From Terrabacter sp. Root181 (GTDB lineage Bacteria > Actinomycetota > Actinomycetes > Actinomycetales > Dermatophilaceae): a stretch of 64,000 bases of DNA. Position numbers and translations under genes: made by a program. The stretch covers positions 310,133 through 374,132 of the forward strand of contig NZ_LMHU01000007.1 in NCBI RefSeq assembly GCF_001428505.1, written 5' to 3'. Positions 1 to 64,000 of this stretch are shown here, in pieces (position 1 is the stretch's first letter; the number at the start of each line of letters is the position of its first letter). The notes under the pieces are model-generated. The model was not told the DNA's origin and searched no databases. It worked only from the letters and a program-made list of their open reading frames with translations.

Positions 1-1497
1 CATGGCGGCTGCCGTGACGGCGCGCGCGACCGAGTAGCTCAAGGGCTCGAGGCGGATCGGCGAGCCGAACTCGTGCTCCATCCGGTGCTTGGCGACGTCG
101 AACTGCATCGGCCCGACGGCCGCGAGCACGGGCGCCTGGGCGCCACGGCGGTCAGAGTGCAGCACCTGCACCACGCCCTCCTCGCCCAGCTGCTCGATGC
201 CCTTGCGGAACTGCTTCTGCTTGCCCGTGACGGCGGCCCGCGCGACGGCGAAGTGCTCGGGGGCGAAGAGCGGGATGCGAGGGAAGGCGACCTTCTCGTC
301 GGCGAAGAGGGTGTCGCCGACCCGCAGCGCGTTGGCGTTGACGAGGCCGATGACGTCGCCCGGGAAGGCCTCGTCAAGCGTCGAGCGGTCGCGGCCGAAG
401 ACGCTCTGGGCGTACTTCGTCGCGAACGGACGTCCGGTGTCGGCATGCGTGACGACCATGCCGCGGCTGAACCGGCCCGAGCAGACGCGGACGAACGCGA
501 GCCGGTCACGGTGGGCACGGTCCATACCGGCCTGGATCTTGAAGACGAAGCCCGAGAACGGCGCCGACACGTCACGCGGGGCGCCGGAGCGGTCGGGTCG
601 CGCGCCCGGGGCGGGGGCGAGCGTCACGAGCGTGTCGAGCAGCTGGCGTACGCCGAAGTTGAGGACGGCCGAGCCGAAGAGCACGGGCGAGGCCGCGCCC
701 GAGAGGAACAGCTCGAGGTCGAGGTCGTGGCCCGACGAGCGCAGGAGGTCGTACTCCTCGACGGCGTCGGTCCAGACCGGGCCCAGCGACCGCTCGGCCT
801 CCTCCGCAGTCATGCGGGTGGCGATGGCCTCGGTGGCACCGCCCGGCGTACGCGTGAACTCGACGAAGTCGCCGGTCGCGCAGTCGAGCACGCCCCGGAA
901 GTCGCCGGCCACGCCGACCGGCCACGTCAGCGGCATCGGGTGCAGGTCGATCCGGGTGGTCAGCTCGTCCATGATCGCGAGCGCGTCGAGGCCGGGCCGG
1001 TCCCACTTGTTGACCACGGTGATGACGGGGACGCCACGGGCGCGGCAGACCTCGAAGAGCTTGAACGTCTGTGGCTCGATGCCCTTGGCGGCGTCGACGA
1101 GCATGACGGCGGCGTCGACGGCTGCGAGCACGCGATAGGTGTCCTCGGAGAAGTCGGCGTGGCCGGGGGTGTCGAGCAGGTTGATGACGGTGCCGTCGTA
1201 GGCGAACTGGAGCACCGCGGAGGTGATCGAGATGCCGCGGTCCTTCTCCATCTCCATCCAGTCCGAGACGACGCCACGACGGTTGCCCTTGCCGTGCACG
1301 GCGCCGGCCTCGCCGATGGCGCGCGCGTGCAGGGCCAGCGCCTCGGTCAGGGTCGACTTGCCGGCGTCGGGGTGCGAGATGACGGCGAAGGTGCGTCGGC
1401 GGGCCGCCTCCTCGGCGACCGCTCGCCCGTTGTGGTCCGCGCCGTCGGGGTCTCGGCGTTCCGCGAGCTCGCGGTCGTGCAGGGCGGTGGCGTCCAT
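1..1497 (-). CDS. prfC: peptide chain release factor 3 (partial, C-terminus outside window)
   Basis: GTPase that recycles RF1/RF2 from the ribosome after termination. Reading inward from an ATG at 1497, the N-terminal G domain has a P-loop SHPDAGKST at residues 41-49, a switch I/II region with DTPGHADFSED, and NKWD as the guanine-specificity motif; the RF3-type central and C-terminal regions follow. The start has GGAGG about 3 nt upstream. 499 codons are visible and the frame is still open at base 1; RF3 is usually about 525-535 residues, so roughly 30 are missing. It is divergent from the next gene. EF-G is excluded by the RF3-like sequence GIEPQTFKLFEVCR. Confidence 0.93.
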   Translation of the reverse strand, partial: MDATALHDRELAERRDPDGADHNGRAVAEEAARRRTFAVISHPDAGKSTLTEALALHARAIGEAGAVHGKGNRRGVVSDWMEMEKDRGISITSAVLQFAYDGTVINLLDTPGHADFSEDTYRVLAAVDAAVMLVDAAKGIEPQTFKLFEVCRARGVPVITVVNKWDRPGLDALAIMDELTTRIDLHPMPLTWPVGVAGDFRGVLDCATGDFVEFTRTPGGATEAIATRMTAEEAERSLGPVWTDAVEEYDLLRSSGHDLDLELFLSGAASPVLFGSAVLNFGVRQLLDTLVTLAPAPGARPDRSGAPRDVSAPFSGFVFKIQAGMDRAHRDRLAFVRVCSGRFSRGMVVTHADTGRPFATKYAQSVFGRDRSTLDEAFPGDVIGLVNANALRVGDTLFADEKVAFPRIPLFAPEHFAVARAAVTGKQKQFRKGIEQLGEEGVVQVLHSDRRGAQAPVLAAVGPMQFDVAKHRMEHEFGSPIRLEPLSYSVARAVTAAAM

Positions 1498-1645
1498 GGT
1501 CCTCCAGTGATCGCCCCGAGTCTGTCACCGCTGGGCACGATCGCCCGAATCGGTACCGCCGTCACGCCTGGGCGGTGAGGTGACCCGAGTCACACCTGCC
1601 GGTTCACGTCAACGATCCGGCACCGTCGTTCGTCGTGCATGGGAG

Positions 1646-2464
1646 ATGACGATCGCAACCGACCCCAGGACCATGACCGAACAGCTGACCGACGACCTGC
1701 CCGACACCCGACCCGGCTCCACGCCAGACGCGGAGCCCGACGCACGGCCCAGAGCGAAGCTGCTCGACCTCTCCCTGACCCAGCTGCTCGGCGGCTCGAT
1801 GGCGGCGGCGACGGCAGCGGCCCTGGGCTCGCGACTCGGCGTCGTCGGCACCATTGCCGGCGCGGCGGTGCTCAGCGTCATCTCGGCGATCGCGGCCAGC
1901 CTCTACACGAACTCCATGGCCCGCGCCCGCGAGGCCGTGGTGCTCGTGCGCTCCCGCCGAGGGGTGGACGGCACCGACCTGGAGGTCGTCCGCGAGACCT
2001 GGTGGCGACGCCCCGACCGGGCGACGACCCGACGCGTCCTCGTCACGACGGGCGCGGTCTTCGTCATCGCTGCGGCCTTCCTCACCGGACTCCAGCTCGC
2101 GACCGGCGCACAGGTGACCGGCACCGACCTCGGCGTGCGCGCGAGCGCGGGGGCGGTGGTCGACAGCCCGGCCGACACCGCCGGTGACACCGCTCGGGAC
2201 GGCAGCGGCGCCTCCGACAGCGGCGCCACCGGGTCGCTCGCGACGACGCCGACCGCTCCCGCGGCCACGCCCGCGCCGGCGACGACCTCTGGGACCGACG
2301 TGACCCCGGGTCAGGCCCCGTCGACCGGCACCCCTGCCGCGACGACCCCCGCGACCCCGGCCGACCCGGGTGGAGCGGCGGGGTCCCCCGACCCGGCCGC
2401 GCCCACGGCACCGTCCACGCCCGACCCCGCCGCGACGACGACCGGCCCCGTCACCGCTCCCTGA
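1646..2464 (+). CDS. hypothetical two-TM membrane protein with Pro/Thr/Ala-rich tail
   Basis: I do not recognise a family. The protein has a polar N-terminal segment, a hydrophobic stretch around residues 45-80 (ending SLYTNSMARAREAV), a second membrane segment around 125-150 (VFVIAAAFLTGLQLATG), and about 110 residues of low-complexity Ala/Thr/Pro/Gly that probably lie outside the membrane. The start is uncertain: GTG 1580 and ATG 1673 are in frame, and none has a good Shine-Dalgarno or -10 context. It could be a membrane-anchored wall-spanning or secretion-associated protein, but nothing shows this. Confidence 0.6.
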   Translation: MTIATDPRTMTEQLTDDLPDTRPGSTPDAEPDARPRAKLLDLSLTQLLGGSMAAATAAALGSRLGVVGTIAGAAVLSVISAIAASLYTNSMARAREAVVLVRSRRGVDGTDLEVVRETWWRRPDRATTRRVLVTTGAVFVIAAAFLTGLQLATGAQVTGTDLGVRASAGAVVDSPADTAGDTARDGSGASDSGATGSLATTPTAPAATPAPATTSGTDVTPGQAPSTGTPAATTPATPADPGGAAGSPDPAAPTAPSTPDPAATTTGPVTAP

Positions 2465-2493
2465 GCGCCAGAGCGCCCGAGCCACCGGACGAC

Positions 2494-2528
2494 GTATGCC
2501 GTCCCTCCCTCCGGGTGCGACGGCATAC
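2494..2528. terminator. bidirectional hairpin with inverted GTATGCCG pair
   Basis: Perfect 10-bp arms GTATGCCGTC (2494-2503) and GACGGCATAC (2519-2528) with a 15-nt loop lie between two convergent genes. No U-tract follows, as is common for actinobacterial terminators. Both arms are copies of the dispersed 8-mer described in the findings. Confidence 0.65.
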
Positions 2529-2603
2529 CTCGTCCGTGGCCGGCCACGGCGTACGGCCGGTGGCGTCCTGACCCGGCGGCCGCAGCCGCCGCCGGCCTCG
2601 CCC

Positions 2604-3113
2604 TCAGCGTCGCTCGGGCCAGGGCCAGTCGACGTCGAGCGACTCGCCGACCGCGAGCCGTGACCACGCTGCCGAGAGGCGGTCGAGGTCGGCGAACGCC
2701 TCGGCGAGCTCGCGGGGTCCGAGGTCGGCGGCGGCTACCTCGGCTCGAGCGTGGTGGAGGTCGGGCGTCATCCCGCGGTGCCGCAGCCACGCCGGGTAGA
2801 CCGCAGCGGCCAGCTGCTCGGACCGCCCGATCTGCGTGCCGCGCGACTGGTTCCGACGTTCGACGCGACGTGCCCACGCCTTCGTGCGCGGTTCCTGGGT
2901 GGGCACGAAAGTGCCTGCGTTGCCGCCGGCTGCGATCTGGCCGAAGATGCCGTCGCGCAGCCCGAAGCGGTGCTCCACGACGAGGTGCACGAGGTCGTGC
3001 GGAGCGAGGGCGCTCCACCCCGGGGCCGGGCTCATGACGAGGTCGGTCGCGAGGTCGCGCGCGATGCGCACCTCGTAGCGACGATCACCGGTCCTCGCGA
3101 AGCTCACCCGCAT
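2604..3113 (-). CDS. hypothetical protein with HDLVHLVVE motif
   Basis: A 169-residue soluble protein of unknown function. An ATG at 3113 lies 7 nt after TAGCCT (3126-3121), so it fits a leaderless mRNA. The middle carries HDLVH followed by VVEHRFGLRDGIFG, a pattern I associate with a widespread uncharacterised actinobacterial family. The two His and the Glu could bind metal, but that is inference. The C-terminus is Trp/Arg-rich (DVDWPWPERR). It is convergent with the membrane-protein gene and upstream of nothing on its strand, so probably monocistronic. Confidence 0.65.
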   Translation of the reverse strand: MRVSFARTGDRRYEVRIARDLATDLVMSPAPGWSALAPHDLVHLVVEHRFGLRDGIFGQIAAGGNAGTFVPTQEPRTKAWARRVERRNQSRGTQIGRSEQLAAAVYPAWLRHRGMTPDLHHARAEVAAADLGPRELAEAFADLDRLSAAWSRLAVGESLDVDWPWPERR

Positions 3114-3196
3114 GCCGACGAGGCTAGGAGCGGCGGCGGCGCGGTGCCACCGCATTTCGGGCGCGGCCCGCCGCGTGACCGTCGACCCGCCGGCCG

Positions 3197-4633
3197 TCAG
3201 GCGACCGAGAGCGCGATCGTGCCGGTCGCGACGTCGGCCGCGTCGACCCTCAGGGTCACCGTCTCGCCGGCCTGTGCCGACCCGCTGGCCTTGGCGACGA
3301 CGGCGAGGTCGATGAGCTGGACGACGACGCCCTTCTCGTTCTCGTCGACCACGACCCCCTGCACCGTGCTCCCCACGAGCGGGTGCAGCTCGGCGGCCTC
3401 GACGGCGTCGGTGCAGGCCCGCTCGACCCCATTCGTGCGCCGGTCGGAGGCGGACATGATCTCGGGCAGCGTCGGCAGCGCCTCGCGCACCCAGCCGGGC
3501 ACGTCCTGGCCCGCCGAGATCGCCTCGCACACGACGAGGCCGAACCGGTCGACGAGGCGGCGCAGCGGCGCCGTGACGTGGGCGTACGGGTTGGCGACGG
3601 CGGCGTGCGTCGGCTGCGCGGGCGCCTCTCCGTCGAAGGGCGTGTAGCCAGCGCCGCGGAAGAGCGTCGTCGCCTCGTGGATGAGCGCGAGGTGCCGCGG
3701 GTCCGTGTGGTCGAGCGAGCGCAGCAGCTCGCCGTAGGACAGGCCCTTCGGCCAGTCCACACCCGCCGCCGCGACCTGTCGGCGGAAGCGCGCCAGGTCG
3801 CGCGGGTCGGGCGGCGGCATGGTGCGCAGGATGCCGATCCTGCCTCGCAGCATGAGGTCGGCACCGCCCATGCCGGTGAGCAGCGAGATCTGGGCGTTCC
3901 AGTCCTCCGAGGCCAGCAGCGGGCGGAACGAGATGCGGAAGCCGCCGTCCTCGACCTCCTCGACCTCCTGCTCGGGCATCGGCAGCGTCGCGCCACCGCG
4001 CTTGCGCTCGAGCAGGACCCGCTTCTCACCGACCTCCTTGAGCAGCACGAGGCACTCCTCGGCGGTGCCGGCGTCGACCTCCTTCTGCACCTGCTCGTAG
4101 TCGTAGCGCCGGACGCTGCGGACCATCGCGCGGTAGACCTCGACGGAGGTGCCCTCTCCATCGGCCGCCAGGGTCATGTCCCACACGAAGGCGGGCCGCA
4201 CCTGTTCGGGCAGCAGGCTCGCCGCGCCCTCGCTCAGCTCCGAGGGGTGCAGCTGGACGCGCTCGTCGGGGCAGTAGACCGTCTGCCCGCGCCGGCGCGC
4301 CTCTGCGTCGACGGCGCCGCCGGCACGGACGAAGGCCGGCACGTCGGCGATGGCGTAGCGCACCCGGTAGCCCTCGCCGCTGCGCTCGATCGACATGGCC
4401 TGGTCGAGGTCCATCGACGTCGGCGGGTCGATGGTGATGAACGGGACGGCCGTCTCGTCGCGCTCCGGCAGGGTCGCGGCACCGGCAGCCGCGGCCGCCT
4501 CGGCCAGGACCTCCGGCGGGAACTGGTCCGGCAGCTCGAACTCGCGGCGCACCGCCTCGAAGCGAGCCGTGAGCTGCCGTGCCACGTCGCCGGGCTGCGT
4601 CGCCGGGCGGAAGACGATGTGTCGCTGGGCCAT
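3197..4633 (-). CDS. RNB-domain ribonuclease (RNase II/R family)
   Basis: A probable 3'-5' exoribonuclease of 478 residues. The RNB catalytic region is visible as FITIDPPTSMDLDQAM (about residues 65-80) with the cluster of Asp residues that bind magnesium in RNase II, then YAIADVPAFV. A late motif YAHVTAPLRRLVDR is the usual RNB end signature, and the last 70 residues resemble an S1-like fold. The N-terminal cold-shock domains of full RNase R are absent, as in the short actinobacterial versions. The ATG at 4633 lies 6 nt after TAGGGT (4645-4640), which suggests leaderless translation. Confidence 0.85.
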   Translation of the reverse strand: MAQRHIVFRPATQPGDVARQLTARFEAVRREFELPDQFPPEVLAEAAAAAGAATLPERDETAVPFITIDPPTSMDLDQAMSIERSGEGYRVRYAIADVPAFVRAGGAVDAEARRRGQTVYCPDERVQLHPSELSEGAASLLPEQVRPAFVWDMTLAADGEGTSVEVYRAMVRSVRRYDYEQVQKEVDAGTAEECLVLLKEVGEKRVLLERKRGGATLPMPEQEVEEVEDGGFRISFRPLLASEDWNAQISLLTGMGGADLMLRGRIGILRTMPPPDPRDLARFRRQVAAAGVDWPKGLSYGELLRSLDHTDPRHLALIHEATTLFRGAGYTPFDGEAPAQPTHAAVANPYAHVTAPLRRLVDRFGLVVCEAISAGQDVPGWVREALPTLPEIMSASDRRTNGVERACTDAVEAAELHPLVGSTVQGVVVDENEKGVVVQLIDLAVVAKASGSAQAGETVTLRVDAADVATGTIALSVA

Positions 4634-4784
4634 GGCGCCACCCTACGCATCACGACCCGCTCCGGGCGGCTGCTAACCTCGCTCCGGCCGGCCACTGCGG
4701 GCGCGTCGGACCGCACCGTTTCTCGTCGTCCGCGACACGCGGCGCGATGAGACATCGCTGTCCGGTTTGCCTAGGCTGGCCCCC

Positions 4785-5534
4785 GTGCTCATCCTGCTCC
4801 CCCCGTCCGAGGGCAAGACCCCACCCCGGCGGGGGCGGTCGCTGGACCTCGGCACCCTCTCCTTCCCGGAGCTGACGCCGCTGCGCGAGTCGCTCGTCGG
4901 GACGGTGGCCCGGGTGAGCGGCGAGCCGGAAGCGGCGACCGTCCTGTCGGTCAGCCCCAACCTCGTCGGCGACATCGAGCGCAACACCCGCCTGTTGACG
5001 GCGCCCACGGCGGCCGCGTCCCACGTCTACACCGGCGTGCTCTACCAGGCGCTCGACGTCGACTCCCTCGACGCGGCCGCCAAGCGCCGCGCCAACCGCT
5101 GGGTCGTCGTCGTCTCTGCCCTCTTCGGCGCGTTGCGCCTCGCCGACCGCGTCCCGGCCTACCGCGTCAACATCTGCAGCACCCTTCCCGGCGTCGGCTA
5201 CGTCTCGCACGAGTGGCGCAAGGAGCTGCCGGCGGCGCTCGACGCCGCGGTGAAGCCCGGTGAGCTCGTCGTCGACTGCAGGTCGAGCACGTATGCCGCC
5301 GTGTGGCGTCCCACGGGCGAGCGTGCCGAGCGCTGGGTGCACGTCACGGTCCCCGGCGCCTCGCACATGGCCAAGCACACCCGAGGACTCGTCACGCGCG
5401 AGCTCGTGCAGGCCGAGGCCCCGCGCACGCCGCAGGCCCTGGCCGAGCGGCTCTCGGAGCGCTTCGAGGTCGAGCTGACGCCCCCGCCGCGCGCGGGCCG
5501 GCCGTGGCAGCTGGCCACGACGCCGAGGGCCTGA
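4785..5534 (+). CDS. yaaA: YaaA family peroxide-stress/DNA-binding protein
   Basis: The opening MLILLPPSEGKTPP and the internal ALFGALRLADRVPAYR are characteristic of the YaaA (DUF328) family, which limits iron-dependent oxidative damage in E. coli. 249 residues is the usual length. I chose GTG 4785 because it is 7 nt after TAGGCT (4772-4777) and gives the conserved N-terminus. The gene is divergent from the RNB gene and ends 1 nt before the next start, so the two are likely coupled. Confidence 0.87.
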   Translation: MLILLPPSEGKTPPRRGRSLDLGTLSFPELTPLRESLVGTVARVSGEPEAATVLSVSPNLVGDIERNTRLLTAPTAAASHVYTGVLYQALDVDSLDAAAKRRANRWVVVVSALFGALRLADRVPAYRVNICSTLPGVGYVSHEWRKELPAALDAAVKPGELVVDCRSSTYAAVWRPTGERAERWVHVTVPGASHMAKHTRGLVTRELVQAEAPRTPQALAERLSERFEVELTPPPRAGRPWQLATTPRA

Positions 5535-5535
5535 C

Positions 5536-6630
5536 GTGCACCTCGACCTCACCCTGCTCGTCGAGCGGGTCGCGCCGATCCTCGTCTTCCTCGTCGCGAT
5601 CACCCTCGTGGCCGAGATCTGCGACCTGGCGGGCCTCTTCGACGTCATGGCCCACCACGCGGCGCGCACCGCGAAGGGGCGGGTGCTCGTGCTGTGGCTG
5701 CTCATCGTCGGTCTCGCGGTCGTGTGCACCGTCGTGCTCAGCCTCGACACCACTGCCGTGCTGCTGACGCCGGTGGCCATCACGGTGGCCCGTCAGGTCG
5801 GCGCCCCACCCCTGCCGTTCGCCATGACGACGCTCTGGCTGGCCAACACGGCGTCCCTGCTGCTGCCGGTGTCCAACCTGACCAACCTGCTGTCCCTCCA
5901 CCCGTTCGCCGAGCTCGGCGTCGGGACCCTCGGCTACATCAGGCTGATGGCCGTGCCCGCGGTCGTCGCGATCGTCGCCACCGTCGTCGTGCTCTGGCTG
6001 CTGCACCGACGCGACCTCGGCAGCACCTACGACACGCCTCCGCCCGCCGAGCCGCACGACCGGGTGCTCATGCAGATCGCGGGCGGTGTCTGCGTCCTGC
6101 TCGCCCCGGCCTTCGTGGTCGGCGTTCAGCCAGCCCTGGCCTCCGTGCCTGCCGCGGGCATCCTCCTCGCGGCGACCTACTGGCGGGCGCCCGAGCTGCT
6201 GCGCCGGATCAAGATGCCGTGGCTCACCGTCATGGGCATCTGCATCCTCTTCCTCGTCATCGACGCCGCCCTGCGCCTCGGGCTGGAGGCGTGGCTGCGC
6301 ACCGTCGTCGGGCACGGAGCCGACACGGCCGACCTCTTCCGCGTCAGCGGACTCGGCGTGCTGAGCTCGAACGCCATCAACAACCTGCCGACCTACCTGG
6401 CGCTCGAACCGACCGTGGCCGACTCCCCTGCCCGCCTCGCGGCCCTGCTCATCGGGGTCAATGCCGGCCCCATCATCACGATGTGGGGCTCGGTCGCGAC
6501 GCTGCTCTGGGCCTCGCGCTGCCGGTCCGCGGACCTGTCGGTCGACGTGGGCCGGATCGCCCGCACCGGCGCGCTCTGTGCCGTCACGGTCGTGGCCGCC
6601 GCGACGCTGGCCCTCGCCGCCACCACCTGA
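5536..6630 (+). CDS. ArsB/NhaD-type (SLC13-like) membrane permease
   Basis: A 364-residue polytopic membrane protein with about ten hydrophobic segments. Paired re-entrant-like motifs NTASLLLPVSNLTNLL (N-half) and SSNAINNLPTYLAL (C-half) are typical of the ion transporter superfamily that includes ArsB, NhaD and SLC13. The substrate cannot be read from sequence; arsenite, Na+/H+ exchange or dicarboxylate are all possible. GTG 5536 starts 1 nt after the yaaA stop, so translation is likely coupled. No arsR or arsC lies nearby, which weakens an arsenic role. Confidence 0.75.
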   Translation: MHLDLTLLVERVAPILVFLVAITLVAEICDLAGLFDVMAHHAARTAKGRVLVLWLLIVGLAVVCTVVLSLDTTAVLLTPVAITVARQVGAPPLPFAMTTLWLANTASLLLPVSNLTNLLSLHPFAELGVGTLGYIRLMAVPAVVAIVATVVVLWLLHRRDLGSTYDTPPPAEPHDRVLMQIAGGVCVLLAPAFVVGVQPALASVPAAGILLAATYWRAPELLRRIKMPWLTVMGICILFLVIDAALRLGLEAWLRTVVGHGADTADLFRVSGLGVLSSNAINNLPTYLALEPTVADSPARLAALLIGVNAGPIITMWGSVATLLWASRCRSADLSVDVGRIARTGALCAVTVVAAATLALAATT

Positions 6631-6656
6631 CCGGGCTGACCACCTGACCGGGCTGA

Positions 6657-6722
6657 CGGCATACGCCATGACGTCGACCACACACCCTCCAGCCAGGCGC
6701 ACGCCGTAGGCGGTGTGCGGCT
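6657..6722. terminator. possible bidirectional terminator region
   Basis: This is the gap between the convergent permease and metZ genes. It holds one CGGCATAC (6657-6664) and an imperfect hairpin near 6697-6719 in which GCACGCC faces GGCGGTGTGC across GTA. CACACC (6681-6686) and GGTGTG (6712-6717) give an alternative 6-bp stem. No U-tract is present. Confidence 0.4.
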
Positions 6723-6748
6723 GACCCCGAGGTGTGCCGACGCTCGGG

Positions 6749-7930
6749 TCAGCCGAGCGCGCGGCGGAGGTCGTCGACGAGGTCGCGGACGTCCTCGAGG
6801 CCGACCGACACGCGTAGGACGCCGTCGGTGATGCCGACCGCGGCCCGCGCTTCGGGCGCCAGGCGGCGGTGCGTCGTCGTCGCCGGGTGGGTGATGAGCG
6901 ACTTCGAGTCGCCGAGGTTGTTGGAGATGTCGATGATCTGCAGGGCGTTCATGAGCGCGAAGGCCTCGTCCTTGCCCCCGTCGAGCTCGAACGTCACGAC
7001 CGTGCCACCGGCGAGCATCTGCCGCTTGGCGAGGTCGTGCTGCGGGTGCGACTCGAGGAAGGGGTGCACGACGCGGGTGACCTTGGGGTGCGACTCGAGG
7101 AAGCGAGCCACCTCGAGGGCGCTGTCGGCCATCCGCTCGACGCGTAGCGACATGGTCTCGAGGCCCTTGACGAGCACCCACGCGTTGAAGGGCGACATCG
7201 ACGGGCCGGTGTGGCGCATGAGGTTCTGCACCGGGCCGTCGATGAACTCCTTAGGTCCGAGGACGGCGCCGCCGAGCGTGCGACCCTGGCCGTCGATGTG
7301 CTTCGTCGCGGAGTAGACGATGATGTCGGCGCCGAGGTCGAGCGGCTTCGAGAAGACCGGGGTGCCGAAGACGTTGTCGACGACGACCTTGGCGCCCGCG
7401 GCGTGGGCCAGCTCGGTGACGGCGGCGATGTCGACGAGCTCCTGCATCGGGTTGCTCGGCGTCTCGAAGAAGACGGCGGTGGTCGGCACGGAGAGCGCCT
7501 CACGCCACTGGTCGAGGTCGGCCCCGTCGACGAAGACGGTCTCGACACCCCAGCGCGGCAGGATCTCGTCGAGGATGACGAAGCACGAGCCGAAGAGGGC
7601 GCGGGACGAGACGACGCGGTCGCCCTGGCCGAGCAACGCGGCCAGCGCGACGAAGACGGCGGACATGCCGGAGCCGGTGGCGAAGCACGCCTCCGCGCCC
7701 TCGATCTGCCGCAGCCGCTCCTCGAACATCGCGACCGTGGGGTTGCCGTAGCGGGAGTAGACGAATCTGTCGACGTCACCCTTGAAGGCCGCCTCGGCGT
7801 CCTCGGCGGTGTCGTAGACGAAGCCGGACGTCAGGTAGAGCGCCTCGGAGGTCTCCTCGAAACCACTGCGGGACAAGCCTCCCCGCACGGCCAAGGTGTC
7901 AGGGCGCCACGGCTGGCTCGCGTCGCTCAT
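6749..7930 (-). CDS. metZ: O-succinylhomoserine sulfhydrylase
   Basis: A PLP enzyme of the Cys/Met metabolism family that turns an activated homoserine plus sulfide into homocysteine. The 393-residue sequence has YSRYGNPT near 58-65, the glycine-rich ATGSGMSA, and the PLP lysine in VYSATKHIDGQGR (K210). The N-terminus DTLAVRGGLSRSGFEETSEALYLTS is typical of MetZ. Its ATG overlaps the TGA of the upstream rhodanese gene (ATGA at 7930-7927), so the two are coupled; the rhodanese could supply or handle sulfane sulfur. MetB or a sulfhydrylase for O-acetylhomoserine is less likely. Confidence 0.9.
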   Translation of the reverse strand: MSDASQPWRPDTLAVRGGLSRSGFEETSEALYLTSGFVYDTAEDAEAAFKGDVDRFVYSRYGNPTVAMFEERLRQIEGAEACFATGSGMSAVFVALAALLGQGDRVVSSRALFGSCFVILDEILPRWGVETVFVDGADLDQWREALSVPTTAVFFETPSNPMQELVDIAAVTELAHAAGAKVVVDNVFGTPVFSKPLDLGADIIVYSATKHIDGQGRTLGGAVLGPKEFIDGPVQNLMRHTGPSMSPFNAWVLVKGLETMSLRVERMADSALEVARFLESHPKVTRVVHPFLESHPQHDLAKRQMLAGGTVVTFELDGGKDEAFALMNALQIIDISNNLGDSKSLITHPATTTHRRLAPEARAAVGITDGVLRVSVGLEDVRDLVDDLRRALG

Positions 7931-8340
7931 CCCTGCACCCACGGCAGACCCGCGACCTTCCAGCCCGAGACCGAACGGTGGCGCTGCTCGTCGTGCGGCC
8001 CCTCGAAGCCCTCGACGACGTTGTGCGACCGGACCCACCCGCCACGCGTGGCGGCCTCGGCCGCCGCGACGGAGCGCACCCCGGAGCGGCAGAGGAAGTA
8101 GACGGGTGCCTCCTTGGGCACCCCGGCTGCCTCGAGCTCGGCGACGAAACGACCGTTGACCGCCCCGTCGGGGTAGGTCTGCCACTCGACGAGGACGACC
8201 TCCTTGCCGAGGTCGGCGAGGTCGGGCAGCCCGACGTAGGACCACTCCGCCCTCGTGCGCACGTCGACGAGCACCGCACCGGGCTCGTCGCGCAGGACCG
8301 TCCAGGCCTGCTCGGGGGTCACGTCACCGGCATAGCTCAT
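7927..8340 (-). CDS. rhodanese-like domain protein
   Basis: A single rhodanese domain of 137 residues. VLVDVRTRAEW and the active-site loop LCRSGVRS with Cys84 are visible; the Arg/Ser loop is the usual sulfurtransferase type. It is the first gene of a two-gene unit with metZ, joined by a 4-nt ATGA overlap, so sulfur transfer linked to homocysteine synthesis is a reasonable inference. The ATG at 8340 is 6 nt after GATATT, which fits a leaderless start. Confidence 0.88.
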   Translation of the reverse strand: MSYAGDVTPEQAWTVLRDEPGAVLVDVRTRAEWSYVGLPDLADLGKEVVLVEWQTYPDGAVNGRFVAELEAAGVPKEAPVYFLCRSGVRSVAAAEAATRGGWVRSHNVVEGFEGPHDEQRHRSVSGWKVAGLPWVQG

Positions 8341-8364
8341 GCCCCGAATATCGCACAGCGTCCG

Positions 8365-9363
8365 TCAGGCGAGATGGTCGGTCCGATTGGTGAATGCCAC
8401 CGACGCGGACCCGTTCTCCCAGACCTCGACCGCGGTGAGGCTGCCGGGCGCCGTCGCGACGGCCCAGAAGCGCTCCACGGGCGTGCCGAGCACGTCGGCG
8501 AGGACCGAGAGCACGCCCCGCCTGCTCGTCACCGCGACGACGGTGCCGCCTGACGCCGTGAGCGAGTGGTATGCCGTCCGCACCCTGTCGTCGGCCCCCT
8601 CGCCGGGTGCCTGGCCGGACCAGTCACCCGCCGTGTGCGGCTCGACCTCGAGAGCCGCGGCGAGGTCGGCCGCCATGCGCGTGGCAAGGTCGTCGTCGGC
8701 ACCGACGACGCTCGTGCCGGGCCCGACGAGGCGCCGGACGGCCGTGACGATGCGGGGCACCGCAGCATCGTCGAGCGGCGCCTGGACGAGCAGCAGCCGC
8801 AGGGGGCGGCTGCTCGTCGGGGTGGAGGCGACCTCTGAGTCACCTTGCGCCGGAAGGGAGCTCGACTCTCGATCGGCGTCGGAGCCGTCACCGGTCACGT
8901 TCGTCAGGATCCGGTGGACGCTCTTGCCGTCCATCGCGTCGTTGCTCAGCGCGTCGGCGTCCTTGTTCTTCTCGCGCGGGATCCACTCGAAGTCGACGCT
9001 GCCGCCGGCGTCGGAGATCTCGGCGCACAGGTCGCGGGCCTCGAGCGCGAGCCGGCGCATGTCCTCGTGCTTGATCTTCCAGCGGCCCGACATCTGCTCG
9101 ACGACGAGCTTGGAGTCCATCTTGACGCGCACGGTGGCGCCGGGGTCGAGGTCGAGCACGGCCCGCAGCCCGGCGATCAGACCGGAGTACTCCGCCACGT
9201 TGTTGCTGGCCTTGCCCAGCGGCTCGGCCAGCTCGACGAGGACGCGGCCGTTCGCAGGGTCACGGACGAGGGCGCCGTAACCGGCCACCCCCGGGTTGCC
9301 CCGTGAGCCGCCGTCGGCCTCGACGACGAGCCGGCGTCCCGACCCGCGAGACGCAGCGGTCAC
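8365..9363 (-). CDS. RNase HI fused to a degenerate phosphatase-like domain
   Basis: The N-terminal ~140 residues are RNase HI: VEADGGSRGNPG, NNVAEYSGL, KMDSKLVVEQM and NKDADALSND provide the metal-binding Asp/Glu set. After an acidic linker the C-terminal ~135 residues align in my reading with the histidine-phosphatase (CobC-like) domain of the actinobacterial fusion (Rv2228c type). However, the RHG motif is absent (LRLLLVQAP instead) and the second catalytic His position reads VAVTSRRG. The ending LTAVEVWENGSASVAFTNRTDHL still looks like that family. GTG 9363 overlaps the upstream stop (GTGA). Removal of RNA from hybrids is expected; phosphatase activity is not. Confidence 0.85.
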   Translation of the reverse strand: MTAASRGSGRRLVVEADGGSRGNPGVAGYGALVRDPANGRVLVELAEPLGKASNNVAEYSGLIAGLRAVLDLDPGATVRVKMDSKLVVEQMSGRWKIKHEDMRRLALEARDLCAEISDAGGSVDFEWIPREKNKDADALSNDAMDGKSVHRILTNVTGDGSDADRESSSLPAQGDSEVASTPTSSRPLRLLLVQAPLDDAAVPRIVTAVRRLVGPGTSVVGADDDLATRMAADLAAALEVEPHTAGDWSGQAPGEGADDRVRTAYHSLTASGGTVVAVTSRRGVLSVLADVLGTPVERFWAVATAPGSLTAVEVWENGSASVAFTNRTDHLA

Positions 9364-10100
9364 AGACCGGACTCGCCCGTACGGATCATGATGCGACGGC
9401 ACTCCTCGCAGCGCACGACCTCGTCCTCCGGAGCGTTGCGGATGCGGGCAAGGTCGACGTTTCCGAGCTCGAGCCGGCACCCGCCGCAGCGGCGGTGGCG
9501 CAGCTCGGCGGCGGCCATGCCACCGCTGCTGGCGCGGATCTTCTCGTAGAGGGCGATGAGCTCGTCACCGACACCCGCGACGATGTCGGCCCGCCCGGAG
9601 CCCACCTTCTCGGCCTCGGCGTCGAGCGTCGAGATGGCGGCGGCGCGCTCGGACTCGAGGGTCTCGACGCGTTCGGCGAGCTCGACCCGGCGGCCCTCGA
9701 GCTCGGTGACCCGGGCCGTGAGCGACTCGGACCGCTCCATCACCTCCAGCTCGACGTCCTCGAGCTCGGCCTGGCGGCGCGCCAACGAGGTCAGCTCGTG
9801 CTGGAGTGCCTGGAGGTCCTTGGCGCTGCCCTGGCCCGCGTCGAGACGCGACTGGTTGCGCGCCGCACGGTCGCGCACGAGCTGGACGTCCTGGTCGGCC
9901 TTGGTCAGCTCGCGCTGGACGTCGCCGGCGGCGGTGCGGGCGTTGACGATCTCCGTCTCGAGCGCCCCGAGCTCACGCCGGGCCGCCTCGACCGCCGGGG
10001 TCTGCGGCAACGTCGCCTTCGCGTGCCTGATCTGGTCCAGACGGGTGTCGATCGCCTGCAGGTCGAGCAGGCGCCACTGGCGGGACGGGTCGGCTTTCAG
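9360..10100 (-). CDS. coiled-coil zinc-ribbon protein (Rv2229c-like), CTG start
   Basis: A 246-residue protein of mostly long coiled coil (residues ~30-175) and a C4 zinc ribbon, CGGC ... CEEC, near the C-terminus. Family members are conserved next to NIF3 and RNase H in Actinobacteria; their function is unknown. The best start is CTG at 10100: it overlaps the NIF3 TGA as CTGA, has GGAGG 6 nt upstream, and gives KADPSRQWRLLDLQAIDTRL, which matches the conserved N-terminus. No ATG, GTG or TTG is available near that point in this frame. An upstream in-frame start would run far into the NIF3 gene. Confidence 0.88.
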   Translation of the reverse strand: MKADPSRQWRLLDLQAIDTRLDQIRHAKATLPQTPAVEAARRELGALETEIVNARTAAGDVQRELTKADQDVQLVRDRAARNQSRLDAGQGSAKDLQALQHELTSLARRQAELEDVELEVMERSESLTARVTELEGRRVELAERVETLESERAAAISTLDAEAEKVGSGRADIVAGVGDELIALYEKIRASSGGMAAAELRHRRCGGCRLELGNVDLARIRNAPEDEVVRCEECRRIMIRTGESGL

Positions 10101-10987
10101 GACACACCTCCGGTTTCGGGAGCCGCGCGGTCGGCCCGCGCGGCGTTCGCACCGACGACGAACGTCCACGGCTCGGTGCGGATGGCTGAGACTCTGGTCT
10201 CGACCCTAGTCGCTCCGGGCACGTGCTCCAGCGCCGAGAGCAGGCGCTCGCGTCCGCTCACGAGCCACAGCGACTCCGTGGCCCAGTGCCCGGCGTCGAC
10301 GAGGTAGGGAGGCCCGCCACGGGCCTCCTCCCGAGCCTCCAGGACGGGGTGGTGGCGCAGGTCCGCCGTCACGTAGACGTGGGCCCCGCTCGCGCGCACG
10401 TCGTCGAAGCGGTCGTCGCCCGATCCGCCCATGACGGCGACCGTGGAGACCAAGCCCTTGGGATCACCGCTCACCCGGATGCCGCCGGCGGTGGCGGGCA
10501 GGACCGAGACGACGAGGTCGGCGAACTCGGCGAGCGTCATCGCGGAGGCGAGCTCGCCGACCCGACCGATCGCGTGGGCGCCCTCGCTCGACAGCGGGCG
10601 CTGCTCGCCCAGCCCGAGCGCGTCGGCGAGGACCGTCGAGACCCCGGGGACGGCGACGTCGGCGTTCGTGTGGCCCACCCACAGCGCGACACCGGCACGC
10701 ACGAGGGCCGTCACGGATGCGCCCTTCGCCGACGACGTCGCGACCGAGTGGACCCCACGCAGCAGCAGCGGGTGGTGCGTCACGAGCAGGTCGGCGCCCC
10801 ACTCGCGCGCCTCGTCGATGACGGCGAGGGTCGGGTCGAGCGCGAAGAGGATGCGGCGTACCGGCTGGTCGAGGTCACCCGTCACGAGGCCGACGCGGTC
10901 CCACTCGGCCGCGTCCCCGAGGGGGTAGAGGGACTCGAGCGCCGCGACGACGTCACGGAGGCTGAGGGCGGGGGCGGGGTCGTCCAC
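10097..10987 (-). CDS. NIF3-like dinuclear metal protein
   Basis: A 296-residue member of the NIF3/YqfO family. Metal-ligand motifs are visible: LLVTHHPLLLRGV, VGHTNADVA and, near the end, LVDAGHWATES. The family may be a cyclohydrolase-like enzyme or iron-related factor; its role is not settled. The start chosen is GTG 10987, the first in-frame start after the tRNA-Val gene, whose 3' end is only 2 nt away. An upstream frame extension would translate the tRNA itself. The stop overlaps the zinc-ribbon CTG start. These three genes form one unit (NIF3, zinc ribbon, RNase H). Confidence 0.87.
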   Translation of the reverse strand: MDDPAPALSLRDVVAALESLYPLGDAAEWDRVGLVTGDLDQPVRRILFALDPTLAVIDEAREWGADLLVTHHPLLLRGVHSVATSSAKGASVTALVRAGVALWVGHTNADVAVPGVSTVLADALGLGEQRPLSSEGAHAIGRVGELASAMTLAEFADLVVSVLPATAGGIRVSGDPKGLVSTVAVMGGSGDDRFDDVRASGAHVYVTADLRHHPVLEAREEARGGPPYLVDAGHWATESLWLVSGRERLLSALEHVPGATRVETRVSAIRTEPWTFVVGANAARADRAAPETGGVS

Positions 10988-10988
10988 G

Positions 10989-11061
10989 TGGGCCCGGCCG
11001 GGCTCGAACCGACGACACCCGCGGTGTAAACGCGGTGCTCTACCAACTGAGCTACAGGCCC
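10989..11061 (-). tRNA. tRNA-Val (anticodon TAC)
   Basis: A 73-nt cloverleaf: acceptor GGGCCTG/CGGGCCC, D-arm GCTC...GAGC, anticodon stem CCGCG/CGCGG with loop TTTACAC (anticodon TAC), T-arm loop TTCGAGC, discriminator A. CCA is not encoded. It lies 34 nt downstream of ahpE and directly upstream of NIF3 on the same strand. Confidence 0.97.
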
Positions 11062-11095
11062 TCACGTGCCGGCCGGGGTCACCGACGGGCGGCGG

Positions 11096-11623
11096 TCAGC
11101 CTACGGCATCGCGCTGGCTCGCGCGGAGCGTCGCGAGCGCCTCGCGGTAGGCCCTGAAGTCTCGGCCCTGGCCGATGCCTCGGACCTCGGTCCAGACGAT
11201 CCGACCGGAGCGGTCGAGCAGGAACGTCCCCCGCAGCGCGAAGCCGTCCTCGTCGTCGAGGACGCCGTAGCGTCGCGCCACCTCGCCGTGCGGCCAGAAG
11301 TCCGACAGGAGCGGGAAGAAGTGGCCCTCGGCGTCGGCCCACGCGCGCAGGGTGTACATCGAGTCGCAGGAGATGGCGAAGACCTGGATGTCGTCGTCCT
11401 GGAAGTCCTCGAGCCCGTCGCGGATCTCGCGCAGCTCGCCGCGGCAGATGCCCGAGAACGCCGCCGGGTAGAAGACGACGACGGCGTTCTTCAGGTCGCG
11501 CACGGCCGAGAGGCTGACGTCGACGCCGTACTGGTCGACGAGGGTGAAGTCCGGCGCCAGCGCGCCCACACCCAGCGGGGCGGACGCCTGGACCGGGGAC
11601 TCGGTCGGGTGCGCGTTCGTCAT
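11096..11623 (-). CDS. ahpE: AhpE-type 1-Cys peroxiredoxin
   Basis: A thiol peroxidase of 175 residues. The peroxidatic loop is FYPAAFSGICRGEL with Cys60, and the conserved catalytic Pro/Thr position is replaced by PAAFSGIC as in AhpE. A second resolving Cys pair is not obvious (one more Cys in AISCDSMY), so mycothiol or another thiol partner is likely. Position between DUF3052 and NIF3 matches the M. tuberculosis order. A CACACT box lies 7 nt before the ATG, so it may be leaderless. Confidence 0.88.
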   Translation of the reverse strand: MTNAHPTESPVQASAPLGVGALAPDFTLVDQYGVDVSLSAVRDLKNAVVVFYPAAFSGICRGELREIRDGLEDFQDDDIQVFAISCDSMYTLRAWADAEGHFFPLLSDFWPHGEVARRYGVLDDEDGFALRGTFLLDRSGRIVWTEVRGIGQGRDFRAYREALATLRASQRDAVG

Positions 11624-11738
11624 GGCGGCAAGTGTGACACCACCGCCCGAGTGCCCGCGTCACCCTGGACACCGGCCCGACGTCGGGCCCTCGGGTCACG
11701 GGGCATCACGGTGCCGTCAGTGTGCCCTCAGTGTGCCC

Positions 11739-12161
11739 TCAGCGGCGCGGACCCTTGGGTGGCATGAGGCGCGTGGCCGCCCAGTCGGCGGCGACGTTCA
11801 CCTGTCCGCCGGTCGTCAGGCCGGCCGTCGAGGCGGCCTCCTCGACCTCGCTCGCGTCGACGTGTCCCGATCGGCCGGACTTCGGCGTCAGCAGCACGAT
11901 GAAGCCCTGGTCGAAGAGCTTGGTCAGCCCGTCGACCATGAGGTCGACGAGGTCGTCGTCACCGTCGCGGTACCAGATGAGCACCCCGTCAGCGCCGTCG
12001 TTGAAGTCCTCGTCCTCGAGCTCTGTCCCGATGGCGTCCTCGAGCTCGAACCGCAGGTCGTCGTCGACGTCGTCGTCATAGCCGAACTCCTGGATGACCT
12101 GCCCCTTGGCAAATCCGAGCTTGCTGAAGGACGCCGCTCCCGCGGTCTCGCTCACTGTCAC
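11739..12161 (-). CDS. DUF3052 family protein
   Basis: A 140-residue, acidic protein ([19 protein letters not shown] region) of the DUF3052 family, which is conserved between ahpE and aceE in Actinobacteria (Rv2239c type). The function is unknown. Two GTG starts are possible, 12161 and 12155; GAGAGG lies 4 or 10 nt upstream of them. It is divergent from aceE with about 290 nt between them. Confidence 0.85.
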
Positions 12162-12451
12162 CGGTCCTCTCGATCGGTTGGTGCGTCGTGTCGCGGCGTG
12201 GGTGCCACGACATCAGTGCACTGGCTCCGACGCTATCGCGCAAGCCCGACCCGATGGGCGCAGAACGCGCGCGCCGCGCCCGAGGGAGCACACGGCATAC
12301 CACCGGCTGGGACGGTGGCGGCGTCGAAGCGGGCGGTCCCGGTGCTGGACCCGAGTGTGACGGCCACCACGGTTTGGTAGAGGATGGGTGGGTGCAGCGC
12401 CGTGGCCGACCGGCCGCGGGCGCCGCCTCGCGACGAGAAAGGACCCACGAC
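12162..12451. promoter_or_regulatory. divergent DUF3052 / aceE intergenic region
   Basis: About 290 nt with no gene. It holds one CGGCATAC (12293-12300), a candidate aceE -10 TAGAGG/GAGGAT near 12376-12385, and the aceE Shine-Dalgarno GAGAAAGGA at 12435-12443. I see no clear operator palindrome. Confidence 0.4.
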
Positions 12452-15223
12452 GTGGCATCCGAGGCCGGACCGATCCTCAACGGCATCCCCAGTCAGCTCC
12501 CGGACATCGACCCGGACGAGACGCAGGAGTGGATCGACTCCCTCGACGCCGTCCTCGACGAGAAGGGCCGGACGCGGGCGCGCTACATCATGCTCAAGCT
12601 CATCGAGCGTGCGCGTCAGCAGCAGGTCGGCGTCCCGTCCCTGACGGCGACCGACTACATCAACACGATCCCGCCAGAGCGCGAGCCGTGGTTCCCCGGC
12701 GACGAGGACGTCGAGCGCGAGATGCGCCGCTACATCCGCTGGAACGCCGCGATCATGGTCCACCGCGCCCAGCGTCCCGGCATCGGGGTCGGTGGCCACA
12801 TCTCGACGTACGCGTCCGCCGCGACGCTCTACGAGGTGGGCATGAACCACTTCTTCCGCGGCAAGGACCACCCGGGCGGCGGCGACCAGATCTACTTCCA
12901 GGGCCACGCCTCCCCCGGCATGTACGCCCGCAGCTTCCTCGAGGGCCACCTCACCGAGGCGCAGCTCGACGGCTTCCGCCAGGAGAAGAGCCACGTCGTC
13001 GACGGCGCCGTCCAGGCCGTGCCGTCCTACCCGCACCCGCGGCTGCTCCCCAACTACTGGGAGTTCCCGACGGTCTCGATGGGCATCGGCCCGATGAACG
13101 CGATCTACCAGGCGCAGTTCAACAAGTACCTCCACAACCGCGGCATCAAGGACACCAGCCAGCAGGACGTCTGGGCCTTCCTCGGCGACGGCGAGATGGA
13201 CGAGCCCGAGTCGCGCGGCCTGCTCCAGCTCGCGGCCAACGAGGAGCTCGACAACCTCAACTTCGTCATCAACTGCAACCTGCAGCGACTCGACGGCCCG
13301 GTCCGCGGCAACGGCAAGATCATCCAGGAGCTCGAGGCGTTCTTCCGCGGCGCCGGCTGGAACGTCATCAAGGTCGTGTGGGGCCGCGGCTGGGACCCGC
13401 TGCTCGCCGCCGACCGCGACGGTGCGCTCGTGCACATCATGAACCAGACCAGCGACGGCGACTACCAGACCTTCCGTGCCAACGACGGCAAGTACGTCCG
13501 CGACCACTTCTTCGGACGCGACCCGCGCACCGCCAAGATGGTCGAGGACTGGACCGACGAGCAGGTCTGGTGGGACCTCAAGCGCGGCGGCCACGACTAC
13601 CGCAAGGTCTACGCGGCCTACCAGGCGGCGCGCCAGCACACGGGGCAGCCGACCGTCATTCTCGCCAAGACCATCAAGGGCTACGGCCTCGGCTCGCACT
13701 TCGCGGGCCGCAACGCCACGCACCAGATGAAGAAGATGACGCTGGACGACCTCAAGACCTTCCGCGACAGCCTGCGCATCCCGATCACCGACGAGCAGCT
13801 CGAGGCCAACCCCTACCAACCGCCGTACTACCACCCGGGTGCCGACAGCGAGGTCATCAAGTACTCCGTCGACCGCCGCCAGAAGCTCGGTGGCACGCTG
13901 CCGAGCCGCCGCGTCGACTTCGAGCCGGTCAAGCTGCCCGGAGACGAGGCGTACGCCCAGGTCAAGAAGGGGTCGGGCAAGCAGGAGGTCGCCACGACGA
14001 TGGCGTTCGTCCGCCTGCTCAAGGACCTGCTGCGCGACAAGGAGTTCGGCCCTCGCATCGTGCCGATCATCCCGGACGAGGCGCGCACGTTCGGCATGGA
14101 CGCGTTCTTCCCGACGATCAAGATCTACAACCCCAACGGGCAGAACTACACGCCGGTCGACGCCGAGCTCATGCTCGCCTACCGCGAGAACGTCAGCGGC
14201 CAGATCCTGCACCTCGGCATCAACGAGGCGGGCTCGCTCGCGGCGTTCACGGCCGCCGGCACGTCCTACGCCACGCACGGCAAGCCGATGATCCCCATCT
14301 ACGTCTTCTACTCGATGTTCGGCTTCCAGCGCACGGGCGACTCGATCTGGGCGGCCGCCGACCAGATGACCCGCGGCTTCCTCATCGGCGCCACGGCCGG
14401 TCGCACGACCCTGACCGGTGAGGGCCTGCAGCACGCCGACGGGCACAGCCCGCTCCTCGCGTCGACGAACCCCGCAGTCGTGCACTACGACCCGGCGTAC
14501 GCCTACGAGGTCGCGCACATCATGCAGGACGGCCTCAAGCGGATGTACGGCGAGGGCAACACGCCCGAGGAGTCGAACCTCATCTACTACCTCACCGTCT
14601 ACAACGAGCCGATCCAGCAGCCCAAGGAGCCCGAGGGCGTCGACGTCGAGGGCATCCTGCGCGGCATGCACCGCATCTCGCAGGCCGACACCACGGGCTG
14701 GACGCACGAGGCGCCGCGCGCCCAGCTGCTCGGCTCGGGCGTCGGTGTCCCGTGGGTGCTCGAGGCGCAGCAGCTGCTCGCCGACGACTGGGGGGTGGCC
14801 GCCGACGTGTGGTCGGTGACCTCGTGGAACGAGCTGCGCCGTGACGGCCTCGCGGCCGACAACCAGGAGTTCCTCAGGCCCGAGGGCCCGCCGATCAAGC
14901 CGTGGGTCACCCAGTGCCTCGAGGGCACCGAGGGCCCGGTCGTGGGCGTGTCCGACTACATGCGGGCCGTCCAGGACCAGATCCGCGAGTGGGTCCCCGG
15001 CACCTACGCCACCCTGGGCGCCGACGGCTTCGGCTTCTCCGACACCCGCGCTGCGGCCCGTCGCTTCTTCAAGATCGACGGCCCCTCGGTCGCGGTGCGC
15101 ACGCTGCAGCTGCTTGCCAAGGAGGGCAAGGTCGACGCCGACGTCCCGCGCCGCGCGGCCGAGAAGTACCAGCTCGACGACGTCACGGCCGGCACGTCGG
15201 GCAACGCGGGCGGCGAGAGCTGA
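12452..15223 (+). CDS. aceE: pyruvate dehydrogenase E1 component, homodimeric type
   Basis: Decarboxylates pyruvate with thiamine diphosphate and passes the acetyl group to the E2 lipoyl domain. 923 residues is the normal length. The thiamine-binding region reads [12 protein letters not shown] ... [16 protein letters not shown], and [19 protein letters not shown] plus [28 protein letters not shown] are E1 hallmarks. GTG 12452 was chosen because GAGAAAGGA precedes it by 8 nt and it gives the conserved start [23 protein letters not shown] long hairpin at 15239-15287 follows, so it is probably monocistronic. E2 and E3 are not in this window. Confidence 0.95.
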
Positions 15224-15238
15224 CCCTCCCCCGCTGAC

Positions 15239-15287
15239 GTATGCCGTGTGGCCCGGTCCCTGCCCAGGGGCCGGGCCGCACGCATAC
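15239..15287 (+). terminator. aceE terminator hairpin
   Basis: Arms 15239-15256 and 15271-15287 pair over about 17 bp with one bulge (GTATGCCGTGTGGCCCGG against CCGGGCCGCACGCATAC). The left base is a GTATGCCG copy and the right base ends in GCATAC. It lies 15 nt after the aceE stop and has no U-tract. Confidence 0.8.
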
Positions 15288-15311
15288 CCCCTGGTCACGG
15301 CCACCGCCTCA

Positions 15312-15364
15312 GCAGACTGATCCGCAGCCTGTTCTCGTCCGGATCTGTCGGCCGATCAGTCTGC
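15312..15364. promoter_or_regulatory. 11-bp perfect inverted repeat upstream of argG
   Basis: GCAGACTGATC (15312-15322) and GATCAGTCTGC (15354-15364) are exact inverted copies separated by 31 nt. The element ends 33 nt before the argG -10 box. It could be a two-site operator or a second terminator after aceE; sequence alone does not decide. Confidence 0.5.
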
Positions 15365-15372
15365 CTGCGCGA

Positions 15373-16835
<1,463 letters not shown>

Positions 16836-16860
16836 CCGGCGTCCCGTCGCCAGTCCGGTG

Positions 16861-16900
16861 GAGGTGATCGCGGCCGCCACCCGGCTGCCGGGATCACCTC
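16861..16900 (+). terminator. argG terminator hairpin
   Basis: Perfect 9-bp arms GAGGTGATC (16861-16869) and GATCACCTC (16892-16900) enclose a GC-rich 22-nt loop that can fold further. It starts 25 nt after the argG stop. Confidence 0.7.
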
Positions 16901-17001
16901 GACCGGTGGCGGGGCGCTCGCGTCGGTCGCGTCGAGCTGACCCACGCACCCCTCGGCGGCCCCGGGGTTCCCTCCGTTGGCCGTCGCTAGGGTGTCGGGT
17001 C

Positions 17002-17718
17002 ATGGACTCGACCAGCCACCTCACCGAGAGCGACCACGTCGCCGGGCAGTACGCCTCCACCGACAACCTCCGCACGCGTCGGAGCGTGTGGGGCCCCGGC
17101 CCGGAGGGCGTGTCTCCCGTGGACGTCCTGCGGACGCTCGTGCTGTCCTCCCGGCCGAGGCGAGTCATCGAGATCGGCTGCGGCACAGGCCAGTTCGCCC
17201 GCTCGATCCTTGACCAGGAGCCGAACATCGACTACGTCGCGACCGACCTCTCGCCGGCGATGGTGGAGGCCGCCCGTGCGCTGGGCGTCACCGCTGAGGT
17301 CGCCTCCTCGGACGTGCTGCCCTTCGGCGACGGCACGTGCGACGGCGCCGTCGCGGCCTGGATGCTCTACCACGTGCCCGACCTCGACGGCACCCTGCGC
17401 GAGCTGCGCCGGGTCCTGCGCGACGGCGGCACGCTCCACGTCGCGACGAACGGCCGCGAGCACCTCTCCGGCCTGCTCCGGGAGGCCGGCGGAGAGCCCC
17501 TCGTCACCCAGTTCATGTCGGAGAACGCCGCCGAGGTGCTCGGCCGGCACTTCGAGCACGTCGCCCAGCGGGACGTCGAGACCCGCGCGACCTTCGCCGA
17601 CCACGCGGCCGCGAGCGCCTACCTCGCGACCTTCTCGCCCGAGCTGGCGCAGTCGCTCCCCCACTTCGAGGGCCCGCGGACGTATGCCGGCCACACCGCC
17701 GTCCTGTCGGCGCACTGA
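17002..17718 (+). CDS. class I SAM-dependent methyltransferase
   Basis: A 238-residue methyltransferase of the UbiE/type-11 kind. Motif I VIEIGCGTGQFA, the acidic VATDLSPAMV, and a later GAVAAWMLYHVPDLDGTLRELRRVLRDGG are clear. The substrate is not evident. ATG 17002 lies 8 nt after TAGGGT (16988-16993). Upstream argG is ended by a hairpin and downstream fasR has its own promoter, so it is probably monocistronic. Confidence 0.85.
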   Translation: MDSTSHLTESDHVAGQYASTDNLRTRRSVWGPGPEGVSPVDVLRTLVLSSRPRRVIEIGCGTGQFARSILDQEPNIDYVATDLSPAMVEAARALGVTAEVASSDVLPFGDGTCDGAVAAWMLYHVPDLDGTLRELRRVLRDGGTLHVATNGREHLSGLLREAGGEPLVTQFMSENAAEVLGRHFEHVAQRDVETRATFADHAAASAYLATFSPELAQSLPHFEGPRTYAGHTAVLSAH

Positions 17719-17767
17719 CACCGCGCGTCCCGAGCGGACCCCGTCGGCGGACCATGGCTGACGACCG

Positions 17768-17788
17768 CTTTGTGAGCGGCATACAAAG
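17768..17788. promoter_or_regulatory. candidate operator upstream of fasR
   Basis: CTTTGT (17768-17773) and ACAAAG (17783-17788) form a 21-bp dyad with a 9-nt centre, placed about 20 bp upstream of the fasR -10 box (TAGGCT 17807-17812). Autoregulation is a possibility. One CGGCATAC copy (17777-17784) lies inside it. Confidence 0.4.
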
Positions 17789-17818
17789 TCCGGGTGGGCG
17801 GAGACCTAGGCTGGCCCC

Positions 17819-19147
17819 GTGAGCGGACGGCGGCAGCACCCGAGCGAGGCGACCTCGCGCGCCGTCGAGCGCAGCGCCGGCGAGCTCGCGACCCTGGCGT
17901 CGCAGCGCATGGAGGAGCACCTGCGGTGGTACCGCGACCTCTCGGCGGAGGAGCGGTCGCAGGTCGGGCTCGTCGCCCAGGCCGGCATCTCGCAGTTCAT
18001 CGCGTGGTTCCACCAGGAGGAGAGCCACCCGCCGTCGGCGATCTCGATCTTCGCGAACGCGCCGCAGGAGCTGACCCGCTCGGTGAGCCTGCGCCAGACG
18101 CTCGACCTCGTGCGCACCGTCGTCGACGTCGTCGAGTCGCGCGTCGAGGGCCTCGCGGCCCCCGGCGACGAGCAGCTGCTACGCGAGTCGGTGCTGCGCT
18201 TCTCGCGCGAGATCGCCTTCGCTGCGGCGGAGGTCTATGCCGGCGCGGCCGAGGCCCGGGGCGCGTGGGACGCCCGGCTCGAGGCGCTCGTCGTCGATGC
18301 CGTGCTCCGCGGCGAAGCGGACGACTCCATGCAGTCCCGGGCCAGCGCGCTCGGCTGGGGCGAGCTCGCCGACGTGACGTTCGTCGTCGGCAGCACCCCG
18401 ACGGCGACCGGCGGGGCGGTCCCTGCGGTCGACGACCTGCGCCGGGCCGTACGCCAGCACGGGGTCGAGGCACTGGCCATCGTCCAGCGCTCGCGGCTCA
18501 TCGCGATCCTCGGCGGCACCCGTGAGGCTCCTCGCATCGTGGAGGCCGTGGCCGACTGCTTCGGACCGGGCCCGATCGTGCTCGGACCCACGGTCCCCCA
18601 CCTCTTCGCCGCCGGCCGCTCGGCGCGCGCCGCCCTGAGCGGGCTGGCGGCCGCACCGGCGTGGCCCGACGCGCCACGCGTGCTCGAGTCGGACGCCGTG
18701 CTCCCCGAACGTGCCCTGGCCGGCGACCCCCCGGCTCGGCGCATCCTCGTCGACCGCATCCACCGGCCGCTCGCCGGCGGCGGTCATGCGCCCCTGCTCC
18801 AGACGGCGACGGCCTATCTCGAGAGCGGCGGGTCGCTGGAGGCGACCGCGAGGGTGCTCTTCATCCACCCCAACACCGTGCGCTACCGGCTCGGCCGCAT
18901 CTCCGACGTCACGGGCTACGACCTGACGACGCCACGCGAGGCGTGGGCCGTGCGCATAGCGCTCGCCCTGGGCCGGCTCGCGGCGACGCCGACGGGCCCG
19001 GCCACGGCCGCGTCGCCAGCCGGCGGCGCGGGGTCGTCGGGCGACGCTGGACCGGGCGCCCTGTCACGGACCCCTCGCCTGCGCCCACGCACGACCGATC
19101 GTTCTCCCTTGGAGGAAACCTCCAAACTATCCCCCACGACTTCGTGA
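17819..19147 (+). CDS. fasR: PucR-type transcriptional regulator of fatty acid synthesis
   Basis: A 442-residue regulator with a C-terminal PucR-type helix-turn-helix: YLESGGSLEATARVLFIHPNTVRYRLGRISDVTG. Position immediately upstream of fabD-fabH-acpP-fabF matches Streptomyces FasR, which activates that operon. GTG 17819 is 6 nt after TAGGCT. The last ~60 residues are low-complexity Ala/Gly/Pro and Arg/Thr, unlike the DNA-binding domain, and the coding end overlaps a palindrome (19109-19125) that may be the operator for fabD. Confidence 0.85.
   Translation: MSGRRQHPSEATSRAVERSAGELATLASQRMEEHLRWYRDLSAEERSQVGLVAQAGISQFIAWFHQEESHPPSAISIFANAPQELTRSVSLRQTLDLVRTVVDVVESRVEGLAAPGDEQLLRESVLRFSREIAFAAAEVYAGAAEARGAWDARLEALVVDAVLRGEADDSMQSRASALGWGELADVTFVVGSTPTATGGAVPAVDDLRRAVRQHGVEALAIVQRSRLIAILGGTREAPRIVEAVADCFGPGPIVLGPTVPHLFAAGRSARAALSGLAAAPAWPDAPRVLESDAVLPERALAGDPPARRILVDRIHRPLAGGGHAPLLQTATAYLESGGSLEATARVLFIHPNTVRYRLGRISDVTGYDLTTPREAWAVRIALALGRLAATPTGPATAASPAGGAGSSGDAGPGALSRTPRLRPRTTDRSPLEETSKLSPTTS
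19109..19125. promoter_or_regulatory. candidate FasR operator upstream of fabD
   Basis: TTGGAGGAAACCTCCAA is a perfect 7-3-7 palindrome, 68 nt before the fabD start and inside the 3' end of fasR. It is followed by AAACTATCCCCC, an AT-richer stretch unusual here. Position suits an activator site, but the FasR consensus in this group is not known to me. Confidence 0.45.
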
Positions 19148-19193
19148 CATTCGGTGGCGAGGTCCTCACCGGTAACCGGGAAAGGTTGACCCC

Positions 19194-20144
19194 GTGCTAG
19201 CGATCGTCTGCCCTGGACAGGGCTCCCAGACCCCCGGCTTCCTCGCCCCGTGGCTCGAGCTCGACGGCGTGCGTGAGCAGCTGACCGCCCTCGGCCGGGC
19301 CGCCGGCCACGACCTCGTCGCGCACGGTACCGAGTCCGACGCCGAGACGATCAAGGACACCGCCGTCGCGCAGCCCCTCATCGTCGCGGCCGGTCTCGTG
19401 ACGGCCTCGGCCCTCTTCGCGTCGCACGCCGAGCTCGCCGGCACGGGCGCCGTCCTGGCCGGCCACTCCGTCGGAGAGCTCACCGCCACCGCCCTCGCGG
19501 GCGTCGTCACCGACGAGCAGGCCATCTCCCTCGTCGCGACCCGCGGCCGGGCCATGGCCGAGGCCAGTGCGGTCACCCCCACCGGCATGGCAGCCGTGCT
19601 CGGCGGCGACCCCGACGAGGTCCTGGCGGCGCTCGAGGCCCACGGCCTGACGCCCGCCAACATCAACGGCGCGGGCCAGGTCGTCGCCGCCGGCACCCTC
19701 GAGCAGGTCGAGGCGCTCCGCGGGGCACCCCCGGCCAAGGCGCGGGTCATCCCCCTCCAGGTCGCGGGCGCCTTCCACACCAGCCACATGTCCCCGGCCG
19801 TCGACGCGCTCGCCGCCGCGGCCGAGGACGTCACGCCCTCGGCGCCGACCCTGCGCCTGCTGTCGAACGCCGACGGGGCCACCGTGGCCGACGGACCCGA
19901 CGCCCTCGACCGCCTCGTCCGCCAGGTGAGCAACCCCGTGCGCTGGGACCGCTGCATGGAGACGATGCTCGCCCTCGGCGTCACCGGGCTGGTCGAGCTC
20001 GCCCCCGCCGGCACCCTCGTCGGACTCGCCAAGCGGGCCATGCCCGGGGTCGAGACCCTCGCCGTGAAGACGCCCGACGACCTCGAGGCAGCGCGCACGC
20101 TCGTCGCGACCCACGCGACCCCTTCGACCGAGTCGGCACCTTGA
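19194..20144 (+). CDS. fabD: malonyl-CoA:ACP acyltransferase
   Basis: Loads malonyl groups onto acyl carrier protein for type II fatty acid synthesis. 316 residues; GQGSQTPGF at the N-terminus, the nucleophile elbow GHSVGELTA near residue 90, and GAFHTSHMSPAVD with the catalytic His. GTG 19194 has GGGAAAGG 8 nt upstream. It is the first structural gene of the fab operon; fabH, acpP and fabF follow on the same strand with gaps of about 130-140 nt. Confidence 0.95.
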   Translation: MLAIVCPGQGSQTPGFLAPWLELDGVREQLTALGRAAGHDLVAHGTESDAETIKDTAVAQPLIVAAGLVTASALFASHAELAGTGAVLAGHSVGELTATALAGVVTDEQAISLVATRGRAMAEASAVTPTGMAAVLGGDPDEVLAALEAHGLTPANINGAGQVVAAGTLEQVEALRGAPPAKARVIPLQVAGAFHTSHMSPAVDALAAAAEDVTPSAPTLRLLSNADGATVADGPDALDRLVRQVSNPVRWDRCMETMLALGVTGLVELAPAGTLVGLAKRAMPGVETLAVKTPDDLEAARTLVATHATPSTESAP

Positions 20145-20286
20145 CGCACCCGATGACTGGCGCACCGACCCCGACAGGGGCACGCTCGTGGAGAGACCCC
20201 CGTCCGACGGAGACCCCGTCCGCACCGGACCTCTCCAGCGCCGCACCACGACCCACCTGAACCCTCACCCCTCGAGAAGGCCTCAC

Positions 20287-21342
20287 GTGACATCCCCCAG
20301 CGCCACCGCGCCGACGCCCAAGGGCACCGGCACCCTTGCCGACACCGGCGCCGCGCGCCACTCGCGCATCCTGGGTGTGGGCGCCTACCGCCCGGCCCGC
20401 GTCGTCATGAACTCCGAGATCGTCGACAAGATCGACTCGAGCGACGAGTGGATCCGCGAGCGGTCCGGCATCATCAGCCGCCACTACGCCGCCGACGACG
20501 AGAGCGTCATCGACATGGCGGAGGCGGCCTCCCGCCAGGCGCTCGAGCACGCGGGCATCGCGCCCGAGCAGATCGGCTTCGTCCTCGTCGCCACGGTCAC
20601 GCACCCCTACCAGACTCCAGCCGCGGCCCCGGAGCTCGCGTCGCGGCTCGGCTCGACGGCCCCGGCTCTCGACATCTCCGCCGCGTGCGCCGGCTACTGC
20701 TACGGCGTCGCCATGGCCAGCGACATGGTCAAGGGCGGCTCGGCCGACCACGTCCTCGTCGTCGGCGTCGAGAAGCTCAGCGACTTCACCGACCCCTACG
20801 ACCGCGGCAGCGCGTTCATATTCGGCGACGGTGCCGGTGCCTGCGTCATCGGACCGAGCGACACCCCGGGCATCGGCCCGACGGTGTGGGGCTCGGACGG
20901 CACGCAGCGCGACGCCATCACGCAGAAGCAGGCCTGGACCGACGTCCGCGAGTCCTGGCAGTCCGCCCAGGCCGACAAGAACGTGTGGCCCGCGATCGGC
21001 ATGGCCGGCCAGACGGTCTTCCGCTGGGCCGTCTGGGGCATGGCCCCGGTGGCGCAGCAGGCGATCGACAAGGCCGGCATCAAGGCCGACGACCTCGACG
21101 CCTTCATCCCGCACCAGGCGAACATCCGCATCATCGACGCGATGGTCAAGCAGCTCAAGCTGCCGGGCGACATCCCCGTGGCCCGCGACATCGTGACCAC
21201 CGCCAACACCTCGGCGGCCTCGATCCCGATCGCGACGACGCGGATGCTCGCGGAGAAGGAGATCCCGAGCGGCGGCCTGGCGCTGCAGATCGGCTTCGGG
21301 GCCGGTCTGGTGTATGCCGCGCAGGTCGTCGTGCTGCCCTGA
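20287..21342 (+). CDS. fabH: beta-ketoacyl-ACP synthase III
   Basis: Condenses an acyl-CoA primer with malonyl-ACP. The triad is visible: Cys134 in ISAACAGYCYG, His in FIPHQANIRI and Asn in TTANTSAASIP. GTG 20287 gives 351 residues and has CGAGAAGG 7 nt upstream; the N-terminal ~25 residues are a Thr/Ala-rich extension compared with E. coli FabH. An in-frame ATG exists at 20188 but would add unstructured sequence. The 142-nt gap after fabD holds a GGAGAG/CTCTCC dyad. Confidence 0.94.
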   Translation: MTSPSATAPTPKGTGTLADTGAARHSRILGVGAYRPARVVMNSEIVDKIDSSDEWIRERSGIISRHYAADDESVIDMAEAASRQALEHAGIAPEQIGFVLVATVTHPYQTPAAAPELASRLGSTAPALDISAACAGYCYGVAMASDMVKGGSADHVLVVGVEKLSDFTDPYDRGSAFIFGDGAGACVIGPSDTPGIGPTVWGSDGTQRDAITQKQAWTDVRESWQSAQADKNVWPAIGMAGQTVFRWAVWGMAPVAQQAIDKAGIKADDLDAFIPHQANIRIIDAMVKQLKLPGDIPVARDIVTTANTSAASIPIATTRMLAEKEIPSGGLALQIGFGAGLVYAAQVVVLP

Positions 21343-21480
21343 GCACTCCCAGCACGGGCAGTCCCAGCACTCCCGCCGGTCCCGACGGGTCATTCGGGCC
21401 ACGGAATGCCATCCACGACGGATGACAGCCCCGAGCACCACCGCCAGCACGAACCGCCAACACGAACAAGGAGCAGACAG

Positions 21481-21729
21481 ATGGCTCAGTCCGAGCAGGA
21501 GATCCTCGAGGGTCTTGCAGAGATCGTCAACGAGGAGACCGGCCTCGACACCGCGTCCGTCGAGATGGACAAGTCCTTCACCGAGGACCTCGACATCGAC
21601 TCCCTCTCGATGATGACGATCGTCGTCAACGCCGAGGAGAAGTTCGGCGTGCGCATCCCGGACAGCGAGGTCAAGAACCTCAAGACCGTCCGCGACGCCG
21701 TCACCTTCATCGCCGGCGCGCAGTCCTGA
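21481..21729 (+). CDS. acpP: acyl carrier protein
   Basis: An 82-residue acidic carrier protein. The phosphopantetheine attachment Ser41 lies in DLDIDSLSMM. ATG 21481 is preceded by AAGGAGCAGACAG, a strong Shine-Dalgarno. It carries growing acyl chains between FabD, FabH and FabF, all encoded here. Confidence 0.97.
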   Translation: MAQSEQEILEGLAEIVNEETGLDTASVEMDKSFTEDLDIDSLSMMTIVVNAEEKFGVRIPDSEVKNLKTVRDAVTFIAGAQS

Positions 21730-21739
21730 TGCACCCGGT

Positions 21740-21764
21740 CGGCGCCCGGCACCACCGGGCGCCG
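21740..21764 (+). terminator. intercistronic hairpin between acpP and fabF
   Basis: CGGCGCCCGG (21740-21749) and CCGGGCGCCG (21755-21764) pair perfectly over 10 bp with a 5-nt loop, 11 nt after the acpP stop. It may partly terminate transcription or protect the acpP mRNA end, which would favour ACP over FabF. Confidence 0.6.
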
Positions 21765-21861
21765 GCCGAGCCGCAACGCCGGCACACCCGCGGCACCGCA
21801 CTCCCGTCACACCCACCCCTCGCACCACACCACCCCACTCGACCCAGAGGAGCACGTCACC

Positions 21862-23112
21862 ATGACGTCCAATCGCGACCGACGCGTCGTGGTCACCGGT
21901 CTCGGAGCCACCACGCCCCTGGGCGGTACCGCCACGGAGACGTGGGAGGCCCTGCTCGCCGGCCGGTCCGGCGCCCGCACGATGGACTTCGACTGGGTCG
22001 CCAAGTACGAGCTCCCCGTCACGTTCGCGGCGACGATCGCCACCCCGCCGATCGACGTGCTCGCCAAGGTCGAGACGCGCCGTCTCGACCCCTCGAGCCA
22101 GTACGCCCTCATCGCGGCCCGTGAGGCGTGGGCCGACGCCGGCGCCCCCGAGATCGACCCCGAGCGCCTCGGCGCCGCGATCGGGTCCGGCATCGGCGGC
22201 GTGTGGACCCTGCTCGACCAGTGGGACGTGCTGAAGGAGAAGGGCCCCCGGCGCGTCTACCCGCTGGCGGTCCCGATGCTCATGCCCAACGGGCCCGCCG
22301 CAGCCGTGTCGCTCGACCTCGGCGCCCGCGCCGGGGCCCACACGACGGTCAGCGCGTGCGCGTCCGGCGCAGAGAGCATGGGCTACGCCATCGACATGAT
22401 CCGCACCGGCCGGGCCGACGTCGTCGTCGCCGGCGGCACGGAGGCCGCCGTCCACCCGCTGCCCATCTCGGGGTTCGCCGCGATGCAGGCGCTCTCGACG
22501 CGCAACGACGACCCGGCCCGGGCCTCGCGGCCCTACGACACCGGGCGCGACGGCTTCGTTCTCGGTGAGGGTGCAGCGGTCATCGTCCTCGAGTCAGAGG
22601 AGCACGCCCGCGCCCGGGGTGCCCGCATCTACGCCGAGCTGGCGAGCGTCGGCATGTCGGCCGACGCCCACCACATCACGGCCCCCGAGCCCAACGGCTC
22701 CGGCGCGAGCCGCGCGATGCTGTATGCCGTCGAGCGGGCCGACCTGTCACCGACCGACATCATCCACATCAACGTGCACGCCACCTCGACCCCCGTGGGC
22801 GACGTGGCCGAGTACAACGCAATCAAGCGAGCCTTCGGCGACCACACCGAGAACATGTCGGTGACGGCGACGAAGTCGATGACCGGGCACCTGCTCGGCG
22901 CGGCGGGCGCACTCGAGGCGGTCATCACGATCCAGTCGATCTACCACCGGCTCGTGCCGGCGACGATCAACCTGGACGACCAGGACCCCGAGATCCCGCT
23001 CAACGTCGTCACGGGCGAGCACCAGAAGCTGCCCGACGGCGACATCGCGGCCCTGAACAACTCGTTCGGCTTCGGCGGCCACAACGTCGCCCTGGCGGTC
23101 CGCAGCATCTGA
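21862..23112 (+). CDS. fabF: beta-ketoacyl-ACP synthase II
   Basis: Elongating condensing enzyme, 416 residues. The Cys-His-His triad is visible: Cys166 in TTVSACASGAESM, HATSTPVGD and MTGHLLGAAGALEA. ATG 21862 follows AGAGGAGCACGTCACC. It ends the fab cluster, and a 14-bp hairpin shared with the convergent endonuclease gene follows at 23130. Confidence 0.96.
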   Translation: MTSNRDRRVVVTGLGATTPLGGTATETWEALLAGRSGARTMDFDWVAKYELPVTFAATIATPPIDVLAKVETRRLDPSSQYALIAAREAWADAGAPEIDPERLGAAIGSGIGGVWTLLDQWDVLKEKGPRRVYPLAVPMLMPNGPAAAVSLDLGARAGAHTTVSACASGAESMGYAIDMIRTGRADVVVAGGTEAAVHPLPISGFAAMQALSTRNDDPARASRPYDTGRDGFVLGEGAAVIVLESEEHARARGARIYAELASVGMSADAHHITAPEPNGSGASRAMLYAVERADLSPTDIIHINVHATSTPVGDVAEYNAIKRAFGDHTENMSVTATKSMTGHLLGAAGALEAVITIQSIYHRLVPATINLDDQDPEIPLNVVTGEHQKLPDGDIAALNNSFGFGGHNVALAVRSI

Positions 23113-23129
23113 CTCATCGCCACGCCGGA

Positions 23130-23169
23130 ACCAGAGTCCTGACTGCTCAAGGGTGGTCAGGACTCTGGT
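23130..23169. terminator. bidirectional terminator between fabF and the LAGLIDADG gene
   Basis: A perfect 14-bp inverted repeat (23130-23143 and 23156-23169; arm ACCAGAGTCCTGAC) with a 12-nt loop. It contains the stop and last codons of the minus-strand gene. Confidence 0.8.
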
Positions 23170-23971
23170 GTCCGTTCGTGATGCCGTGCCGGAGGCGCCA
23201 TCGGCGCACGGATACCGACTTCATGGTGCGCCCGAGGATCTCCGCGGCCTCGGCAAGTGGGTGTGAGAACAGCAGCTCGTCCTGGGCCGCCGTCCACTTC
23301 TCCCGCTTGACGCCGTAGCGACCGGCCTTCTCGGGCGGGGGCTTCCACGCTGCGACCTCGGCCGCGGCGCTCGCCTTTCGAGCCATGACCGGCCAGTCCC
23401 CCGCCTGCCAGCAATGCCCTGCCATCAGCGTTGCGGACACGTTGGTCACCATCACGTTGAACACTCCGTCACGGGTGTTCCGCTGTGTCGAGCGTCTTAC
23501 GCGGCAGACCTGCCAGACCTGGTCCTCGAAGAACCGCGCCATGGGCTCTGATGCGGTCACCAGGCTCACGAACGGAGCACCCGTCCGCGTGAATCCCACC
23601 GACCCATCTCCATCGAGCACTCCCCGCAGATATGCCCTCGACACCAAGCCGCACTCTTTCGGTGGCGCCACGTCGAGCGACTTGGGTCCCGGGCGCATAC
23701 CCAGTCTCGCAAGTTCGATCCGCACGGCCTGGTCGGAGAACAGGAGCTGGTAGCTGACGTAGTCGTCGGCGAAGTTGGTGCGACGCCGACGACGCTTGAG
23801 AGCCGAGTAGCAGGGGATGACTCGCCTGATCTCATGCAGGACGTCGACATCGCGCTCGTGCAGCTCGATGCCAACCTTGCCCTTGTGGTCGACGCACCCC
23901 GAGTGCCATCCGTCCGTGTGCAGCAGTCCGAGCAGATAGGAAACCTCGGGTCGGGACGGATCGAGCAACAT
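23147..23971 (-). CDS. LAGLIDADG-type endonuclease-like protein with C-terminal Myb/SANT-like HTH
   Basis: A 274-residue protein with two LAGLIDADG-like helices: SYLLGLLHTDG (11-21) and AYLRGVLDGDGSV (113-125), each keeping an acidic residue for metal binding. The C-terminus (about 225-265, KWTAAQDELL ... GRTMKSVSVRRWRLRHG) looks like a Myb/SANT helix-turn-helix. There is no flanking intron or intein, so it is free-standing. GC is lower than in its neighbours, hinting at transfer. ATG 23971 lies 6 nt after TAGCGT (23983-23978), so it has its own leaderless promoter. It might be a homing-endonuclease relative or a host-adopted regulator. Confidence 0.75.
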   Translation of the reverse strand: MLLDPSRPEVSYLLGLLHTDGWHSGCVDHKGKVGIELHERDVDVLHEIRRVIPCYSALKRRRRRTNFADDYVSYQLLFSDQAVRIELARLGMRPGPKSLDVAPPKECGLVSRAYLRGVLDGDGSVGFTRTGAPFVSLVTASEPMARFFEDQVWQVCRVRRSTQRNTRDGVFNVMVTNVSATLMAGHCWQAGDWPVMARKASAAAEVAAWKPPPEKAGRYGVKREKWTAAQDELLFSHPLAEAAEILGRTMKSVSVRRWRLRHGITNGHQSPDHP

Positions 23972-24075
23972 GACCGGACGCTAGACGGCGCCACCGACAC
24001 AGCCCTCCGCCTGGCAGGGGCTCGGCGGGCTGGCGCCGTCCGCACGGGCGGGGCACCCGGCATACGGCCTTGGTG

Positions 24076-24450
24076 TCAGGCGCTGCGCGCCGCGTCGTGT
24101 CCCGTCGGGCGCACGTTGCCCGGCAGCTCGGTCGTCGGGCGCCCCTTGGCGAGCAGCTCGCCACCCCAGACACCCCACTCGAGGCGCCGCTGTGCCACGG
24201 CGAGGCATGCCGCGGCGAGCGGGCAGGTGCGGCACACCGACTTGGCCCGCTCCGCCTCCGCCTCGGTGGCCGGCCAGAAGAGGTCCGGGTCCTCGGCCGC
24301 GCAGAGCGGGACCGCGCCGTCGAGCTCGAAGGGATGCTCCGACGCCGCGCGGAAGATCCACGCGTCGAGACCCGGTGCGCCGCGGGGCGCCGGGCGGAGC
24401 CCGAGCTGTCCGAGCGACTGGGTGCGAAGGGTCGTGCGGTTCCTGGTCAT
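24076..24450 (-). CDS. WhiB family iron-sulfur transcription factor
   Basis: A 124-residue WhiB-like protein. The 4Fe-4S ligands are Cys50, Cys73, Cys76 and Cys82 (CRTCPLAAACL), followed by the G(V/I)WGG turn at 93-97. The tail is short and basic but lacks the RGRP AT-hook of WhiB7. Its ATG overlaps the stop of the HNH gene (ATGA, 24450-24447), so the two are translated together. WhiB proteins usually act by binding the housekeeping sigma factor. Confidence 0.9.
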   Translation of the reverse strand: MTRNRTTLRTQSLGQLGLRPAPRGAPGLDAWIFRAASEHPFELDGAVPLCAAEDPDLFWPATEAEAERAKSVCRTCPLAAACLAVAQRRLEWGVWGGELLAKGRPTTELPGNVRPTGHDAARSA

Positions 24451-24953
24451 CTGGCGGGCTCCTTCCCGGCGGTGGTGACGTGCGTGGCGTTGGACGGGGC
24501 GGCGCGGGCGAAGTGCAGCTGCACCCGCGTGGGGACGTACGGGTCCCAGCGCAGCGGCATACGTGCCTCGTCGGGGGTCCGGTCGCCCTTGCGGAGGTTG
24601 CACGGCTCGCAGGCCGCGACCGCGTTGGACCAGCCGGTCGCGCCGCCCCGCGAGCGGGGCAGGACGTGGTCCATGGTCGTGGCCGTGAGGCGACCGCAGT
24701 AGGCGCATCGGCGGCCGTCCCGAAGCAGCACGCCTTCACGCGAGTAGGTCGCCCGGGTGCGTGAGTAGAGCCACTTCTGCTCGACGTAGCGCACGAGCCG
24801 GACGACGACCGGCACCTGGTACGGGCCGAACCGCTCCGTCGCGTGGACCTCGACTGGGGTGGCGACGCCGCGCCAGATCATCCGCACCGCGTGCCGCACG
24901 CTCACGCGGTGCAGCAGGGTCTCGTCGGCGTTCCACACCTCGACCTGCGTCAT
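24447..24953 (-). CDS. HNH endonuclease domain protein
   Basis: A 168-residue protein with a C-terminal HNH nuclease: zinc Cys pairs C83-x2-C86 and C115-x2-C118, catalytic MDHVLPRSRGG (D95, H96), and N119 in CNLRKGD. The N-terminal half is a conserved domain of unknown role. ATG 24953 has AGGAGGAG about 5 nt upstream. This nuclease type is common and single-copy in Actinobacteria; here it is fused by overlap to a whiB gene, which suggests DNA-related regulation, but the target is unknown. Confidence 0.87.
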   Translation of the reverse strand: MTQVEVWNADETLLHRVSVRHAVRMIWRGVATPVEVHATERFGPYQVPVVVRLVRYVEQKWLYSRTRATYSREGVLLRDGRRCAYCGRLTATTMDHVLPRSRGGATGWSNAVAACEPCNLRKGDRTPDEARMPLRWDPYVPTRVQLHFARAAPSNATHVTTAGKEPAR

Positions 24954-25001
24954 GACCGCTCCTCCTCTCCGCCTGTCTCGATGTCGCTGCTGTCGGTCGT
25001 C

Positions 25002-25030
25002 GACGGGCGGCACGAGAAGAGCCGCCCGTC
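25002..25030 (-). terminator. hairpin between the small ORF and the HNH gene
   Basis: GACGGGCGGC (25002-25011) and GCCGCCCGTC (25021-25030) pair perfectly with a 9-nt loop. It lies 51 nt after the small ORF stop on the minus strand and upstream of the HNH Shine-Dalgarno, so it could be a terminator or an attenuator for HNH-whiB. Confidence 0.6.
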
Positions 25031-25081
25031 CGGGTCATCCCGGTGGGCGGCTCGATGAACGGAGCCGTCAGGCTCGTCGCG

Positions 25082-25213
25082 TCAGCGAGATCGCAGCCGG
25101 GGACGCCATGGCTGGGCCAGAGGGCGCCGCATGCAGCCCTCTCCCGGGAACGGGTAGGCCACATCGGCGACGCACAGGCTGCGCTTCGCTTTGGTGGTGA
25201 GTCCCGTTGCCAT
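25082..25213 (-). CDS. possible 43-residue peptide upstream of HNH-whiB
   Basis: ATG 25213 with GAAGGA 6 nt upstream opens a 43-residue frame (MATGLTTKAKRSLCVADVAY...) that is basic and has two Cys. It is followed by the hairpin at 25002-25030. The good ribosome site and the terminator behind it support a real transcript; the peptide could be a regulatory leader for HNH-whiB. I do not recognise a family. Codon use is only moderately typical. Confidence 0.4.
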   Translation of the reverse strand: MATGLTTKAKRSLCVADVAYPFPGEGCMRRPLAQPWRPRLRSR

Positions 25214-25364
25214 GACAGGTCCTTCGTGTTCGCGGACTGGAGATGCGTTGACGTGCGGACGGTGTCGCACGCCAGATCGATGATGACAGGCGAAGGCGAC
25301 TGTCGCCCAGTGGTTTTCCGGAAGGTGGCGCTTCGTCCGGGTGACAGCCTCCGCGCGACGACGC

Positions 25365-25403
25365 GACGAGGGCCCGGGAGCACGAACCGCCCGGGCCCTC
25401 GTC
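25365..25403 (-). terminator. DUF3145 gene terminator
   Basis: Perfect 14-bp arms GACGAGGGCCCGGG (25365-25378) and CCCGGGCCCTCGTC (25390-25403) with an 11-nt loop, 47 nt downstream of the DUF3145 stop. Confidence 0.85.
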
Positions 25404-25450
25404 ATCTCGAGCGCCGCGCTGGAGGTCGCGGCGGGCGAGACGTCTGGTGG

Positions 25451-25966
25451 TCAGCCGACCTTGTGCAGCCAGCGCACGGCGGCACCGTCACCGGCGTAGC
25501 GGAACACCTCGAGCTCCTCGTCCCACGGGACGCCGAGCAGCAGGTCGATCTCGTCCTGGAGCGCCTCGGCGTCGCCGCGCGTGCGCAGGATCGCCTCGCG
25601 GAGACGGTCCTCCTGGACGACCGCGTCGCCCGACGCCGACGTCATGGCGTGGTGGATGCCGAGCCGTGGCGTGTAGGACCACCGCGCCCCGTCGCAGCCG
25701 GGTGACGGCTCCTCGGTCACCTCGTAGCGCAGGCCGTCCCAGCCGCGCAGCGCACTGGCCAGCTCGGCCCCGGTGCCGGGGGCGCCGGTCCAGGACAGCT
25801 CGCTGCGCACCATCCGCGGTGCCGCCGGCTGCTGGACCCAGTCGAGCGCCACCCGCTCGTCGAGGACGGCCTCGATCGCCCACGTGATGTGCGGGCAGAG
25901 CGCGGCGGGGGCCCCGTGTACGAACAGGACCCCACGTGTCGTGGTGCGCGGCATCGCGACAGCCAT
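25451..25966 (-). CDS. DUF3145 family protein
   Basis: A 171-residue protein of an actinobacteria-restricted family of unknown function. TTTRGVLFVHGAPAALCPHITWA, QPAAPRMVRSELSW and YTPRLGIHHAMTSASGDAVVQEDRLR match the family pattern I know from Streptomyces. ATG 25966 has AGGAGG 5 nt upstream. It is followed by a strong terminator and appears monocistronic. Confidence 0.87.
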   Translation of the reverse strand: MAVAMPRTTTRGVLFVHGAPAALCPHITWAIEAVLDERVALDWVQQPAAPRMVRSELSWTGAPGTGAELASALRGWDGLRYEVTEEPSPGCDGARWSYTPRLGIHHAMTSASGDAVVQEDRLREAILRTRGDAEALQDEIDLLLGVPWDEELEVFRYAGDGAAVRWLHKVG

Positions 25967-26141
25967 CCGAACCTCCTGAAGTTGCAGGGACGTCTTCCCC
26001 AACGCCTGCGTCTTCATGCTTCGGTGGACTGACTCGGTGGTGCCGGACGATCGTGCTCGACCACGAGCACTCGCCCATTGTGCACCACGGGACACATCGG
26101 CACCAGCAGTCTCGAGACCCGATATGTGGCGTTCGCCCGGA

Positions 26142-26483
26142 TCAGGTGCCGGCGGGCACACCGGGGAAGAGGTAGACCTCCTCGCCACGGACCTCGACCC
26201 GGTGGGTCCGCACCGGCTTCGTCGCGGGCAGGCACATGGGCTTGCCGTCGCTCAGGCAGAAGCGCGTGGCGTGCAGTGGGCACTCGACCTCGCCGGCCTC
26301 GACCCAGCCGTCCGCGAGCGAGGCGTCCTCGTGCGAGCACGTGTCGTCGAGGGCGTAGTACGTGCCGTCGTCGTCGCGGAAGAGCGAGATCGGCTCGTCC
26401 GTCGCCGTGACCGCGACATCGAGGACGAGCGCCTCGCCGGGCTCGACGTCGTCGACCGCAGCCACGCGGATGCCGTCACTCAT
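26142..26483 (-). CDS. Rieske [2Fe-2S] ferredoxin subunit-like protein
   Basis: A 113-residue protein with the Rieske ligands C49-x-H51 (DDTCSHEDAS) and C68-x2-H71 (ECPLHATRF). It looks like the ferredoxin component of a non-haem dioxygenase or a nitrite-reductase small subunit type. No oxygenase or reductase partner is nearby. ATG 26483 follows GAGGA by 8 nt; an upstream GTG at 26498 is possible. Confidence 0.87.
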   Translation of the reverse strand: MSDGIRVAAVDDVEPGEALVLDVAVTATDEPISLFRDDDGTYYALDDTCSHEDASLADGWVEAGEVECPLHATRFCLSDGKPMCLPATKPVRTHRVEVRGEEVYLFPGVPAGT

Positions 26484-26625
26484 GCTGTCGTTCCTCACGT
26501 GCCAGGGGAATGGTCACGGGCGAGCCTAGAGGTTGGCTCCGCGACCACCGCGCCCGCCTCCACGCGGGTTGCAGGCCGGTCGCTAGACTCCGACCGATCT
26601 CAGCGGCCCGGTCGCTGGCGGTCCC

Positions 26626-26699
26626 GGGGCAGTAGCTCAGCCGGTCAGAGCAGCGGACTCATAATCCGTCGGTCCAGGGTTCAAGCCCCTGCTGCCCCA
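26626..26699 (+). tRNA. tRNA-Met, elongator (anticodon CAT)
   Basis: A 74-nt cloverleaf: acceptor GGGGCAG/CTGCCCC, anticodon loop CTCATAA, T-loop TTCAAGC, discriminator A, no encoded CCA. The G1-C72 pair and lack of GGG/CCC in the anticodon stem rule out the initiator. tRNA-Ile2 with a CAT anticodon cannot be fully excluded. Confidence 0.92.
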
Positions 26700-26718
26700 C
26701 CCCGTCTCTGTGTATGAC

Positions 26719-26805
26719 TTCGCCTGATCGTTGACATTCGGGCTTCGCCTGATGCTTGACGATGTTTCGGGTGATGGTTGACAGCTACTTCGGCTGATCC
26801 TTGAC
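26719..26805 (+). repeat. four tandem 17-bp repeats, consensus TTCGSSTGATSSTTGAC
   Basis: Copies start at 26719, 26744, 26766 and 26789, so spacing is 22-25 bp, about two helical turns. All four keep TTCG, TGAT and TTGAC; the S positions vary. The array starts 20 nt after the tRNA-Met 3' end. It resembles the repeated protein-binding ends of some actinobacterial transposons, but no transposase gene is present. Confidence 0.75.
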
Positions 26806-26875
26806 GCTCTCTTCATGAAGGAGATGAGCGTGGCTGCTGGACGTGGGGAACCGGCATGCGCTAGGCGGCGTGGTG

Positions 26876-26895
26876 CATCACTCGATCGAGTGATG
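26876..26895. repeat. 20-bp perfect palindrome
   Basis: CATCACTCGATCGAGTGATG reads the same on both strands. It is 70 nt beyond the tandem repeats and in no convincing gene. It might be a recombinase or regulator site. Confidence 0.6.
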
Positions 26896-27017
26896 TCTTC
26901 GTCCCCCCCGCTGAGCGCCATCCACGACGTCGACCGCTGGTTGGCGGGTAAGGCCGAGCGCGCCGCCGCCATCCCGGGCGCGACCAGCCCCGCGGCGGCA
27001 AGGTGCGGGTGGCGCGC

Positions 27018-27049
27018 CGGCGGGCCGGCGGGCCGGCGGGCCGGCGGAC
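27018..27049 (+). repeat. four 8-bp tandem repeats (CGGCGGGC)
   Basis: CGGCGGGC occurs three times followed by CGGCGGAC. It is a simple-sequence tract in the gene-poor region. Confidence 0.7.
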
Positions 27050-27861
27050 GGCCTGGTCCGCAACCCGCTATCGAGGTCGGCGACCAGGCCGGGGGCGATG
27101 ATCAGCGGGTGAACCACGGTATGAATTGACCGCTTGGGCCGGCTGAGTGGTTGCGGGTTTGACCCGACGCGGCAGGGACTGACCGGCGGGGTGCGACCAC
27201 CGCCGGCCAGTCCTGCACCGAGTGGCCCGCACGGGCCGGTCGGCACCCGAACGGCGCTGAGGGGTCGGCACGGGACCCTGGGGTGGGAGTAGGGCCACGT
27301 GCTCGTCGACCACTGGGGTCTCGCCGTCCGCTGGTCCGCGCCGACCCTCCTCCCGAGAAGGGGCCTGCGCGACCATGGGTCCAGTGTCCCCCGCGGGCGC
27401 GCACCCTGCGAGCAAACGGCACAGATACGGCACCCCGGGACGACGACCGGCCCCCGAGCCCGTCGGGTCTCGCCCGCCTCACCCGCTGTGGCGCGACAGC
27501 ACCCGTCGCCGGGGACGGCGATCGGGGCGGGTCCCGCCGACTCCCCCGGCAGAACCCGCCCCGTCCTCACCCCAACCGGCTCTCCCGCCGGTCACGCTCC
27601 GACCTGTCCCCCCACGGTCCGGTCGGCCTTCCTCCCCCACAACGACCACTGTGCCCTGCGGACTGCAAGATCGAAACCCCCCAAATGCCGTGGTTTCCGC
27701 AAGATTGGCGCAAGGGGTGCGACGGGATCCGTCGTCGAAGGCCCCGAGGACCACCGTTCGAGGGGTCACGGATCGTCAGGTGCCAAGGCCCCGTGGCCGC
27801 CACGGCGCGAGTAGGTTCCGAGGACTGCACGCTCCGGGCCACCACATCTGGGAGATCACGA

Positions 27862-28812
27862 ATGCCACGCAAGCCCACCCTGCGCTGGATGGCCGTCGCC
27901 GCCGCCGCGTTCAGCGTCGTCGCCGTCGGCTCCTCGAGCGCCACGGTCAGTGCCGCTCCGACCCGTCCGTCACCCGGCACGGCCGCGTGCGCGACGGCGC
28001 CCGACCTCGCGCGCGTCCGCGCCGGGAGCACGGCCAAGGAGCCCGAGCTCTACTCCACCAACGAGGCCAACGCATACGGCGTCATCAAGGACGCTCCGCG
28101 GATGCCGAACGGCAGCGTCCACATCCCCACGGTCTTCCACGTCGTCTCGGACCACACGCTCTCGACGACCGAGAAGGCACGCTGGGAGCGGCTCATCGCG
28201 GCCCAGATGACCGTCCTCAACGACTCCTACAGCGGGCGGACGGCGCCCGACGCCGCGAACTCCCCGTTCCGGTTCTCCCTGACCAGGATCGACTACACGG
28301 TCAACGCGCGGTGGTACACCGTGACGCCCGGGAAGACCGAGCGCGACATGAAGAAGGCGCTCTACACCGGCAACTCCGAGACGCTCAACGTCTACTCGGC
28401 CAACATCGGCGGCGGCCTGCTCGGCTGGTCCTACTTCCCCAAGGGCTACAACAACGGTCGCGACTTCATCGACGGTGTCGTCATGCTCGACGAGTCGATG
28501 CCGGGTGGCACGGCCGGCAAGTACGCCCAGGGCGACACCCTGACGCACGAGGTCGGTCACTGGCTCATGCTCGAGCACACCTTCAAGGGCGGCTGCTCGG
28601 CGAGCGGCGACTTCGTGGCGGACACGCCCCGTGAGGCCGTGCCGCAGTTCGACTGCCCGACAGGAGCCGACACGTGCACCGCACCGGGCGCCGACCCCAT
28701 CCACAACTTCATGGACTACACGCAGGACTCCTGCATGGACATGTTCACGCGGGGCCAGGTCGAGCGGATGAACGACGCCTGGGTCGCCTTCCGCAAGATC
28801 CCGACGTCCTGA
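27862..28812 (+). CDS. secreted zinc metalloprotease (M43-like)
   Basis: A 316-residue exported protease. A signal peptide spans about residues 1-31 (basic start, hydrophobic core, ...TVSAAP). The metzincin motif HEVGHWLMLEH is at 229-239, and HNFMDYTQDSCMDMFT provides the Met-turn. Pairs of Cys around CSASG and CPTGADTC suggest disulfides, as in pappalysin-type M43 enzymes. ATG 27862 follows GGGAG by 7 nt. It is convergent with the next gene and ends at a strong hairpin. Confidence 0.88.
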   Translation: MPRKPTLRWMAVAAAAFSVVAVGSSSATVSAAPTRPSPGTAACATAPDLARVRAGSTAKEPELYSTNEANAYGVIKDAPRMPNGSVHIPTVFHVVSDHTLSTTEKARWERLIAAQMTVLNDSYSGRTAPDAANSPFRFSLTRIDYTVNARWYTVTPGKTERDMKKALYTGNSETLNVYSANIGGGLLGWSYFPKGYNNGRDFIDGVVMLDESMPGGTAGKYAQGDTLTHEVGHWLMLEHTFKGGCSASGDFVADTPREAVPQFDCPTGADTCTAPGADPIHNFMDYTQDSCMDMFTRGQVERMNDAWVAFRKIPTS

Positions 28813-28861
28813 CGGCGACTCGGCCACCCACTCAGGGCGTATGCCGTGTGCTGCGGACGTC

Positions 28862-28893
28862 GGAGCCCGCCGGTCCCGTGGCCGGCGGGCTCC
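28862..28893. terminator. bidirectional terminator
   Basis: Perfect 12-bp arms GGAGCCCGCCGG (28862-28873) and CCGGCGGGCTCC (28882-28893) with an 8-nt loop between convergent genes. A GTATGCCG copy (28849-28856) precedes it. Confidence 0.85.
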
Positions 28894-28908
28894 ACCGCGT
28901 CCCGTCGG

Positions 28909-29718
28909 TCAGAAGCCGGGGAACACCCGGCGCAGCGCGGGGAGGTGCGCGGCGCCGGCGACGCCTTCAGGGGTGTGCTCGGCGTCGAGCCGCCCGTAGA
29001 CGAGGCGGACGAGCGACTCCGCGGGCAGGACGACGTCAGCCGCGTCCGTGCCAGCGCCGGAGCCGGCTGCCTCGGCCGCTGCCTCGGTCTCCACGGGCTG
29101 GAGGCGGACGGCGTCGGCATCGACGTCCAGTCGGAAGCGGCGCTCGGTCCCGCGGGTCCCGACGACCACCGAGGTCGGCCCGGCGTCCGCCGGCGGACGG
29201 CCCGCGAAGGCGACCGTGCCCGGCAGGCGGTCCACGAGCAGGTCGACGGCCTCGGGTCCGACCGTGGCAGCCGGGTCGAGGACGACCTCGACGTCCCACG
29301 TGTGAACGGCGTGCTCGGCGAGCCGGGCTGCGGCGACGCCCGAGAGGTCGGACGGCCCGCCGAAGAGCTCGACCTCGAACGGCGCACCGGAGGAGGCGAC
29401 CTCCTCCAGCCTGGCGACGAAGCGGTCGTTGGCCGCGACGCTCTCGGCGACCTGGTCGGCCGGAGCCATGGCGTCCCACCGGGCCCAGACGGCCTTGAAG
29501 GCGTCGCCGTCGGGTGCGACCCCGTCCGCGAGGCCCGCGTCGAGGAAGAGGCCGAAGATCTCGGCCTGGCTGCCGAGGTGCGACGCGACCTGGGCGATGC
29601 TCCAGTCGGAGGGGTAGGCACTGCTCTCGTAGCGTTGCGGCTCGACCCGGTCGAGGACTCCCCTGAGCCTCTCGTGGGACGTTCGGACGGCGTCGATCCA
29701 GGTTGCCTGCGGGGTCAT
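28909..29718 (-). CDS. maleylpyruvate isomerase-like, probably mycothiol-dependent protein
   Basis: A 269-residue DinB-fold protein of the maleylpyruvate isomerase N-terminal family. The first helix with DWSIAQVASHLGSQAEIF and the later LAEHAVHTWDVEV supply the His residues that bind metal. Such proteins often use mycothiol. A paralogue lies at 51885. ATG 29718 has GGAG 6 nt upstream. The substrate is unknown. Confidence 0.8.
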   Translation of the reverse strand: MTPQATWIDAVRTSHERLRGVLDRVEPQRYESSAYPSDWSIAQVASHLGSQAEIFGLFLDAGLADGVAPDGDAFKAVWARWDAMAPADQVAESVAANDRFVARLEEVASSGAPFEVELFGGPSDLSGVAAARLAEHAVHTWDVEVVLDPAATVGPEAVDLLVDRLPGTVAFAGRPPADAGPTSVVVGTRGTERRFRLDVDADAVRLQPVETEAAAEAAGSGAGTDAADVVLPAESLVRLVYGRLDAEHTPEGVAGAAHLPALRRVFPGF

Positions 29719-30011
29719 GCTGGCTCCATCTCCTCTTCGGGGTACGGTCTCCAGCGCCAACCAACCGAGGGGATTCCCGATTCCCGATCGCCCCGCGAGA
29801 GACGGACATTGTCCCCATCAGTCACATACGTCACCGATTCTCGACCGGTTTTCCCGGGAACCGCCCCATGCGCAACCGGTCGACCTATGGTGGTCAGGAC
29901 CGGCCGGTCAGGACGTGGGGGCGTTCGTGGGGTCCTTCCGGTTGCGGCGGTTCGCCCGTCGGGAGAGTGTCGATGGTGACAGCAGGTGTGCCTCGAGGGG
30001 GTGGCTTGACG

Positions 30012-31397
30012 GTGACAGACGCCAATGAGCGAAGCGGTCCGTTCGTCCTGAACATCAGGATGAGCGGTCGGTTGGTGCCCTTCGCGACCATGCTGTTGTT
30101 GTTCGCCTTGCTTCCGTTCCTCGGGGGGAGCACCCCCCAGACCCCGACCGCCTCGGTCGTGCTGGCGGCCGGCTCCCCCGCTGCGGTGAAGGACGCCGTC
30201 GCCGCCGTCGGGCAGGCCCGCCAGGAGATGCGCGGATCGGTCGTCGGAGCGCCCACGGCCGCCCTGGCCCCGGTCGACTCGGCGTTCTCGGCCGCCATCG
30301 GAGGCGGCCTCTTCATGTTCCCCGCGATCAGCCTTGCGCCGGCCACGGCCCAGGCCATCGCGGCCCCCATCATCGGCCGACCCCTCTTCATCCACCCGGT
30401 GCCCGGTGGCGAGACCTCGCCGTTCGGACCGCGCATCCACCCGCTGCTCGGCCGTCCGATGTTCCACACGGGCATCGACCTCGCCGCCGCCTGCGGGACC
30501 CCGATCCACGCGGCCGCCGACGGCACGGTCATCTACGCCCGGGTGTCGGCGTCGTGGGGCGGGCGCACGATCATCGAGCACACCCCGACGCTGAAGACGG
30601 CCTACGGTCACCAGTCGAAGTTCCTCGTCACCGAGGGCCAGCACGTCAAGCAGGGCCAGGTCATCGGCCTCAGCGGCACGACCGGATGGTCGACCGGCTG
30701 CCACCTGCACTTCGACGTCATCGTCAACGACCGCTACGTCGACCCCGCGCCCTACCTGGGGTTCGCCCCGTCGGCCACCGCCTCCGTGCCGTATGCCGTC
30801 GTCCCGCACCTGGTGTTCGACCAGGGTGGCCGCGTCATCCGCACCGTCGAGGACGGTGACGTGCCGATCCCCGAGGCGACCGAGACGTCGTCGACCCAGA
30901 CGAGCACCGGTGGCCGTCCGCCGACGTCCACGCCGACGCAGCCGACGACGACGCAGCCCAGCACCTCCACGGGCACGCCGACGACGAGCCGCCCGTCGAC
31001 GACGACGAGCGCTCCCAGCTCGACGACGACGTCGAGCCCGACGAGCACCAAGCCCTCGCCGACGACGACCACGAGCTCGCCGTCCACCACCGTGCCGCCG
31101 ACGACCTCCGCCCCGTCGACGACCACGACGAGCGACCCGCCACCCGCCACCACGAGCGACCCGCCGCCCGCCACGACGAGCGACCCGCCCGCACCGACGT
31201 CCGAGGCGCCGTCCACGACGAGCGAGGCGGCCGCGCCGGTCGCGGCCGACCCCACGCCGACCGCGACGGCCACGGCCACGGCCACCGAGGTGCTCAAGAC
31301 GGCGACCGAGGTCGCGACCGCCATCGCGTCGGCGACCGACACCTCCTCGAGCGAGCCGACGGCCTCGACGACGACCGCAGCAGAGGGCGGCGCCTGA
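30012..31397 (+). CDS. secreted M23 family peptidoglycan peptidase with Ser/Thr/Pro-rich tail
   Basis: A 461-residue exported peptidase. A hydrophobic signal or anchor segment covers about residues 22-39. The M23 (LytM) domain at ~125-245 has the zinc ligands H152 and D156 in FHTGIDLAA and H231/H233 in CHLHFDV, so it should be active. After residue ~280 about 180 residues are Ser/Thr/Pro-rich with repeats such as PPPATTSD, a likely wall-spanning or glycosylated tail. GTG 30012 is my choice; ATG 29970 upstream and ATG 30060 downstream are alternatives. The ~290-nt upstream region holds no gene I can support. Confidence 0.85.
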   Translation: MTDANERSGPFVLNIRMSGRLVPFATMLLLFALLPFLGGSTPQTPTASVVLAAGSPAAVKDAVAAVGQARQEMRGSVVGAPTAALAPVDSAFSAAIGGGLFMFPAISLAPATAQAIAAPIIGRPLFIHPVPGGETSPFGPRIHPLLGRPMFHTGIDLAAACGTPIHAAADGTVIYARVSASWGGRTIIEHTPTLKTAYGHQSKFLVTEGQHVKQGQVIGLSGTTGWSTGCHLHFDVIVNDRYVDPAPYLGFAPSATASVPYAVVPHLVFDQGGRVIRTVEDGDVPIPEATETSSTQTSTGGRPPTSTPTQPTTTQPSTSTGTPTTSRPSTTTSAPSSTTTSSPTSTKPSPTTTTSSPSTTVPPTTSAPSTTTTSDPPPATTSDPPPATTSDPPAPTSEAPSTTSEAAAPVAADPTPTATATATATEVLKTATEVATAIASATDTSSSEPTASTTTAAEGGA

Positions 31398-31418
31398 GCC
31401 CGACGCTCGGACGCTGGT

Positions 31419-31448
31419 GTCAGGCCCCACCGCACGGTGGGGCCTGAC
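31419..31448 (+). terminator. M23 peptidase gene terminator
   Basis: GTCAGGCCCCACC (31419-31431) and GGTGGGGCCTGAC (31436-31448) pair over 13 bp with a GCAC loop, 21 nt after the stop. Confidence 0.88.
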
Positions 31449-31563
31449 CTGTCCGTTCTCGGGCGGAAGATCGGGTCTGCCTCGTTCGACGACACTCCTC
31501 ACGATTCGGGCACGCCCGGCGCGGAGGGTGCCTCCCGGTCCCCGGAGCCGATAGGTTTCCGGA

Positions 31564-32358
31564 ATGGACGACGTGAAACCCGACACCGCGGCGCCGAGTG
31601 ATCGGACCCCGGACACGCCTCGTGACCCCATGGTCGTCATCGACGGCGTCAACAAGCACTTCGGCGACCTGCACGTGCTGCGCGACATCAACCTCACCGT
31701 CGGCAAGGGCGAGGTGGTCGTCGTCCTCGGACCGTCCGGCTCGGGCAAGTCGACACTCTGCCGCGCCATCAACCGTCTCGAGACCATCGAGTCGGGCACC
31801 ATCTCGATCGACGGCAAGGCCCTGCCCGAGGAGGGCAAGCCGCTCGCGCAGCTGCGCGCCGACGTCGGGATGGTCTTCCAGTCCTTCAACCTCTTCGCGC
31901 ACAAGACGATCCGCGACAACGTGACGCTCGGACCGATCAAGGTCCGCAAGAAGTCCAAGGCCGACGCCGACAAGCAGGCGACCGACCTGCTCAAGCGCGT
32001 CGGCGTCGAGGCCCAGGCCGACAAGTACCCCGCCCAGCTCTCCGGCGGCCAGCAGCAGCGCGTCGCGATCGCGCGCTCGCTCGCCATGGGCCCGAAGGTC
32101 ATGCTCTTCGACGAGCCCACCTCGGCCCTCGACCCCGAGATGGTCAACGAGGTCCTCGACGTCATGGTCGGCCTCGCCAAGGAGGGCATGACGATGATCG
32201 TCGTGACCCACGAGATGGGCTTCGCCCGCAAGGCGGCCGACCGCGTCGTCTTCATGGCCGACGGGCAGATCGTCGAGGTCGGCACGCCCCAGGAGTTCTT
32301 CACCAACCCGAAGAGCGACCGCGCCAAGGACTTCCTCGGCAAGATCCTCACGCACTGA
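31564..32358 (+). CDS. gluA: glutamate/polar amino acid ABC transporter ATP-binding protein
   Basis: A 264-residue ATPase: Walker [10 protein letters not shown] (about 56-64), signature [16 protein letters not shown], Walker [16 protein letters not shown], switch VVTHEM. It is first in an ATPase-binding protein-permease-permease set that matches corynebacterial gluABCD. ATG 31564 is 6 nt after TAGGTT (31552-31557), so the mRNA may be leaderless. The N-terminal ~20 residues are an Asp/Pro-rich extension. Confidence 0.93.
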
Positions 32359-32449
32359 CACCCGGGACCCACAAGACCCACCGGACCTAGCGACAGGGCG
32401 CGGCACGCAGCACCGTGTGCCGCGAGCAACCACTCAGGGAGGAACCCAG

Positions 32450-33283
32450 ATGAAGGCACGACGACTCGGAGCCGTTGCGGCGGCTGCGACGTTGGCGCTC
32501 ACGCTCGCCGCGTGTGGCTCCGGCACCAGCGGGGGCGACGCCGGCAGCGGCGACGCGCTCAAGATCGGCATCAAGTTCGACCAGCCCGGCCTCGGCCTCA
32601 AGAAGGGCACCGAGTACTCCGGCATGGACGTCGACGTCGCCAAGTACGTCGCCAAGGAGCTCGGCACCTCGGAGGACAAGATCACCTGGGTGCAGGCGCC
32701 CAGCGCCCAGCGCGAGGACCTCATCTCCACCGGTCAGGTGAAGTTCATCGTGGCGACGTACTCCATCACCGACGCGCGCAAGGAGAAGGTCTCCTTCGCC
32801 GGCCCGTACTTCGTCGCAGGCCAGGACCTCCTCGTCCGCGCCGACGACACCTCGATCACCGGTCCGGACAGCCTCAACGGCAAGAAGCTCTGCTCGGTCA
32901 AGGGCTCGACCTCGGCCCAGAAGGTCAAGGACAAGTTCGCCCAGACGGTGCAGCTGCAGGAGTTCGGGACGTACTCCGAGTGCCTGCCCGCTCTCGCCAC
33001 CGGCGGCGTCGACGCCCTGACGACCGACGACGCGATCCTCGCCGGCTTCGCGGCCCAGCCCGAGAACAAGGGCAAGTTCAAGCTCGTCGGCAAGCCGTTC
33101 TCGACGGAGAACTACGGGATCGGCCTCAAGAAGGGCGACACGGCCCTCTGCCAGAAGATCACGGACGCGATCAAGAAGATGCAGAGCGACGGCTCCCTGC
33201 AGAAGGCCATCGACGCCAACCTCGGCCCGGCCAACTACAAGCCCGGCGCGGGCAACCCGCCCACGCCGGCTGCGTGCTCCTGA
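32450..33283 (+). CDS. gluB: glutamate ABC transporter substrate-binding lipoprotein
   Basis: A 277-residue lipoprotein: signal peptide with lipobox LAAC and Cys22, then a family 3 solute-binding domain (GIKFDQPGLGLKKG ... GMDVDVAKYVAKELG). ATG 32450 follows AGGGAGGA. It captures glutamate or a related amino acid outside the membrane for GluCD. A hairpin just after its stop (33297-33338) separates it from the permease genes. Confidence 0.93.
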   Translation: MKARRLGAVAAAATLALTLAACGSGTSGGDAGSGDALKIGIKFDQPGLGLKKGTEYSGMDVDVAKYVAKELGTSEDKITWVQAPSAQREDLISTGQVKFIVATYSITDARKEKVSFAGPYFVAGQDLLVRADDTSITGPDSLNGKKLCSVKGSTSAQKVKDKFAQTVQLQEFGTYSECLPALATGGVDALTTDDAILAGFAAQPENKGKFKLVGKPFSTENYGIGLKKGDTALCQKITDAIKKMQSDGSLQKAIDANLGPANYKPGAGNPPTPAACS

Positions 33284-33296
33284 CCGACTCCCACCT

Positions 33297-33338
33297 CGAG
33301 GGCGGGTCGCTCACCACACGGTGCGCGGCCCGCCCTCG
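33297..33338 (+). terminator. intercistronic hairpin between gluB and gluC
   Basis: Arms CGAGGGCGGG (33297-33306) and CCCGCCCTCG (33329-33338), perfect over 10 bp with a 22-nt loop, 13 nt after the gluB stop. It probably protects the 5' mRNA or partly stops transcription so that binding protein exceeds permease. Confidence 0.65.
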
Positions 33339-33402
33339 GCGGGGGTCCGGACTCCGACCCGTGAACCCCTGACCCACTGACTCGACAGCGGAAAGGAGCG
33401 TC

Positions 33403-34080
33403 GTGCTCGACATCATCGAGAAGTACGACATCCTCGGCGCGTTCTGGATGACCATCAGGCTCGCCTTCTTCTCGGCGATCGGCGCTCTCGTCATCGGCAC
33501 CGTTCTCGCGGTGATGCGGGTGTCGCCGGTGGCGATCCTGAGACGTCTGGGCTCGTTCTACGTCAACACGGTGCGCAACACCCCGCTGACGTTGCTCGTC
33601 TTCTTCTCCATCGCCGGCCCGTACTACATCCTGCAGATCAGCCTGACCGACGTGAACTCACCGACGGCGCTCGTGGACAACGGCATCCGGTGGGCCATCG
33701 TCGCGCTGGCGGTCTACCACGCGGCCTTCGTCTGCGAGGCACTGCGCAGCGGCGTCAACACCGTTCCGCTGGGCCAGGCCGAGGCTGCCCGCTCGATCGG
33801 TCTCACCTTCGGCCAGAGCCTGCGCGAGGTCATCCTCCCGCAGGCCTTCCGCGGGTCCATCGCCCCACTGGGCTCGGTGCTCATCGCCCTGACCAAGAAC
33901 ACGACCGTCGCCTCCGTCATCGGCGTCGCGGAGGCCTCGCTGCTGATGAGCGAGATCATCGAGAACGAGACGGCGAGCGTCACGGTCTTCCTCGTCTTCG
34001 CGCTCGGCTTCGTCGTCCTCACGCTCCCCGTCGGCGTGTTCTTCACCTCGCTCTCGCGCCGTCTGGCGGTGAAGCGATGA
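33403..34080 (+). CDS. gluC: glutamate ABC transporter permease
   Basis: A 225-residue His/Glu-type permease with about five membrane helices and the ABC-contact loop EAARSIGLTFGQSLREVILPQAFR. GTG 33403 has AAAGGAG 5 nt upstream. Its TGA overlaps the gluD ATG (ATGA at 34077), so both are made together and probably form the heterodimeric channel. Confidence 0.93.
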   Translation: MLDIIEKYDILGAFWMTIRLAFFSAIGALVIGTVLAVMRVSPVAILRRLGSFYVNTVRNTPLTLLVFFSIAGPYYILQISLTDVNSPTALVDNGIRWAIVALAVYHAAFVCEALRSGVNTVPLGQAEAARSIGLTFGQSLREVILPQAFRGSIAPLGSVLIALTKNTTVASVIGVAEASLLMSEIIENETASVTVFLVFALGFVVLTLPVGVFFTSLSRRLAVKR

Positions 34081-34961
34081 GTGCCGAGTCCGTTCTCTTC
34101 GACGCCCCCGGGCCCCGCGCCCGGCGGCGGCACGCGATCCTCACCCTCTTCGGCGTGCTGCTCGCCGTCGCCACCATCGGCGCCGTGCTCTGGAAGTTCA
34201 AGGCCCAGGGCCAGCTGGAACCCGAGATGTGGACCGTGCTGTTCAGCGCCGATGTGTGGACGCAGTACATCATCCCGGGACTGATCAAGACGCTCGAGGC
34301 CGCCGCGATCTCCATCGTCCTCGCCATGGCCTTCGGGCTCGTCTTCGGCATGGGCCGACTGTCACAGCACCGCACGCTGCGCTGGGTGTCTGGCGTCATC
34401 GTGGAGTTCTTCCGGTCCGTGCCCGTGCTGCTGATGATGTACTTCACGTACTCCTACTTCTCGACCAACGGCGTCTTCACGAGCGAGATCAACCCGCTCG
34501 CGGCCGTCGTGACCGCCCTGACGCTCTACAACGGCTCGGTGATCGCCGAGCTGGTCCGGTCGGGTGTGTTCAGCCTGCCGATGGGCCAGGCCGAGGCGGG
34601 CGTGTCCATCGGCCTCACCCCGCCCCAGGTGATGCGGTCGATCCAGCTGCCGCAGGCCCTCACCGCGATGCTGCCGGCACTCGTCGGGCAGCTCGTCGTG
34701 ATCCTCAAGGACACCGCGCTCGGCACGGCGGTGCTCTACCCCGAGCTGCTCCAGGCCGCCCGCGACATCGGCACCGGCTACAGCAACACGATCCCGGCCT
34801 ACATCTTCGTCGCGATCATCTTCATCCTGATCAACTACAGCCTGACCGTGGTGGCCGGACGGGTGGAGCGTCGTCTCAGCCGCCGCGGCCGCGGTCCTCG
34901 CAAGGGCGCACCGGCCACCGGCGTGGTCGGTGCCGATGCCGTCGGGACCCCGAGCCGCTGA
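34077..34961 (+). CDS. gluD: glutamate ABC transporter permease
   Basis: A 294-residue permease with the coupling loop EAGVSIGLTPPQVMRSIQLPQAL. It is longer than GluC at the N-terminus (a basic cytoplasmic segment and an extra helix) and has a basic C-terminal tail RRLSRRGRGPRKG. Its start overlaps the gluC stop. A very strong terminator follows 24 nt after its stop. Confidence 0.93.
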   Translation: MSAESVLFDAPGPRARRRHAILTLFGVLLAVATIGAVLWKFKAQGQLEPEMWTVLFSADVWTQYIIPGLIKTLEAAAISIVLAMAFGLVFGMGRLSQHRTLRWVSGVIVEFFRSVPVLLMMYFTYSYFSTNGVFTSEINPLAAVVTALTLYNGSVIAELVRSGVFSLPMGQAEAGVSIGLTPPQVMRSIQLPQALTAMLPALVGQLVVILKDTALGTAVLYPELLQAARDIGTGYSNTIPAYIFVAIIFILINYSLTVVAGRVERRLSRRGRGPRKGAPATGVVGADAVGTPSR

Positions 34962-34985
34962 CGCGAGCCGACGACACGGCATACG

Positions 34986-35022
34986 AGAAGGGCCCCGACA
35001 CCAGTGGTGTCGGGGCCCTTCT
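34986..35022 (+). terminator. gluABCD terminator
   Basis: A 16-bp perfect stem, AGAAGGGCCCCGACAC (34986-35001) with GTGTCGGGGCCCTTCT (35007-35022), and a CAGTG loop; the 3' side ends in CTTCTG. A CGGCATAC copy (34977-34984) borders it. Confidence 0.92.
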
Positions 35023-35030
35023 GCTCGGTG

Positions 35031-35103
35031 CTCCCCCGATTGGACTCGAACCAATAACCTGCCGGTTAACAGCCGGCTGCTCTGCCAATTGAGCTACAGG
35101 GGA
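35031..35103 (-). tRNA. tRNA-Asn (anticodon GTT)
   Basis: A 73-nt cloverleaf: acceptor TCCCCTG/CGGGGGA, anticodon loop CTGTTAA (GTT), T-loop TTCGAGT, discriminator G, no encoded CCA. It lies directly beyond the glu operon terminator on the other strand. Confidence 0.97.
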
Positions 35104-35209
35104 ATGCTGCTGCGCAACCATAGCAAAGCATCAGCGCCGTCGAGAAATCGGGTTCAGCGGGTCGCTGGCGAGGTCCCAACGAGCCTGCGGGACGCCGTGC
35201 GGGGACCCG

Positions 35210-35728
35210 TCAGAGCCCCACCTCGGAGCGCAGCCGGGCCATCCGCTGGGCGGCTTCGCGAGCCACCTGCGGGTCGCCGAGGTCGGCGCCCTTGCCCGGG
35301 ATCGTCTGCTCCAGCAGGGCTCCGCTGGCAAGGTCCTGGCGGATCACGACGCGCACCGTGCGGCGCCCGGCGGTGCGGAACTCGTCGGCGAGCACGACGC
35401 TCGCCTGGAGCCGTTCGCGCAGGGCCTGCTGGAGCAGCGAGGGCTCCGTCAGGCGCCAGGCGGAAGGCACCCCGCGGTCGACCCACGTGACGGTGAGCAG
35501 GGAGGACTCGCCCTGCCACGTGCCGGACTCGGCCTCGTGCCACGGGCGGTTCCAGACGAGGCCGCCCCCTGCGTCGACGAGGGCGAGGTGGTGGGTCGTC
35601 GCGACGACGTGCGCCCCGCTGGTCTCGTCCCGGGCCCAGGCGAGCACCTGCTCGCCGCCGTCGAGCGGGACCGCCGCGCGGACGTCGTCGGGCAGCGCCG
35701 GTCGGCGCCGCCCCTCGAAGAGTGCCAT
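35210..35728 (-). CDS. hypothetical protein downstream of dnaG
   Basis: A 172-residue soluble protein. ALFEGRRRPALPDDVRAAVPLDGGEQVLAWARDE at the start and WVDRGVPSAWRL in the middle suggest a beta-rich domain like those annotated as conserved hypothetical next to dnaG in Actinobacteria. The ATG shares one base with the dnaG stop (TGATG at 35730-35726), so it is translationally coupled. No catalytic motif is visible. Confidence 0.75.
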   Translation of the reverse strand: MALFEGRRRPALPDDVRAAVPLDGGEQVLAWARDETSGAHVVATTHHLALVDAGGGLVWNRPWHEAESGTWQGESSLLTVTWVDRGVPSAWRLTEPSLLQQALRERLQASVVLADEFRTAGRRTVRVVIRQDLASGALLEQTIPGKGADLGDPQVAREAAQRMARLRSEVGL

Positions 35729-37662
35729 CAGCCCATCCCCGCCTTGATCGCCGCGAGCTCCCGCTGGAGCGTCTGCAGCTGGATGCCGAGCTCGCGCGTG
35801 CGTTCGGGCGACGGCGTCTCGGCGTGGTCGAGCCGGCGCATCTCGCTCATCGAGTCGGCGATCTGGCGCGTCAGGGCGATGGTGCGCACCCGGTCGAAGA
35901 GCTCGTCGACGTAGCGGGAGGTCGGTAAGCCGGTCGAGGCGTCCATCCGCGTCGGCAGGGTGTCGACGGCGAGCTCGCTGACGAGACCGGCGACGGGCGA
36001 CGGCGCGGCCTCGGTGACGGCCGAGGTCCAGGCCCGGGCGTTGCCCTTGTCGCCGCTGTGGTGGGCGATGCGGATGCCGTCGAAGACCGCGCGGTGGGCG
36101 GGCGCCGAGAAGGCCTCGGGTGTCAGCAGGTCGATGGCGCCGGACTTGAACACCGTCGGGAACTGGAGCAGGACCTGGAGCAGCTGCCGCTCGGCGTGGA
36201 CGACCGGGTCGCGCCGGTCTGGCACCGGCATGCCTCCAGCGTCACCGACGTGCGGTTCGGCGTCGTCGCCACGGTCGCGCCCGTTGCGGTCGGCGCGGTC
36301 CGTCCGGGCGTCCTCGTCGACCTTGATCTTGCCGGCGCGGGACACCTCGGTCGCGACCTGCTCGACATCGAGCCCGAGCATGCCGGAGACCTCACGGGTG
36401 TACTCCGGCCGGAGCGACTGGTCGCGGATCGAGGCGATGATCGGCGCCACGGCCCGGACCGCCTGGATGCGCCCCTCGGCGGTCGCGACGTCGAAGCGCT
36501 TGATCGTCGTGCGCACGGCGAACTCGAACATCGGCACCGCGTCCTCGATGAGCGCCTGCACGGCGGGGTCTCCCCCGGCCTGGCGCAGCTCGCACGGGTC
36601 CTTGCCCGACTTCTCGACGGCGACGAACGACTGGGAGGTCCACTTCTCGTCGTCGGCGAAGGCTCGCATGGCGGCCTTCTGACCGGCGGCGTCACCGTCG
36701 AAGGTGAAGATCACCTTGGCGGGTGCGAGGCCGGCCTCGTCACGCATGAGCCGACGCAGCGTCTTGATGTGGTCGGCCCCGAAGGCCGTGCCGCACGTGG
36801 CGACGGCGGTCTCGACGCCGGCGAGGTGACAGGCCATGACGTCGGTGTAGCCCTCGACGACGACGGCCTGACGCCCCTGCGAGATCTTCTTCTTCGCGAG
36901 GTCGAGGCCGTAGAGCACGGTCGACTTCTTGTAGATCGGCGTCTCGGACGTGTTGAGGTACTTCGCCTCGATGCGGTCGTCGTCGAAGATGCGGCGGGCC
37001 CCGAAGCCGACGGTGTCGCCGGTGATGTCGCGGATCGGCCAGACGAGGCGCCCGCGGAAGCGGTCGTAGAGCCCGCGCGAGCCCCGGCCGGCGATGCCGC
37101 CGGTGACGAGCTCGTCGTCGGTGAAGCCCTTGGCACGCAGGTGGCGCACGAGGTCCTCTCCCCCGCGCGGCGCGAACCCGATGCCGAACATCTTGACGTG
37201 CTCGCTGTTGAAGTCGCGGGCGCGGAGGAAGTCCCGCGCCTGCCGGGCCGGACCACCCGGTGCCAGCAGCAGCTCGGTGTAGTACTCCTCGGCCACGCGG
37301 TGGGCCTCGACGAGGCGGCTGCGGCGACCGAGCCCCTCCTCGCGCGGCCGGTCGCCGTTCTCGTAGCGCAGCTCCATGCCCAGCTTCTGCGCGAGCCGCT
37401 CGACGGCCTCGGAGAAGCTGAGGTGGTCGACCTTCTGGACGAACGAGATGACGTCGCCGCCCTCGCCGCAGCCGAAGCAGTGCCACGCGCCCACGGCGGG
37501 GCGGATGTTGAAGGACGGCGTCTTCTCGTCGTGGAAGGGACACAGGCCCTTGAGCGACCCCGGACCCGCGGAGCGGAGCGTCACGTGCTCGCGCACGACG
37601 TCCTCGATGGACGACCGCGCCTTGACCGCCGCGATGTCCTCGCTGTTGATCAGCCCCGCCAT
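35728..37662 (-). CDS. dnaG: DNA primase
   Basis: Makes RNA primers for replication. 644 residues; CHC2 zinc finger Cys41, His44, Cys62, Cys65 (GLCPFHDEKTPSFN ... WHCFGCGEGGD), TOPRIM domain around 250-340 with VVVEGYTDVMACH and FTFDGDAAGQKA, and a C-terminal helical region that would bind DnaB. The ATG at 37662 has a Shine-Dalgarno AGGAGG. The downstream hypothetical gene is coupled to it; dgt lies upstream with 51 nt between. Confidence 0.95.
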   Translation of the reverse strand: MAGLINSEDIAAVKARSSIEDVVREHVTLRSAGPGSLKGLCPFHDEKTPSFNIRPAVGAWHCFGCGEGGDVISFVQKVDHLSFSEAVERLAQKLGMELRYENGDRPREEGLGRRSRLVEAHRVAEEYYTELLLAPGGPARQARDFLRARDFNSEHVKMFGIGFAPRGGEDLVRHLRAKGFTDDELVTGGIAGRGSRGLYDRFRGRLVWPIRDITGDTVGFGARRIFDDDRIEAKYLNTSETPIYKKSTVLYGLDLAKKKISQGRQAVVVEGYTDVMACHLAGVETAVATCGTAFGADHIKTLRRLMRDEAGLAPAKVIFTFDGDAAGQKAAMRAFADDEKWTSQSFVAVEKSGKDPCELRQAGGDPAVQALIEDAVPMFEFAVRTTIKRFDVATAEGRIQAVRAVAPIIASIRDQSLRPEYTREVSGMLGLDVEQVATEVSRAGKIKVDEDARTDRADRNGRDRGDDAEPHVGDAGGMPVPDRRDPVVHAERQLLQVLLQFPTVFKSGAIDLLTPEAFSAPAHRAVFDGIRIAHHSGDKGNARAWTSAVTEAAPSPVAGLVSELAVDTLPTRMDASTGLPTSRYVDELFDRVRTIALTRQIADSMSEMRRLDHAETPSPERTRELGIQLQTLQRELAAIKAGMG

Positions 37663-37713
37663 CTGCCTCCTGTCGCCATCCGTGATTCTAGGTGCTCGCC
37701 CACGAGCTGCCCG

Positions 37714-38943
37714 TCACCGGCACCACTGGCTGTGGAGGGCGAGGGCGCGCACGTCGGTCAGGGAGGCCACCTGGTCGACGACCACGCGCAGCCGCTCCCC
37801 GTCGTCGGCGGCGGCCTCGTGGTCGAGGCGGAAGGCCACGTCGAGGCGCTCCTCGGGCGCGGCGGCATACGCCTCGACGACGGCGCGCACGACGTCGCGC
37901 TGCCCCGACATGACCGAGAGCCGCTCGTCGGTGGTCATGACGAAGTGGTTGGCGATCGCCTTGAGCACCGAGCACTCGGCGCGGGTGTCGTCGGGGACGA
38001 CGAGGTCGGCCTCGAAGCGGCACAGCTCGCCCGGCCCGTGCCGCTCGCGCGTGGCCTGCTCGACGACGAGGACGAAGTGCCCGATGAGCCGGCTCGTCAT
38101 GTCCTTGAGCCGCGCCAGGTCGCCCCGCGAGCCGTCGTGTGCCGTGGGCACCGCTCCCGAGGCGAGGATGCGTTCCAGCGCGGCACCGAGCGCGTCGGCA
38201 CCGAGGTCGGGCGCGTAGGTGCGGCCCGCGACGTCGATGACGTCAGCCATGTCGCGCGAGTGGAGCAGCCGGGGGTCGATCCAGCCCGAGGCGATGGCGT
38301 CCTCGACGTCGTGGACGGAGTAGGCCACGTCGTCGGACCAGTCCATGACCTCGGCCTCGAGGCACCGTCGGCGGGGCCGGGCGCCCTCGCGGATCCAGTC
38401 GAAGACGGGCAGGTCGGAGGGGTAGACGCCGAACTTCCTCGTCTCGTAGGGCCCGTCGCCGATCTCCCACGGGTACTTCGTCGTCGCGTCGAGGCTCGCA
38501 CGGGTCAGGTTGAGGCCGGCGGACCGGCCGTCGGCGTGGGCGCGCTTGGCCTCGAGCCTCGTGAGCAGGCGCAGCGTCTGCGCGTTGCCCTCGAAACCGC
38601 CGATGCCCGAGGCGATCTCGTCGAGGACGGTCTCACCGTTGTGGCCGAACGGCGGGTGGCCGAGGTCGTGGGCGAGGCACGCGGTGTCGACGACGTCGGC
38701 GTTGCAGCCGAGGGCGGCACCGAACTCCCGTCCGATCTGCGCCACCTCGAGGGAGTGGGTCAGGCGGTTGCGGACGAAGTCGTCGTGACCCGGCGCGAGC
38801 ACCTGCGTCTTGGCGGCGAGGCGGCGCAACGACGACGAGTGCACGACCCGAGCGCGGTCTCGGGCGAAGTCGTCGCGGTCGGCGCGCTTCTGGGCAGGGT
38901 CCTCTGCGACCCATCGCTCCCGGTCCCGACCCTGATAGCCCAC
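37714..38943 (-). CDS. dgt: dGTP triphosphohydrolase-like HD-domain protein
   Basis: Hydrolyses dNTPs to nucleosides and triphosphate. 409 residues; HD motif ligands in LTHSLEVAQ (H63) and CLAHDLGHPPFGHNGE (H92, D93), and ARDRARVVHSSSLRRLAAKTQV near the start. GTG 38943 is 6 nt after TAGAGT (38955-38950), so it should be leaderless. Location beside dnaG is conserved in Actinobacteria (Rv2344c-type). Confidence 0.93.
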   Translation of the reverse strand: MGYQGRDRERWVAEDPAQKRADRDDFARDRARVVHSSSLRRLAAKTQVLAPGHDDFVRNRLTHSLEVAQIGREFGAALGCNADVVDTACLAHDLGHPPFGHNGETVLDEIASGIGGFEGNAQTLRLLTRLEAKRAHADGRSAGLNLTRASLDATTKYPWEIGDGPYETRKFGVYPSDLPVFDWIREGARPRRRCLEAEVMDWSDDVAYSVHDVEDAIASGWIDPRLLHSRDMADVIDVAGRTYAPDLGADALGAALERILASGAVPTAHDGSRGDLARLKDMTSRLIGHFVLVVEQATRERHGPGELCRFEADLVVPDDTRAECSVLKAIANHFVMTTDERLSVMSGQRDVVRAVVEAYAAAPEERLDVAFRLDHEAAADDGERLRVVVDQVASLTDVRALALHSQWCR

Positions 38944-39045
38944 ACCGGAACTCTATGCGGGGTGACGGCAACGGCCCGGGCGCCGCACCCGGGGCGCATA
39001 CTTCAGGGATGGAGCCGCTCAGGCTTCCAACCACAGGAGCGCGCC

Positions 39046-39177
39046 ATGGGCGACAAGTCACCGAAGTCCCACATGTCCACGAAGGCCAGATCGCTCAAGG
39101 AGAAGCGTGCCGACAAGCACGCGAAGTCCGCCGCCAAGGACCACACCGAGATCATCCCGCCCAAGGCCAAGCGCTGA
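39046..39177 (+). CDS. small basic protein (43 residues)
   Basis: A 43-residue, lysine-rich protein (MGDKSPKSHMSTKARSLKEK...). ATG 39046 has AGGAG 7 nt upstream. The composition, with many Lys/Ala and a PPKAKR end, matches small conserved actinobacterial proteins of unknown role. Too small for confident family assignment; possibly nucleic-acid binding. Confidence 0.7.
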   Translation: MGDKSPKSHMSTKARSLKEKRADKHAKSAAKDHTEIIPPKAKR

Positions 39178-39201
39178 CCGCCACCCGAGCCTGACGACGG
39201 C

Positions 39202-39840
39202 TCAGCCGAGCTCGGCCTGCATGCGCCGCACCCAGGCCGGCTCGGTGCCGTAGCGCTGCGTCTTGATGAGGCGCAGGTTGGCGCAGTCCTCGACGAGCTC
39301 GGCCATGCGCTTGTCGCGCGTCGCCTCCTGCTTGGCCGTCAGCACCCAGTTCGTGGCGACCTTGCGGTAGGAGGGCGTCGCCCCGTCCCAGAAGGCCGAG
39401 GCCTGAGGGTGGGCCCGCAGCATCGCCTCATAGTCGTCGGACCAGGTCAGGTCGCGGTTCTCGTAGGCGTAGACGCCCGAGCGGTCCTCACGCCGCCTGG
39501 CGAACGCAGCGAGCCCGGCCGGACGCATGCGCCCGGCCGCCGTCAGCTCGGCGACGGCGTTGATGTTGACCGTGCTCCAGTTGCTGCCCCGCTTGCGCGG
39601 GGTCCACCGCTGGCGCACGGCGTCCTCGTCGATGCGTTGCGCCATGGAGTCGATCCAGCCGAAGCAGAGGGCCTCGCGCACGGCCTCGGCCCACTGGAGG
39701 CCGCGGGGCTCGACGTGCTTCTTGTTGAGGCCCATCCAGAGCTCGGTGGCGCTCTCGTGGTGGGCATCGAGCCACGCGCGGAAGTCGTCGGCGTCGTCGA
39801 AGAAGGTCGCGGGCCGCTCGGCCGATCCGCCCTGTCGCAT
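39202..39840 (-). CDS. YdeI family protein
   Basis: A 212-residue YdeI/OmpD-associated-type protein: WMGLNKKHVEPRGLQWAEAVREALCFGWIDSMAQRID is the family core, and the C-terminus has TAKQEATRDKRMAELVEDCA. Bacterial members have been linked to stress and peptide resistance, but the molecular role is not known. It is divergent from the 39885 gene. CAGGAT lies 6 nt before the ATG, a weak leaderless context. Confidence 0.82.
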   Translation of the reverse strand: MRQGGSAERPATFFDDADDFRAWLDAHHESATELWMGLNKKHVEPRGLQWAEAVREALCFGWIDSMAQRIDEDAVRQRWTPRKRGSNWSTVNINAVAELTAAGRMRPAGLAAFARRREDRSGVYAYENRDLTWSDDYEAMLRAHPQASAFWDGATPSYRKVATNWVLTAKQEATRDKRMAELVEDCANLRLIKTQRYGTEPAWVRRMQAELG

Positions 39841-39884
39841 GCCCCGATCCTGCCATCGGCCACCGACGCTGGGAGGATCGTGCC

Positions 39885-40589
39885 GTGACCGACCGGATCC
39901 TGCTCGCCGCCCGCAACAACGCCCTCTGGTGCGACGCCGTGGCCCGCTCGCACGGCGTCGTGTGCACCACCGACTCCGTTGCCTGGACCGCGTCGACGCG
40001 CACCCCGCCCTACTACCCGGACGCCGTGACGCTCTCGCCGGAGGCCGGTGAGTACGACGTCCTCGCCCGCGTGGACGACTCGGACGGCTGCTCGGTCAAG
40101 GACTCGTGGTCGCGGCTCGACCTGTCGACGGAGGACTTCGCCCGGATCGTCGTCGGCGAGTGGGTGTGGCTCGACCCGTCGGTGCCGCTCGCGCCCGCTC
40201 CTGCACCCACCTGGCAGCGCCTCACGACGCCCCACGAGATGGCGGCCTGGGTGCGGGCCTGGGCGAGCGACCCGGACGCCGAGGCGATCCTGCGCCCGTC
40301 ACTCCTCGAGGAGCCCGGGGTCGCGTTCCTCGCGCAGCGCGCGACCGAGGACCCGCAGTCGCCCGTCGTCGCCGGGGCGATCGTCAACGTGACGGCGGAG
40401 GTCGCCGGCCTCGGCAACGTCTTCACGCTCGACGGCGACGTGGAGCGCGCGTGGAGCGCGGCCGCGGCTGCCGCCCGCGACGTCGCGGACGGCCTACCCC
40501 TCGTGGGCTGGGAGGCCGGAGCGAGCGTCGCAGCGGCGGTCGCGGCGGGCTGCGAGCGGATCGGCCCGCTCAGCGTCTGGCTGAAGTGA
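39885..40589 (+). CDS. hypothetical protein, acetyltransferase-like
   Basis: A 234-residue protein. TDRILLAARNNALWCDAVARSHG at the start and VAGAIVNVTAEVAGLGNVF near 165-185 are consistent with actinobacterial hypothetical proteins of a GNAT-like type; I am not certain of the fold. GTG 39885 lies 6 nt after GAGGAT. It ends 3 nt before dusB, which is convergent. Confidence 0.6.
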   Translation: MTDRILLAARNNALWCDAVARSHGVVCTTDSVAWTASTRTPPYYPDAVTLSPEAGEYDVLARVDDSDGCSVKDSWSRLDLSTEDFARIVVGEWVWLDPSVPLAPAPAPTWQRLTTPHEMAAWVRAWASDPDAEAILRPSLLEEPGVAFLAQRATEDPQSPVVAGAIVNVTAEVAGLGNVFTLDGDVERAWSAAAAAARDVADGLPLVGWEAGASVAAAVAAGCERIGPLSVWLK

Positions 40590-40592
40590 CCC

Positions 40593-41837
40593 TCAGCCGC
40601 CGCTGACCGACAGCTCGGCCTCGGCGATGGTCCGCCGGTGCTCCTCGGACAGCTCGCGCGACTCGAGCCAGCGGTCGGGCAGCGCCACGGTGCGCGAGGA
40701 CCCCGCGCGCCCGCGCTGGCCCTCAGCGGCCTCGCCGGGCCACGGCACGTCGGGGTCGAGGGTGGCGAGGAGGTCGTCGAGGGCCGCCATGGAGTCGACG
40801 AGCGCGAGCGAGTTGCGGATCGTCGACCCGGCCGGAAATCCCTTGAGGTACCAGGCGATGTGCTTGCGGATGTCGCGGCAGGCGCGCTCCTCCTCGCCGT
40901 AGAAGTCGCAGAGGTATGCCGTGTGCGTCCGCAGCGTGTCGGCGACCTCGCCGAGCGTCGGGGTCACCCGCGCCGGGGTGCCGGCGAAGGCCGCGGCGAG
41001 GTCGGTGAACAGCCACGGGCGCCCGAGGCAGCCGCGACCCACGACCACGCCGTCGCACCCGGTCTCGCGGACCATGCGCAGGGCGTCCTCGGCCGACCAG
41101 ATGTCGCCGTTGCCGAGGACGGGGATGCTCGTCACGGTCTCCTTGAGCATCCGGATGGCGCTCCAGTCGGCGGTGCCCGAGTAGGCCTGCGCGGCCGTGC
41201 GGCCGTGCAGGGCGACCGCGGCGACCCCCTCGGCCTCGGCGGTGAGGCCGGCGTCGAGGAAGGTGAGGTGGACGTCGTCGATCCCCTTGCGCATCTTGAC
41301 GGTGACGGGGATGTCGCGCTTGGCGCCCTCCTCGACGACGGCGCCGACGATGGCCTTGAAGAGGTCCTTCTTCCACGGCAGCGCCGAGCCGCCGCCCTTG
41401 CGGGTGACCTTGGGCACGGGGCAGCCGAAGTTGAGGTCGATGTGGTCGGCCCGGTCCTCGGTGACGAGCATCCGGGCAGCTGCCCGCGCGGTGGCGGGGT
41501 CGACGCTGTAGAGCTGGATCGAGCGCGGGTTCTCGTCCGGGTCGTGCTCGATCAGGCGCATCGACTCGGGCGTCCGCTCGACGAGCGCGCGCGAGGTGAT
41601 CATCTCGCTGACGTAGAGACTCGTGGCGCCGCTCGCGCCCTCGAGGGCCCGGCCCTCGTTGCCGTACTCGCGGCAGAGGCGGCGGAAGGCGCGGTTCGTG
41701 ATGCCGGCCATCGGCGCGAGGACCACCGGCGACTCGATGACGTGGCGGCCGATGCGCAGCGGGGGCAGCACGGCGCCCGTCGTCTCTGCGCGGGCGGCCT
41801 CACCGGCCTGCGTCGCGGGGCTCATCACGTCGGTCAC
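40593..41837 (-). CDS. dusB: tRNA-dihydrouridine synthase
   Basis: Flavoenzyme that reduces specific uridines in tRNA. 414 residues; FMN-barrel start VVLAPMAGITNRAFRRL, active-site Cys139 in DLNFGCPVPKVTRKGGGSAL, and LHGRTAAQAYSGTADW. The C-terminal ~60 residues beyond the helical domain are an extra tail. GTG 41837 is the probable start. The flavin barrel fits DusB rather than DusA. Confidence 0.92.
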   Translation of the reverse strand: MTDVMSPATQAGEAARAETTGAVLPPLRIGRHVIESPVVLAPMAGITNRAFRRLCREYGNEGRALEGASGATSLYVSEMITSRALVERTPESMRLIEHDPDENPRSIQLYSVDPATARAAARMLVTEDRADHIDLNFGCPVPKVTRKGGGSALPWKKDLFKAIVGAVVEEGAKRDIPVTVKMRKGIDDVHLTFLDAGLTAEAEGVAAVALHGRTAAQAYSGTADWSAIRMLKETVTSIPVLGNGDIWSAEDALRMVRETGCDGVVVGRGCLGRPWLFTDLAAAFAGTPARVTPTLGEVADTLRTHTAYLCDFYGEEERACRDIRKHIAWYLKGFPAGSTIRNSLALVDSMAALDDLLATLDPDVPWPGEAAEGQRGRAGSSRTVALPDRWLESRELSEEHRRTIAEAELSVSGG

Positions 41838-41855
41838 GGGCTCGATTGTCCCCGA

Positions 41856-42584
41856 TCAGGCGCCCGGAGCCGAATCGACGACGGTCCGCGCGAAGCGGAG
41901 CAGGGCGTCGGCGAACGCCTCCGGCTGGTCGAGCCCGGACAGGTGGCCGGCCCGGCGCACGATCTCCTCCCGGGCACTCGGGCAGGCTCGCAGGTAGGCG
42001 CGGGCACCGATCCGCAGCTGGTCGAACCGGCCGTTGAGCAGCAGCACCGGGCAGCGCACGTGCTCGAGCATCGAGGGCCGGCAGCGCGCCATGACCTCGC
42101 GCCACGCGGCCGCCGTCGGCGCGAAGTAGTAGCCGCCGGCGATGACCGGGTCGATGCGTTCGGCCGGGTAGAGGCGGTGCAGGACGCGGTCGTTGACCCG
42201 CGTCATCCGCTCCGCGCCGAGCCGGTCGGTCAGCGCCGCGACGCCCCGGTAGACCGCGGCTCCGGGTCCCGTGGGGACCGCGCTGGCCCCGGCGAGGACG
42301 AGCCCGTCGAGCGTGTCGGGGCGGGCAGCGGCATACGCCATCGCGGCGTAGCCGCCGAGCGAGTGGCCGACGACCACGGCCGGGGTGCCGGCGGGGACGG
42401 CACCGACGGCCGCCCCGATGACCTCGACGCAGCGGTCCAGCGTGAACGGCTCGTGGACGCGCTCCCCGTGCCCGGGCAGGTCCACGAGCGTCAGGTCGAC
42501 GTGGTCACGCAGGAGCGGCACCTGCGGCGCCCACTGGGCGCTCGACAGGCGCGACCCGTGCACGAGGACCAGGTGAGCACGCAC
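41856..42584 (-). CDS. alpha/beta hydrolase
   Basis: A 242-residue hydrolase: oxyanion region LVLVHGSRLSSAQWAPQV, nucleophile elbow VVGHSLGGYA (Ser75), a late acid LLNGRFDQL and His in RRAGHLSGLDQPEAFA. The substrate is unknown. GTG 42584 is only 25 nt from the divergent sulfurtransferase start at 42610, and CATCCT sits 6 nt upstream, so it is likely leaderless. Confidence 0.82.
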   Translation of the reverse strand: MRAHLVLVHGSRLSSAQWAPQVPLLRDHVDLTLVDLPGHGERVHEPFTLDRCVEVIGAAVGAVPAGTPAVVVGHSLGGYAAMAYAAARPDTLDGLVLAGASAVPTGPGAAVYRGVAALTDRLGAERMTRVNDRVLHRLYPAERIDPVIAGGYYFAPTAAAWREVMARCRPSMLEHVRCPVLLLNGRFDQLRIGARAYLRACPSAREEIVRRAGHLSGLDQPEAFADALLRFARTVVDSAPGA

Positions 42585-42609
42585 ACGGTGAGGATGCCAC
42601 GATGGCCCG

Positions 42610-43446
42610 GTGACCCACCTCATCACCGCCACCGAGCTCGCCCACGAGATCGAGGACGTCGTCGTGCTCGACGTGCGCTGGGCACTGACGACGGCGAACA
42701 CGCCTGCAGGGCGGGCGGACTACGACGCCGGCCACGTGCCCGGCGCGTTCTTCGTCGACCTCGACACCGAGCTGGCGGCGCCGCCCGGCGACGGCGGACG
42801 CCACCCGCTGCCCGACCCCGCCGTGGTCGAGGCCCTCCTGCGCCGGGCCGGCGTCTCCGAGCACAGCCGCGTCGTCGTCCACGACGGCAAGGAGTCGTAT
42901 GCCGCCGCGCGGGCCTGGTGGGTGCTGCGCTGGGTCGGCGTCGCCGACGTCCGGGTGCTCGACGGCGGGTATGCCGCGTGGCTGGCAGCGGGGCTGCCGG
43001 TCTCGACCGAGGAGCCCGCCGACCGGCACGGCGACATGCAGGTGCGGCCCGGGCACCTGCCGACGCTCGACGCCTCCGGTGCGGCAGCACTGGCGCGCGA
43101 CGGGCTGCTCCTCGACGCGCGTGCGCCCGAGCGCTATGCCGGCGAGACCGAGCCCATCGACCCCGTCGCCGGCCACGTGCCCGGAGCGGTCAACAGCCCC
43201 ACGACCGCCTGGGTCACGGCCGACGGCACGTTCCGGCGCGACCTGGCCGAGCACTGGGAGCGGGTTCGCGCCGGTCACGAGGGAGGCGACGGCGTCGGTG
43301 TCTACTGCGGCTCGGGAGTGACCGCGGCCCACGAGATGCTCGCGCTCGCCGAGCTCGGGGTCGACACGGTGCTCTACCCGGGATCGTGGAGCGAGTGGAT
43401 CCGCGACCCCCTACGCCCGGTCGCGACCGGCCACTTCCCCGGCTGA
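42610..43446 (+). CDS. thiosulfate/3-mercaptopyruvate sulfurtransferase
   Basis: A two-domain rhodanese of 278 residues. The inactive N-domain has DVRWALTTANTPAGRADYDAGHVPGA and the C-domain has the active Cys233 in GVYCGSGVTAAHEM. The GSGVT loop favours mercaptopyruvate over thiosulfate as substrate. GTG 42610 is 6 nt after CACGAT, a weak -10. A long inverted repeat follows its stop. Confidence 0.9.
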   Translation: MTHLITATELAHEIEDVVVLDVRWALTTANTPAGRADYDAGHVPGAFFVDLDTELAAPPGDGGRHPLPDPAVVEALLRRAGVSEHSRVVVHDGKESYAAARAWWVLRWVGVADVRVLDGGYAAWLAAGLPVSTEEPADRHGDMQVRPGHLPTLDASGAAALARDGLLLDARAPERYAGETEPIDPVAGHVPGAVNSPTTAWVTADGTFRRDLAEHWERVRAGHEGGDGVGVYCGSGVTAAHEMLALAELGVDTVLYPGSWSEWIRDPLRPVATGHFPG

Positions 43447-43461
43447 GCACCTCCCCACCCC

Positions 43462-43532
43462 GCAACACACCGAGTAGGTCACAACTCAGCGCGATCGGAT
43501 CCCGGCGAGTTGTGACCTACTCGGTGTGTTGC
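43462..43532. terminator. 26-bp perfect inverted repeat, bidirectional terminator or repeat element
   Basis: Positions 43462-43487 and 43507-43532 are exact inverted copies of 26 bp (left arm begins GCAACACACCGAGTAGG) with a 19-nt loop. It lies between convergent genes and is the most perfect long dyad in the window; the arms are only about half G+C, well below the local level. No second copy exists in this window. Confidence 0.75.
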
Positions 43533-43537
43533 CGGGG

Positions 43538-44101
43538 TCAGAGGTCGCGGTCGAGGCGGCGCTCGAGGGTGGTGAGTGCCCGAGCGGCCGCGACGCGCAC
43601 GGACTCGTCCGGGTCGTCCACGGCCTCGTGCAGGGCGTCGGCGTGCTCGGCCTCCCCCACGGCGCCGAGCACCCGCGCGGCCGCGGCCCGGACCCTCGGC
43701 ACGTCGTCGGTCGTCACGAGGCCTGCGCAGGGCTCGGCTGCAGGGCCGACCTCCCAGCGGGCCGCCACCTTGGCACACATCTCGCGGACCCGCCATGCCG
43801 GATCACCCAGTCCTGCAACGACATCCGGACCGCACTGCTCGGACCAGACGTAGAGCAGGGTGCGGGCCGCCCACACCCGGGACCAGTAGCGGGTGGCGTC
43901 GTCGAGGTGGTCGGGCGAGCCCCATCCGGACACGGCCTGGCCGCCGACCCAGCCGATGTCGGGCAGGTCGGGGTCGCCCCAGGTCGCACGCCCGGCGAGC
44001 AGGTCGGCGCACCACGAGGTCAGCACCTCGTCGCCGAGCACGTCGGCCGCCGCCCGCGCCCGGTCGCCCGGCGTCGCGCGCAGCACCTCGGTCTCGACCA
44101 T
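43538..44101 (-). CDS. HEAT-repeat-like hypothetical protein
   Basis: A 187-residue helical protein. Two or more HEAT-like units are visible (GLGDPAWRVREMCAKVAARW, DDVPRVRAAAARVLGAVGE, DDPDESVRVAAARALTTLE), so it is likely a protein-binding scaffold. ATG 44101 is 6 nt after CATACT, which is part of a CGGCATAC copy. It ends just beyond the 26-bp repeat. Confidence 0.72.
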   Translation of the reverse strand: MVETEVLRATPGDRARAAADVLGDEVLTSWCADLLAGRATWGDPDLPDIGWVGGQAVSGWGSPDHLDDATRYWSRVWAARTLLYVWSEQCGPDVVAGLGDPAWRVREMCAKVAARWEVGPAAEPCAGLVTTDDVPRVRAAAARVLGAVGEAEHADALHEAVDDPDESVRVAAARALTTLERRLDRDL

Positions 44102-44206
44102 GCGGGCAGTATGCCGCCGATCCCGGACGTCCCGCGCCCGGGACGGGCCGGACCGCGGCGGGCCTCACCGACCGACCCCGCTGCCGGCACGGCACCACGG
44201 GCGCAC

Positions 44207-44240
44207 GTATGCCGCCTGCCCGGGTGGGCGGACGGCATAC
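44207..44240. terminator. glyS terminator with inverted GTATGCCG pair
   Basis: GTATGCCG (44207-44214) and CGGCATAC (44233-44240) are paired at the base, and CCTGCCC faces GTGGGCGG inside. It lies 24 nt downstream of the glyS stop on the minus strand. Confidence 0.7.
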
Positions 44241-44264
44241 GTCAGCGGCGGTGCTGCCTGCGCG

Positions 44265-45659
<1,395 letters not shown>

Positions 45660-45737
45660 GCGGGACAGGTTATCGGGCCGGTGCCACTGCTTTGCCACGC
45701 GTCCGGGGTAGGCCGCCACGTCCCCTAGGCTCGTGAC

Positions 45738-46028
45738 GTGGCCCTGAGCTTCCGTTCCCGTCTCGAGCACGCCTCCTACCCGTGGGTGGAGCGGCTCAAC
45801 GCCGTCCCGCGCCCCCTAGCGCTCGGCGCCCTCGTCGTCCTGCTCGCGGTCGGCATCCTCGCGCCGCGGCCGTGGGGGGGCATCGCGTTCCTCGTCGTCG
45901 CGGCCTTCGTCGGCTGGCTGCTCTTCCTCACCTGGCAGCGTCTGACCATGCCCGAACGCCTGATGCGCACCGCGGTGCTCGTCCTCGCCGTGGCCGTCGC
46001 GGTGGTCAGGATCGTCCCCGCCGGCTGA
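45738..46028 (+). CDS. small membrane protein (96 residues)
   Basis: A 96-residue protein with two to three hydrophobic helices ([51 protein letters not shown]) and a conserved-looking [11 protein letters not shown] segment. It matches an uncharacterised actinobacterial family. GTG 45738 lies 6 nt after TAGGCT (45726-45731). Confidence 0.75.
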
Positions 46029-46056
46029 CCCAGGGCCAAGAACCCGAGAACGGTTT

Positions 46057-46071
46057 TGACAATCATTCTCA
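46057..46071. promoter_or_regulatory. Zur operator
   Basis: TGACAATCATTCTCA is a 7-1-7 dyad (TGA-AAT / ATT-TCA) typical of Fur-family zinc boxes, 20 nt upstream of the znuA start and overlapping a TTTTGACA -35-like sequence. The operon carries zur itself, so negative zinc feedback is expected. Confidence 0.85.
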
Positions 46072-46090
46072 CCATGGGAAGGATGGGCTC

Positions 46091-47086
46091 ATGCCCGCCC
46101 CTCCCCCGCGCCGTGTCCTGTCCGCCGTCGTCGCCGCGACAGCCCTGGCGCTCACGACGGCCGCGTGCGGGAGCGGTTCGGACTCCGGGTCCGGCTCAGC
46201 CGCCGGGGCGGTCGTCACGTCGTTCTACCCCATCCAGTTCGCCACGCAACAGATCACGGGCGGAGCGCTCCCGGTCACCGTCCTGACGAAACCGGGCGCC
46301 GAACCCCACGACCTCGAGCTGGCACCGCAGGACATCGGCGGCCTGACCAAGGCACGCCTCGTCGTCTACGCCGACGGCTTCCAGCCTGCGGTCGACGAGG
46401 CCGTCGTGCTCGTCGACCCCACGAAGGTGCTCGACGTCGCCGACGTCGCGAAGCTCGTACCCGCGTCGACCGACGACAGCGACCACGCCGGCGAGTCGGG
46501 CACCGAGACCGAGCAGCACGACACCGCCGACGGGCACGACGGGCACGACGGGCACGACCACGGCGCCGACGACCCCCACTTCTGGCTCGACCCCTCGCGC
46601 TACGCCGCTGTCGCGCAGGCGATCAGCGCGCGACTGTCCAAGGACGACCCCGCGCACGCCCCGGTCTACGCGAAGAACACCGCGATCTTCGTGGAGAAGC
46701 TCTCCGAGCTCGACGAGGAGATGCGGGTGGGCCTGCGGCAGTGTCGCGTCAAGGAGCTGGTCACCAGCCACGCCGCCTTCGGCTACCTGGCAGCCCGCTA
46801 CGGCTTCGAGCAGCGCGGCATCACCGGGGTCTCGCCCGAGGCCGAGCCCAGCGCGGCAGCCCTCAAGGCGGTCGGTGACCTCGTGAGGTCCGCCGGCGTG
46901 ACCACGATCTACCAGGAGACGCTCGTCGAGCCGCACTTCGCGCAGACGGTCGCGGAGTCGACGGGCGCGAAGGTCGCGACGCTCGACCCCATCGAGGGGA
47001 TCACCAGCGCGTCGGTCGGCGCGGACTACTTCGAGGTCATGCAGAGCAATCTCGTTGCCCTGCGCGACGGCCAGGAGTGCTCATGA
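46091..47086 (+). CDS. znuA: zinc ABC transporter substrate-binding lipoprotein
   Basis: A 331-residue lipoprotein of the ZnuA/cluster 9 type. Lipobox LTTAAC with Cys26; zinc ligands include PGAEPHDLELAPQD (first His), and a His/Asp-rich loop (HDGHDGHDHG) before DDPHFWLDP, as in zinc-binding relatives. ATG 46091 lies 19 nt after the Zur box; its Shine-Dalgarno GGGAAGGA is near. Its stop overlaps the znuC ATG (ATGA). Confidence 0.92.
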   Translation: MPAPPPRRVLSAVVAATALALTTAACGSGSDSGSGSAAGAVVTSFYPIQFATQQITGGALPVTVLTKPGAEPHDLELAPQDIGGLTKARLVVYADGFQPAVDEAVVLVDPTKVLDVADVAKLVPASTDDSDHAGESGTETEQHDTADGHDGHDGHDHGADDPHFWLDPSRYAAVAQAISARLSKDDPAHAPVYAKNTAIFVEKLSELDEEMRVGLRQCRVKELVTSHAAFGYLAARYGFEQRGITGVSPEAEPSAAALKAVGDLVRSAGVTTIYQETLVEPHFAQTVAESTGAKVATLDPIEGITSASVGADYFEVMQSNLVALRDGQECS

Positions 47087-47928
47087 GGTCGGCACCGCTG
47101 CTCCCCCTCGAACCCACGCCGACGAACGAGGTCGTGACCCTGCGGGGCGCGAGCTTCGGCTACGGCGACGGCCCTGTCCTCAGCGACGTAGACCTGTCGA
47201 TCCGGAAGGGCGAGATCGTGGCGATCGTCGGGCCCAACGGGTCGGGCAAGTCGACGCTGATGAAGGGCGTGCTCGGCCTCAACGAACGGGTCGCCGGCAC
47301 CGTGACGCTCTTCGGCATCGACAGTGGTGAGTTCCACGACCGGGCCCGCCTCGGCTACGTGCCCCAACGGCACACGCTCTCGGCGTCGGTCCGGGCCACC
47401 GCCGAGGAGATCGTCGCGACGGGGCGGCTCCCCCGCATCGGCTGGCTCGGACGGCTGCGCGCCACCGACCGGCAGATCGTGGCCCGCTCACTCGACGTCG
47501 TCGGCCTCGCCGACCGCGCCGCCACCGAGGTGAGCACGCTCTCGGGCGGCCAGCAGCGACGTGTCCTGATCGCCCGCGCCCTCGCCGGGCAGCCCGAGGT
47601 CCTCATCATGGACGAGCCCACCGCCGGGGTCGACGCCGCGAACCAGCACGTGCTCGCCGACGTGCTCGACCGCCTCGTCGAGCGCGACGTCACGATGGTC
47701 ATCGTCACGCACGAGCTCGGAGCGCTCGAGCGGCTGCTCACCCGCATCGTCGTCATCGACGGCGGCCGCATCCGCTTCGACGGGACCCCCGAGGCGTATG
47801 CCGCCGCGCGCGACCGCGTGCACCACGACCACGACAGCCACCACCACGACCTCGAGCTCGAGGGGAACCACCCCTCGCTGGCCCACGGCCCGCTCGACGT
47901 CAGCCGAACCGACGGGAGCCGACCGTGA
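47083..47928 (+). CDS. znuC: zinc ABC transporter ATP-binding protein
   Basis: A 281-residue ATPase: Walker A GPNGSGKST, signature LSGGQQRRVLIARALA, Walker B VLIMDEPTAGVD, switch IVTHEL. The C-terminus is His-rich (HHDHDSHHHD), unusual for an ATPase and consistent with zinc. It starts in an ATGA overlap with znuA and ends in a GTGA overlap with znuB. Confidence 0.93.
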   Translation: MRSAPLLPLEPTPTNEVVTLRGASFGYGDGPVLSDVDLSIRKGEIVAIVGPNGSGKSTLMKGVLGLNERVAGTVTLFGIDSGEFHDRARLGYVPQRHTLSASVRATAEEIVATGRLPRIGWLGRLRATDRQIVARSLDVVGLADRAATEVSTLSGGQQRRVLIARALAGQPEVLIMDEPTAGVDAANQHVLADVLDRLVERDVTMVIVTHELGALERLLTRIVVIDGGRIRFDGTPEAYAAARDRVHHDHDSHHHDLELEGNHPSLAHGPLDVSRTDGSRP

Positions 47929-48989
47929 TCGACCTGCTCTCCGTCGACTTCATGCAGCGGGCGCTCATCGCCGCGCTGCTCGTGGGCACCGTCGCGCCGA
48001 TGGTCGGGATCTTCCTCGTCCAGCGGCGGCTCTCGCTGATCGGCGACGGCATGGGCCACGTCGCCCTCGCCGGCGTCGCGATCGGTCTCGTCTCCGGCGC
48101 CGCACCGGTGCTCACGGCCTTGCTGGCAGCGGTCATCGCGGCCGTCGTCATCGAGCTGCTCCGTGCCCGGGGCCGCACCAACGGCGACGTGGCCCTCGCC
48201 GTCATCTTCTACGGCGGCATCGCGGCAGGCGTCGTCATCATCAGCAAGTCGTCCAGCGGCACCCCGGCGAACCTCATGAAGTACCTCTTCGGGTCGATCC
48301 TCACCACCCAGCGCACCGATCTGTACGTCTTCGCCGCCCTGGCCCTGCTCATCTCGGTCACCACCTGGGCCCTGCGGCCCCGTCTCTTCGCGGTGGCCAA
48401 CGACGAGGAGTACGCCCGCGCCGTCGGGCTCCCCGTCCTCCCGCTCAACATCGTGCTCGCCGTGCTGACGGCGACGACCGTCGTCGTCGCCATGCGGGTC
48501 GTCGGGCTGCTGCTCATCAGTGCGCTCATGATCGTGCCGAACGCCACGAGCCAGCTCGTCGCGAGGTCGTTCAGCGGCGGGCTGCGCTGGGCCATCGCGT
48601 TCGGCCTCGTCTCGTCCGTCGGTGGCGTGGCGCTGTCCTACCCGCTCGACACGCCCTCGGGGGGCACCATCGTGCTGCTCGCCGTGGCGCTGTTCGTCGT
48701 GACCGCGGTCGTCACGGCCGTCCTGGCCAGGGTCGGGAGCAGGAGGCACGACGTCGCCGAGACCCACGCCCACGAGCACGGGGCCGAGTGCGGGCACCCG
48801 GCCGTCACGCACGGCGACCACGTCGACTACGTCCACGACGGGCACCTCCACGCGGCGCACGAGGGCCACTACGACGAGCACGGCGTCCACCACGACCATC
48901 CGGCGGGGTCCACCCCGCAGGCCGAGGGGGCCGACGGGTCCACCTCGGTCGGCACGGCGCCCGGCCCGACGACAGGATCGAGACCATGA
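47925..48989 (+). CDS. znuB: zinc ABC transporter permease with His-rich tail
   Basis: A 354-residue permease of the ABC-3 family with about eight helices (QRRLSLIGDGMGHVALAGVAIGLVSG contains the usual core). The last ~70 residues are a His/Asp/Glu-rich tail (HEHGAECGHPAVTHGDH ... HHDHPAG), not typical of the family, which may buffer or deliver zinc. GTG 47925 overlaps the znuC stop. Its stop overlaps the zur ATG. Confidence 0.9.
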   Translation: MIDLLSVDFMQRALIAALLVGTVAPMVGIFLVQRRLSLIGDGMGHVALAGVAIGLVSGAAPVLTALLAAVIAAVVIELLRARGRTNGDVALAVIFYGGIAAGVVIISKSSSGTPANLMKYLFGSILTTQRTDLYVFAALALLISVTTWALRPRLFAVANDEEYARAVGLPVLPLNIVLAVLTATTVVVAMRVVGLLLISALMIVPNATSQLVARSFSGGLRWAIAFGLVSSVGGVALSYPLDTPSGGTIVLLAVALFVVTAVVTAVLARVGSRRHDVAETHAHEHGAECGHPAVTHGDHVDYVHDGHLHAAHEGHYDEHGVHHDHPAGSTPQAEGADGSTSVGTAPGPTTGSRP

Positions 48990-49405
48990 CGAGCAGCACC
49001 AACACCTCCGCGACCTCTCGCAAGCCCACCCGCCAGCAGGCCGCCGTCGCCGAGCTGCTCGAACGCTCCGACGACTTCACCTCCGCCCAGACGGTGCACG
49101 CGCGGCTGCGCGACGCGGGTGCGGGCGTCGGCCTCGCCACGGTCTACCGGACGCTCCAGTCGATGGTCGAGGCCGGGACGGTGGACGTGCTGCGCACCGA
49201 CGACGGCGAGGCGGTCTACCGGGCCTGCTCGACGCACCACCACCACCACCTCGTGTGCCGCGCCTGCGGCCGCACCGTCGAGGTCGAGGGTCCGGCCGTC
49301 GAGAGGTGGGCCGACACGGTGGCGCGCGACCACGGCTTCAGCGGCGTCACACACACCCTCGAGATCTTCGGCACCTGCGCCGACTGCACGGCCGCCGCCC
49401 CCTGA
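48986..49405 (+). CDS. zur: zinc uptake regulator (Fur family)
   Basis: A 139-residue Fur-family repressor: recognition helix region LATVYRTLQSMVEAGTVDVLR, metal site HHHHHLVCRACG with the structural Cys pair and a second CADC at the C-terminus. It is the last gene of znuA-C-B-zur, starting in an ATGA overlap, so it is made with the importer it represses. The convergent uppS gene follows. Confidence 0.94.
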   Translation: MTSSTNTSATSRKPTRQQAAVAELLERSDDFTSAQTVHARLRDAGAGVGLATVYRTLQSMVEAGTVDVLRTDDGEAVYRACSTHHHHHLVCRACGRTVEVEGPAVERWADTVARDHGFSGVTHTLEIFGTCADCTAAAP

Positions 49406-49466
49406 CCCCACGCCCGGCCCTCCGCACCGAACGCAGCGCTCGGTCTCGAAAGCCGTGCTCTACCAG

Positions 49467-49486
49467 CGCGTTCGGCATCGAACGCG
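49467..49486. terminator. hairpin between zur and uppS
   Basis: CGCGTTCG (49467-49474) and CGAACGCG (49479-49486) pair with a GCAT loop. A further 9-bp pair, ACCGAACGC (49426-49434) with GCGTTCGGT (49487-49495), encloses it. It likely ends both convergent units. Confidence 0.7.
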
Positions 49487-49534
49487 GCGTTCGGTCGGGG
49501 GAATGGCCCGCCGGTGGCGGTCAGGAGGTCGCGG

Positions 49535-50314
49535 TCAGGAGGTGGTCGTCGGGGTGTCGACCGCGCCGCCGTAGCGGCGGTCGCGGGCGACGTACTCCTC
49601 GATCGCGGCCCAGAGGTCGCGCCGGTCGTAGTCGGGCCACAGCTGGTTCTGGAAGACCATCTCGGCATAGGCCGACTGCCACAGCAGGAAGTTGCTCGTG
49701 CGCTGCTCGCCGGACGAGCGCACGAAGAGGTCGACGTCGGGCATCGTCGGCTCGTCGAGGTAGCGCTTGATCGTCTTCTCGTCGACCGAGGCGGGACGAA
49801 GCCGACCGTCCTTGACGTCGTAGGCGATCCGCTGCACGGCGTCGGCGATCTCGGCGCGGCCGCCGTAGTTGACGCAGAAGTAGAGGGTGAGCCCGGTGTT
49901 GTGCTGCGTCAGGTCCTGGGCGACCTCGAGCTCCTTGATGACCGAGCGCCACAGGCGCGGCGCGCGGCCGACCCAGCGCATCCGCACACCCCACTCGTGG
50001 AGCTGGTCGCGCCGCCGGCGGATGACGTCGCGGTTGAAGCCCATGAGGAAGCGGACCTCGTCGGGCGACCGCCGCCAGTTCTCCGTCGAGAAGGCGTATG
50101 CCGACAGGTGGGTCACGCCGATGTCGATGGCTCCCGCGACGACGTCGAGCAGCGACGCCTCCCCCGCCTCGTGGCCCTTGGTCCGCGGCAGGCCTCGCGC
50201 GTTGGCCCAGCGGCCGTTTCCGTCCATGACGATCGCGACGTGCTTGGGCAGCAGGTCGGCCGGGACGGCGGGCGCCGTCGCGCCGGACGGGTGCGGGAAG
50301 GGCTTGGCGTACAT
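49535..50314 (-). CDS. uppS: isoprenyl diphosphate synthase (cis-prenyltransferase)
   Basis: Makes polyprenyl diphosphate for cell-wall lipid carriers. 259 residues; [13 protein letters not shown] with the catalytic Asp31, [12 protein letters not shown], and the C-terminal [27 protein letters not shown] are all family motifs. The chain length (undecaprenyl versus decaprenyl) is not readable. It lies 57 nt after recO on the same strand, a conserved pair in Actinobacteria. Confidence 0.95.
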
Positions 50315-50371
50315 GGGTCTCCGGTCTGTCGTGATCGGGTTCGCTGCTGGCTCAGGCTCGTTGGGTCTCGT

Positions 50372-51100
50372 TCAGGCCCGTTCGACGAGGCGCAGCGACC
50401 GCAGCCCTCGCTCGATGTGCCACTGGAGGAAGGCGGAGACGAGGCCGTTGCCCTGCCTGCGGCACCGCTCGTCGCTCGCGTCGGCGACATCCCAGTCACC
50501 GGTCAGCAGGGACGCGAGCAGCTCGAAGGTCTCGGGAGCGGGGGCGCTCGAGCCGGGCGGACGGCATACGGAGCACACGGCCCCTCCGGCCTGCACGTTG
50601 AACGCCCGGTGCGGCCCCGGTGCGCCGCACTTCGCGCAGTCGACGAAGCTCGGTGCCCAGCCGGCGACGGCCAACGAGCGGAGCAGGTAGGCGTCGAGGA
50701 CGAGACCGGGGTCGTGGGCGCGCTCGGCGAGCGAGCGCAGCGCGCCGGCGAGCAGGAGGTACTGCTGGGTCTGCGGCTCGTGCTCCTCGGTCAGCTGGAG
50801 CGCCGTCTCGAGCATCGACGTGGCGCAGGTGTAGGCGACGTAGTCGCGGGCGATCGCGTCGCCGTAGGGAGCGAGCGTCTCGACCTGGGTGACAGTGTCG
50901 AGGTTGCGGCCCTCGTAGCACTGGACGTCGACGACCATGCCGGGCTCGAGGCGCGAGCCGAAGCGGGACTTCGTGCGGCGCACCCCCTTGGCGACGGCGC
51001 GGACGCGGCCCCGGGTGCGGGTCAGCATCGTGATGATGCGGTCGGCCTCGCCCAGCTTGTGGGTGCGCAGGACGATCGCCTCGTCACGGTAGAGGGGCAT
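50372..51100 (-). CDS. recO: DNA repair protein
   Basis: A 242-residue RecO with an OB-fold N-terminus ([25 protein letters not shown] ... [16 protein letters not shown]) and a zinc C-x2-C ... C-x2-C element ([16 protein letters not shown]). It helps load RecA on SSB-coated DNA. ATG 51100. The SOS box of the divergent alkB gene is 84 nt away. recO-uppS is likely one unit. Confidence 0.92.
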
Positions 51101-51183
51101 GGGTCCATTCTCCCCCGCGCCGGGGCGTCGGTGGCACCGCACGCGCCGTTCTGTGTGAGGTCGACACGAAACACGTGCACCAT

Positions 51184-51199
51184 TCGAACACTCGTTCGA
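51184..51199. promoter_or_regulatory. LexA (SOS) box upstream of alkB
   Basis: TCGAACACTCGTTCGA matches the actinobacterial SOS box TCGAAC-N4-GTTCGA exactly. It lies just upstream of the alkB -10 TATCGT (51209-51214), where LexA would block polymerase. Confidence 0.9.
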
Positions 51200-51220
51200 C
51201 CCTTGGGCTATCGTGGGGGG

Positions 51221-51871
51221 ATGGACCTCTCTCTCCAGGGTTCCCTCCTCGACCTCACCGACGCGATGACGCTCCGCGACGTCGGCACCGGGACGACCCG
51301 CCACCACCTGGCCCACGGCGCGTGGGTCGACGTCCGTCCCGGCTGGCTCGCCGCCGGCGACGAGCTCTTCACGGCGCTGCTGCGCGACGTGCCGTGGCAC
51401 GCCGAGCGACGCCAGATGTACGACTCGGTCGTCGACGTCCCCCGGCTGACGAAGTTCTACGCGGGCGACGAGACGCTGCCCCACCCGATGCTCGTCGAGG
51501 CCCGTGAGGCACTGAGCCGTCACTACGCCCCAGAGCTCGGCGAGCCGTTCGTCACCGCCGGGCTGTGCCTCTACCGCGACGGTCGCGACAGCGTCGCCTG
51601 GCACGGCGACCGCATCGGGCGCTCCCGTGACAGCGACACCATGATCGCGATCCTGTCGCTGGGGTCGGCGCGCACGCTCGCGCTCCGCCCGCGTGACGGC
51701 GGTCCCATCCCTGGGTCGACGGCAAAGAGCTTGCGCTATCCCCTGGGACATGGTGACCTCGTCGTGATGGGCGGCTCGTGCCAGCGGACGTGGGACCACG
51801 CGGTCCCGAAGACGTCCGAGCCGATGGGGCCGCGCATCTCCGTGCAGTTCCGCGTAGCCGGCGTCCGCTGA
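51221..51871 (+). CDS. alkB: AlkB-type 2-oxoglutarate/Fe(II) dioxygenase
   Basis: Repairs alkylated bases by oxidative demethylation. 216 residues; iron ligands in VAWHGDRIG (H128, D130) and DHAVPK (H193), and 2-oxoglutarate Arg near 205 and 211 in [11 protein letters not shown] 51221 is 6 nt after TATCGT, so leaderless. A perfect LexA box overlaps the promoter. The next gene begins 13 nt after its stop, so they may be co-transcribed. Confidence 0.92.
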
Positions 51872-51884
51872 CAGGAGAACCCGT

Positions 51885-52700
51885 ATGCCGTCCAGCCGCT
51901 CAGGTGGCCCCCTTCCCTTCCTCGACCACCTCGCGGCCGACTCGGCCCGCTTCCGGGCGGCGCTGACGACGGCACCCGCGGACGTACGCGTGCCGTCGTG
52001 TCCCGACTGGGACGCCGACGACCTGTTGTGGCACCTCGGCGAGGTGCAGTGGTTCTGGGGCGAGATCGCCGAGCGCGGCCTCACCGACCCGGCCGACCTC
52101 GACGCGATGAACGCGTCACGAGAGGAGCGGCCGAGCGACCGCGCCGGACTGCTTGCCTTCTTCGACCGCTCGAGCGAGCGGCTGCACCGCGTGCTCCGCG
52201 AGCTGCCCCCCGAGACACCGCTGTGGATGTGGGCCGACGACAAGACGGCCGGCTACATCCGCCGCCGGCAGGCCCACGAGGCGCTGGTCCACCGCCTCGA
52301 CGCCGAGCTCACCGTGGGCGATCGCTCGCCGCTCGACTGCCGGCTCGCCGCCGACGGCATCGACGAGGCCCTGCGGATCATGCGCGGTCACGAGCCCGAG
52401 CCCGGCCTGACCCACGTGCCCGTCTCGGCGCCGGTGACGATCGCGACCGTCGACGCCATGCACACGTGGACCGTGACGCCGGTCCGCATCACCGGCACCT
52501 GGAACGGCGACGAGATCGACGTCCAGCGCTTCCTCGTCGCCGACGGCCCCGACGACTCCGCGACCGCCGAGATCTGCGGCTCGGCAGCCGACCTCGACTG
52601 CTGGCTGTGGAACCGCCCGCCCGAGGGCGAGATCACCCGCGAGGGTGACGCCGCCGCCCTGGCCGCGGTCGACGCCGTGCTCGACGACTCCATCGACTGA
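51885..52700 (+). CDS. maleylpyruvate isomerase-like, probably mycothiol-dependent protein
   Basis: A 271-residue DinB-fold protein: [22 protein letters not shown] and [19 protein letters not shown] give the metal His residues. It is a paralogue of the 28909 gene. ATG 51885 has AGGAG about 6 nt upstream and starts inside a GTATGCCG copy. It sits behind SOS-controlled alkB, so it may be damage-induced; the substrate is unknown. Confidence 0.82.
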
Positions 52701-52809
52701 CCTCGGCCGGCCACCCCGAGCGGCGCCCGCCGACCACGGCGCGACCGCGCCCTCCCGCCTGCCCGCCACACGGCATACGGTCGTGTCATCCCCTCCCGAA
52801 GGAGTCCCC

Positions 52810-54243
52810 ATGTCTGACCTCGCCACCATCGGAGTGACCGGCCTCGCGGTCATGGGCAGCAACCTCGCCCGCAACCTCGCTCGCCACGGCCACACCGTCG
52901 CCGTCCACAACCGCAGCACCGCGAAGACGCGCACCCTCGTCGACGAGCACGGCTCGGAGGGCACGTTCGTGCCATCGGAGTCGACAGCCGACTTCGTCGC
53001 GTCACTCGAGCGGCCGCGCCGGATCATCGTCATGGTCAAGGCCGGTGGTCCCACCGATGCCGTCATCGACGAGCTCGTGCCCCTGCTCGAGGAGGGCGAC
53101 ATCGTCGTCGACGGCGGCAACGCCCACTTCGAGAACACCCGCCGCCGGGAGAAGCGCCTGCGCGAGCACGGCCTCCACTTCGTCGGCACCGGCATCTCCG
53201 GAGGCGAGGTCGGCGCCCTCGAGGGTCCGTCGATCATGCCGGGCGGGTCGAAGGAGTCCTATGCCGCCCTGGGCCCGATCCTCGAGTCCATCGCCGCGCA
53301 GGTCGACGGCGAGGCGTGCTGCGCCTGGATGGGGCCCGACGGCGCCGGACACTTCGTCAAGATGGTGCACAACGGCATCGAGTACGCCGACATGCAGTTC
53401 ATCGCAGAGGCCTACGACCTGCTCTCGGCGGCGGGGCTGACGGCCACCGAGTCGGCGGCCGTCTTCCGTGAGTGGAACTCCGGCGAGCTCGACTCGTTCC
53501 TCATCGAGATCACGGCCGACGTGCTCGACCAGGTCGACGCATCGACCGGCCGCCCGCTCGTCGAGGTCATCGTCGACGCCGCCGAGCAGAAGGGCACCGG
53601 TCGCTGGACCGTGCAGACCGCCCTGGAGCTCGGTGTGCCCGTCTCGACGATCGCCGAGTCCGTCTTCGCCCGCTCGGGCTCGGGTGACACTGACGTGCGT
53701 GGAGCGGCCCGCGGCGTGCTCGTCGGCCCCGACCGCACAGTGTCCGTCGAGGACCGTCAGCAGTTCGTCGACGACGTCCGTGACGCGCTGTGGTCGTCCA
53801 AGGTCGTCGCGTACGCCCAGGGTCTCGAGCAGATCCGCAAGGCCAGCGAGGAGTACGGCTGGGACGTCGACATCGCGACGGTCGCCCGCATCTGGCGCGG
53901 CGGCTGCATCATCCGTGCGCGCCTGCTCGCCCAGATCAGCGACGAGTACGCCGCCGGTCGGCTCGCGACGCTGCTCGTCGCCCCGAGCATCGCCTCGGGC
54001 CTCGCCGACCGGCAGGACGCGTGGCGACGGGTCGTCGCCCACGGCACCACCTCGGGTGTGCCCGTGCCCGGCTTCTGCAGCGCCCTCGGCTACTACGACA
54101 CGGTGCGCGCCGAGCGCCTGCCGGCCGCCCTCGTGCAGGGCCTGCGCGACAACTTCGGGGCGCACACCTACGGCCGGGTCGATCGCGACGGCGCCTTCCA
54201 CACGCTGTGGTCGGGCGACCGGAGCGAGGTCACCACGTCCTGA
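52810..54243 (+). CDS. gnd: 6-phosphogluconate dehydrogenase (decarboxylating)
   Basis: Oxidative pentose phosphate enzyme, 477 residues. Rossmann start IGVTGLAVMGSNLARNLA, NRSTAKT for NADP, GISGGEVGALEGPSIMPGG, catalytic Lys in GAGHFVKMVHNGIEYADMQ, and the C-terminal KGTGRWTVQTALELGVP. It matches the long type. ATG 52810 has GAAGGAG 6 nt upstream. Confidence 0.95.
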   Translation: MSDLATIGVTGLAVMGSNLARNLARHGHTVAVHNRSTAKTRTLVDEHGSEGTFVPSESTADFVASLERPRRIIVMVKAGGPTDAVIDELVPLLEEGDIVVDGGNAHFENTRRREKRLREHGLHFVGTGISGGEVGALEGPSIMPGGSKESYAALGPILESIAAQVDGEACCAWMGPDGAGHFVKMVHNGIEYADMQFIAEAYDLLSAAGLTATESAAVFREWNSGELDSFLIEITADVLDQVDASTGRPLVEVIVDAAEQKGTGRWTVQTALELGVPVSTIAESVFARSGSGDTDVRGAARGVLVGPDRTVSVEDRQQFVDDVRDALWSSKVVAYAQGLEQIRKASEEYGWDVDIATVARIWRGGCIIRARLLAQISDEYAAGRLATLLVAPSIASGLADRQDAWRRVVAHGTTSGVPVPGFCSALGYYDTVRAERLPAALVQGLRDNFGAHTYGRVDRDGAFHTLWSGDRSEVTTS

Positions 54244-54263
54244 TCGACCCGGCCCCGTCGGCG

Positions 54264-54299
54264 CCCGCGTCGATGCCCGCGTCGATGCCCGCGTCGATG
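54264..54299. repeat. three 12-bp tandem repeats after gnd
   Basis: The unit CCCGCGTCGATG is repeated three times between the convergent gnd and glycosyltransferase genes. It lies outside both genes and looks like a simple tandem expansion. Confidence 0.7.
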
Positions 54300-54345
54300 C
54301 CCGCGGCGGGCCGGCGGTGCACGTGAGTCACGGTGCCCGTCGCGG

Positions 54346-55875
54346 TCACCGCCTCACCGAGAGCGACGCCTGACGCGTGGGGAGCGAGCCGTGGACCATG
54401 GCCGCCAGCACCACGACGAGGGGGACGAACGCGAAGAGGTAGCGCGATCGCCCCTGGAGCACCAACGTGAACGCTGCGATGCCGAGCACGGTCGCCGCGA
54501 CGAGCAGGGTCTCGCGGCGGTACGGGGCGCGCAACAGACCGATCCCGGCCACGAGCAGCACGGCGAGCCACAACGCCTGGGTGAGGTCGGCCCGCGTCTG
54601 GTAGCCCGCCCCCTGGAACCCGTTGAGGTCGTGGACGATCCCGGTGACACCCGTCGCCGGCGCGAGCGTGCCGGGCAACGAGTCCGGCCCCTCGCCCCAG
54701 GCCCAGAACATGCCGTCGCCCCAGTTCCAGGCGGCCTTGCCCGCGTAGAAGGCGAGGGTGCCTCCGAGGCCGCGCTCGGCCCACCGGTCCGCGAGGACGC
54801 CCGCGGCATACGCCTTCATCTCGTCCTGGCTCCGGCCGGTCACGGCATCGACCATCTCGCGGGAGTACGCGCCGTAGTTGACCACTCCGTCCGCCGCGCG
54901 CTGGTCGTCGGCCCCCAAAGCGACCCACCAGGTGATCGGCGGCGAGACCGACATGTCGATGCGCGAGGAGTCCACCCCGGAGGCAGCGGTCGCCGCCGAC
55001 GTCAGGCCCACACCCAGGGCGACGAAGGCGAGGGCGGAGGCCGCGCAGGCCGCGATGACTCCGGCCCGACGGGCGGGGAGGAGGTCGTGGTCGAAGATCG
55101 CGACGACCGCCGTCAGCACGGCCGCGATGGCGATGACGACCGGCGTGGTCTTGATGGAGTACGCGACCGAGACCGACACGATCGCGAGCAGCCACAGCAC
55201 CACTCGTCCCGTACGAGCGCGCGGTGTCATCGCCCTGACCGCGAGCGCCACTCCCCCGACGACGAACGGCATCGCGTAGAAGTCGGTGTAGGGCACGGAC
55301 AGCCACGGGCTCGTCCCGACGAGGACGAGGGTCGCGAGCTGCGCCACGAGGGAGGGCCCACGGCCCGCCACTCGCCGGACGAGGAGGTGGACGGCATACA
55401 GCGTCACGCCGACGCAGATCCCGTTGAGCGGGATCAGGACGGCGTCGGGCGCGAGCGAGAACGCTTGTCCGACAGCGACGCCCATGCGGTCGATGGCGAG
55501 CAGCGGCAAGTTGTTGGGATAGAGCGAGAGGTAGTCGTACTCCGCCGGGCTGAGCGGACGGCCGGCCTGCAGGCCCCGTGCCATGTCCATGATGACACGC
55601 GCGTCCCACCCGTAGCGGTAGCGCGTCATGAGGCCGACCATCGTGGCGACCACGCCCCCACCGACTGCCACGACGACGGGCACCCAGCGCCGCTTGGCCC
55701 ACCCGGGCACGCGGACGACCACGGCCAGCAGCAGGAACCCGAGGGTCGCGGGCACGACCACCAGCCAACGGTGCTCGACGTTGACGGGCCTGGGTGCCAC
55801 GAGGCCGACGACCGCCACTGCGACGAGCGAGACCCCGGCCAGCCGAAGCAGCGCTCGACCGACCGGGGACTCCAT
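54346..55875 (-). CDS. integral membrane glycosyltransferase-like protein (GT-C type)
   Basis: A 509-residue protein with about ten to twelve membrane helices. A large loop with TRYRYGWDARVIMDMARGLQAGRPLSPAEYDYLSLYPNNLPLL carries Asp and Tyr residues as expected for lipid-sugar-dependent mannosyl- or arabinosyltransferases. A late segment with RSQDEMKAYAAGVLADRW and LQGRSRYLFAFVPLVVVL also fits. ATG 55875 lies 8 nt after TAGCGT. Exact donor and acceptor unknown. Confidence 0.72.
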   Translation of the reverse strand: MESPVGRALLRLAGVSLVAVAVVGLVAPRPVNVEHRWLVVVPATLGFLLLAVVVRVPGWAKRRWVPVVVAVGGGVVATMVGLMTRYRYGWDARVIMDMARGLQAGRPLSPAEYDYLSLYPNNLPLLAIDRMGVAVGQAFSLAPDAVLIPLNGICVGVTLYAVHLLVRRVAGRGPSLVAQLATLVLVGTSPWLSVPYTDFYAMPFVVGGVALAVRAMTPRARTGRVVLWLLAIVSVSVAYSIKTTPVVIAIAAVLTAVVAIFDHDLLPARRAGVIAACAASALAFVALGVGLTSAATAASGVDSSRIDMSVSPPITWWVALGADDQRAADGVVNYGAYSREMVDAVTGRSQDEMKAYAAGVLADRWAERGLGGTLAFYAGKAAWNWGDGMFWAWGEGPDSLPGTLAPATGVTGIVHDLNGFQGAGYQTRADLTQALWLAVLLVAGIGLLRAPYRRETLLVAATVLGIAAFTLVLQGRSRYLFAFVPLVVVLAAMVHGSLPTRQASLSVRR

Positions 55876-55935
55876 GGCGCCAGACGCTACCCCACCGGGA
55901 TGGACGGCAGATGAGGCGTCTGCCCGGACGTCCGG

Positions 55936-57756
<1,821 letters not shown>

Positions 57757-57772
<16 letters not shown>

Positions 57773-57792
57773 CAGAGAAGAAGGAGGATCAC
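57757..57792 (-). CDS. leuL: leuA leader peptide (11 residues)
   Basis: GTG 57792 opens the peptide MILLLLCRDEA with four consecutive Leu codons (CTC CTT CTT CTC) and TGA at 57757. A possible -10 TACGGT lies at 57813-57808. The CTT codons are rare in this genome, which would raise sensitivity to leucyl-tRNA supply. Confidence 0.8.
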
Positions 57793-57875
57793 CGCTCGCA
57801 CCCGTTCACCGTATGCCGGTCGCTCCGTGCGCGTCCACCCCTCGGGACCGCTGCCCGCATCGTGAGACCTCGAAA

Positions 57876-57973
57876 GCTGCTCCGCTATCGGGAGCAGGAT
57901 CCGAGTCCTGGACGACGTGCTGTTACGCACCCGCCTGTCGGACGCTGCTCCGCTTCGGGGAGCAGGATCCGAG
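57876..57973. repeat. two direct 30-bp repeats, each with a dyad
   Basis: 57876-57905 and 57944-57973 are identical at 27 of 30 bases, 68 nt apart. Each contains CTGCTCC and GGAGCAG that can pair. They lie between the small acidic protein and the leu leader. They may be operators, or duplicated terminators of the upstream gene. Confidence 0.7.
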
Positions 57974-57998
57974 CTGCTGGGCAGTCTCCGTCGGATGG

Positions 57999-58133
57999 TC
58001 AGGGAGTGGAGGGAGGCTCGGCGACTGGCTCGTCCCCGTGGGCGTCGGCGATCTGCTCCTCCGGACGCGGCGGCACCGTCTGGTCCTCCTCGAGGACCTC
58101 GAGCTCGTGGTCGTGCGCTGGCTGCTCGGACAT
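57999..58133 (-). CDS. small acidic protein (44 residues)
   Basis: ATG 58133 with AGGAGG 5 nt upstream opens MSEQPAHDHELEVLEEDQTV ..., 44 residues with 14 Asp/Glu and a Pro-rich end. The strong ribosome site, coding-like third-position GC and defined stop support a real gene. No family is recognised. Confidence 0.6.
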   Translation of the reverse strand: MSEQPAHDHELEVLEEDQTVPPRPEEQIADAHGDEPVAEPPSTP

Positions 58134-58173
58134 GTCTGCCTCCTTGCCCGGAGTGTAGGGCGAGGCGCTGACC

Positions 58174-58539
58174 TCAGGCGCGCTGGCAGACCATGAGCGC
58201 GTTGCCGTCAGGGTCCTCGAACTGCACGAAGATGACGCTGCCGATGTCCTCGACGTCCGAGGTGATCCTCACGTCGAGCGACCGAAGGTGCTCGACCGTC
58301 GACGCCATGTCGTCGGTCCAGAGGAAGAACCGCGGTGGCCCGGACGCCAGGAAGTCTGGGCGGTTGGCGTCGAGTGCCAGCCGGGTCTCCCCGTCCGTCG
58401 GGATGTCGTAGATCGTGCCGTCGTGGGAGGCCACGTCGGGCTCGAAACCGAGCACGGAGGCATACCACCGGATGGCAGCGGCCATGTCGCGGACCGGGAC
58501 GAAGACCTGACCGACGCGGCGCTGGATGGGGCTGCTCAT
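58174..58539 (-). CDS. VOC-family (glyoxalase/bleomycin-resistance) protein
   Basis: A 121-residue vicinal-oxygen-chelate domain: QVFVPVRDMAAAIRWYASVLGFEPD is the first beta-alpha unit, and the end is FVQFEDPDGNALMVCQ. Likely a metal-dependent lyase or binding protein; substrate unknown. ATG 58539 is 6 nt after TAGCCT (58551-58546), leaderless. Confidence 0.85.
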   Translation of the reverse strand: MSSPIQRRVGQVFVPVRDMAAAIRWYASVLGFEPDVASHDGTIYDIPTDGETRLALDANRPDFLASGPPRFFLWTDDMASTVEHLRSLDVRITSDVEDIGSVIFVQFEDPDGNALMVCQRA

Positions 58540-58603
58540 CGCGGCAGGCTAGAGGACCGGGCCACGAACCAGAAACCCGTTGCGCCGCAGAGCAGGTCGA
58601 GAG

Positions 58604-59578
58604 TCAGAAGCCGAGGCGCTGGAGCTGCTTGGGGTCGCGCTGCCAGTCCTTGGCCACCTTGACGTGGAGGTCGAGGTAGACCTTCTGACCGAGGAGGGCC
58701 TCGATGCCCTTGCGGGCGTTGGTGCCGACCTCGCGCAGGCGTGAGCCGCCGCGCCCGATGACGATGGCCTTCTGGCTGGGCCGCTCGACGAAGACGTTGA
58801 CGCGGACGTCGAGGAGGGGCTTGTCCTCGGGCCGGCCCTCGCGCTGCACCATCTCCTCGACGACGACCGCCAGCGAGTGGGGCAGCTCGTCGCGCACGCC
58901 CTCGAGGGCGGCCTCGCGCACGAGCTCGGCGATCATGATCATCTCCGGCTCGTCGGTGAGAACGCCGTCGGGGTAGAGCTGCGGCGAACGCGGGAGGAAC
59001 GACGCGAGGACGTCGCGCACCTCCTCGACCTGGCTGCCGGAGACGGCCGAGCACGGGATGATCGCGTCCCACTCCCCCAGCTGGTCGATGGCGATGAGGT
59101 GCTCGGCGAGACGCTCGCGGTCGACCGCGTCGGCCTTGGTCGCGATGGCGACGACGGGGCGGCGCCGGACCGAGCGCAGCTCGGTGAGCTCGTTGGCGAT
59201 GAAGGTGTCGCCGGGGCCGATGCGCTGGTCGGCCGGCAGGCAGAAGCCGACGACGTCCACCTCGAGCAGGGTCTCGCGGACGAGGTCGTTGAGCCGTTGG
59301 CCGAGGAGCGTCCGCGGCTTGTGGAGACCGGGGGTGTCGACGAGGATCACCTGCGCGGTCGGCGTCGTCGCCACACCGCGGATGGTGTGCCGGGTCGTCT
59401 GCGGCTTGGAGCTCGTGATGGCGACCTTCTGGCCGACGAGCGCGTTGGTCAGCGTGGACTTGCCGGCGTTGGGCCGGCCCACGAGACAGGCGAAGCCCGC
59501 GCGGTAGTCGGCGGACCGCTCCGTGGGCGACGAGCCCGCACCGTCGGCGTGCGTCGGGTCAGCGTCCTGAGTGCCCAT
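58604..59578 (-). CDS. era: GTPase Era
   Basis: Ribosome assembly GTPase, 324 residues. G1 GRPNAGKS (34-41), the effector region [10 protein letters not shown]3 DTPGLHKP, G4 TKAD; the C-terminal KH domain contains [24 protein letters not shown]. The N-terminus has an ~28-residue Asp/Ser/Thr extension. ATG 59578 overlaps the corC coding end by 20 nt, so it follows corC in one transcript. Confidence 0.95.
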
Positions 59579-60872
59579 GGGCGTCCTCCGTCTCGGTGTG
59601 CGCGGCGTCGTCCTCCGGCACCGATGCCCGGTGCACGATGACCGACGCGACGCGGTGGCGGCGTCCGGCCATGCGTTCGGCCGTCAGCTCCAGCCCAGCG
59701 ACCGTACCGGACGACCCGACGATCGGGACGCGTCCGATGACCTTGGTGAGGAGTCCACCGACGGTGTCGACGTCCTCCTCGTCGATCGTGACGTCGAAGA
59801 GCTCGGCGAGGTCGTCGATGTCCATGGACGCCGGGACACGCAGCGTGCCGTCCTCCAGCTGCTCGACGCCGGGAGCCTCGCGGTCGTGCTCGTCGGCGAT
59901 CTCGCCGACGATCTCCTCGATGATGTCCTCGATCGTGATGAGACCTGCGGTGCCGCCGTACTCGTCGACGACGATCGCGAAGTGGTTCTGGTCGCGCTGC
60001 ATCTCGCGCAGGAGGTCGTCGACGGGCTTGCTCTCGGGCACGAAGTGCATGGGCCGCATCACCTCGGTGGCCGGGTGACGACCGTCCTCGGGCGCGGCGT
60101 TGAGCCGGCGCGCGACGTCCTTGAAGTAGAGCAGGCCCCGCACGTCGTCGCTGTCCTCGCCGACGACGGGGATCCGCGAGAAGCCGGACCGCAGGAAGAG
60201 CGACATCGCGCTGCGCAGCGTCTTGTCGGCGTCGAGGACGACCATGTCGGTGCGCGGCACCATGACCGCGCGGGCGAGGGTGTCGCCGAGTTCGAAGACC
60301 GAGTGGATCATCTCGCGCTCGTCGGCCTCGATGACGTCGGAGTCACCGGCCATGTCGACGAGGTCGCGCAGCTCGGACTCGGTCTGGAAGGGCCCGTCGG
60401 TGTAGCCCTTGCCGGGCGTGACCGCGTTGCCGAGGACGACGAGCAGCTTGGCGACCGGGCCGAGGACCCGACGCAGCCCGACGGCGAAGGGCGCGCTCCA
60501 CAGCGCGACGGTGTCGTAGTTCTGCCGACCGAGCGTCCGCGGCGAGACGCCGACGACGACGAACGACACGACCGCCATGATCGCGATGCTGATGAGGGCG
60601 CGGCTCCACGTCGACTCGACCTGGCCGGCGACAGCCAGCGTGACGAGGACCGCTGCGGTGGCCTCGGCGACGACGCGCAGGAACGCGATGACCGAGAGGT
60701 ATGCCGGTGAGTCGCCGACCACGGTCATGAGCGACTTCGCGCCCGACCGTCCTTCGTCGAACAGCTCCTGGGCGCGCACGCGTGACATGCGGAAGATGGC
60801 GGCCTCGGCGGCCGACAGCACGAACGCCACGACGATGCTGATGAGGGCCGGGAGGGCGAACTGCGGGAGCAT
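59559..60872 (-). CDS. CNNM/CorC-type (HlyC) membrane protein with CBS domains
   Basis: A 437-residue protein: N-terminal DUF21/CNNM membrane domain (four helices to ~160), tandem CBS domains (about 200-320; [46 protein letters not shown]), and a C-terminal CorC domain. Such proteins take part in magnesium or cobalt export. The position between ybeY and era is conserved in Actinobacteria. Confidence 0.9.
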
Positions 60873-60891
60873 CTCGGTCTCTCGTCCGCGG

Positions 60892-61359
60892 TCAGGCGCT
60901 CGGGCGGTTGCGCGTGGCGAGGAAGGTCAGCAGCAGCTGGCGTTGCAGCTCGAACATCTCGCGTTCCTCGTCCGGCTCGGCGTGGTCGTAGCCGAGCAGG
61001 TGCAGGATGCCGTGCGTCGTGAGCAGCAGCATCTCCTCCATCGGCGCGTGGCCGGCCTCGAGGGCCTGCTTCGTCGCCACGGACGGGCAGAGCACGATGT
61101 CGCCGAGGGTGCCCTCCTCGGGCTCCTGGCCCTCACGCCCGGGTCGCAGCTCGTCCATCGGGAAGCTCATGACGTCGGTGGGCCCGGGCAGGTCCATCCA
61201 CTGCACGTGGAGGACCTCCATCGCGTCCTCGTCGACGAGCTTGATGCAGAGGTCGGCCTGCGCGTGCACGCGCATCTGACCCATGACGTAGGCCGCGCAC
61301 GCCAGCAGCTCGAGCTCGTCGACGTCGTGGTCGGTCTCGTTGAGGACGTCGATGCTCAC
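60892..61359 (-). CDS. ybeY: endoribonuclease YbeY (rRNA maturation)
   Basis: A 155-residue metalloprotein with [11 protein letters not shown] (H116, H120, H126) coordinating zinc, and [10 protein letters not shown] upstream. It acts in 16S rRNA 3' end processing and ribosome quality control. Its ATG overlaps the phoH stop (ATGA at 61359-61356), so the two are coupled. Confidence 0.96.
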
Positions 61360-62627
61360 GCGCCGGCCTCCGTGACGTCACGGCGTCCGCCGTCGTCGTC
61401 GCGGCGCTCGTCGCGGTGGTCGCCTCCGCGGTCTCCTCCACGGTCTCCACCGCGGTCTCCACCACGGTCTCCTCCTCGGTCGACGGCCCGGTCCGGACCC
61501 CGCCGCGACCCGCGGTGGTCGCCGTGGTCGCGGTGGTCGCGGTGGTCGGCACGCGCCCCGCTCGTGCGGGCGCGTCGCTCGGCGCGCACCTCGTCGCGCT
61601 CGTAGGCGTCCACGATGGCGCTGACCAGGCGGTGGCGCACGACGTCGTGCGACGTGAGCTCGGCGAAGTGGACGTCCTCGACACCCTCGAGGATGTCGCG
61701 GACGACGCGCAGCCCGGAGCGGGTGCCACCGGGGAGGTCGACCTGGGTGATGTCACCCGTGACGACCATCTTCGAGCCGAAGCCGAGACGCGTCAGGAAC
61801 ATCTTCATCTGCTCGCTCGAGGTGTTCTGGGCCTCGTCGAGGATGATGAACGCGTCGTTGAGCGTGCGGCCACGCATGTAGGCGAGCGGGGCGACCTCGA
61901 TCGTGCCGGACGCCATGAGCCGCGGGATCGTCTCGGGCGAGACCATGTCGTGGAGGGCGTCGTAGAGCGGGCGCAGGTAGGGGTCGATCTTGTCGTTGAG
62001 CGTGCCGGGCAGGAAGCCGAGACGCTCGCCGGCCTCGACCGCGGGGCGGGTCAGGATGATGCGGTTGACCTGCTTGGCCTGCAGCGCCGCGACGGCCTTG
62101 GCCATCGCGAGGTAGGTCTTGCCGGTGCCGGCCGGACCGATCCCGAAGACCACCGTGTGCTCGTCGATCGCGTCGACGTAGCGCTTCTGGTTCAGCGTCT
62201 TCGGCCGGATCGTGCGGCCGCGGCTGCTGACGATGTTCATCGTCAGCACGTCGGCCGGGCGCTCGGAGGTCTGCCCGCGCAGCATCGAGATCGAGCGCTC
62301 GACCGCGTCACGGTTGAGCGGCTGACCGGTGGAGACGATGGTCAGCAGCTCGTCGAGGAGCGTGTCGATGATGTCGAGCTCACCCGCCGGGCCGGAGAAG
62401 GTCATCTCGTTGCCGCGCACGTGCGTGTCGACGAGGGGGAACTGGCGCTCCATGGTGCGCAGCAGCTCGTCCCGGGGTCCGAGAAGCGTCACCATCTCGA
62501 TCGGCGGCGGGATCTGCCGGGTCAGCACCGGCGTGTCACCGCCGCTCCCGGCGCCCGTGGGGAGCTGGGTGCCGTCAGGGCCGTCGGTCTGGGAAGGTCG
62601 AGGTTGCGCGTCATTCATCGTGGTCAC
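61356..62627 (-). CDS. phoH: PhoH-like ATPase
   Basis: A 423-residue ATPase: Walker A GPAGTGKT (164-171), [21 protein letters not shown] (Walker B), [12 protein letters not shown]. It probably works with YbeY on RNA. The last ~65 residues are an unusual Asp/Arg/Gly/His-rich tail with DRGG repeats (see the tandem-repeat feature). Start GTG 62627 is possible, or ATG 62618 giving MNDAQPRPS. Confidence 0.93.
61423..61482 (-). repeat. five 12-bp tandem repeats in phoH tail
   Basis: Units at 61423, 61435, 61447, 61459 and 61471 (type CCTCCGCGGTCT) encode repeated DRGG on the minus strand. A related 9-bp tract at 61515-61550 encodes DHRDHG-type repeats. The tail is coding and in frame. Confidence 0.8.
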
Positions 62628-62631
62628 GAGT

Positions 62632-64000
62632 CTACGTGTCGCGGCCCGAGCTCCTCACCACGAATTCCGCCAGGTCCTTGCTCTGCTGGAGGCGCGACGG
62701 CTCGTGCACGTACATCATGTGCCCGGCCTCGTAGTAGGCGTGCTCGATGTTCGCGAGCAGGTCCGCCGGCAGCTGCAGGTGGGCCACGACGTCCTCGGCG
62801 GCGAAGTGCGGGGTCGCACCGTCGTAGTAGCCGTAGGCGATGTGGACCCTGAGGTGCGGGTTCTGGCGCATCGCCCTCTCGAGCTTCGGCGAGACGTCGA
62901 CGGGCCGTCCCTCGAAGTCCTTGAACGACCAGGGGTGGACGAGACGCGAGATCTGCTCGTAGTGCAGGTCGCTGCCGTAGCCGAGCTCGTCGCGGACGTA
63001 GTGGTTCCAGGCCGCGGCGTAGGGACCGGTGATGGCGTCGTGCGACGGGTCGGCATCCATGTTCTCGGCGATGGCCGCCGCGGCAGGCCCGGTGAAACGC
63101 GCGTCGAGACGGCCCACCGAGAGGCGCTCGTCGCGCAGCAGCTCGGTGAAGTAGCGCCAGTGCTCGATGCGCAGGTCGGCGCGGTCGATGTAGTCCTCGG
63201 TCAGGCCGGAGAGCCGGGCCAGCGTCGACACCGCCTCCGCCCGCTCTCCCTTCGTGAGCCGGTGGCCGCGGGAGAGTACCCACGGGTAGTCGCGGACGGC
63301 ATACGCCTCGGCCTCGTCGAGGACGGACCGCAGCGAGCGGCGACCGTGCTTGCCGTGGAAGTGGGCCACGGCGGCATACGTCGGCAGGTAGAGCGCGTGC
63401 GCGCGGTCGTTGCGCTGGTTCTCGAAGTCGACCGAGCTGAGGTCGAGGACGCTGCTGATGAGGACGAGCCCGTTGAGGTACATCCCGTAGCGGGACTGGA
63501 GGTGCTCGGCCAGGGCGGCCCCCCGCAGCGTCCCGTACGACTCGCCGGCGACGAACTTCGGTGACATCCAGCGACCGTTGCGCGAGGTCCAGAGCCGGAT
63601 CAGCTCGCCGACGGACTCGATGTCCTTCTGGTAGCCGTGGTAGTCCCCCGGCTTGCCACCCTCGACGGCCCGCGAGTAGCCGGTCGACATGGGGTCGATG
63701 AAGACGAGGTCGCTGACCGCGAGCAGCGACTCGGGGTTGTCGACGAGGTCGTACGGGGGCGGCTGGAGGGCGCCCACGTCGCCGCTCAGGACGCGGCGTG
63801 GCCCGAGCAGGCCGAGGTGCAGCCAGACGCTCGAGCTGCCCGGCCCCCCGTTGAAGGCGAAGGTGACGGGTCGGGTCCGGGCGTCGGCGTCGTCGAGGAC
63901 GTAGCTCGTCATCGACAGCTCCGCCCGAGCCTTGTGCCCGCCGAACGTGCCGTCCTTGTGCTCCTCCTCGCGGAGCACGACCCGTCCGGTCGTCGCGGTG
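62632..64000 (-). CDS. S10 family serine carboxypeptidase-like protein (partial, N-terminus outside window)
   Basis: About 456 codons are visible and the frame is open at the window end. FAFNGGPGSSSVWLHLG is the S10 oxyanion motif, FVAGESYGTLRG carries the catalytic Ser, and IEHAYYEAGHMMYVHEPS the His. It is a bacterial member of the secreted-type family; whether it has a signal peptide is not visible. The stop is 4 nt upstream of the phoH start, so transcription may continue into phoH. Confidence 0.87.
   Translation of the reverse strand, partial: TATTGRVVLREEEHKDGTFGGHKARAELSMTSYVLDDADARTRPVTFAFNGGPGSSSVWLHLGLLGPRRVLSGDVGALQPPPYDLVDNPESLLAVSDLVFIDPMSTGYSRAVEGGKPGDYHGYQKDIESVGELIRLWTSRNGRWMSPKFVAGESYGTLRGAALAEHLQSRYGMYLNGLVLISSVLDLSSVDFENQRNDRAHALYLPTYAAVAHFHGKHGRRSLRSVLDEAEAYAVRDYPWVLSRGHRLTKGERAEAVSTLARLSGLTEDYIDRADLRIEHWRYFTELLRDERLSVGRLDARFTGPAAAAIAENMDADPSHDAITGPYAAAWNHYVRDELGYGSDLHYEQISRLVHPWSFKDFEGRPVDVSPKLERAMRQNPHLRVHIAYGYYDGATPHFAAEDVVAHLQLPADLLANIEHAYYEAGHMMYVHEPSRLQQSKDLAEFVVRSSGRDT

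Follow-up and report, generated by a model that had tools for sequence, protein, structure and literature searches.

Results

Copies of the 8-mer in the window and in the own genome

The window, which is the whole stretch of 64,000 nucleotides analysed here, contained 36 copies of the 8-mer GTATGCCG between positions 2494 and 63379, 20 on the forward and 16 on the reverse strand (Table 1). An earlier sequence-only reading had arrived at identical counts and had set them against about 2 expected copies; the over-representation was confirmed with an expectation closer to 1, as dinucleotide shuffles gave a mean of 1.02 and a maximum of 4 (100 shuffles) and an order-2 Markov model 1.12. By z the word ranked first among all 8-mers with at least 8 occurrences in the window. 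By home-made gene calls, 14 copies were intergenic, one straddled a gene boundary and 21 were genic, the first figure being close to the roughly 15 intergenic copies reported before.

Table 1. Positions of GTATGCCG (word count and gene calls) and of possible hairpins in the window.
Feature	Position	Strand	Context
GTATGCCG	2494..2501	+	intergenic; inverted pair, left arm
GTATGCCG	2521..2528	-	intergenic; inverted pair, right arm
Possible hairpin, two inverted words	2490..2535		-25.4 kcal/mol, z -5.5; between convergent genes, word 29 bp past stop of + gene
GTATGCCG	5291..5298	+	coding
GTATGCCG	6657..6664	-	intergenic
GTATGCCG	8569..8576	+	coding
GTATGCCG	12293..12300	-	intergenic
GTATGCCG	15239..15246	+	intergenic; 15 bp past gene 12452-15223
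GTATGCCG	16676..16683	+	coding
GTATGCCG	17682..17689	+	coding
GTATGCCG	17777..17784	-	intergenic
GTATGCCG	21312..21319	+	coding
GTATGCCG	22722..22729	+	coding
GTATGCCG	24058..24065	-	intergenic per home-made gene calls
GTATGCCG	24555..24562	-	coding
GTATGCCG	28839..28846	+	intergenic
GTATGCCG	30791..30798	+	coding
GTATGCCG	34977..34984	-	intergenic
GTATGCCG	37863..37870	-	coding
GTATGCCG	40914..40921	+	coding
GTATGCCG	42329..42336	-	coding
GTATGCCG	42897..42904	+	coding
GTATGCCG	42969..42976	+	coding
GTATGCCG	44109..44116	+	intergenic
GTATGCCG	44207..44214	+	intergenic; inverted pair, left arm
GTATGCCG	44233..44240	-	intergenic; inverted pair, right arm
Possible hairpin, two inverted words	44200..44250		-33.8 kcal/mol, z -4.8; 24 bp beyond 3' end of - gene 44265-45719
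GTATGCCG	47796..47803	+	coding
GTATGCCG	50096..50103	+	coding
GTATGCCG	50562..50569	-	coding
GTATGCCG	51883..51890	+	overlapping a gene start
GTATGCCG	52771..52778	-	intergenic
GTATGCCG	54804..54811	-	coding
GTATGCCG	55392..55399	-	coding
GTATGCCG	57811..57818	+	intergenic
GTATGCCG	60699..60706	+	coding
GTATGCCG	63297..63304	-	coding
GTATGCCG	63372..63379	-	coding

A genome-wide count, which the sequence-only reading had proposed as a check, gave 2231 copies over all contigs of the 4.94-Mb genome (1135 forward, 1096 reverse) and only 250 (124 and 126) for the reversed word used as control. In a sample of 461 kb, made up of contig C8 and the window, 223 copies of GTATGCCG were present against 3 of the shuffled word GTATCCGG, equal abundance of which would have spoken against a special role. 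The copies were spaced more evenly than at random (coefficient of variation, CV, 0.84 vs 0.99; 0.75% of 2000 simulations were this low), and 2 of 79 windows of 5 kb lacked the word where 7.4 were expected. On the 397-kb contig, 94 copies were on the forward and 93 on the reverse strand, and bins of 50 kb were roughly even.

Within the 461 kb, 59 of the 223 copies were intergenic and 5 partially so, although only approx. 13.5% of the bases lie between genes; the remaining 159 were in genes. In the intergenic DNA of the own genome we counted 62 copies vs 1.8 expected, making the word the top 8-mer jointly with its own one-base shift. Codon usage can thus not explain GTATGCCG. The copies inside genes were read as G-TAT-GCC-G (Tyr-Ala) in 98 and as CG-GCA-TAC (Ala-Tyr) in 46 of the 159 cases, 144 in all, and 98 of the 182 TAT codons, which are otherwise rare in the genes, fell into the word; both observations had been made in the sequence-only reading and held in the larger sample. 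Flanks of the intergenic copies in the own genome were weakly conserved, with 1.14 bits at +8 and at most 0.64 elsewhere between -8 and +17, and no extended shared sequence of the dispersed-repeat (REP/MITE) kind was seen around them.

Inverted pairs

Among the close pairs of words in 18 genomes carrying GTATGCCG, 11 of 15 were inverted (GTATGCCG...CGGCATAC), 8 of them with arms of at least 10. The same arrangement was found for 6 of 7 close pairs in GTACGCCG genomes, while in GGATGCCG genomes it was not dominant (7 of 14). Four hairpins formed by inverted pairs were predicted to fold with z-values from -4.8 to -8.2. Close pairs were rare, 4 among the 223 words in 461 kb, and a search for pairs with a single fixed spacing across all loci returned no match.

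Distribution and dialects

In the sets searched GTATGCCG was restricted to the Dermatophilaceae, a family of soil actinobacteria, the own genome belonging to Terrabacter or near it; 22 of 22 genomes from other families had background counts only. Inside the family the word was present or absent mostly by genus. There were also changes within a genus: G098, G033 and G124 contained 19, 1062 and 3681 copies, and among the g57 genomes G151 had 37 copies vs 1251-1660 in four others.

Other genera carried GGATGCCG or GTACGCCG, each of which is GTATGCCG with one letter changed, and the seven clearest of these genomes had 2216-4480 copies: 3816-4480 of GGATGCCG in G024, G094, G131 and G034, and 2216-3903 of GTACGCCG in G070, G078 and G031. 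GGATGCCG was the top intergenic 8-mer of G034 (67 vs 2.6 expected) and likewise of G024 and G131; GTACGCCG was the top one of G070 (19 vs 2.2 expected), G034 and G070 being the genomes sampled more extensively. The check covered genomes with a usable intergenic set, which leaves out G027, G010 and G022, and the small intergenic samples of the GTATGCCG genomes G033, G077, G012 and G150 held 0-1 copies only. In a tree of TadB, GGATGCCG appeared at two separate places. The median of GTACGCCG was 67 per Mb in 25 GTATGCCG genomes and 99 in 15 word-less ones (p 0.003), as if the one form had been converted into the other; for GGATGCCG, no depletion in GTATGCCG genomes was observed (2.3 and 2.1 times control).

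Two assignments were not relied on, G009 to GGATGCCG (1336 copies genome-wide, yet 0 in a small intergenic sample) and G098 to GTACGCCG (1463, yet likewise 0 in a small sample). Background counts of GTACGCCG are high by nature, and calls from 20 kb are unsafe because two 20-kb loci outside the Dermatophilaceae, from Actinopolymorpha and a Sporichthyaceae bin, score too. A candidate fourth dialect, GGACGCCG, is doubtful: 26 copies vs 7.9 in 60 kb of G018 stood out, but the genome-wide count of 1522 was matched by several further genomes, and outside the family three genomes contained 3500-3930. Its excess is probably dicodon background.

Competence genes and the tad-1-like locus

The sequence-only reading had suggested looking for comEA, comEC and pilus genes. 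Both competence genes were present, ComEA with HHH and SLBB domains and ComEC in 52 of 52 genomes tested including word-less genera, so that ComEC was of no use as a discriminator. As for the pilus, a Tad-pilus locus, named tad-1-like for its gene order and description relative to Micrococcus luteus, was associated with the word, but in the own genome its ATPase gene is split. TadB of this locus was found in 37 of 37 word-bearing and 7 of 13 word-less genera (p 1e-4, a value that overstates independence because the genera are related to one another). The seven were g3, g9, g10, g11, g58, g59 and g60, and the other 6 of 13 were without it. Since word-less genera have both, ComEC and the tad-1-like locus are not sufficient for the word, and tad-1 TadB was not detected in three well-assembled word-bearing genomes (G025, G121 and G077). 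The minor pilins of tad-1 comprise TadE types and TadG, and a candidate one had a predicted structure resembling pilins. T2SSE genes were of at least three kinds, of which the high-scoring kind A was dropped as relevant since many word genomes are without it.

The tad-1-like locus was split repeatedly by elements with serine recombinases. Different elements of this type entered the Tad ATPase gene cpaF/tadA at several positions, and the tad-1 ATPase gene of the own genome is interrupted by one of them. In Humibacillus xanthopallidus DSM 21776, another member of the family, the locus was intact in this respect. Four presumed inserts (31.8 kb) held 4 words vs 16 expected (p 4e-4, a small sample); the two shown to be mobile elements, in the own genome and G078, held 3 vs approx. 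9.5. Disruption of cpaF in the family vs the outgroup was not significant (p 0.096, from rough numbers counted by hand). In a plasmid search of 32 records all matches among those listed were distant or housekeeping.

Discussion

Several marks of a DUS or USS were found for GTATGCCG: a copy number far over the Markov expectation, both orientations without skew on the contig examined, an over-representation independent of codon usage and common between genes, dialects in related genera, inverted pairs that by predicted folding could form terminator-like stem-loops and, at the level of genes, a competence machinery of ComEA, ComEC and pilus in the host, with the own tad-1 ATPase gene split. We infer that GTATGCCG probably serves as a DNA uptake sequence in Dermatophilaceae capable of natural transformation, read by a competence machinery with the tad-1-like Tad pilus. 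Of the two roles named in the sequence-only reading, uptake or recombination, the first is best supported by copy number, strand neutrality, dialects, inverted pairs, ComEA/ComEC and tad-1, and the second is unsupported because orientation bias is absent.

A 2025 paper names Neisseriaceae and Pasteurellaceae as the only families known with such self-recognition tags, and the word may be the first outside them. The DUS of the Neisseriaceae (PMC3630211) is likewise present in thousands of copies on both strands with single-letter dialects by clade, forms terminator-like stem-loops from inverted pairs and has a conserved inner part, here GNANGCCG. It differs in phylum and envelope of the host, and here the host is GC-rich, the core has 8 letters and a Tad-type pilus is suspected; uptake has been demonstrated for the DUS and is predicted for our word. 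The literal Neisseria 10-mer ATGCCGTCTG was absent from the 461 kb of the own genome. The word and the AT-DUS have the letters ATGCCGT in common.

The Pasteurellaceae USS (PMC12616744) is abundant too, occurs in two dialects and forms terminators from paired copies, and its receptor is predicted there to be a minor pilin; its letters are unrelated, its flanks AT-rich, its machinery a type IV pilus and its hosts gamma-proteobacteria. Transformation that depends on a Tad/Flp pilus is known from Micrococcus luteus, an actinobacterium that has, as here, ComEA, ComEC and the order tadA-tadB-tadC followed by pilin-like genes with tadE/F types, and in which both tad clusters were required for transformation (PMC4322843); the phrase 'uptake sequence' does not occur in the main text of that paper. 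In the open-access papers searched, judged by title and start of abstract, no paper on an actinobacterial uptake word was found, and a search on the letters of the word gave, among the matches listed, none related by title. Integrative elements that disrupt a gene of the DNA-uptake machinery are reportedly the theme of one study; the target here is a different one, the Tad ATPase gene cpaF/tadA.

The word might instead be a strand-neutral site of an intracellular nucleoid or chromosome-organising protein whose specificity drifted between genera. Such a site would fit the even spacing, the strand neutrality, the thousands of copies and the intergenic preference, but it predicts neither the link to tad-1 nor hairpin-capable inverted pairs nor on/off changes inside one genus (G098/G033/G124; G151 vs g57), and we consider it unlikely. 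Far less probable is a Chi-like or KOPS-like word for a recombination nuclease or DNA translocase. Words of this type are over-represented and differ between lineages, as ours does, but are one-directional and strand-biased along the chromosome; no such bias was seen on the 397-kb contig, nor over all contigs.

An incidental origin, through codon or dicodon choice (Tyr-Ala, Ala-Tyr) or through mutational bias, would account for the reading of most coding copies and for the naturally high GTACGCCG background. That the word tops the intergenic 8-mers in three dialect genomes, and takes more than half of the TAT codons, speaks against it; the intergenic counts do so for GTATGCCG and GGATGCCG and more weakly for GTACGCCG outside G070. 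We regard this origin as highly improbable, and no better chance is given to the view that the copies are what is left of a mobile dispersed repeat or of a transcription-terminator family. Some copies do lie in terminator-like inverted pairs, but this view is at odds with the rarity of close pairs, with the flanks, which in the own genome are weakly conserved and show no long stretch in common among intergenic copies, and with the 159 of 223 copies in reading frames.

Under the preferred reading as an uptake sequence, a competence surface protein, for which a minor pilin from the tad-1-like locus is the likeliest candidate, would bind to the word in free DNA. This would give preference to DNA of its own kind, which would then be drawn into the cell and handed over to ComEA and ComEC. 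Fragments with the word would be taken up and recombined more often, and the word would accumulate at tolerant positions, i.e. in intergenic DNA, in hairpins downstream of genes and in Tyr-Ala or Ala-Tyr spellings. A shift in the preference of the reader would shift the word genome-wide and could give rise to the dialects GTATGCCG, GGATGCCG and GTACGCCG.

With somewhat less confidence than in uptake itself, we favour the view that this is a third, independently evolved self-DNA recognition for transformation and the first in actinobacteria. Its family-wide word would come in three dialects or more, its competence pilus would be of the Tad and not of the type IVa kind, and the motor gene of this pilus would be a repeated target of integrative elements. 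If true, Gram-positive bacteria with another pilus, as a third case, would show that such systems evolve repeatedly and would allow testing whether the word of a genome tracks the receptor. The on/off and dialect changes among near relatives make the spread of uptake words directly testable. Dozens of genera would become likely candidates for transformation, and the word would offer a tag at hand for introducing DNA into them.

Abundance and placement of the word

The window contained 36 copies of the word, GTATGCCG, 20 on the plus and 16 on the minus strand, where approx. 1 was expected from shuffles and 1.12 from an order-2 Markov model. It had the highest z (33) among window 8-mers occurring at least 8 times, the next unrelated word reaching 12.7. 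The over-representation and near-even strand use claimed in the sequence-only reading were borne out and also hold genome-wide: in the Terrabacter sp. Root181 genome (G000, 4.94 Mb, 12 contigs) the word was found 2231 times (1135 + 1096), compared to 250 (124 + 126) for the control, the word read backwards. One 397-kb contig carried 187 copies, 94 plus and 93 minus, roughly even over 50-kb bins. The spacing was over-regular, with a CV of 0.84 vs 0.99 for random placement (0.75% of 2000 simulations were as low), and 2 of 79 5-kb windows lacked the word where 7.4 were expected.

Home-made gene calls were used to split 461 kb of this genome; 59 of 223 copies were intergenic and 5 lay across gene edges, intergenic bases amounting to approx. 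13.5%. The coding copies read as Tyr-Ala with TAT (98 of 159) or Ala-Tyr with GCA (46), and 98 of 182 TAT codons lay inside the word, in agreement with the earlier claim of these dipeptides and an otherwise rare TAT. Codon usage as the source of the abundance is nevertheless disfavoured, because the intergenic counts alone were high: 62 copies in 501 kb vs 1.8 expected, the word jointly with its one-base shift TATGCCGT ranking first of all intergenic 8-mers. The wider consensus around intergenic copies was weak (C at -1, 81%; T at +8, 68%; G, G, C at +11 to +13, 65–69%), and such weak flanks argue against a mobile repeat. Strand neutrality likewise speaks against a Chi or KOPS word, so that the recombination word formerly held possible is disfavoured.

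Half of the copies in the 461 kb (112 of 223) had the form GTATGCCGT. Its inner letters ATGCCGT also occur in the Neisseria AT-DUS, probably by chance; the longer Neisseria word was absent from the 461 kb. Other words were frequent here: TCTACAA/TTGTAGA (39 vs 2.0 expected) and CTACAAC (69 vs 5.4) in the 461 kb, and GTAGAGCA in the window (10 vs 0.55). The end of the GTATGCCG copy at 34977 is separated by 47 bp from the third tRNA gene in the table.

Features located in the window and in the tad-1 locus
Feature	Location	Remark
tRNA gene	10989-11061	window
tRNA gene	26626-26699	window
tRNA gene	35031-35103	window
Serine-recombinase element inside tad-1 cpaF	G000 contig C8:349059-360361 (L068/L069)	outside window

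Inverted pairs

Among close pairs (words 12–59 bases apart) in 18 GTATGCCG genomes, 11 were inverted (GTATGCCG...CGGCATAC), 2 were arranged the opposite way and 2 were same-strand, chance giving approx. 3 per orientation; 8 of the 11 had uninterrupted arms of at least 10. Inverted pairs made up 6 of 8 in a further 27 named loci, 6 of 7 in four genomes with the variant GTACGCCG, and just 7 of 14 in three with GGATGCCG. Predicted folds gave z of -5.5 and -4.8 for the two window pairs and -8.2 and -6.7 for two on contig C8. Inverted pairs of the DNA uptake sequence (DUS) of Neisseriaceae are linked to terminators in passages of PMC3630211 and in section 3.8 of PMC13020248; the four pairs folded here resemble these, being hairpin-capable by prediction.

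Distribution and dialects

Most of 149 Dermatophilaceae genomes had either very many copies of GTATGCCG or a background number, a split that mainly followed genus boundaries, and in 22 genomes of the order's other families it reached at most 167 copies, that genome having 184 of the control. Named genomes were scanned via TadB, encoded in the tad locus (best 80 of 544 loci, in stretches no longer than 21 kb); the TadB of the window's genome was 88–93% identical to three Terrabacter loci. Within these 80, the word was called in Terrabacter tumescens, T. aerolatus, Humibacillus, Lapillicoccus, Pedococcus bigeumensis, P. cremeus, five Knoellia, Phycicoccus sp. Root101, Soil802, P. elongatus, two Flexivirga, Leekyejoonella, Metallococcus, four Ornithinimicrobium, Arsenicicoccus cauae and Janibacter sp. 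HTCC2649. The same stretches gave no call of the word for Terrabacter sp. Root85 (3 copies; GTACGCCG 7), Intrasporangium calvum (3 copies), Pedococcus sp. 5OH_020, Phycicoccus sp. HDW14, P. avicenniae, O. laminariae, Janibacter limosus, J. terrae, J. hoylei, J. corallicola, Austwickia, Kribbia, Marihabitans and Arsenicicoccus piscis, nor for any locus titled with a non-Dermatophilaceae genus or family.

Scanning all 8-mers without preselection in 40-kb samples from GTATGCCG-poor genomes revealed near-identical words in some, and each was counted in 67 genomes, 54 of them Dermatophilaceae. GGATGCCG was abundant in G024 (3816), G094 (3838), G131 (4480) and G034 (3949), and in G074 (2195) alongside 1217 GTATGCCG; GTACGCCG in G070 (3903), G078 (2618), G031 (2216) and G032 (1359). 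Apart from intermediates (G009, 1336 GGATGCCG; G098, G150 and G027 with 1463, 865 and 752 GTACGCCG), the remaining family genomes had 260–1027 and 70–665 copies, respectively; maxima outside the family were 1548 (G055) and 834 (G039). GGATGCCG was the top intergenic 8-mer in G034 (67 vs 2.6 expected), G024 and G131, and GTACGCCG in G070 (19 vs 2.2). G031, G032 and G078 had just 1–4 intergenic GTACGCCG; in small intergenic samples the candidate words of G009 and G098 had none, and samples of 2–6 kb from the GTATGCCG genomes G033, G077, G012 and G150 held 0–1 copies of their word.

On the TadB tree (8 of 29 inner branches well supported; G009 and G098 counted) GGATGCCG needed two changes, GTACGCCG four, GTATGCCG nine and all four labels together twelve. 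GTACGCCG was rarer in 25 GTATGCCG genomes (median 67 per Mb) than in 15 word-less genomes (median 99 per Mb; p 0.003) and dropped in the former as word density rose (Spearman -0.48, p 0.015), but GGATGCCG did not differ in this way (2.3 vs 2.1 times control).

Further words were seen elsewhere. In word-less G067 (L049-L050), CCCCTTCG occurred 35 times in 40 kb vs 4.8 (intergenic 15 vs 0.7). G023 (L071-L072, L133) had 11 intergenic ATCGAAAG vs 0.1 in 60 kb, perhaps a tandem or regulatory repeat. G036, G039 and G050, from the order's other families, had 3500–3930 GGACGCCG, 4 to 5.5 times the reversed word; this could stem from dicodon background or reflect a different word.

Competence genes and tad-1

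The competence genes singled out earlier for look-up were found: ComEC in 52/52 Dermatophilaceae genomes tested, and an own ComEA with SLBB and helix-hairpin-helix domains adjoining ComEC. The pilus genes found included a tad-1-like locus. At least three kinds of T2SSE ATPase were distinguished by score, one lying in tadA(cpaF)-tadB-tadC-flp-tadE-tadE2-tadG (names assigned partly by recognition), often near prfB, ftsE and ftsX. The gene order agrees with that described for Micrococcus luteus tad-1 in PMC4322843, as do the pilin-like genes, which have G/XXXXEF sites; according to that paper, M. luteus loses transformation when almost any gene of the two tad clusters is deleted.

A tad-1-like TadB was present in 130/149 Dermatophilaceae genomes (115/129 good ones). 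We classed 53 genera by hand as word-bearing (37), word-less (13) or unclear (g2, g21, g50), the last being set aside. A genus counted as word-bearing if one member reached both 2.5 times control and 400 copies, or if a dialect had been assigned to it; for g20 the GTACGCCG evidence was weak. Some sampled member had TadB in 37/37 word-bearing genera, and every sampled member lacked it in 6/13 word-less ones (g7, g14, g15, g63, g67, g71; Fisher p 1e-4, uncorrected for relatedness). However, seven word-less genera retain TadB, and word-bearing G025, G121 and G077 have none detectable, although congeners do. The second TadE-like pilin, predicted as a long N-terminal helix with a small beta sheet (mean pLDDT 90.4) and having two invariant cysteines in 34 sequences, is a candidate reader of the word, no more.

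A 10-kb insert that carries a serine recombinase interrupts the own cpaF near residue 290. Tblastn with this recombinase found relatives (27–31% identical) beside split cpaF in G015, Terrabacter tumescens and Phycicoccus sp. HDW14 (two pieces overlapping by approx. 35 residues) and beside truncated cpaF in Pedococcus sp. 5OH_020, Janibacter hoylei and G065; breaks lay near residues 204, 230 and 290, the one in G065 falling within the N-terminal quarter. In the stretches examined no recombinase was seen with the split cpaF of Knoellia remsis or the truncated ones of K. subterranea, G025 and G029. tadC was shortened, or pilin genes were absent or out of place, in Terrabacter sp. Root85, G034, G078, G098 and G028; in G078 (L147) tadC is followed by a prophage that has genes for head, portal and terminase. 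comEC, taken as a comparison, was matched once in each of 50/52 genomes and as two pieces in the other two, G076 and G079. Presumed inserts (own genome, G078, G098, G034) held 4 own-dialect words in 31.8 kb vs 16 expected from flanks or contig (p 4e-4), 3 vs 13 without G098 (p 0.001), and 3 vs approx. 9.5 in the own-genome and G078 inserts, the only ones with recognised element genes. Insertion into competence genes is reportedly a known kind of conflict.

A site for a nucleoid protein is possible for GTATGCCG, but would leave the tad-1 link unaccounted for. As of 2025 Neisseriaceae and Pasteurellaceae are the only families known to use uptake words, according to part of PMC12616744, and we found no report of an actinobacterial one in the open-access literature searched. 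Taken together, the features seen here for GTATGCCG correspond to those of a DNA uptake sequence, which would act in a putative uptake of DNA by naturally competent members of the family.
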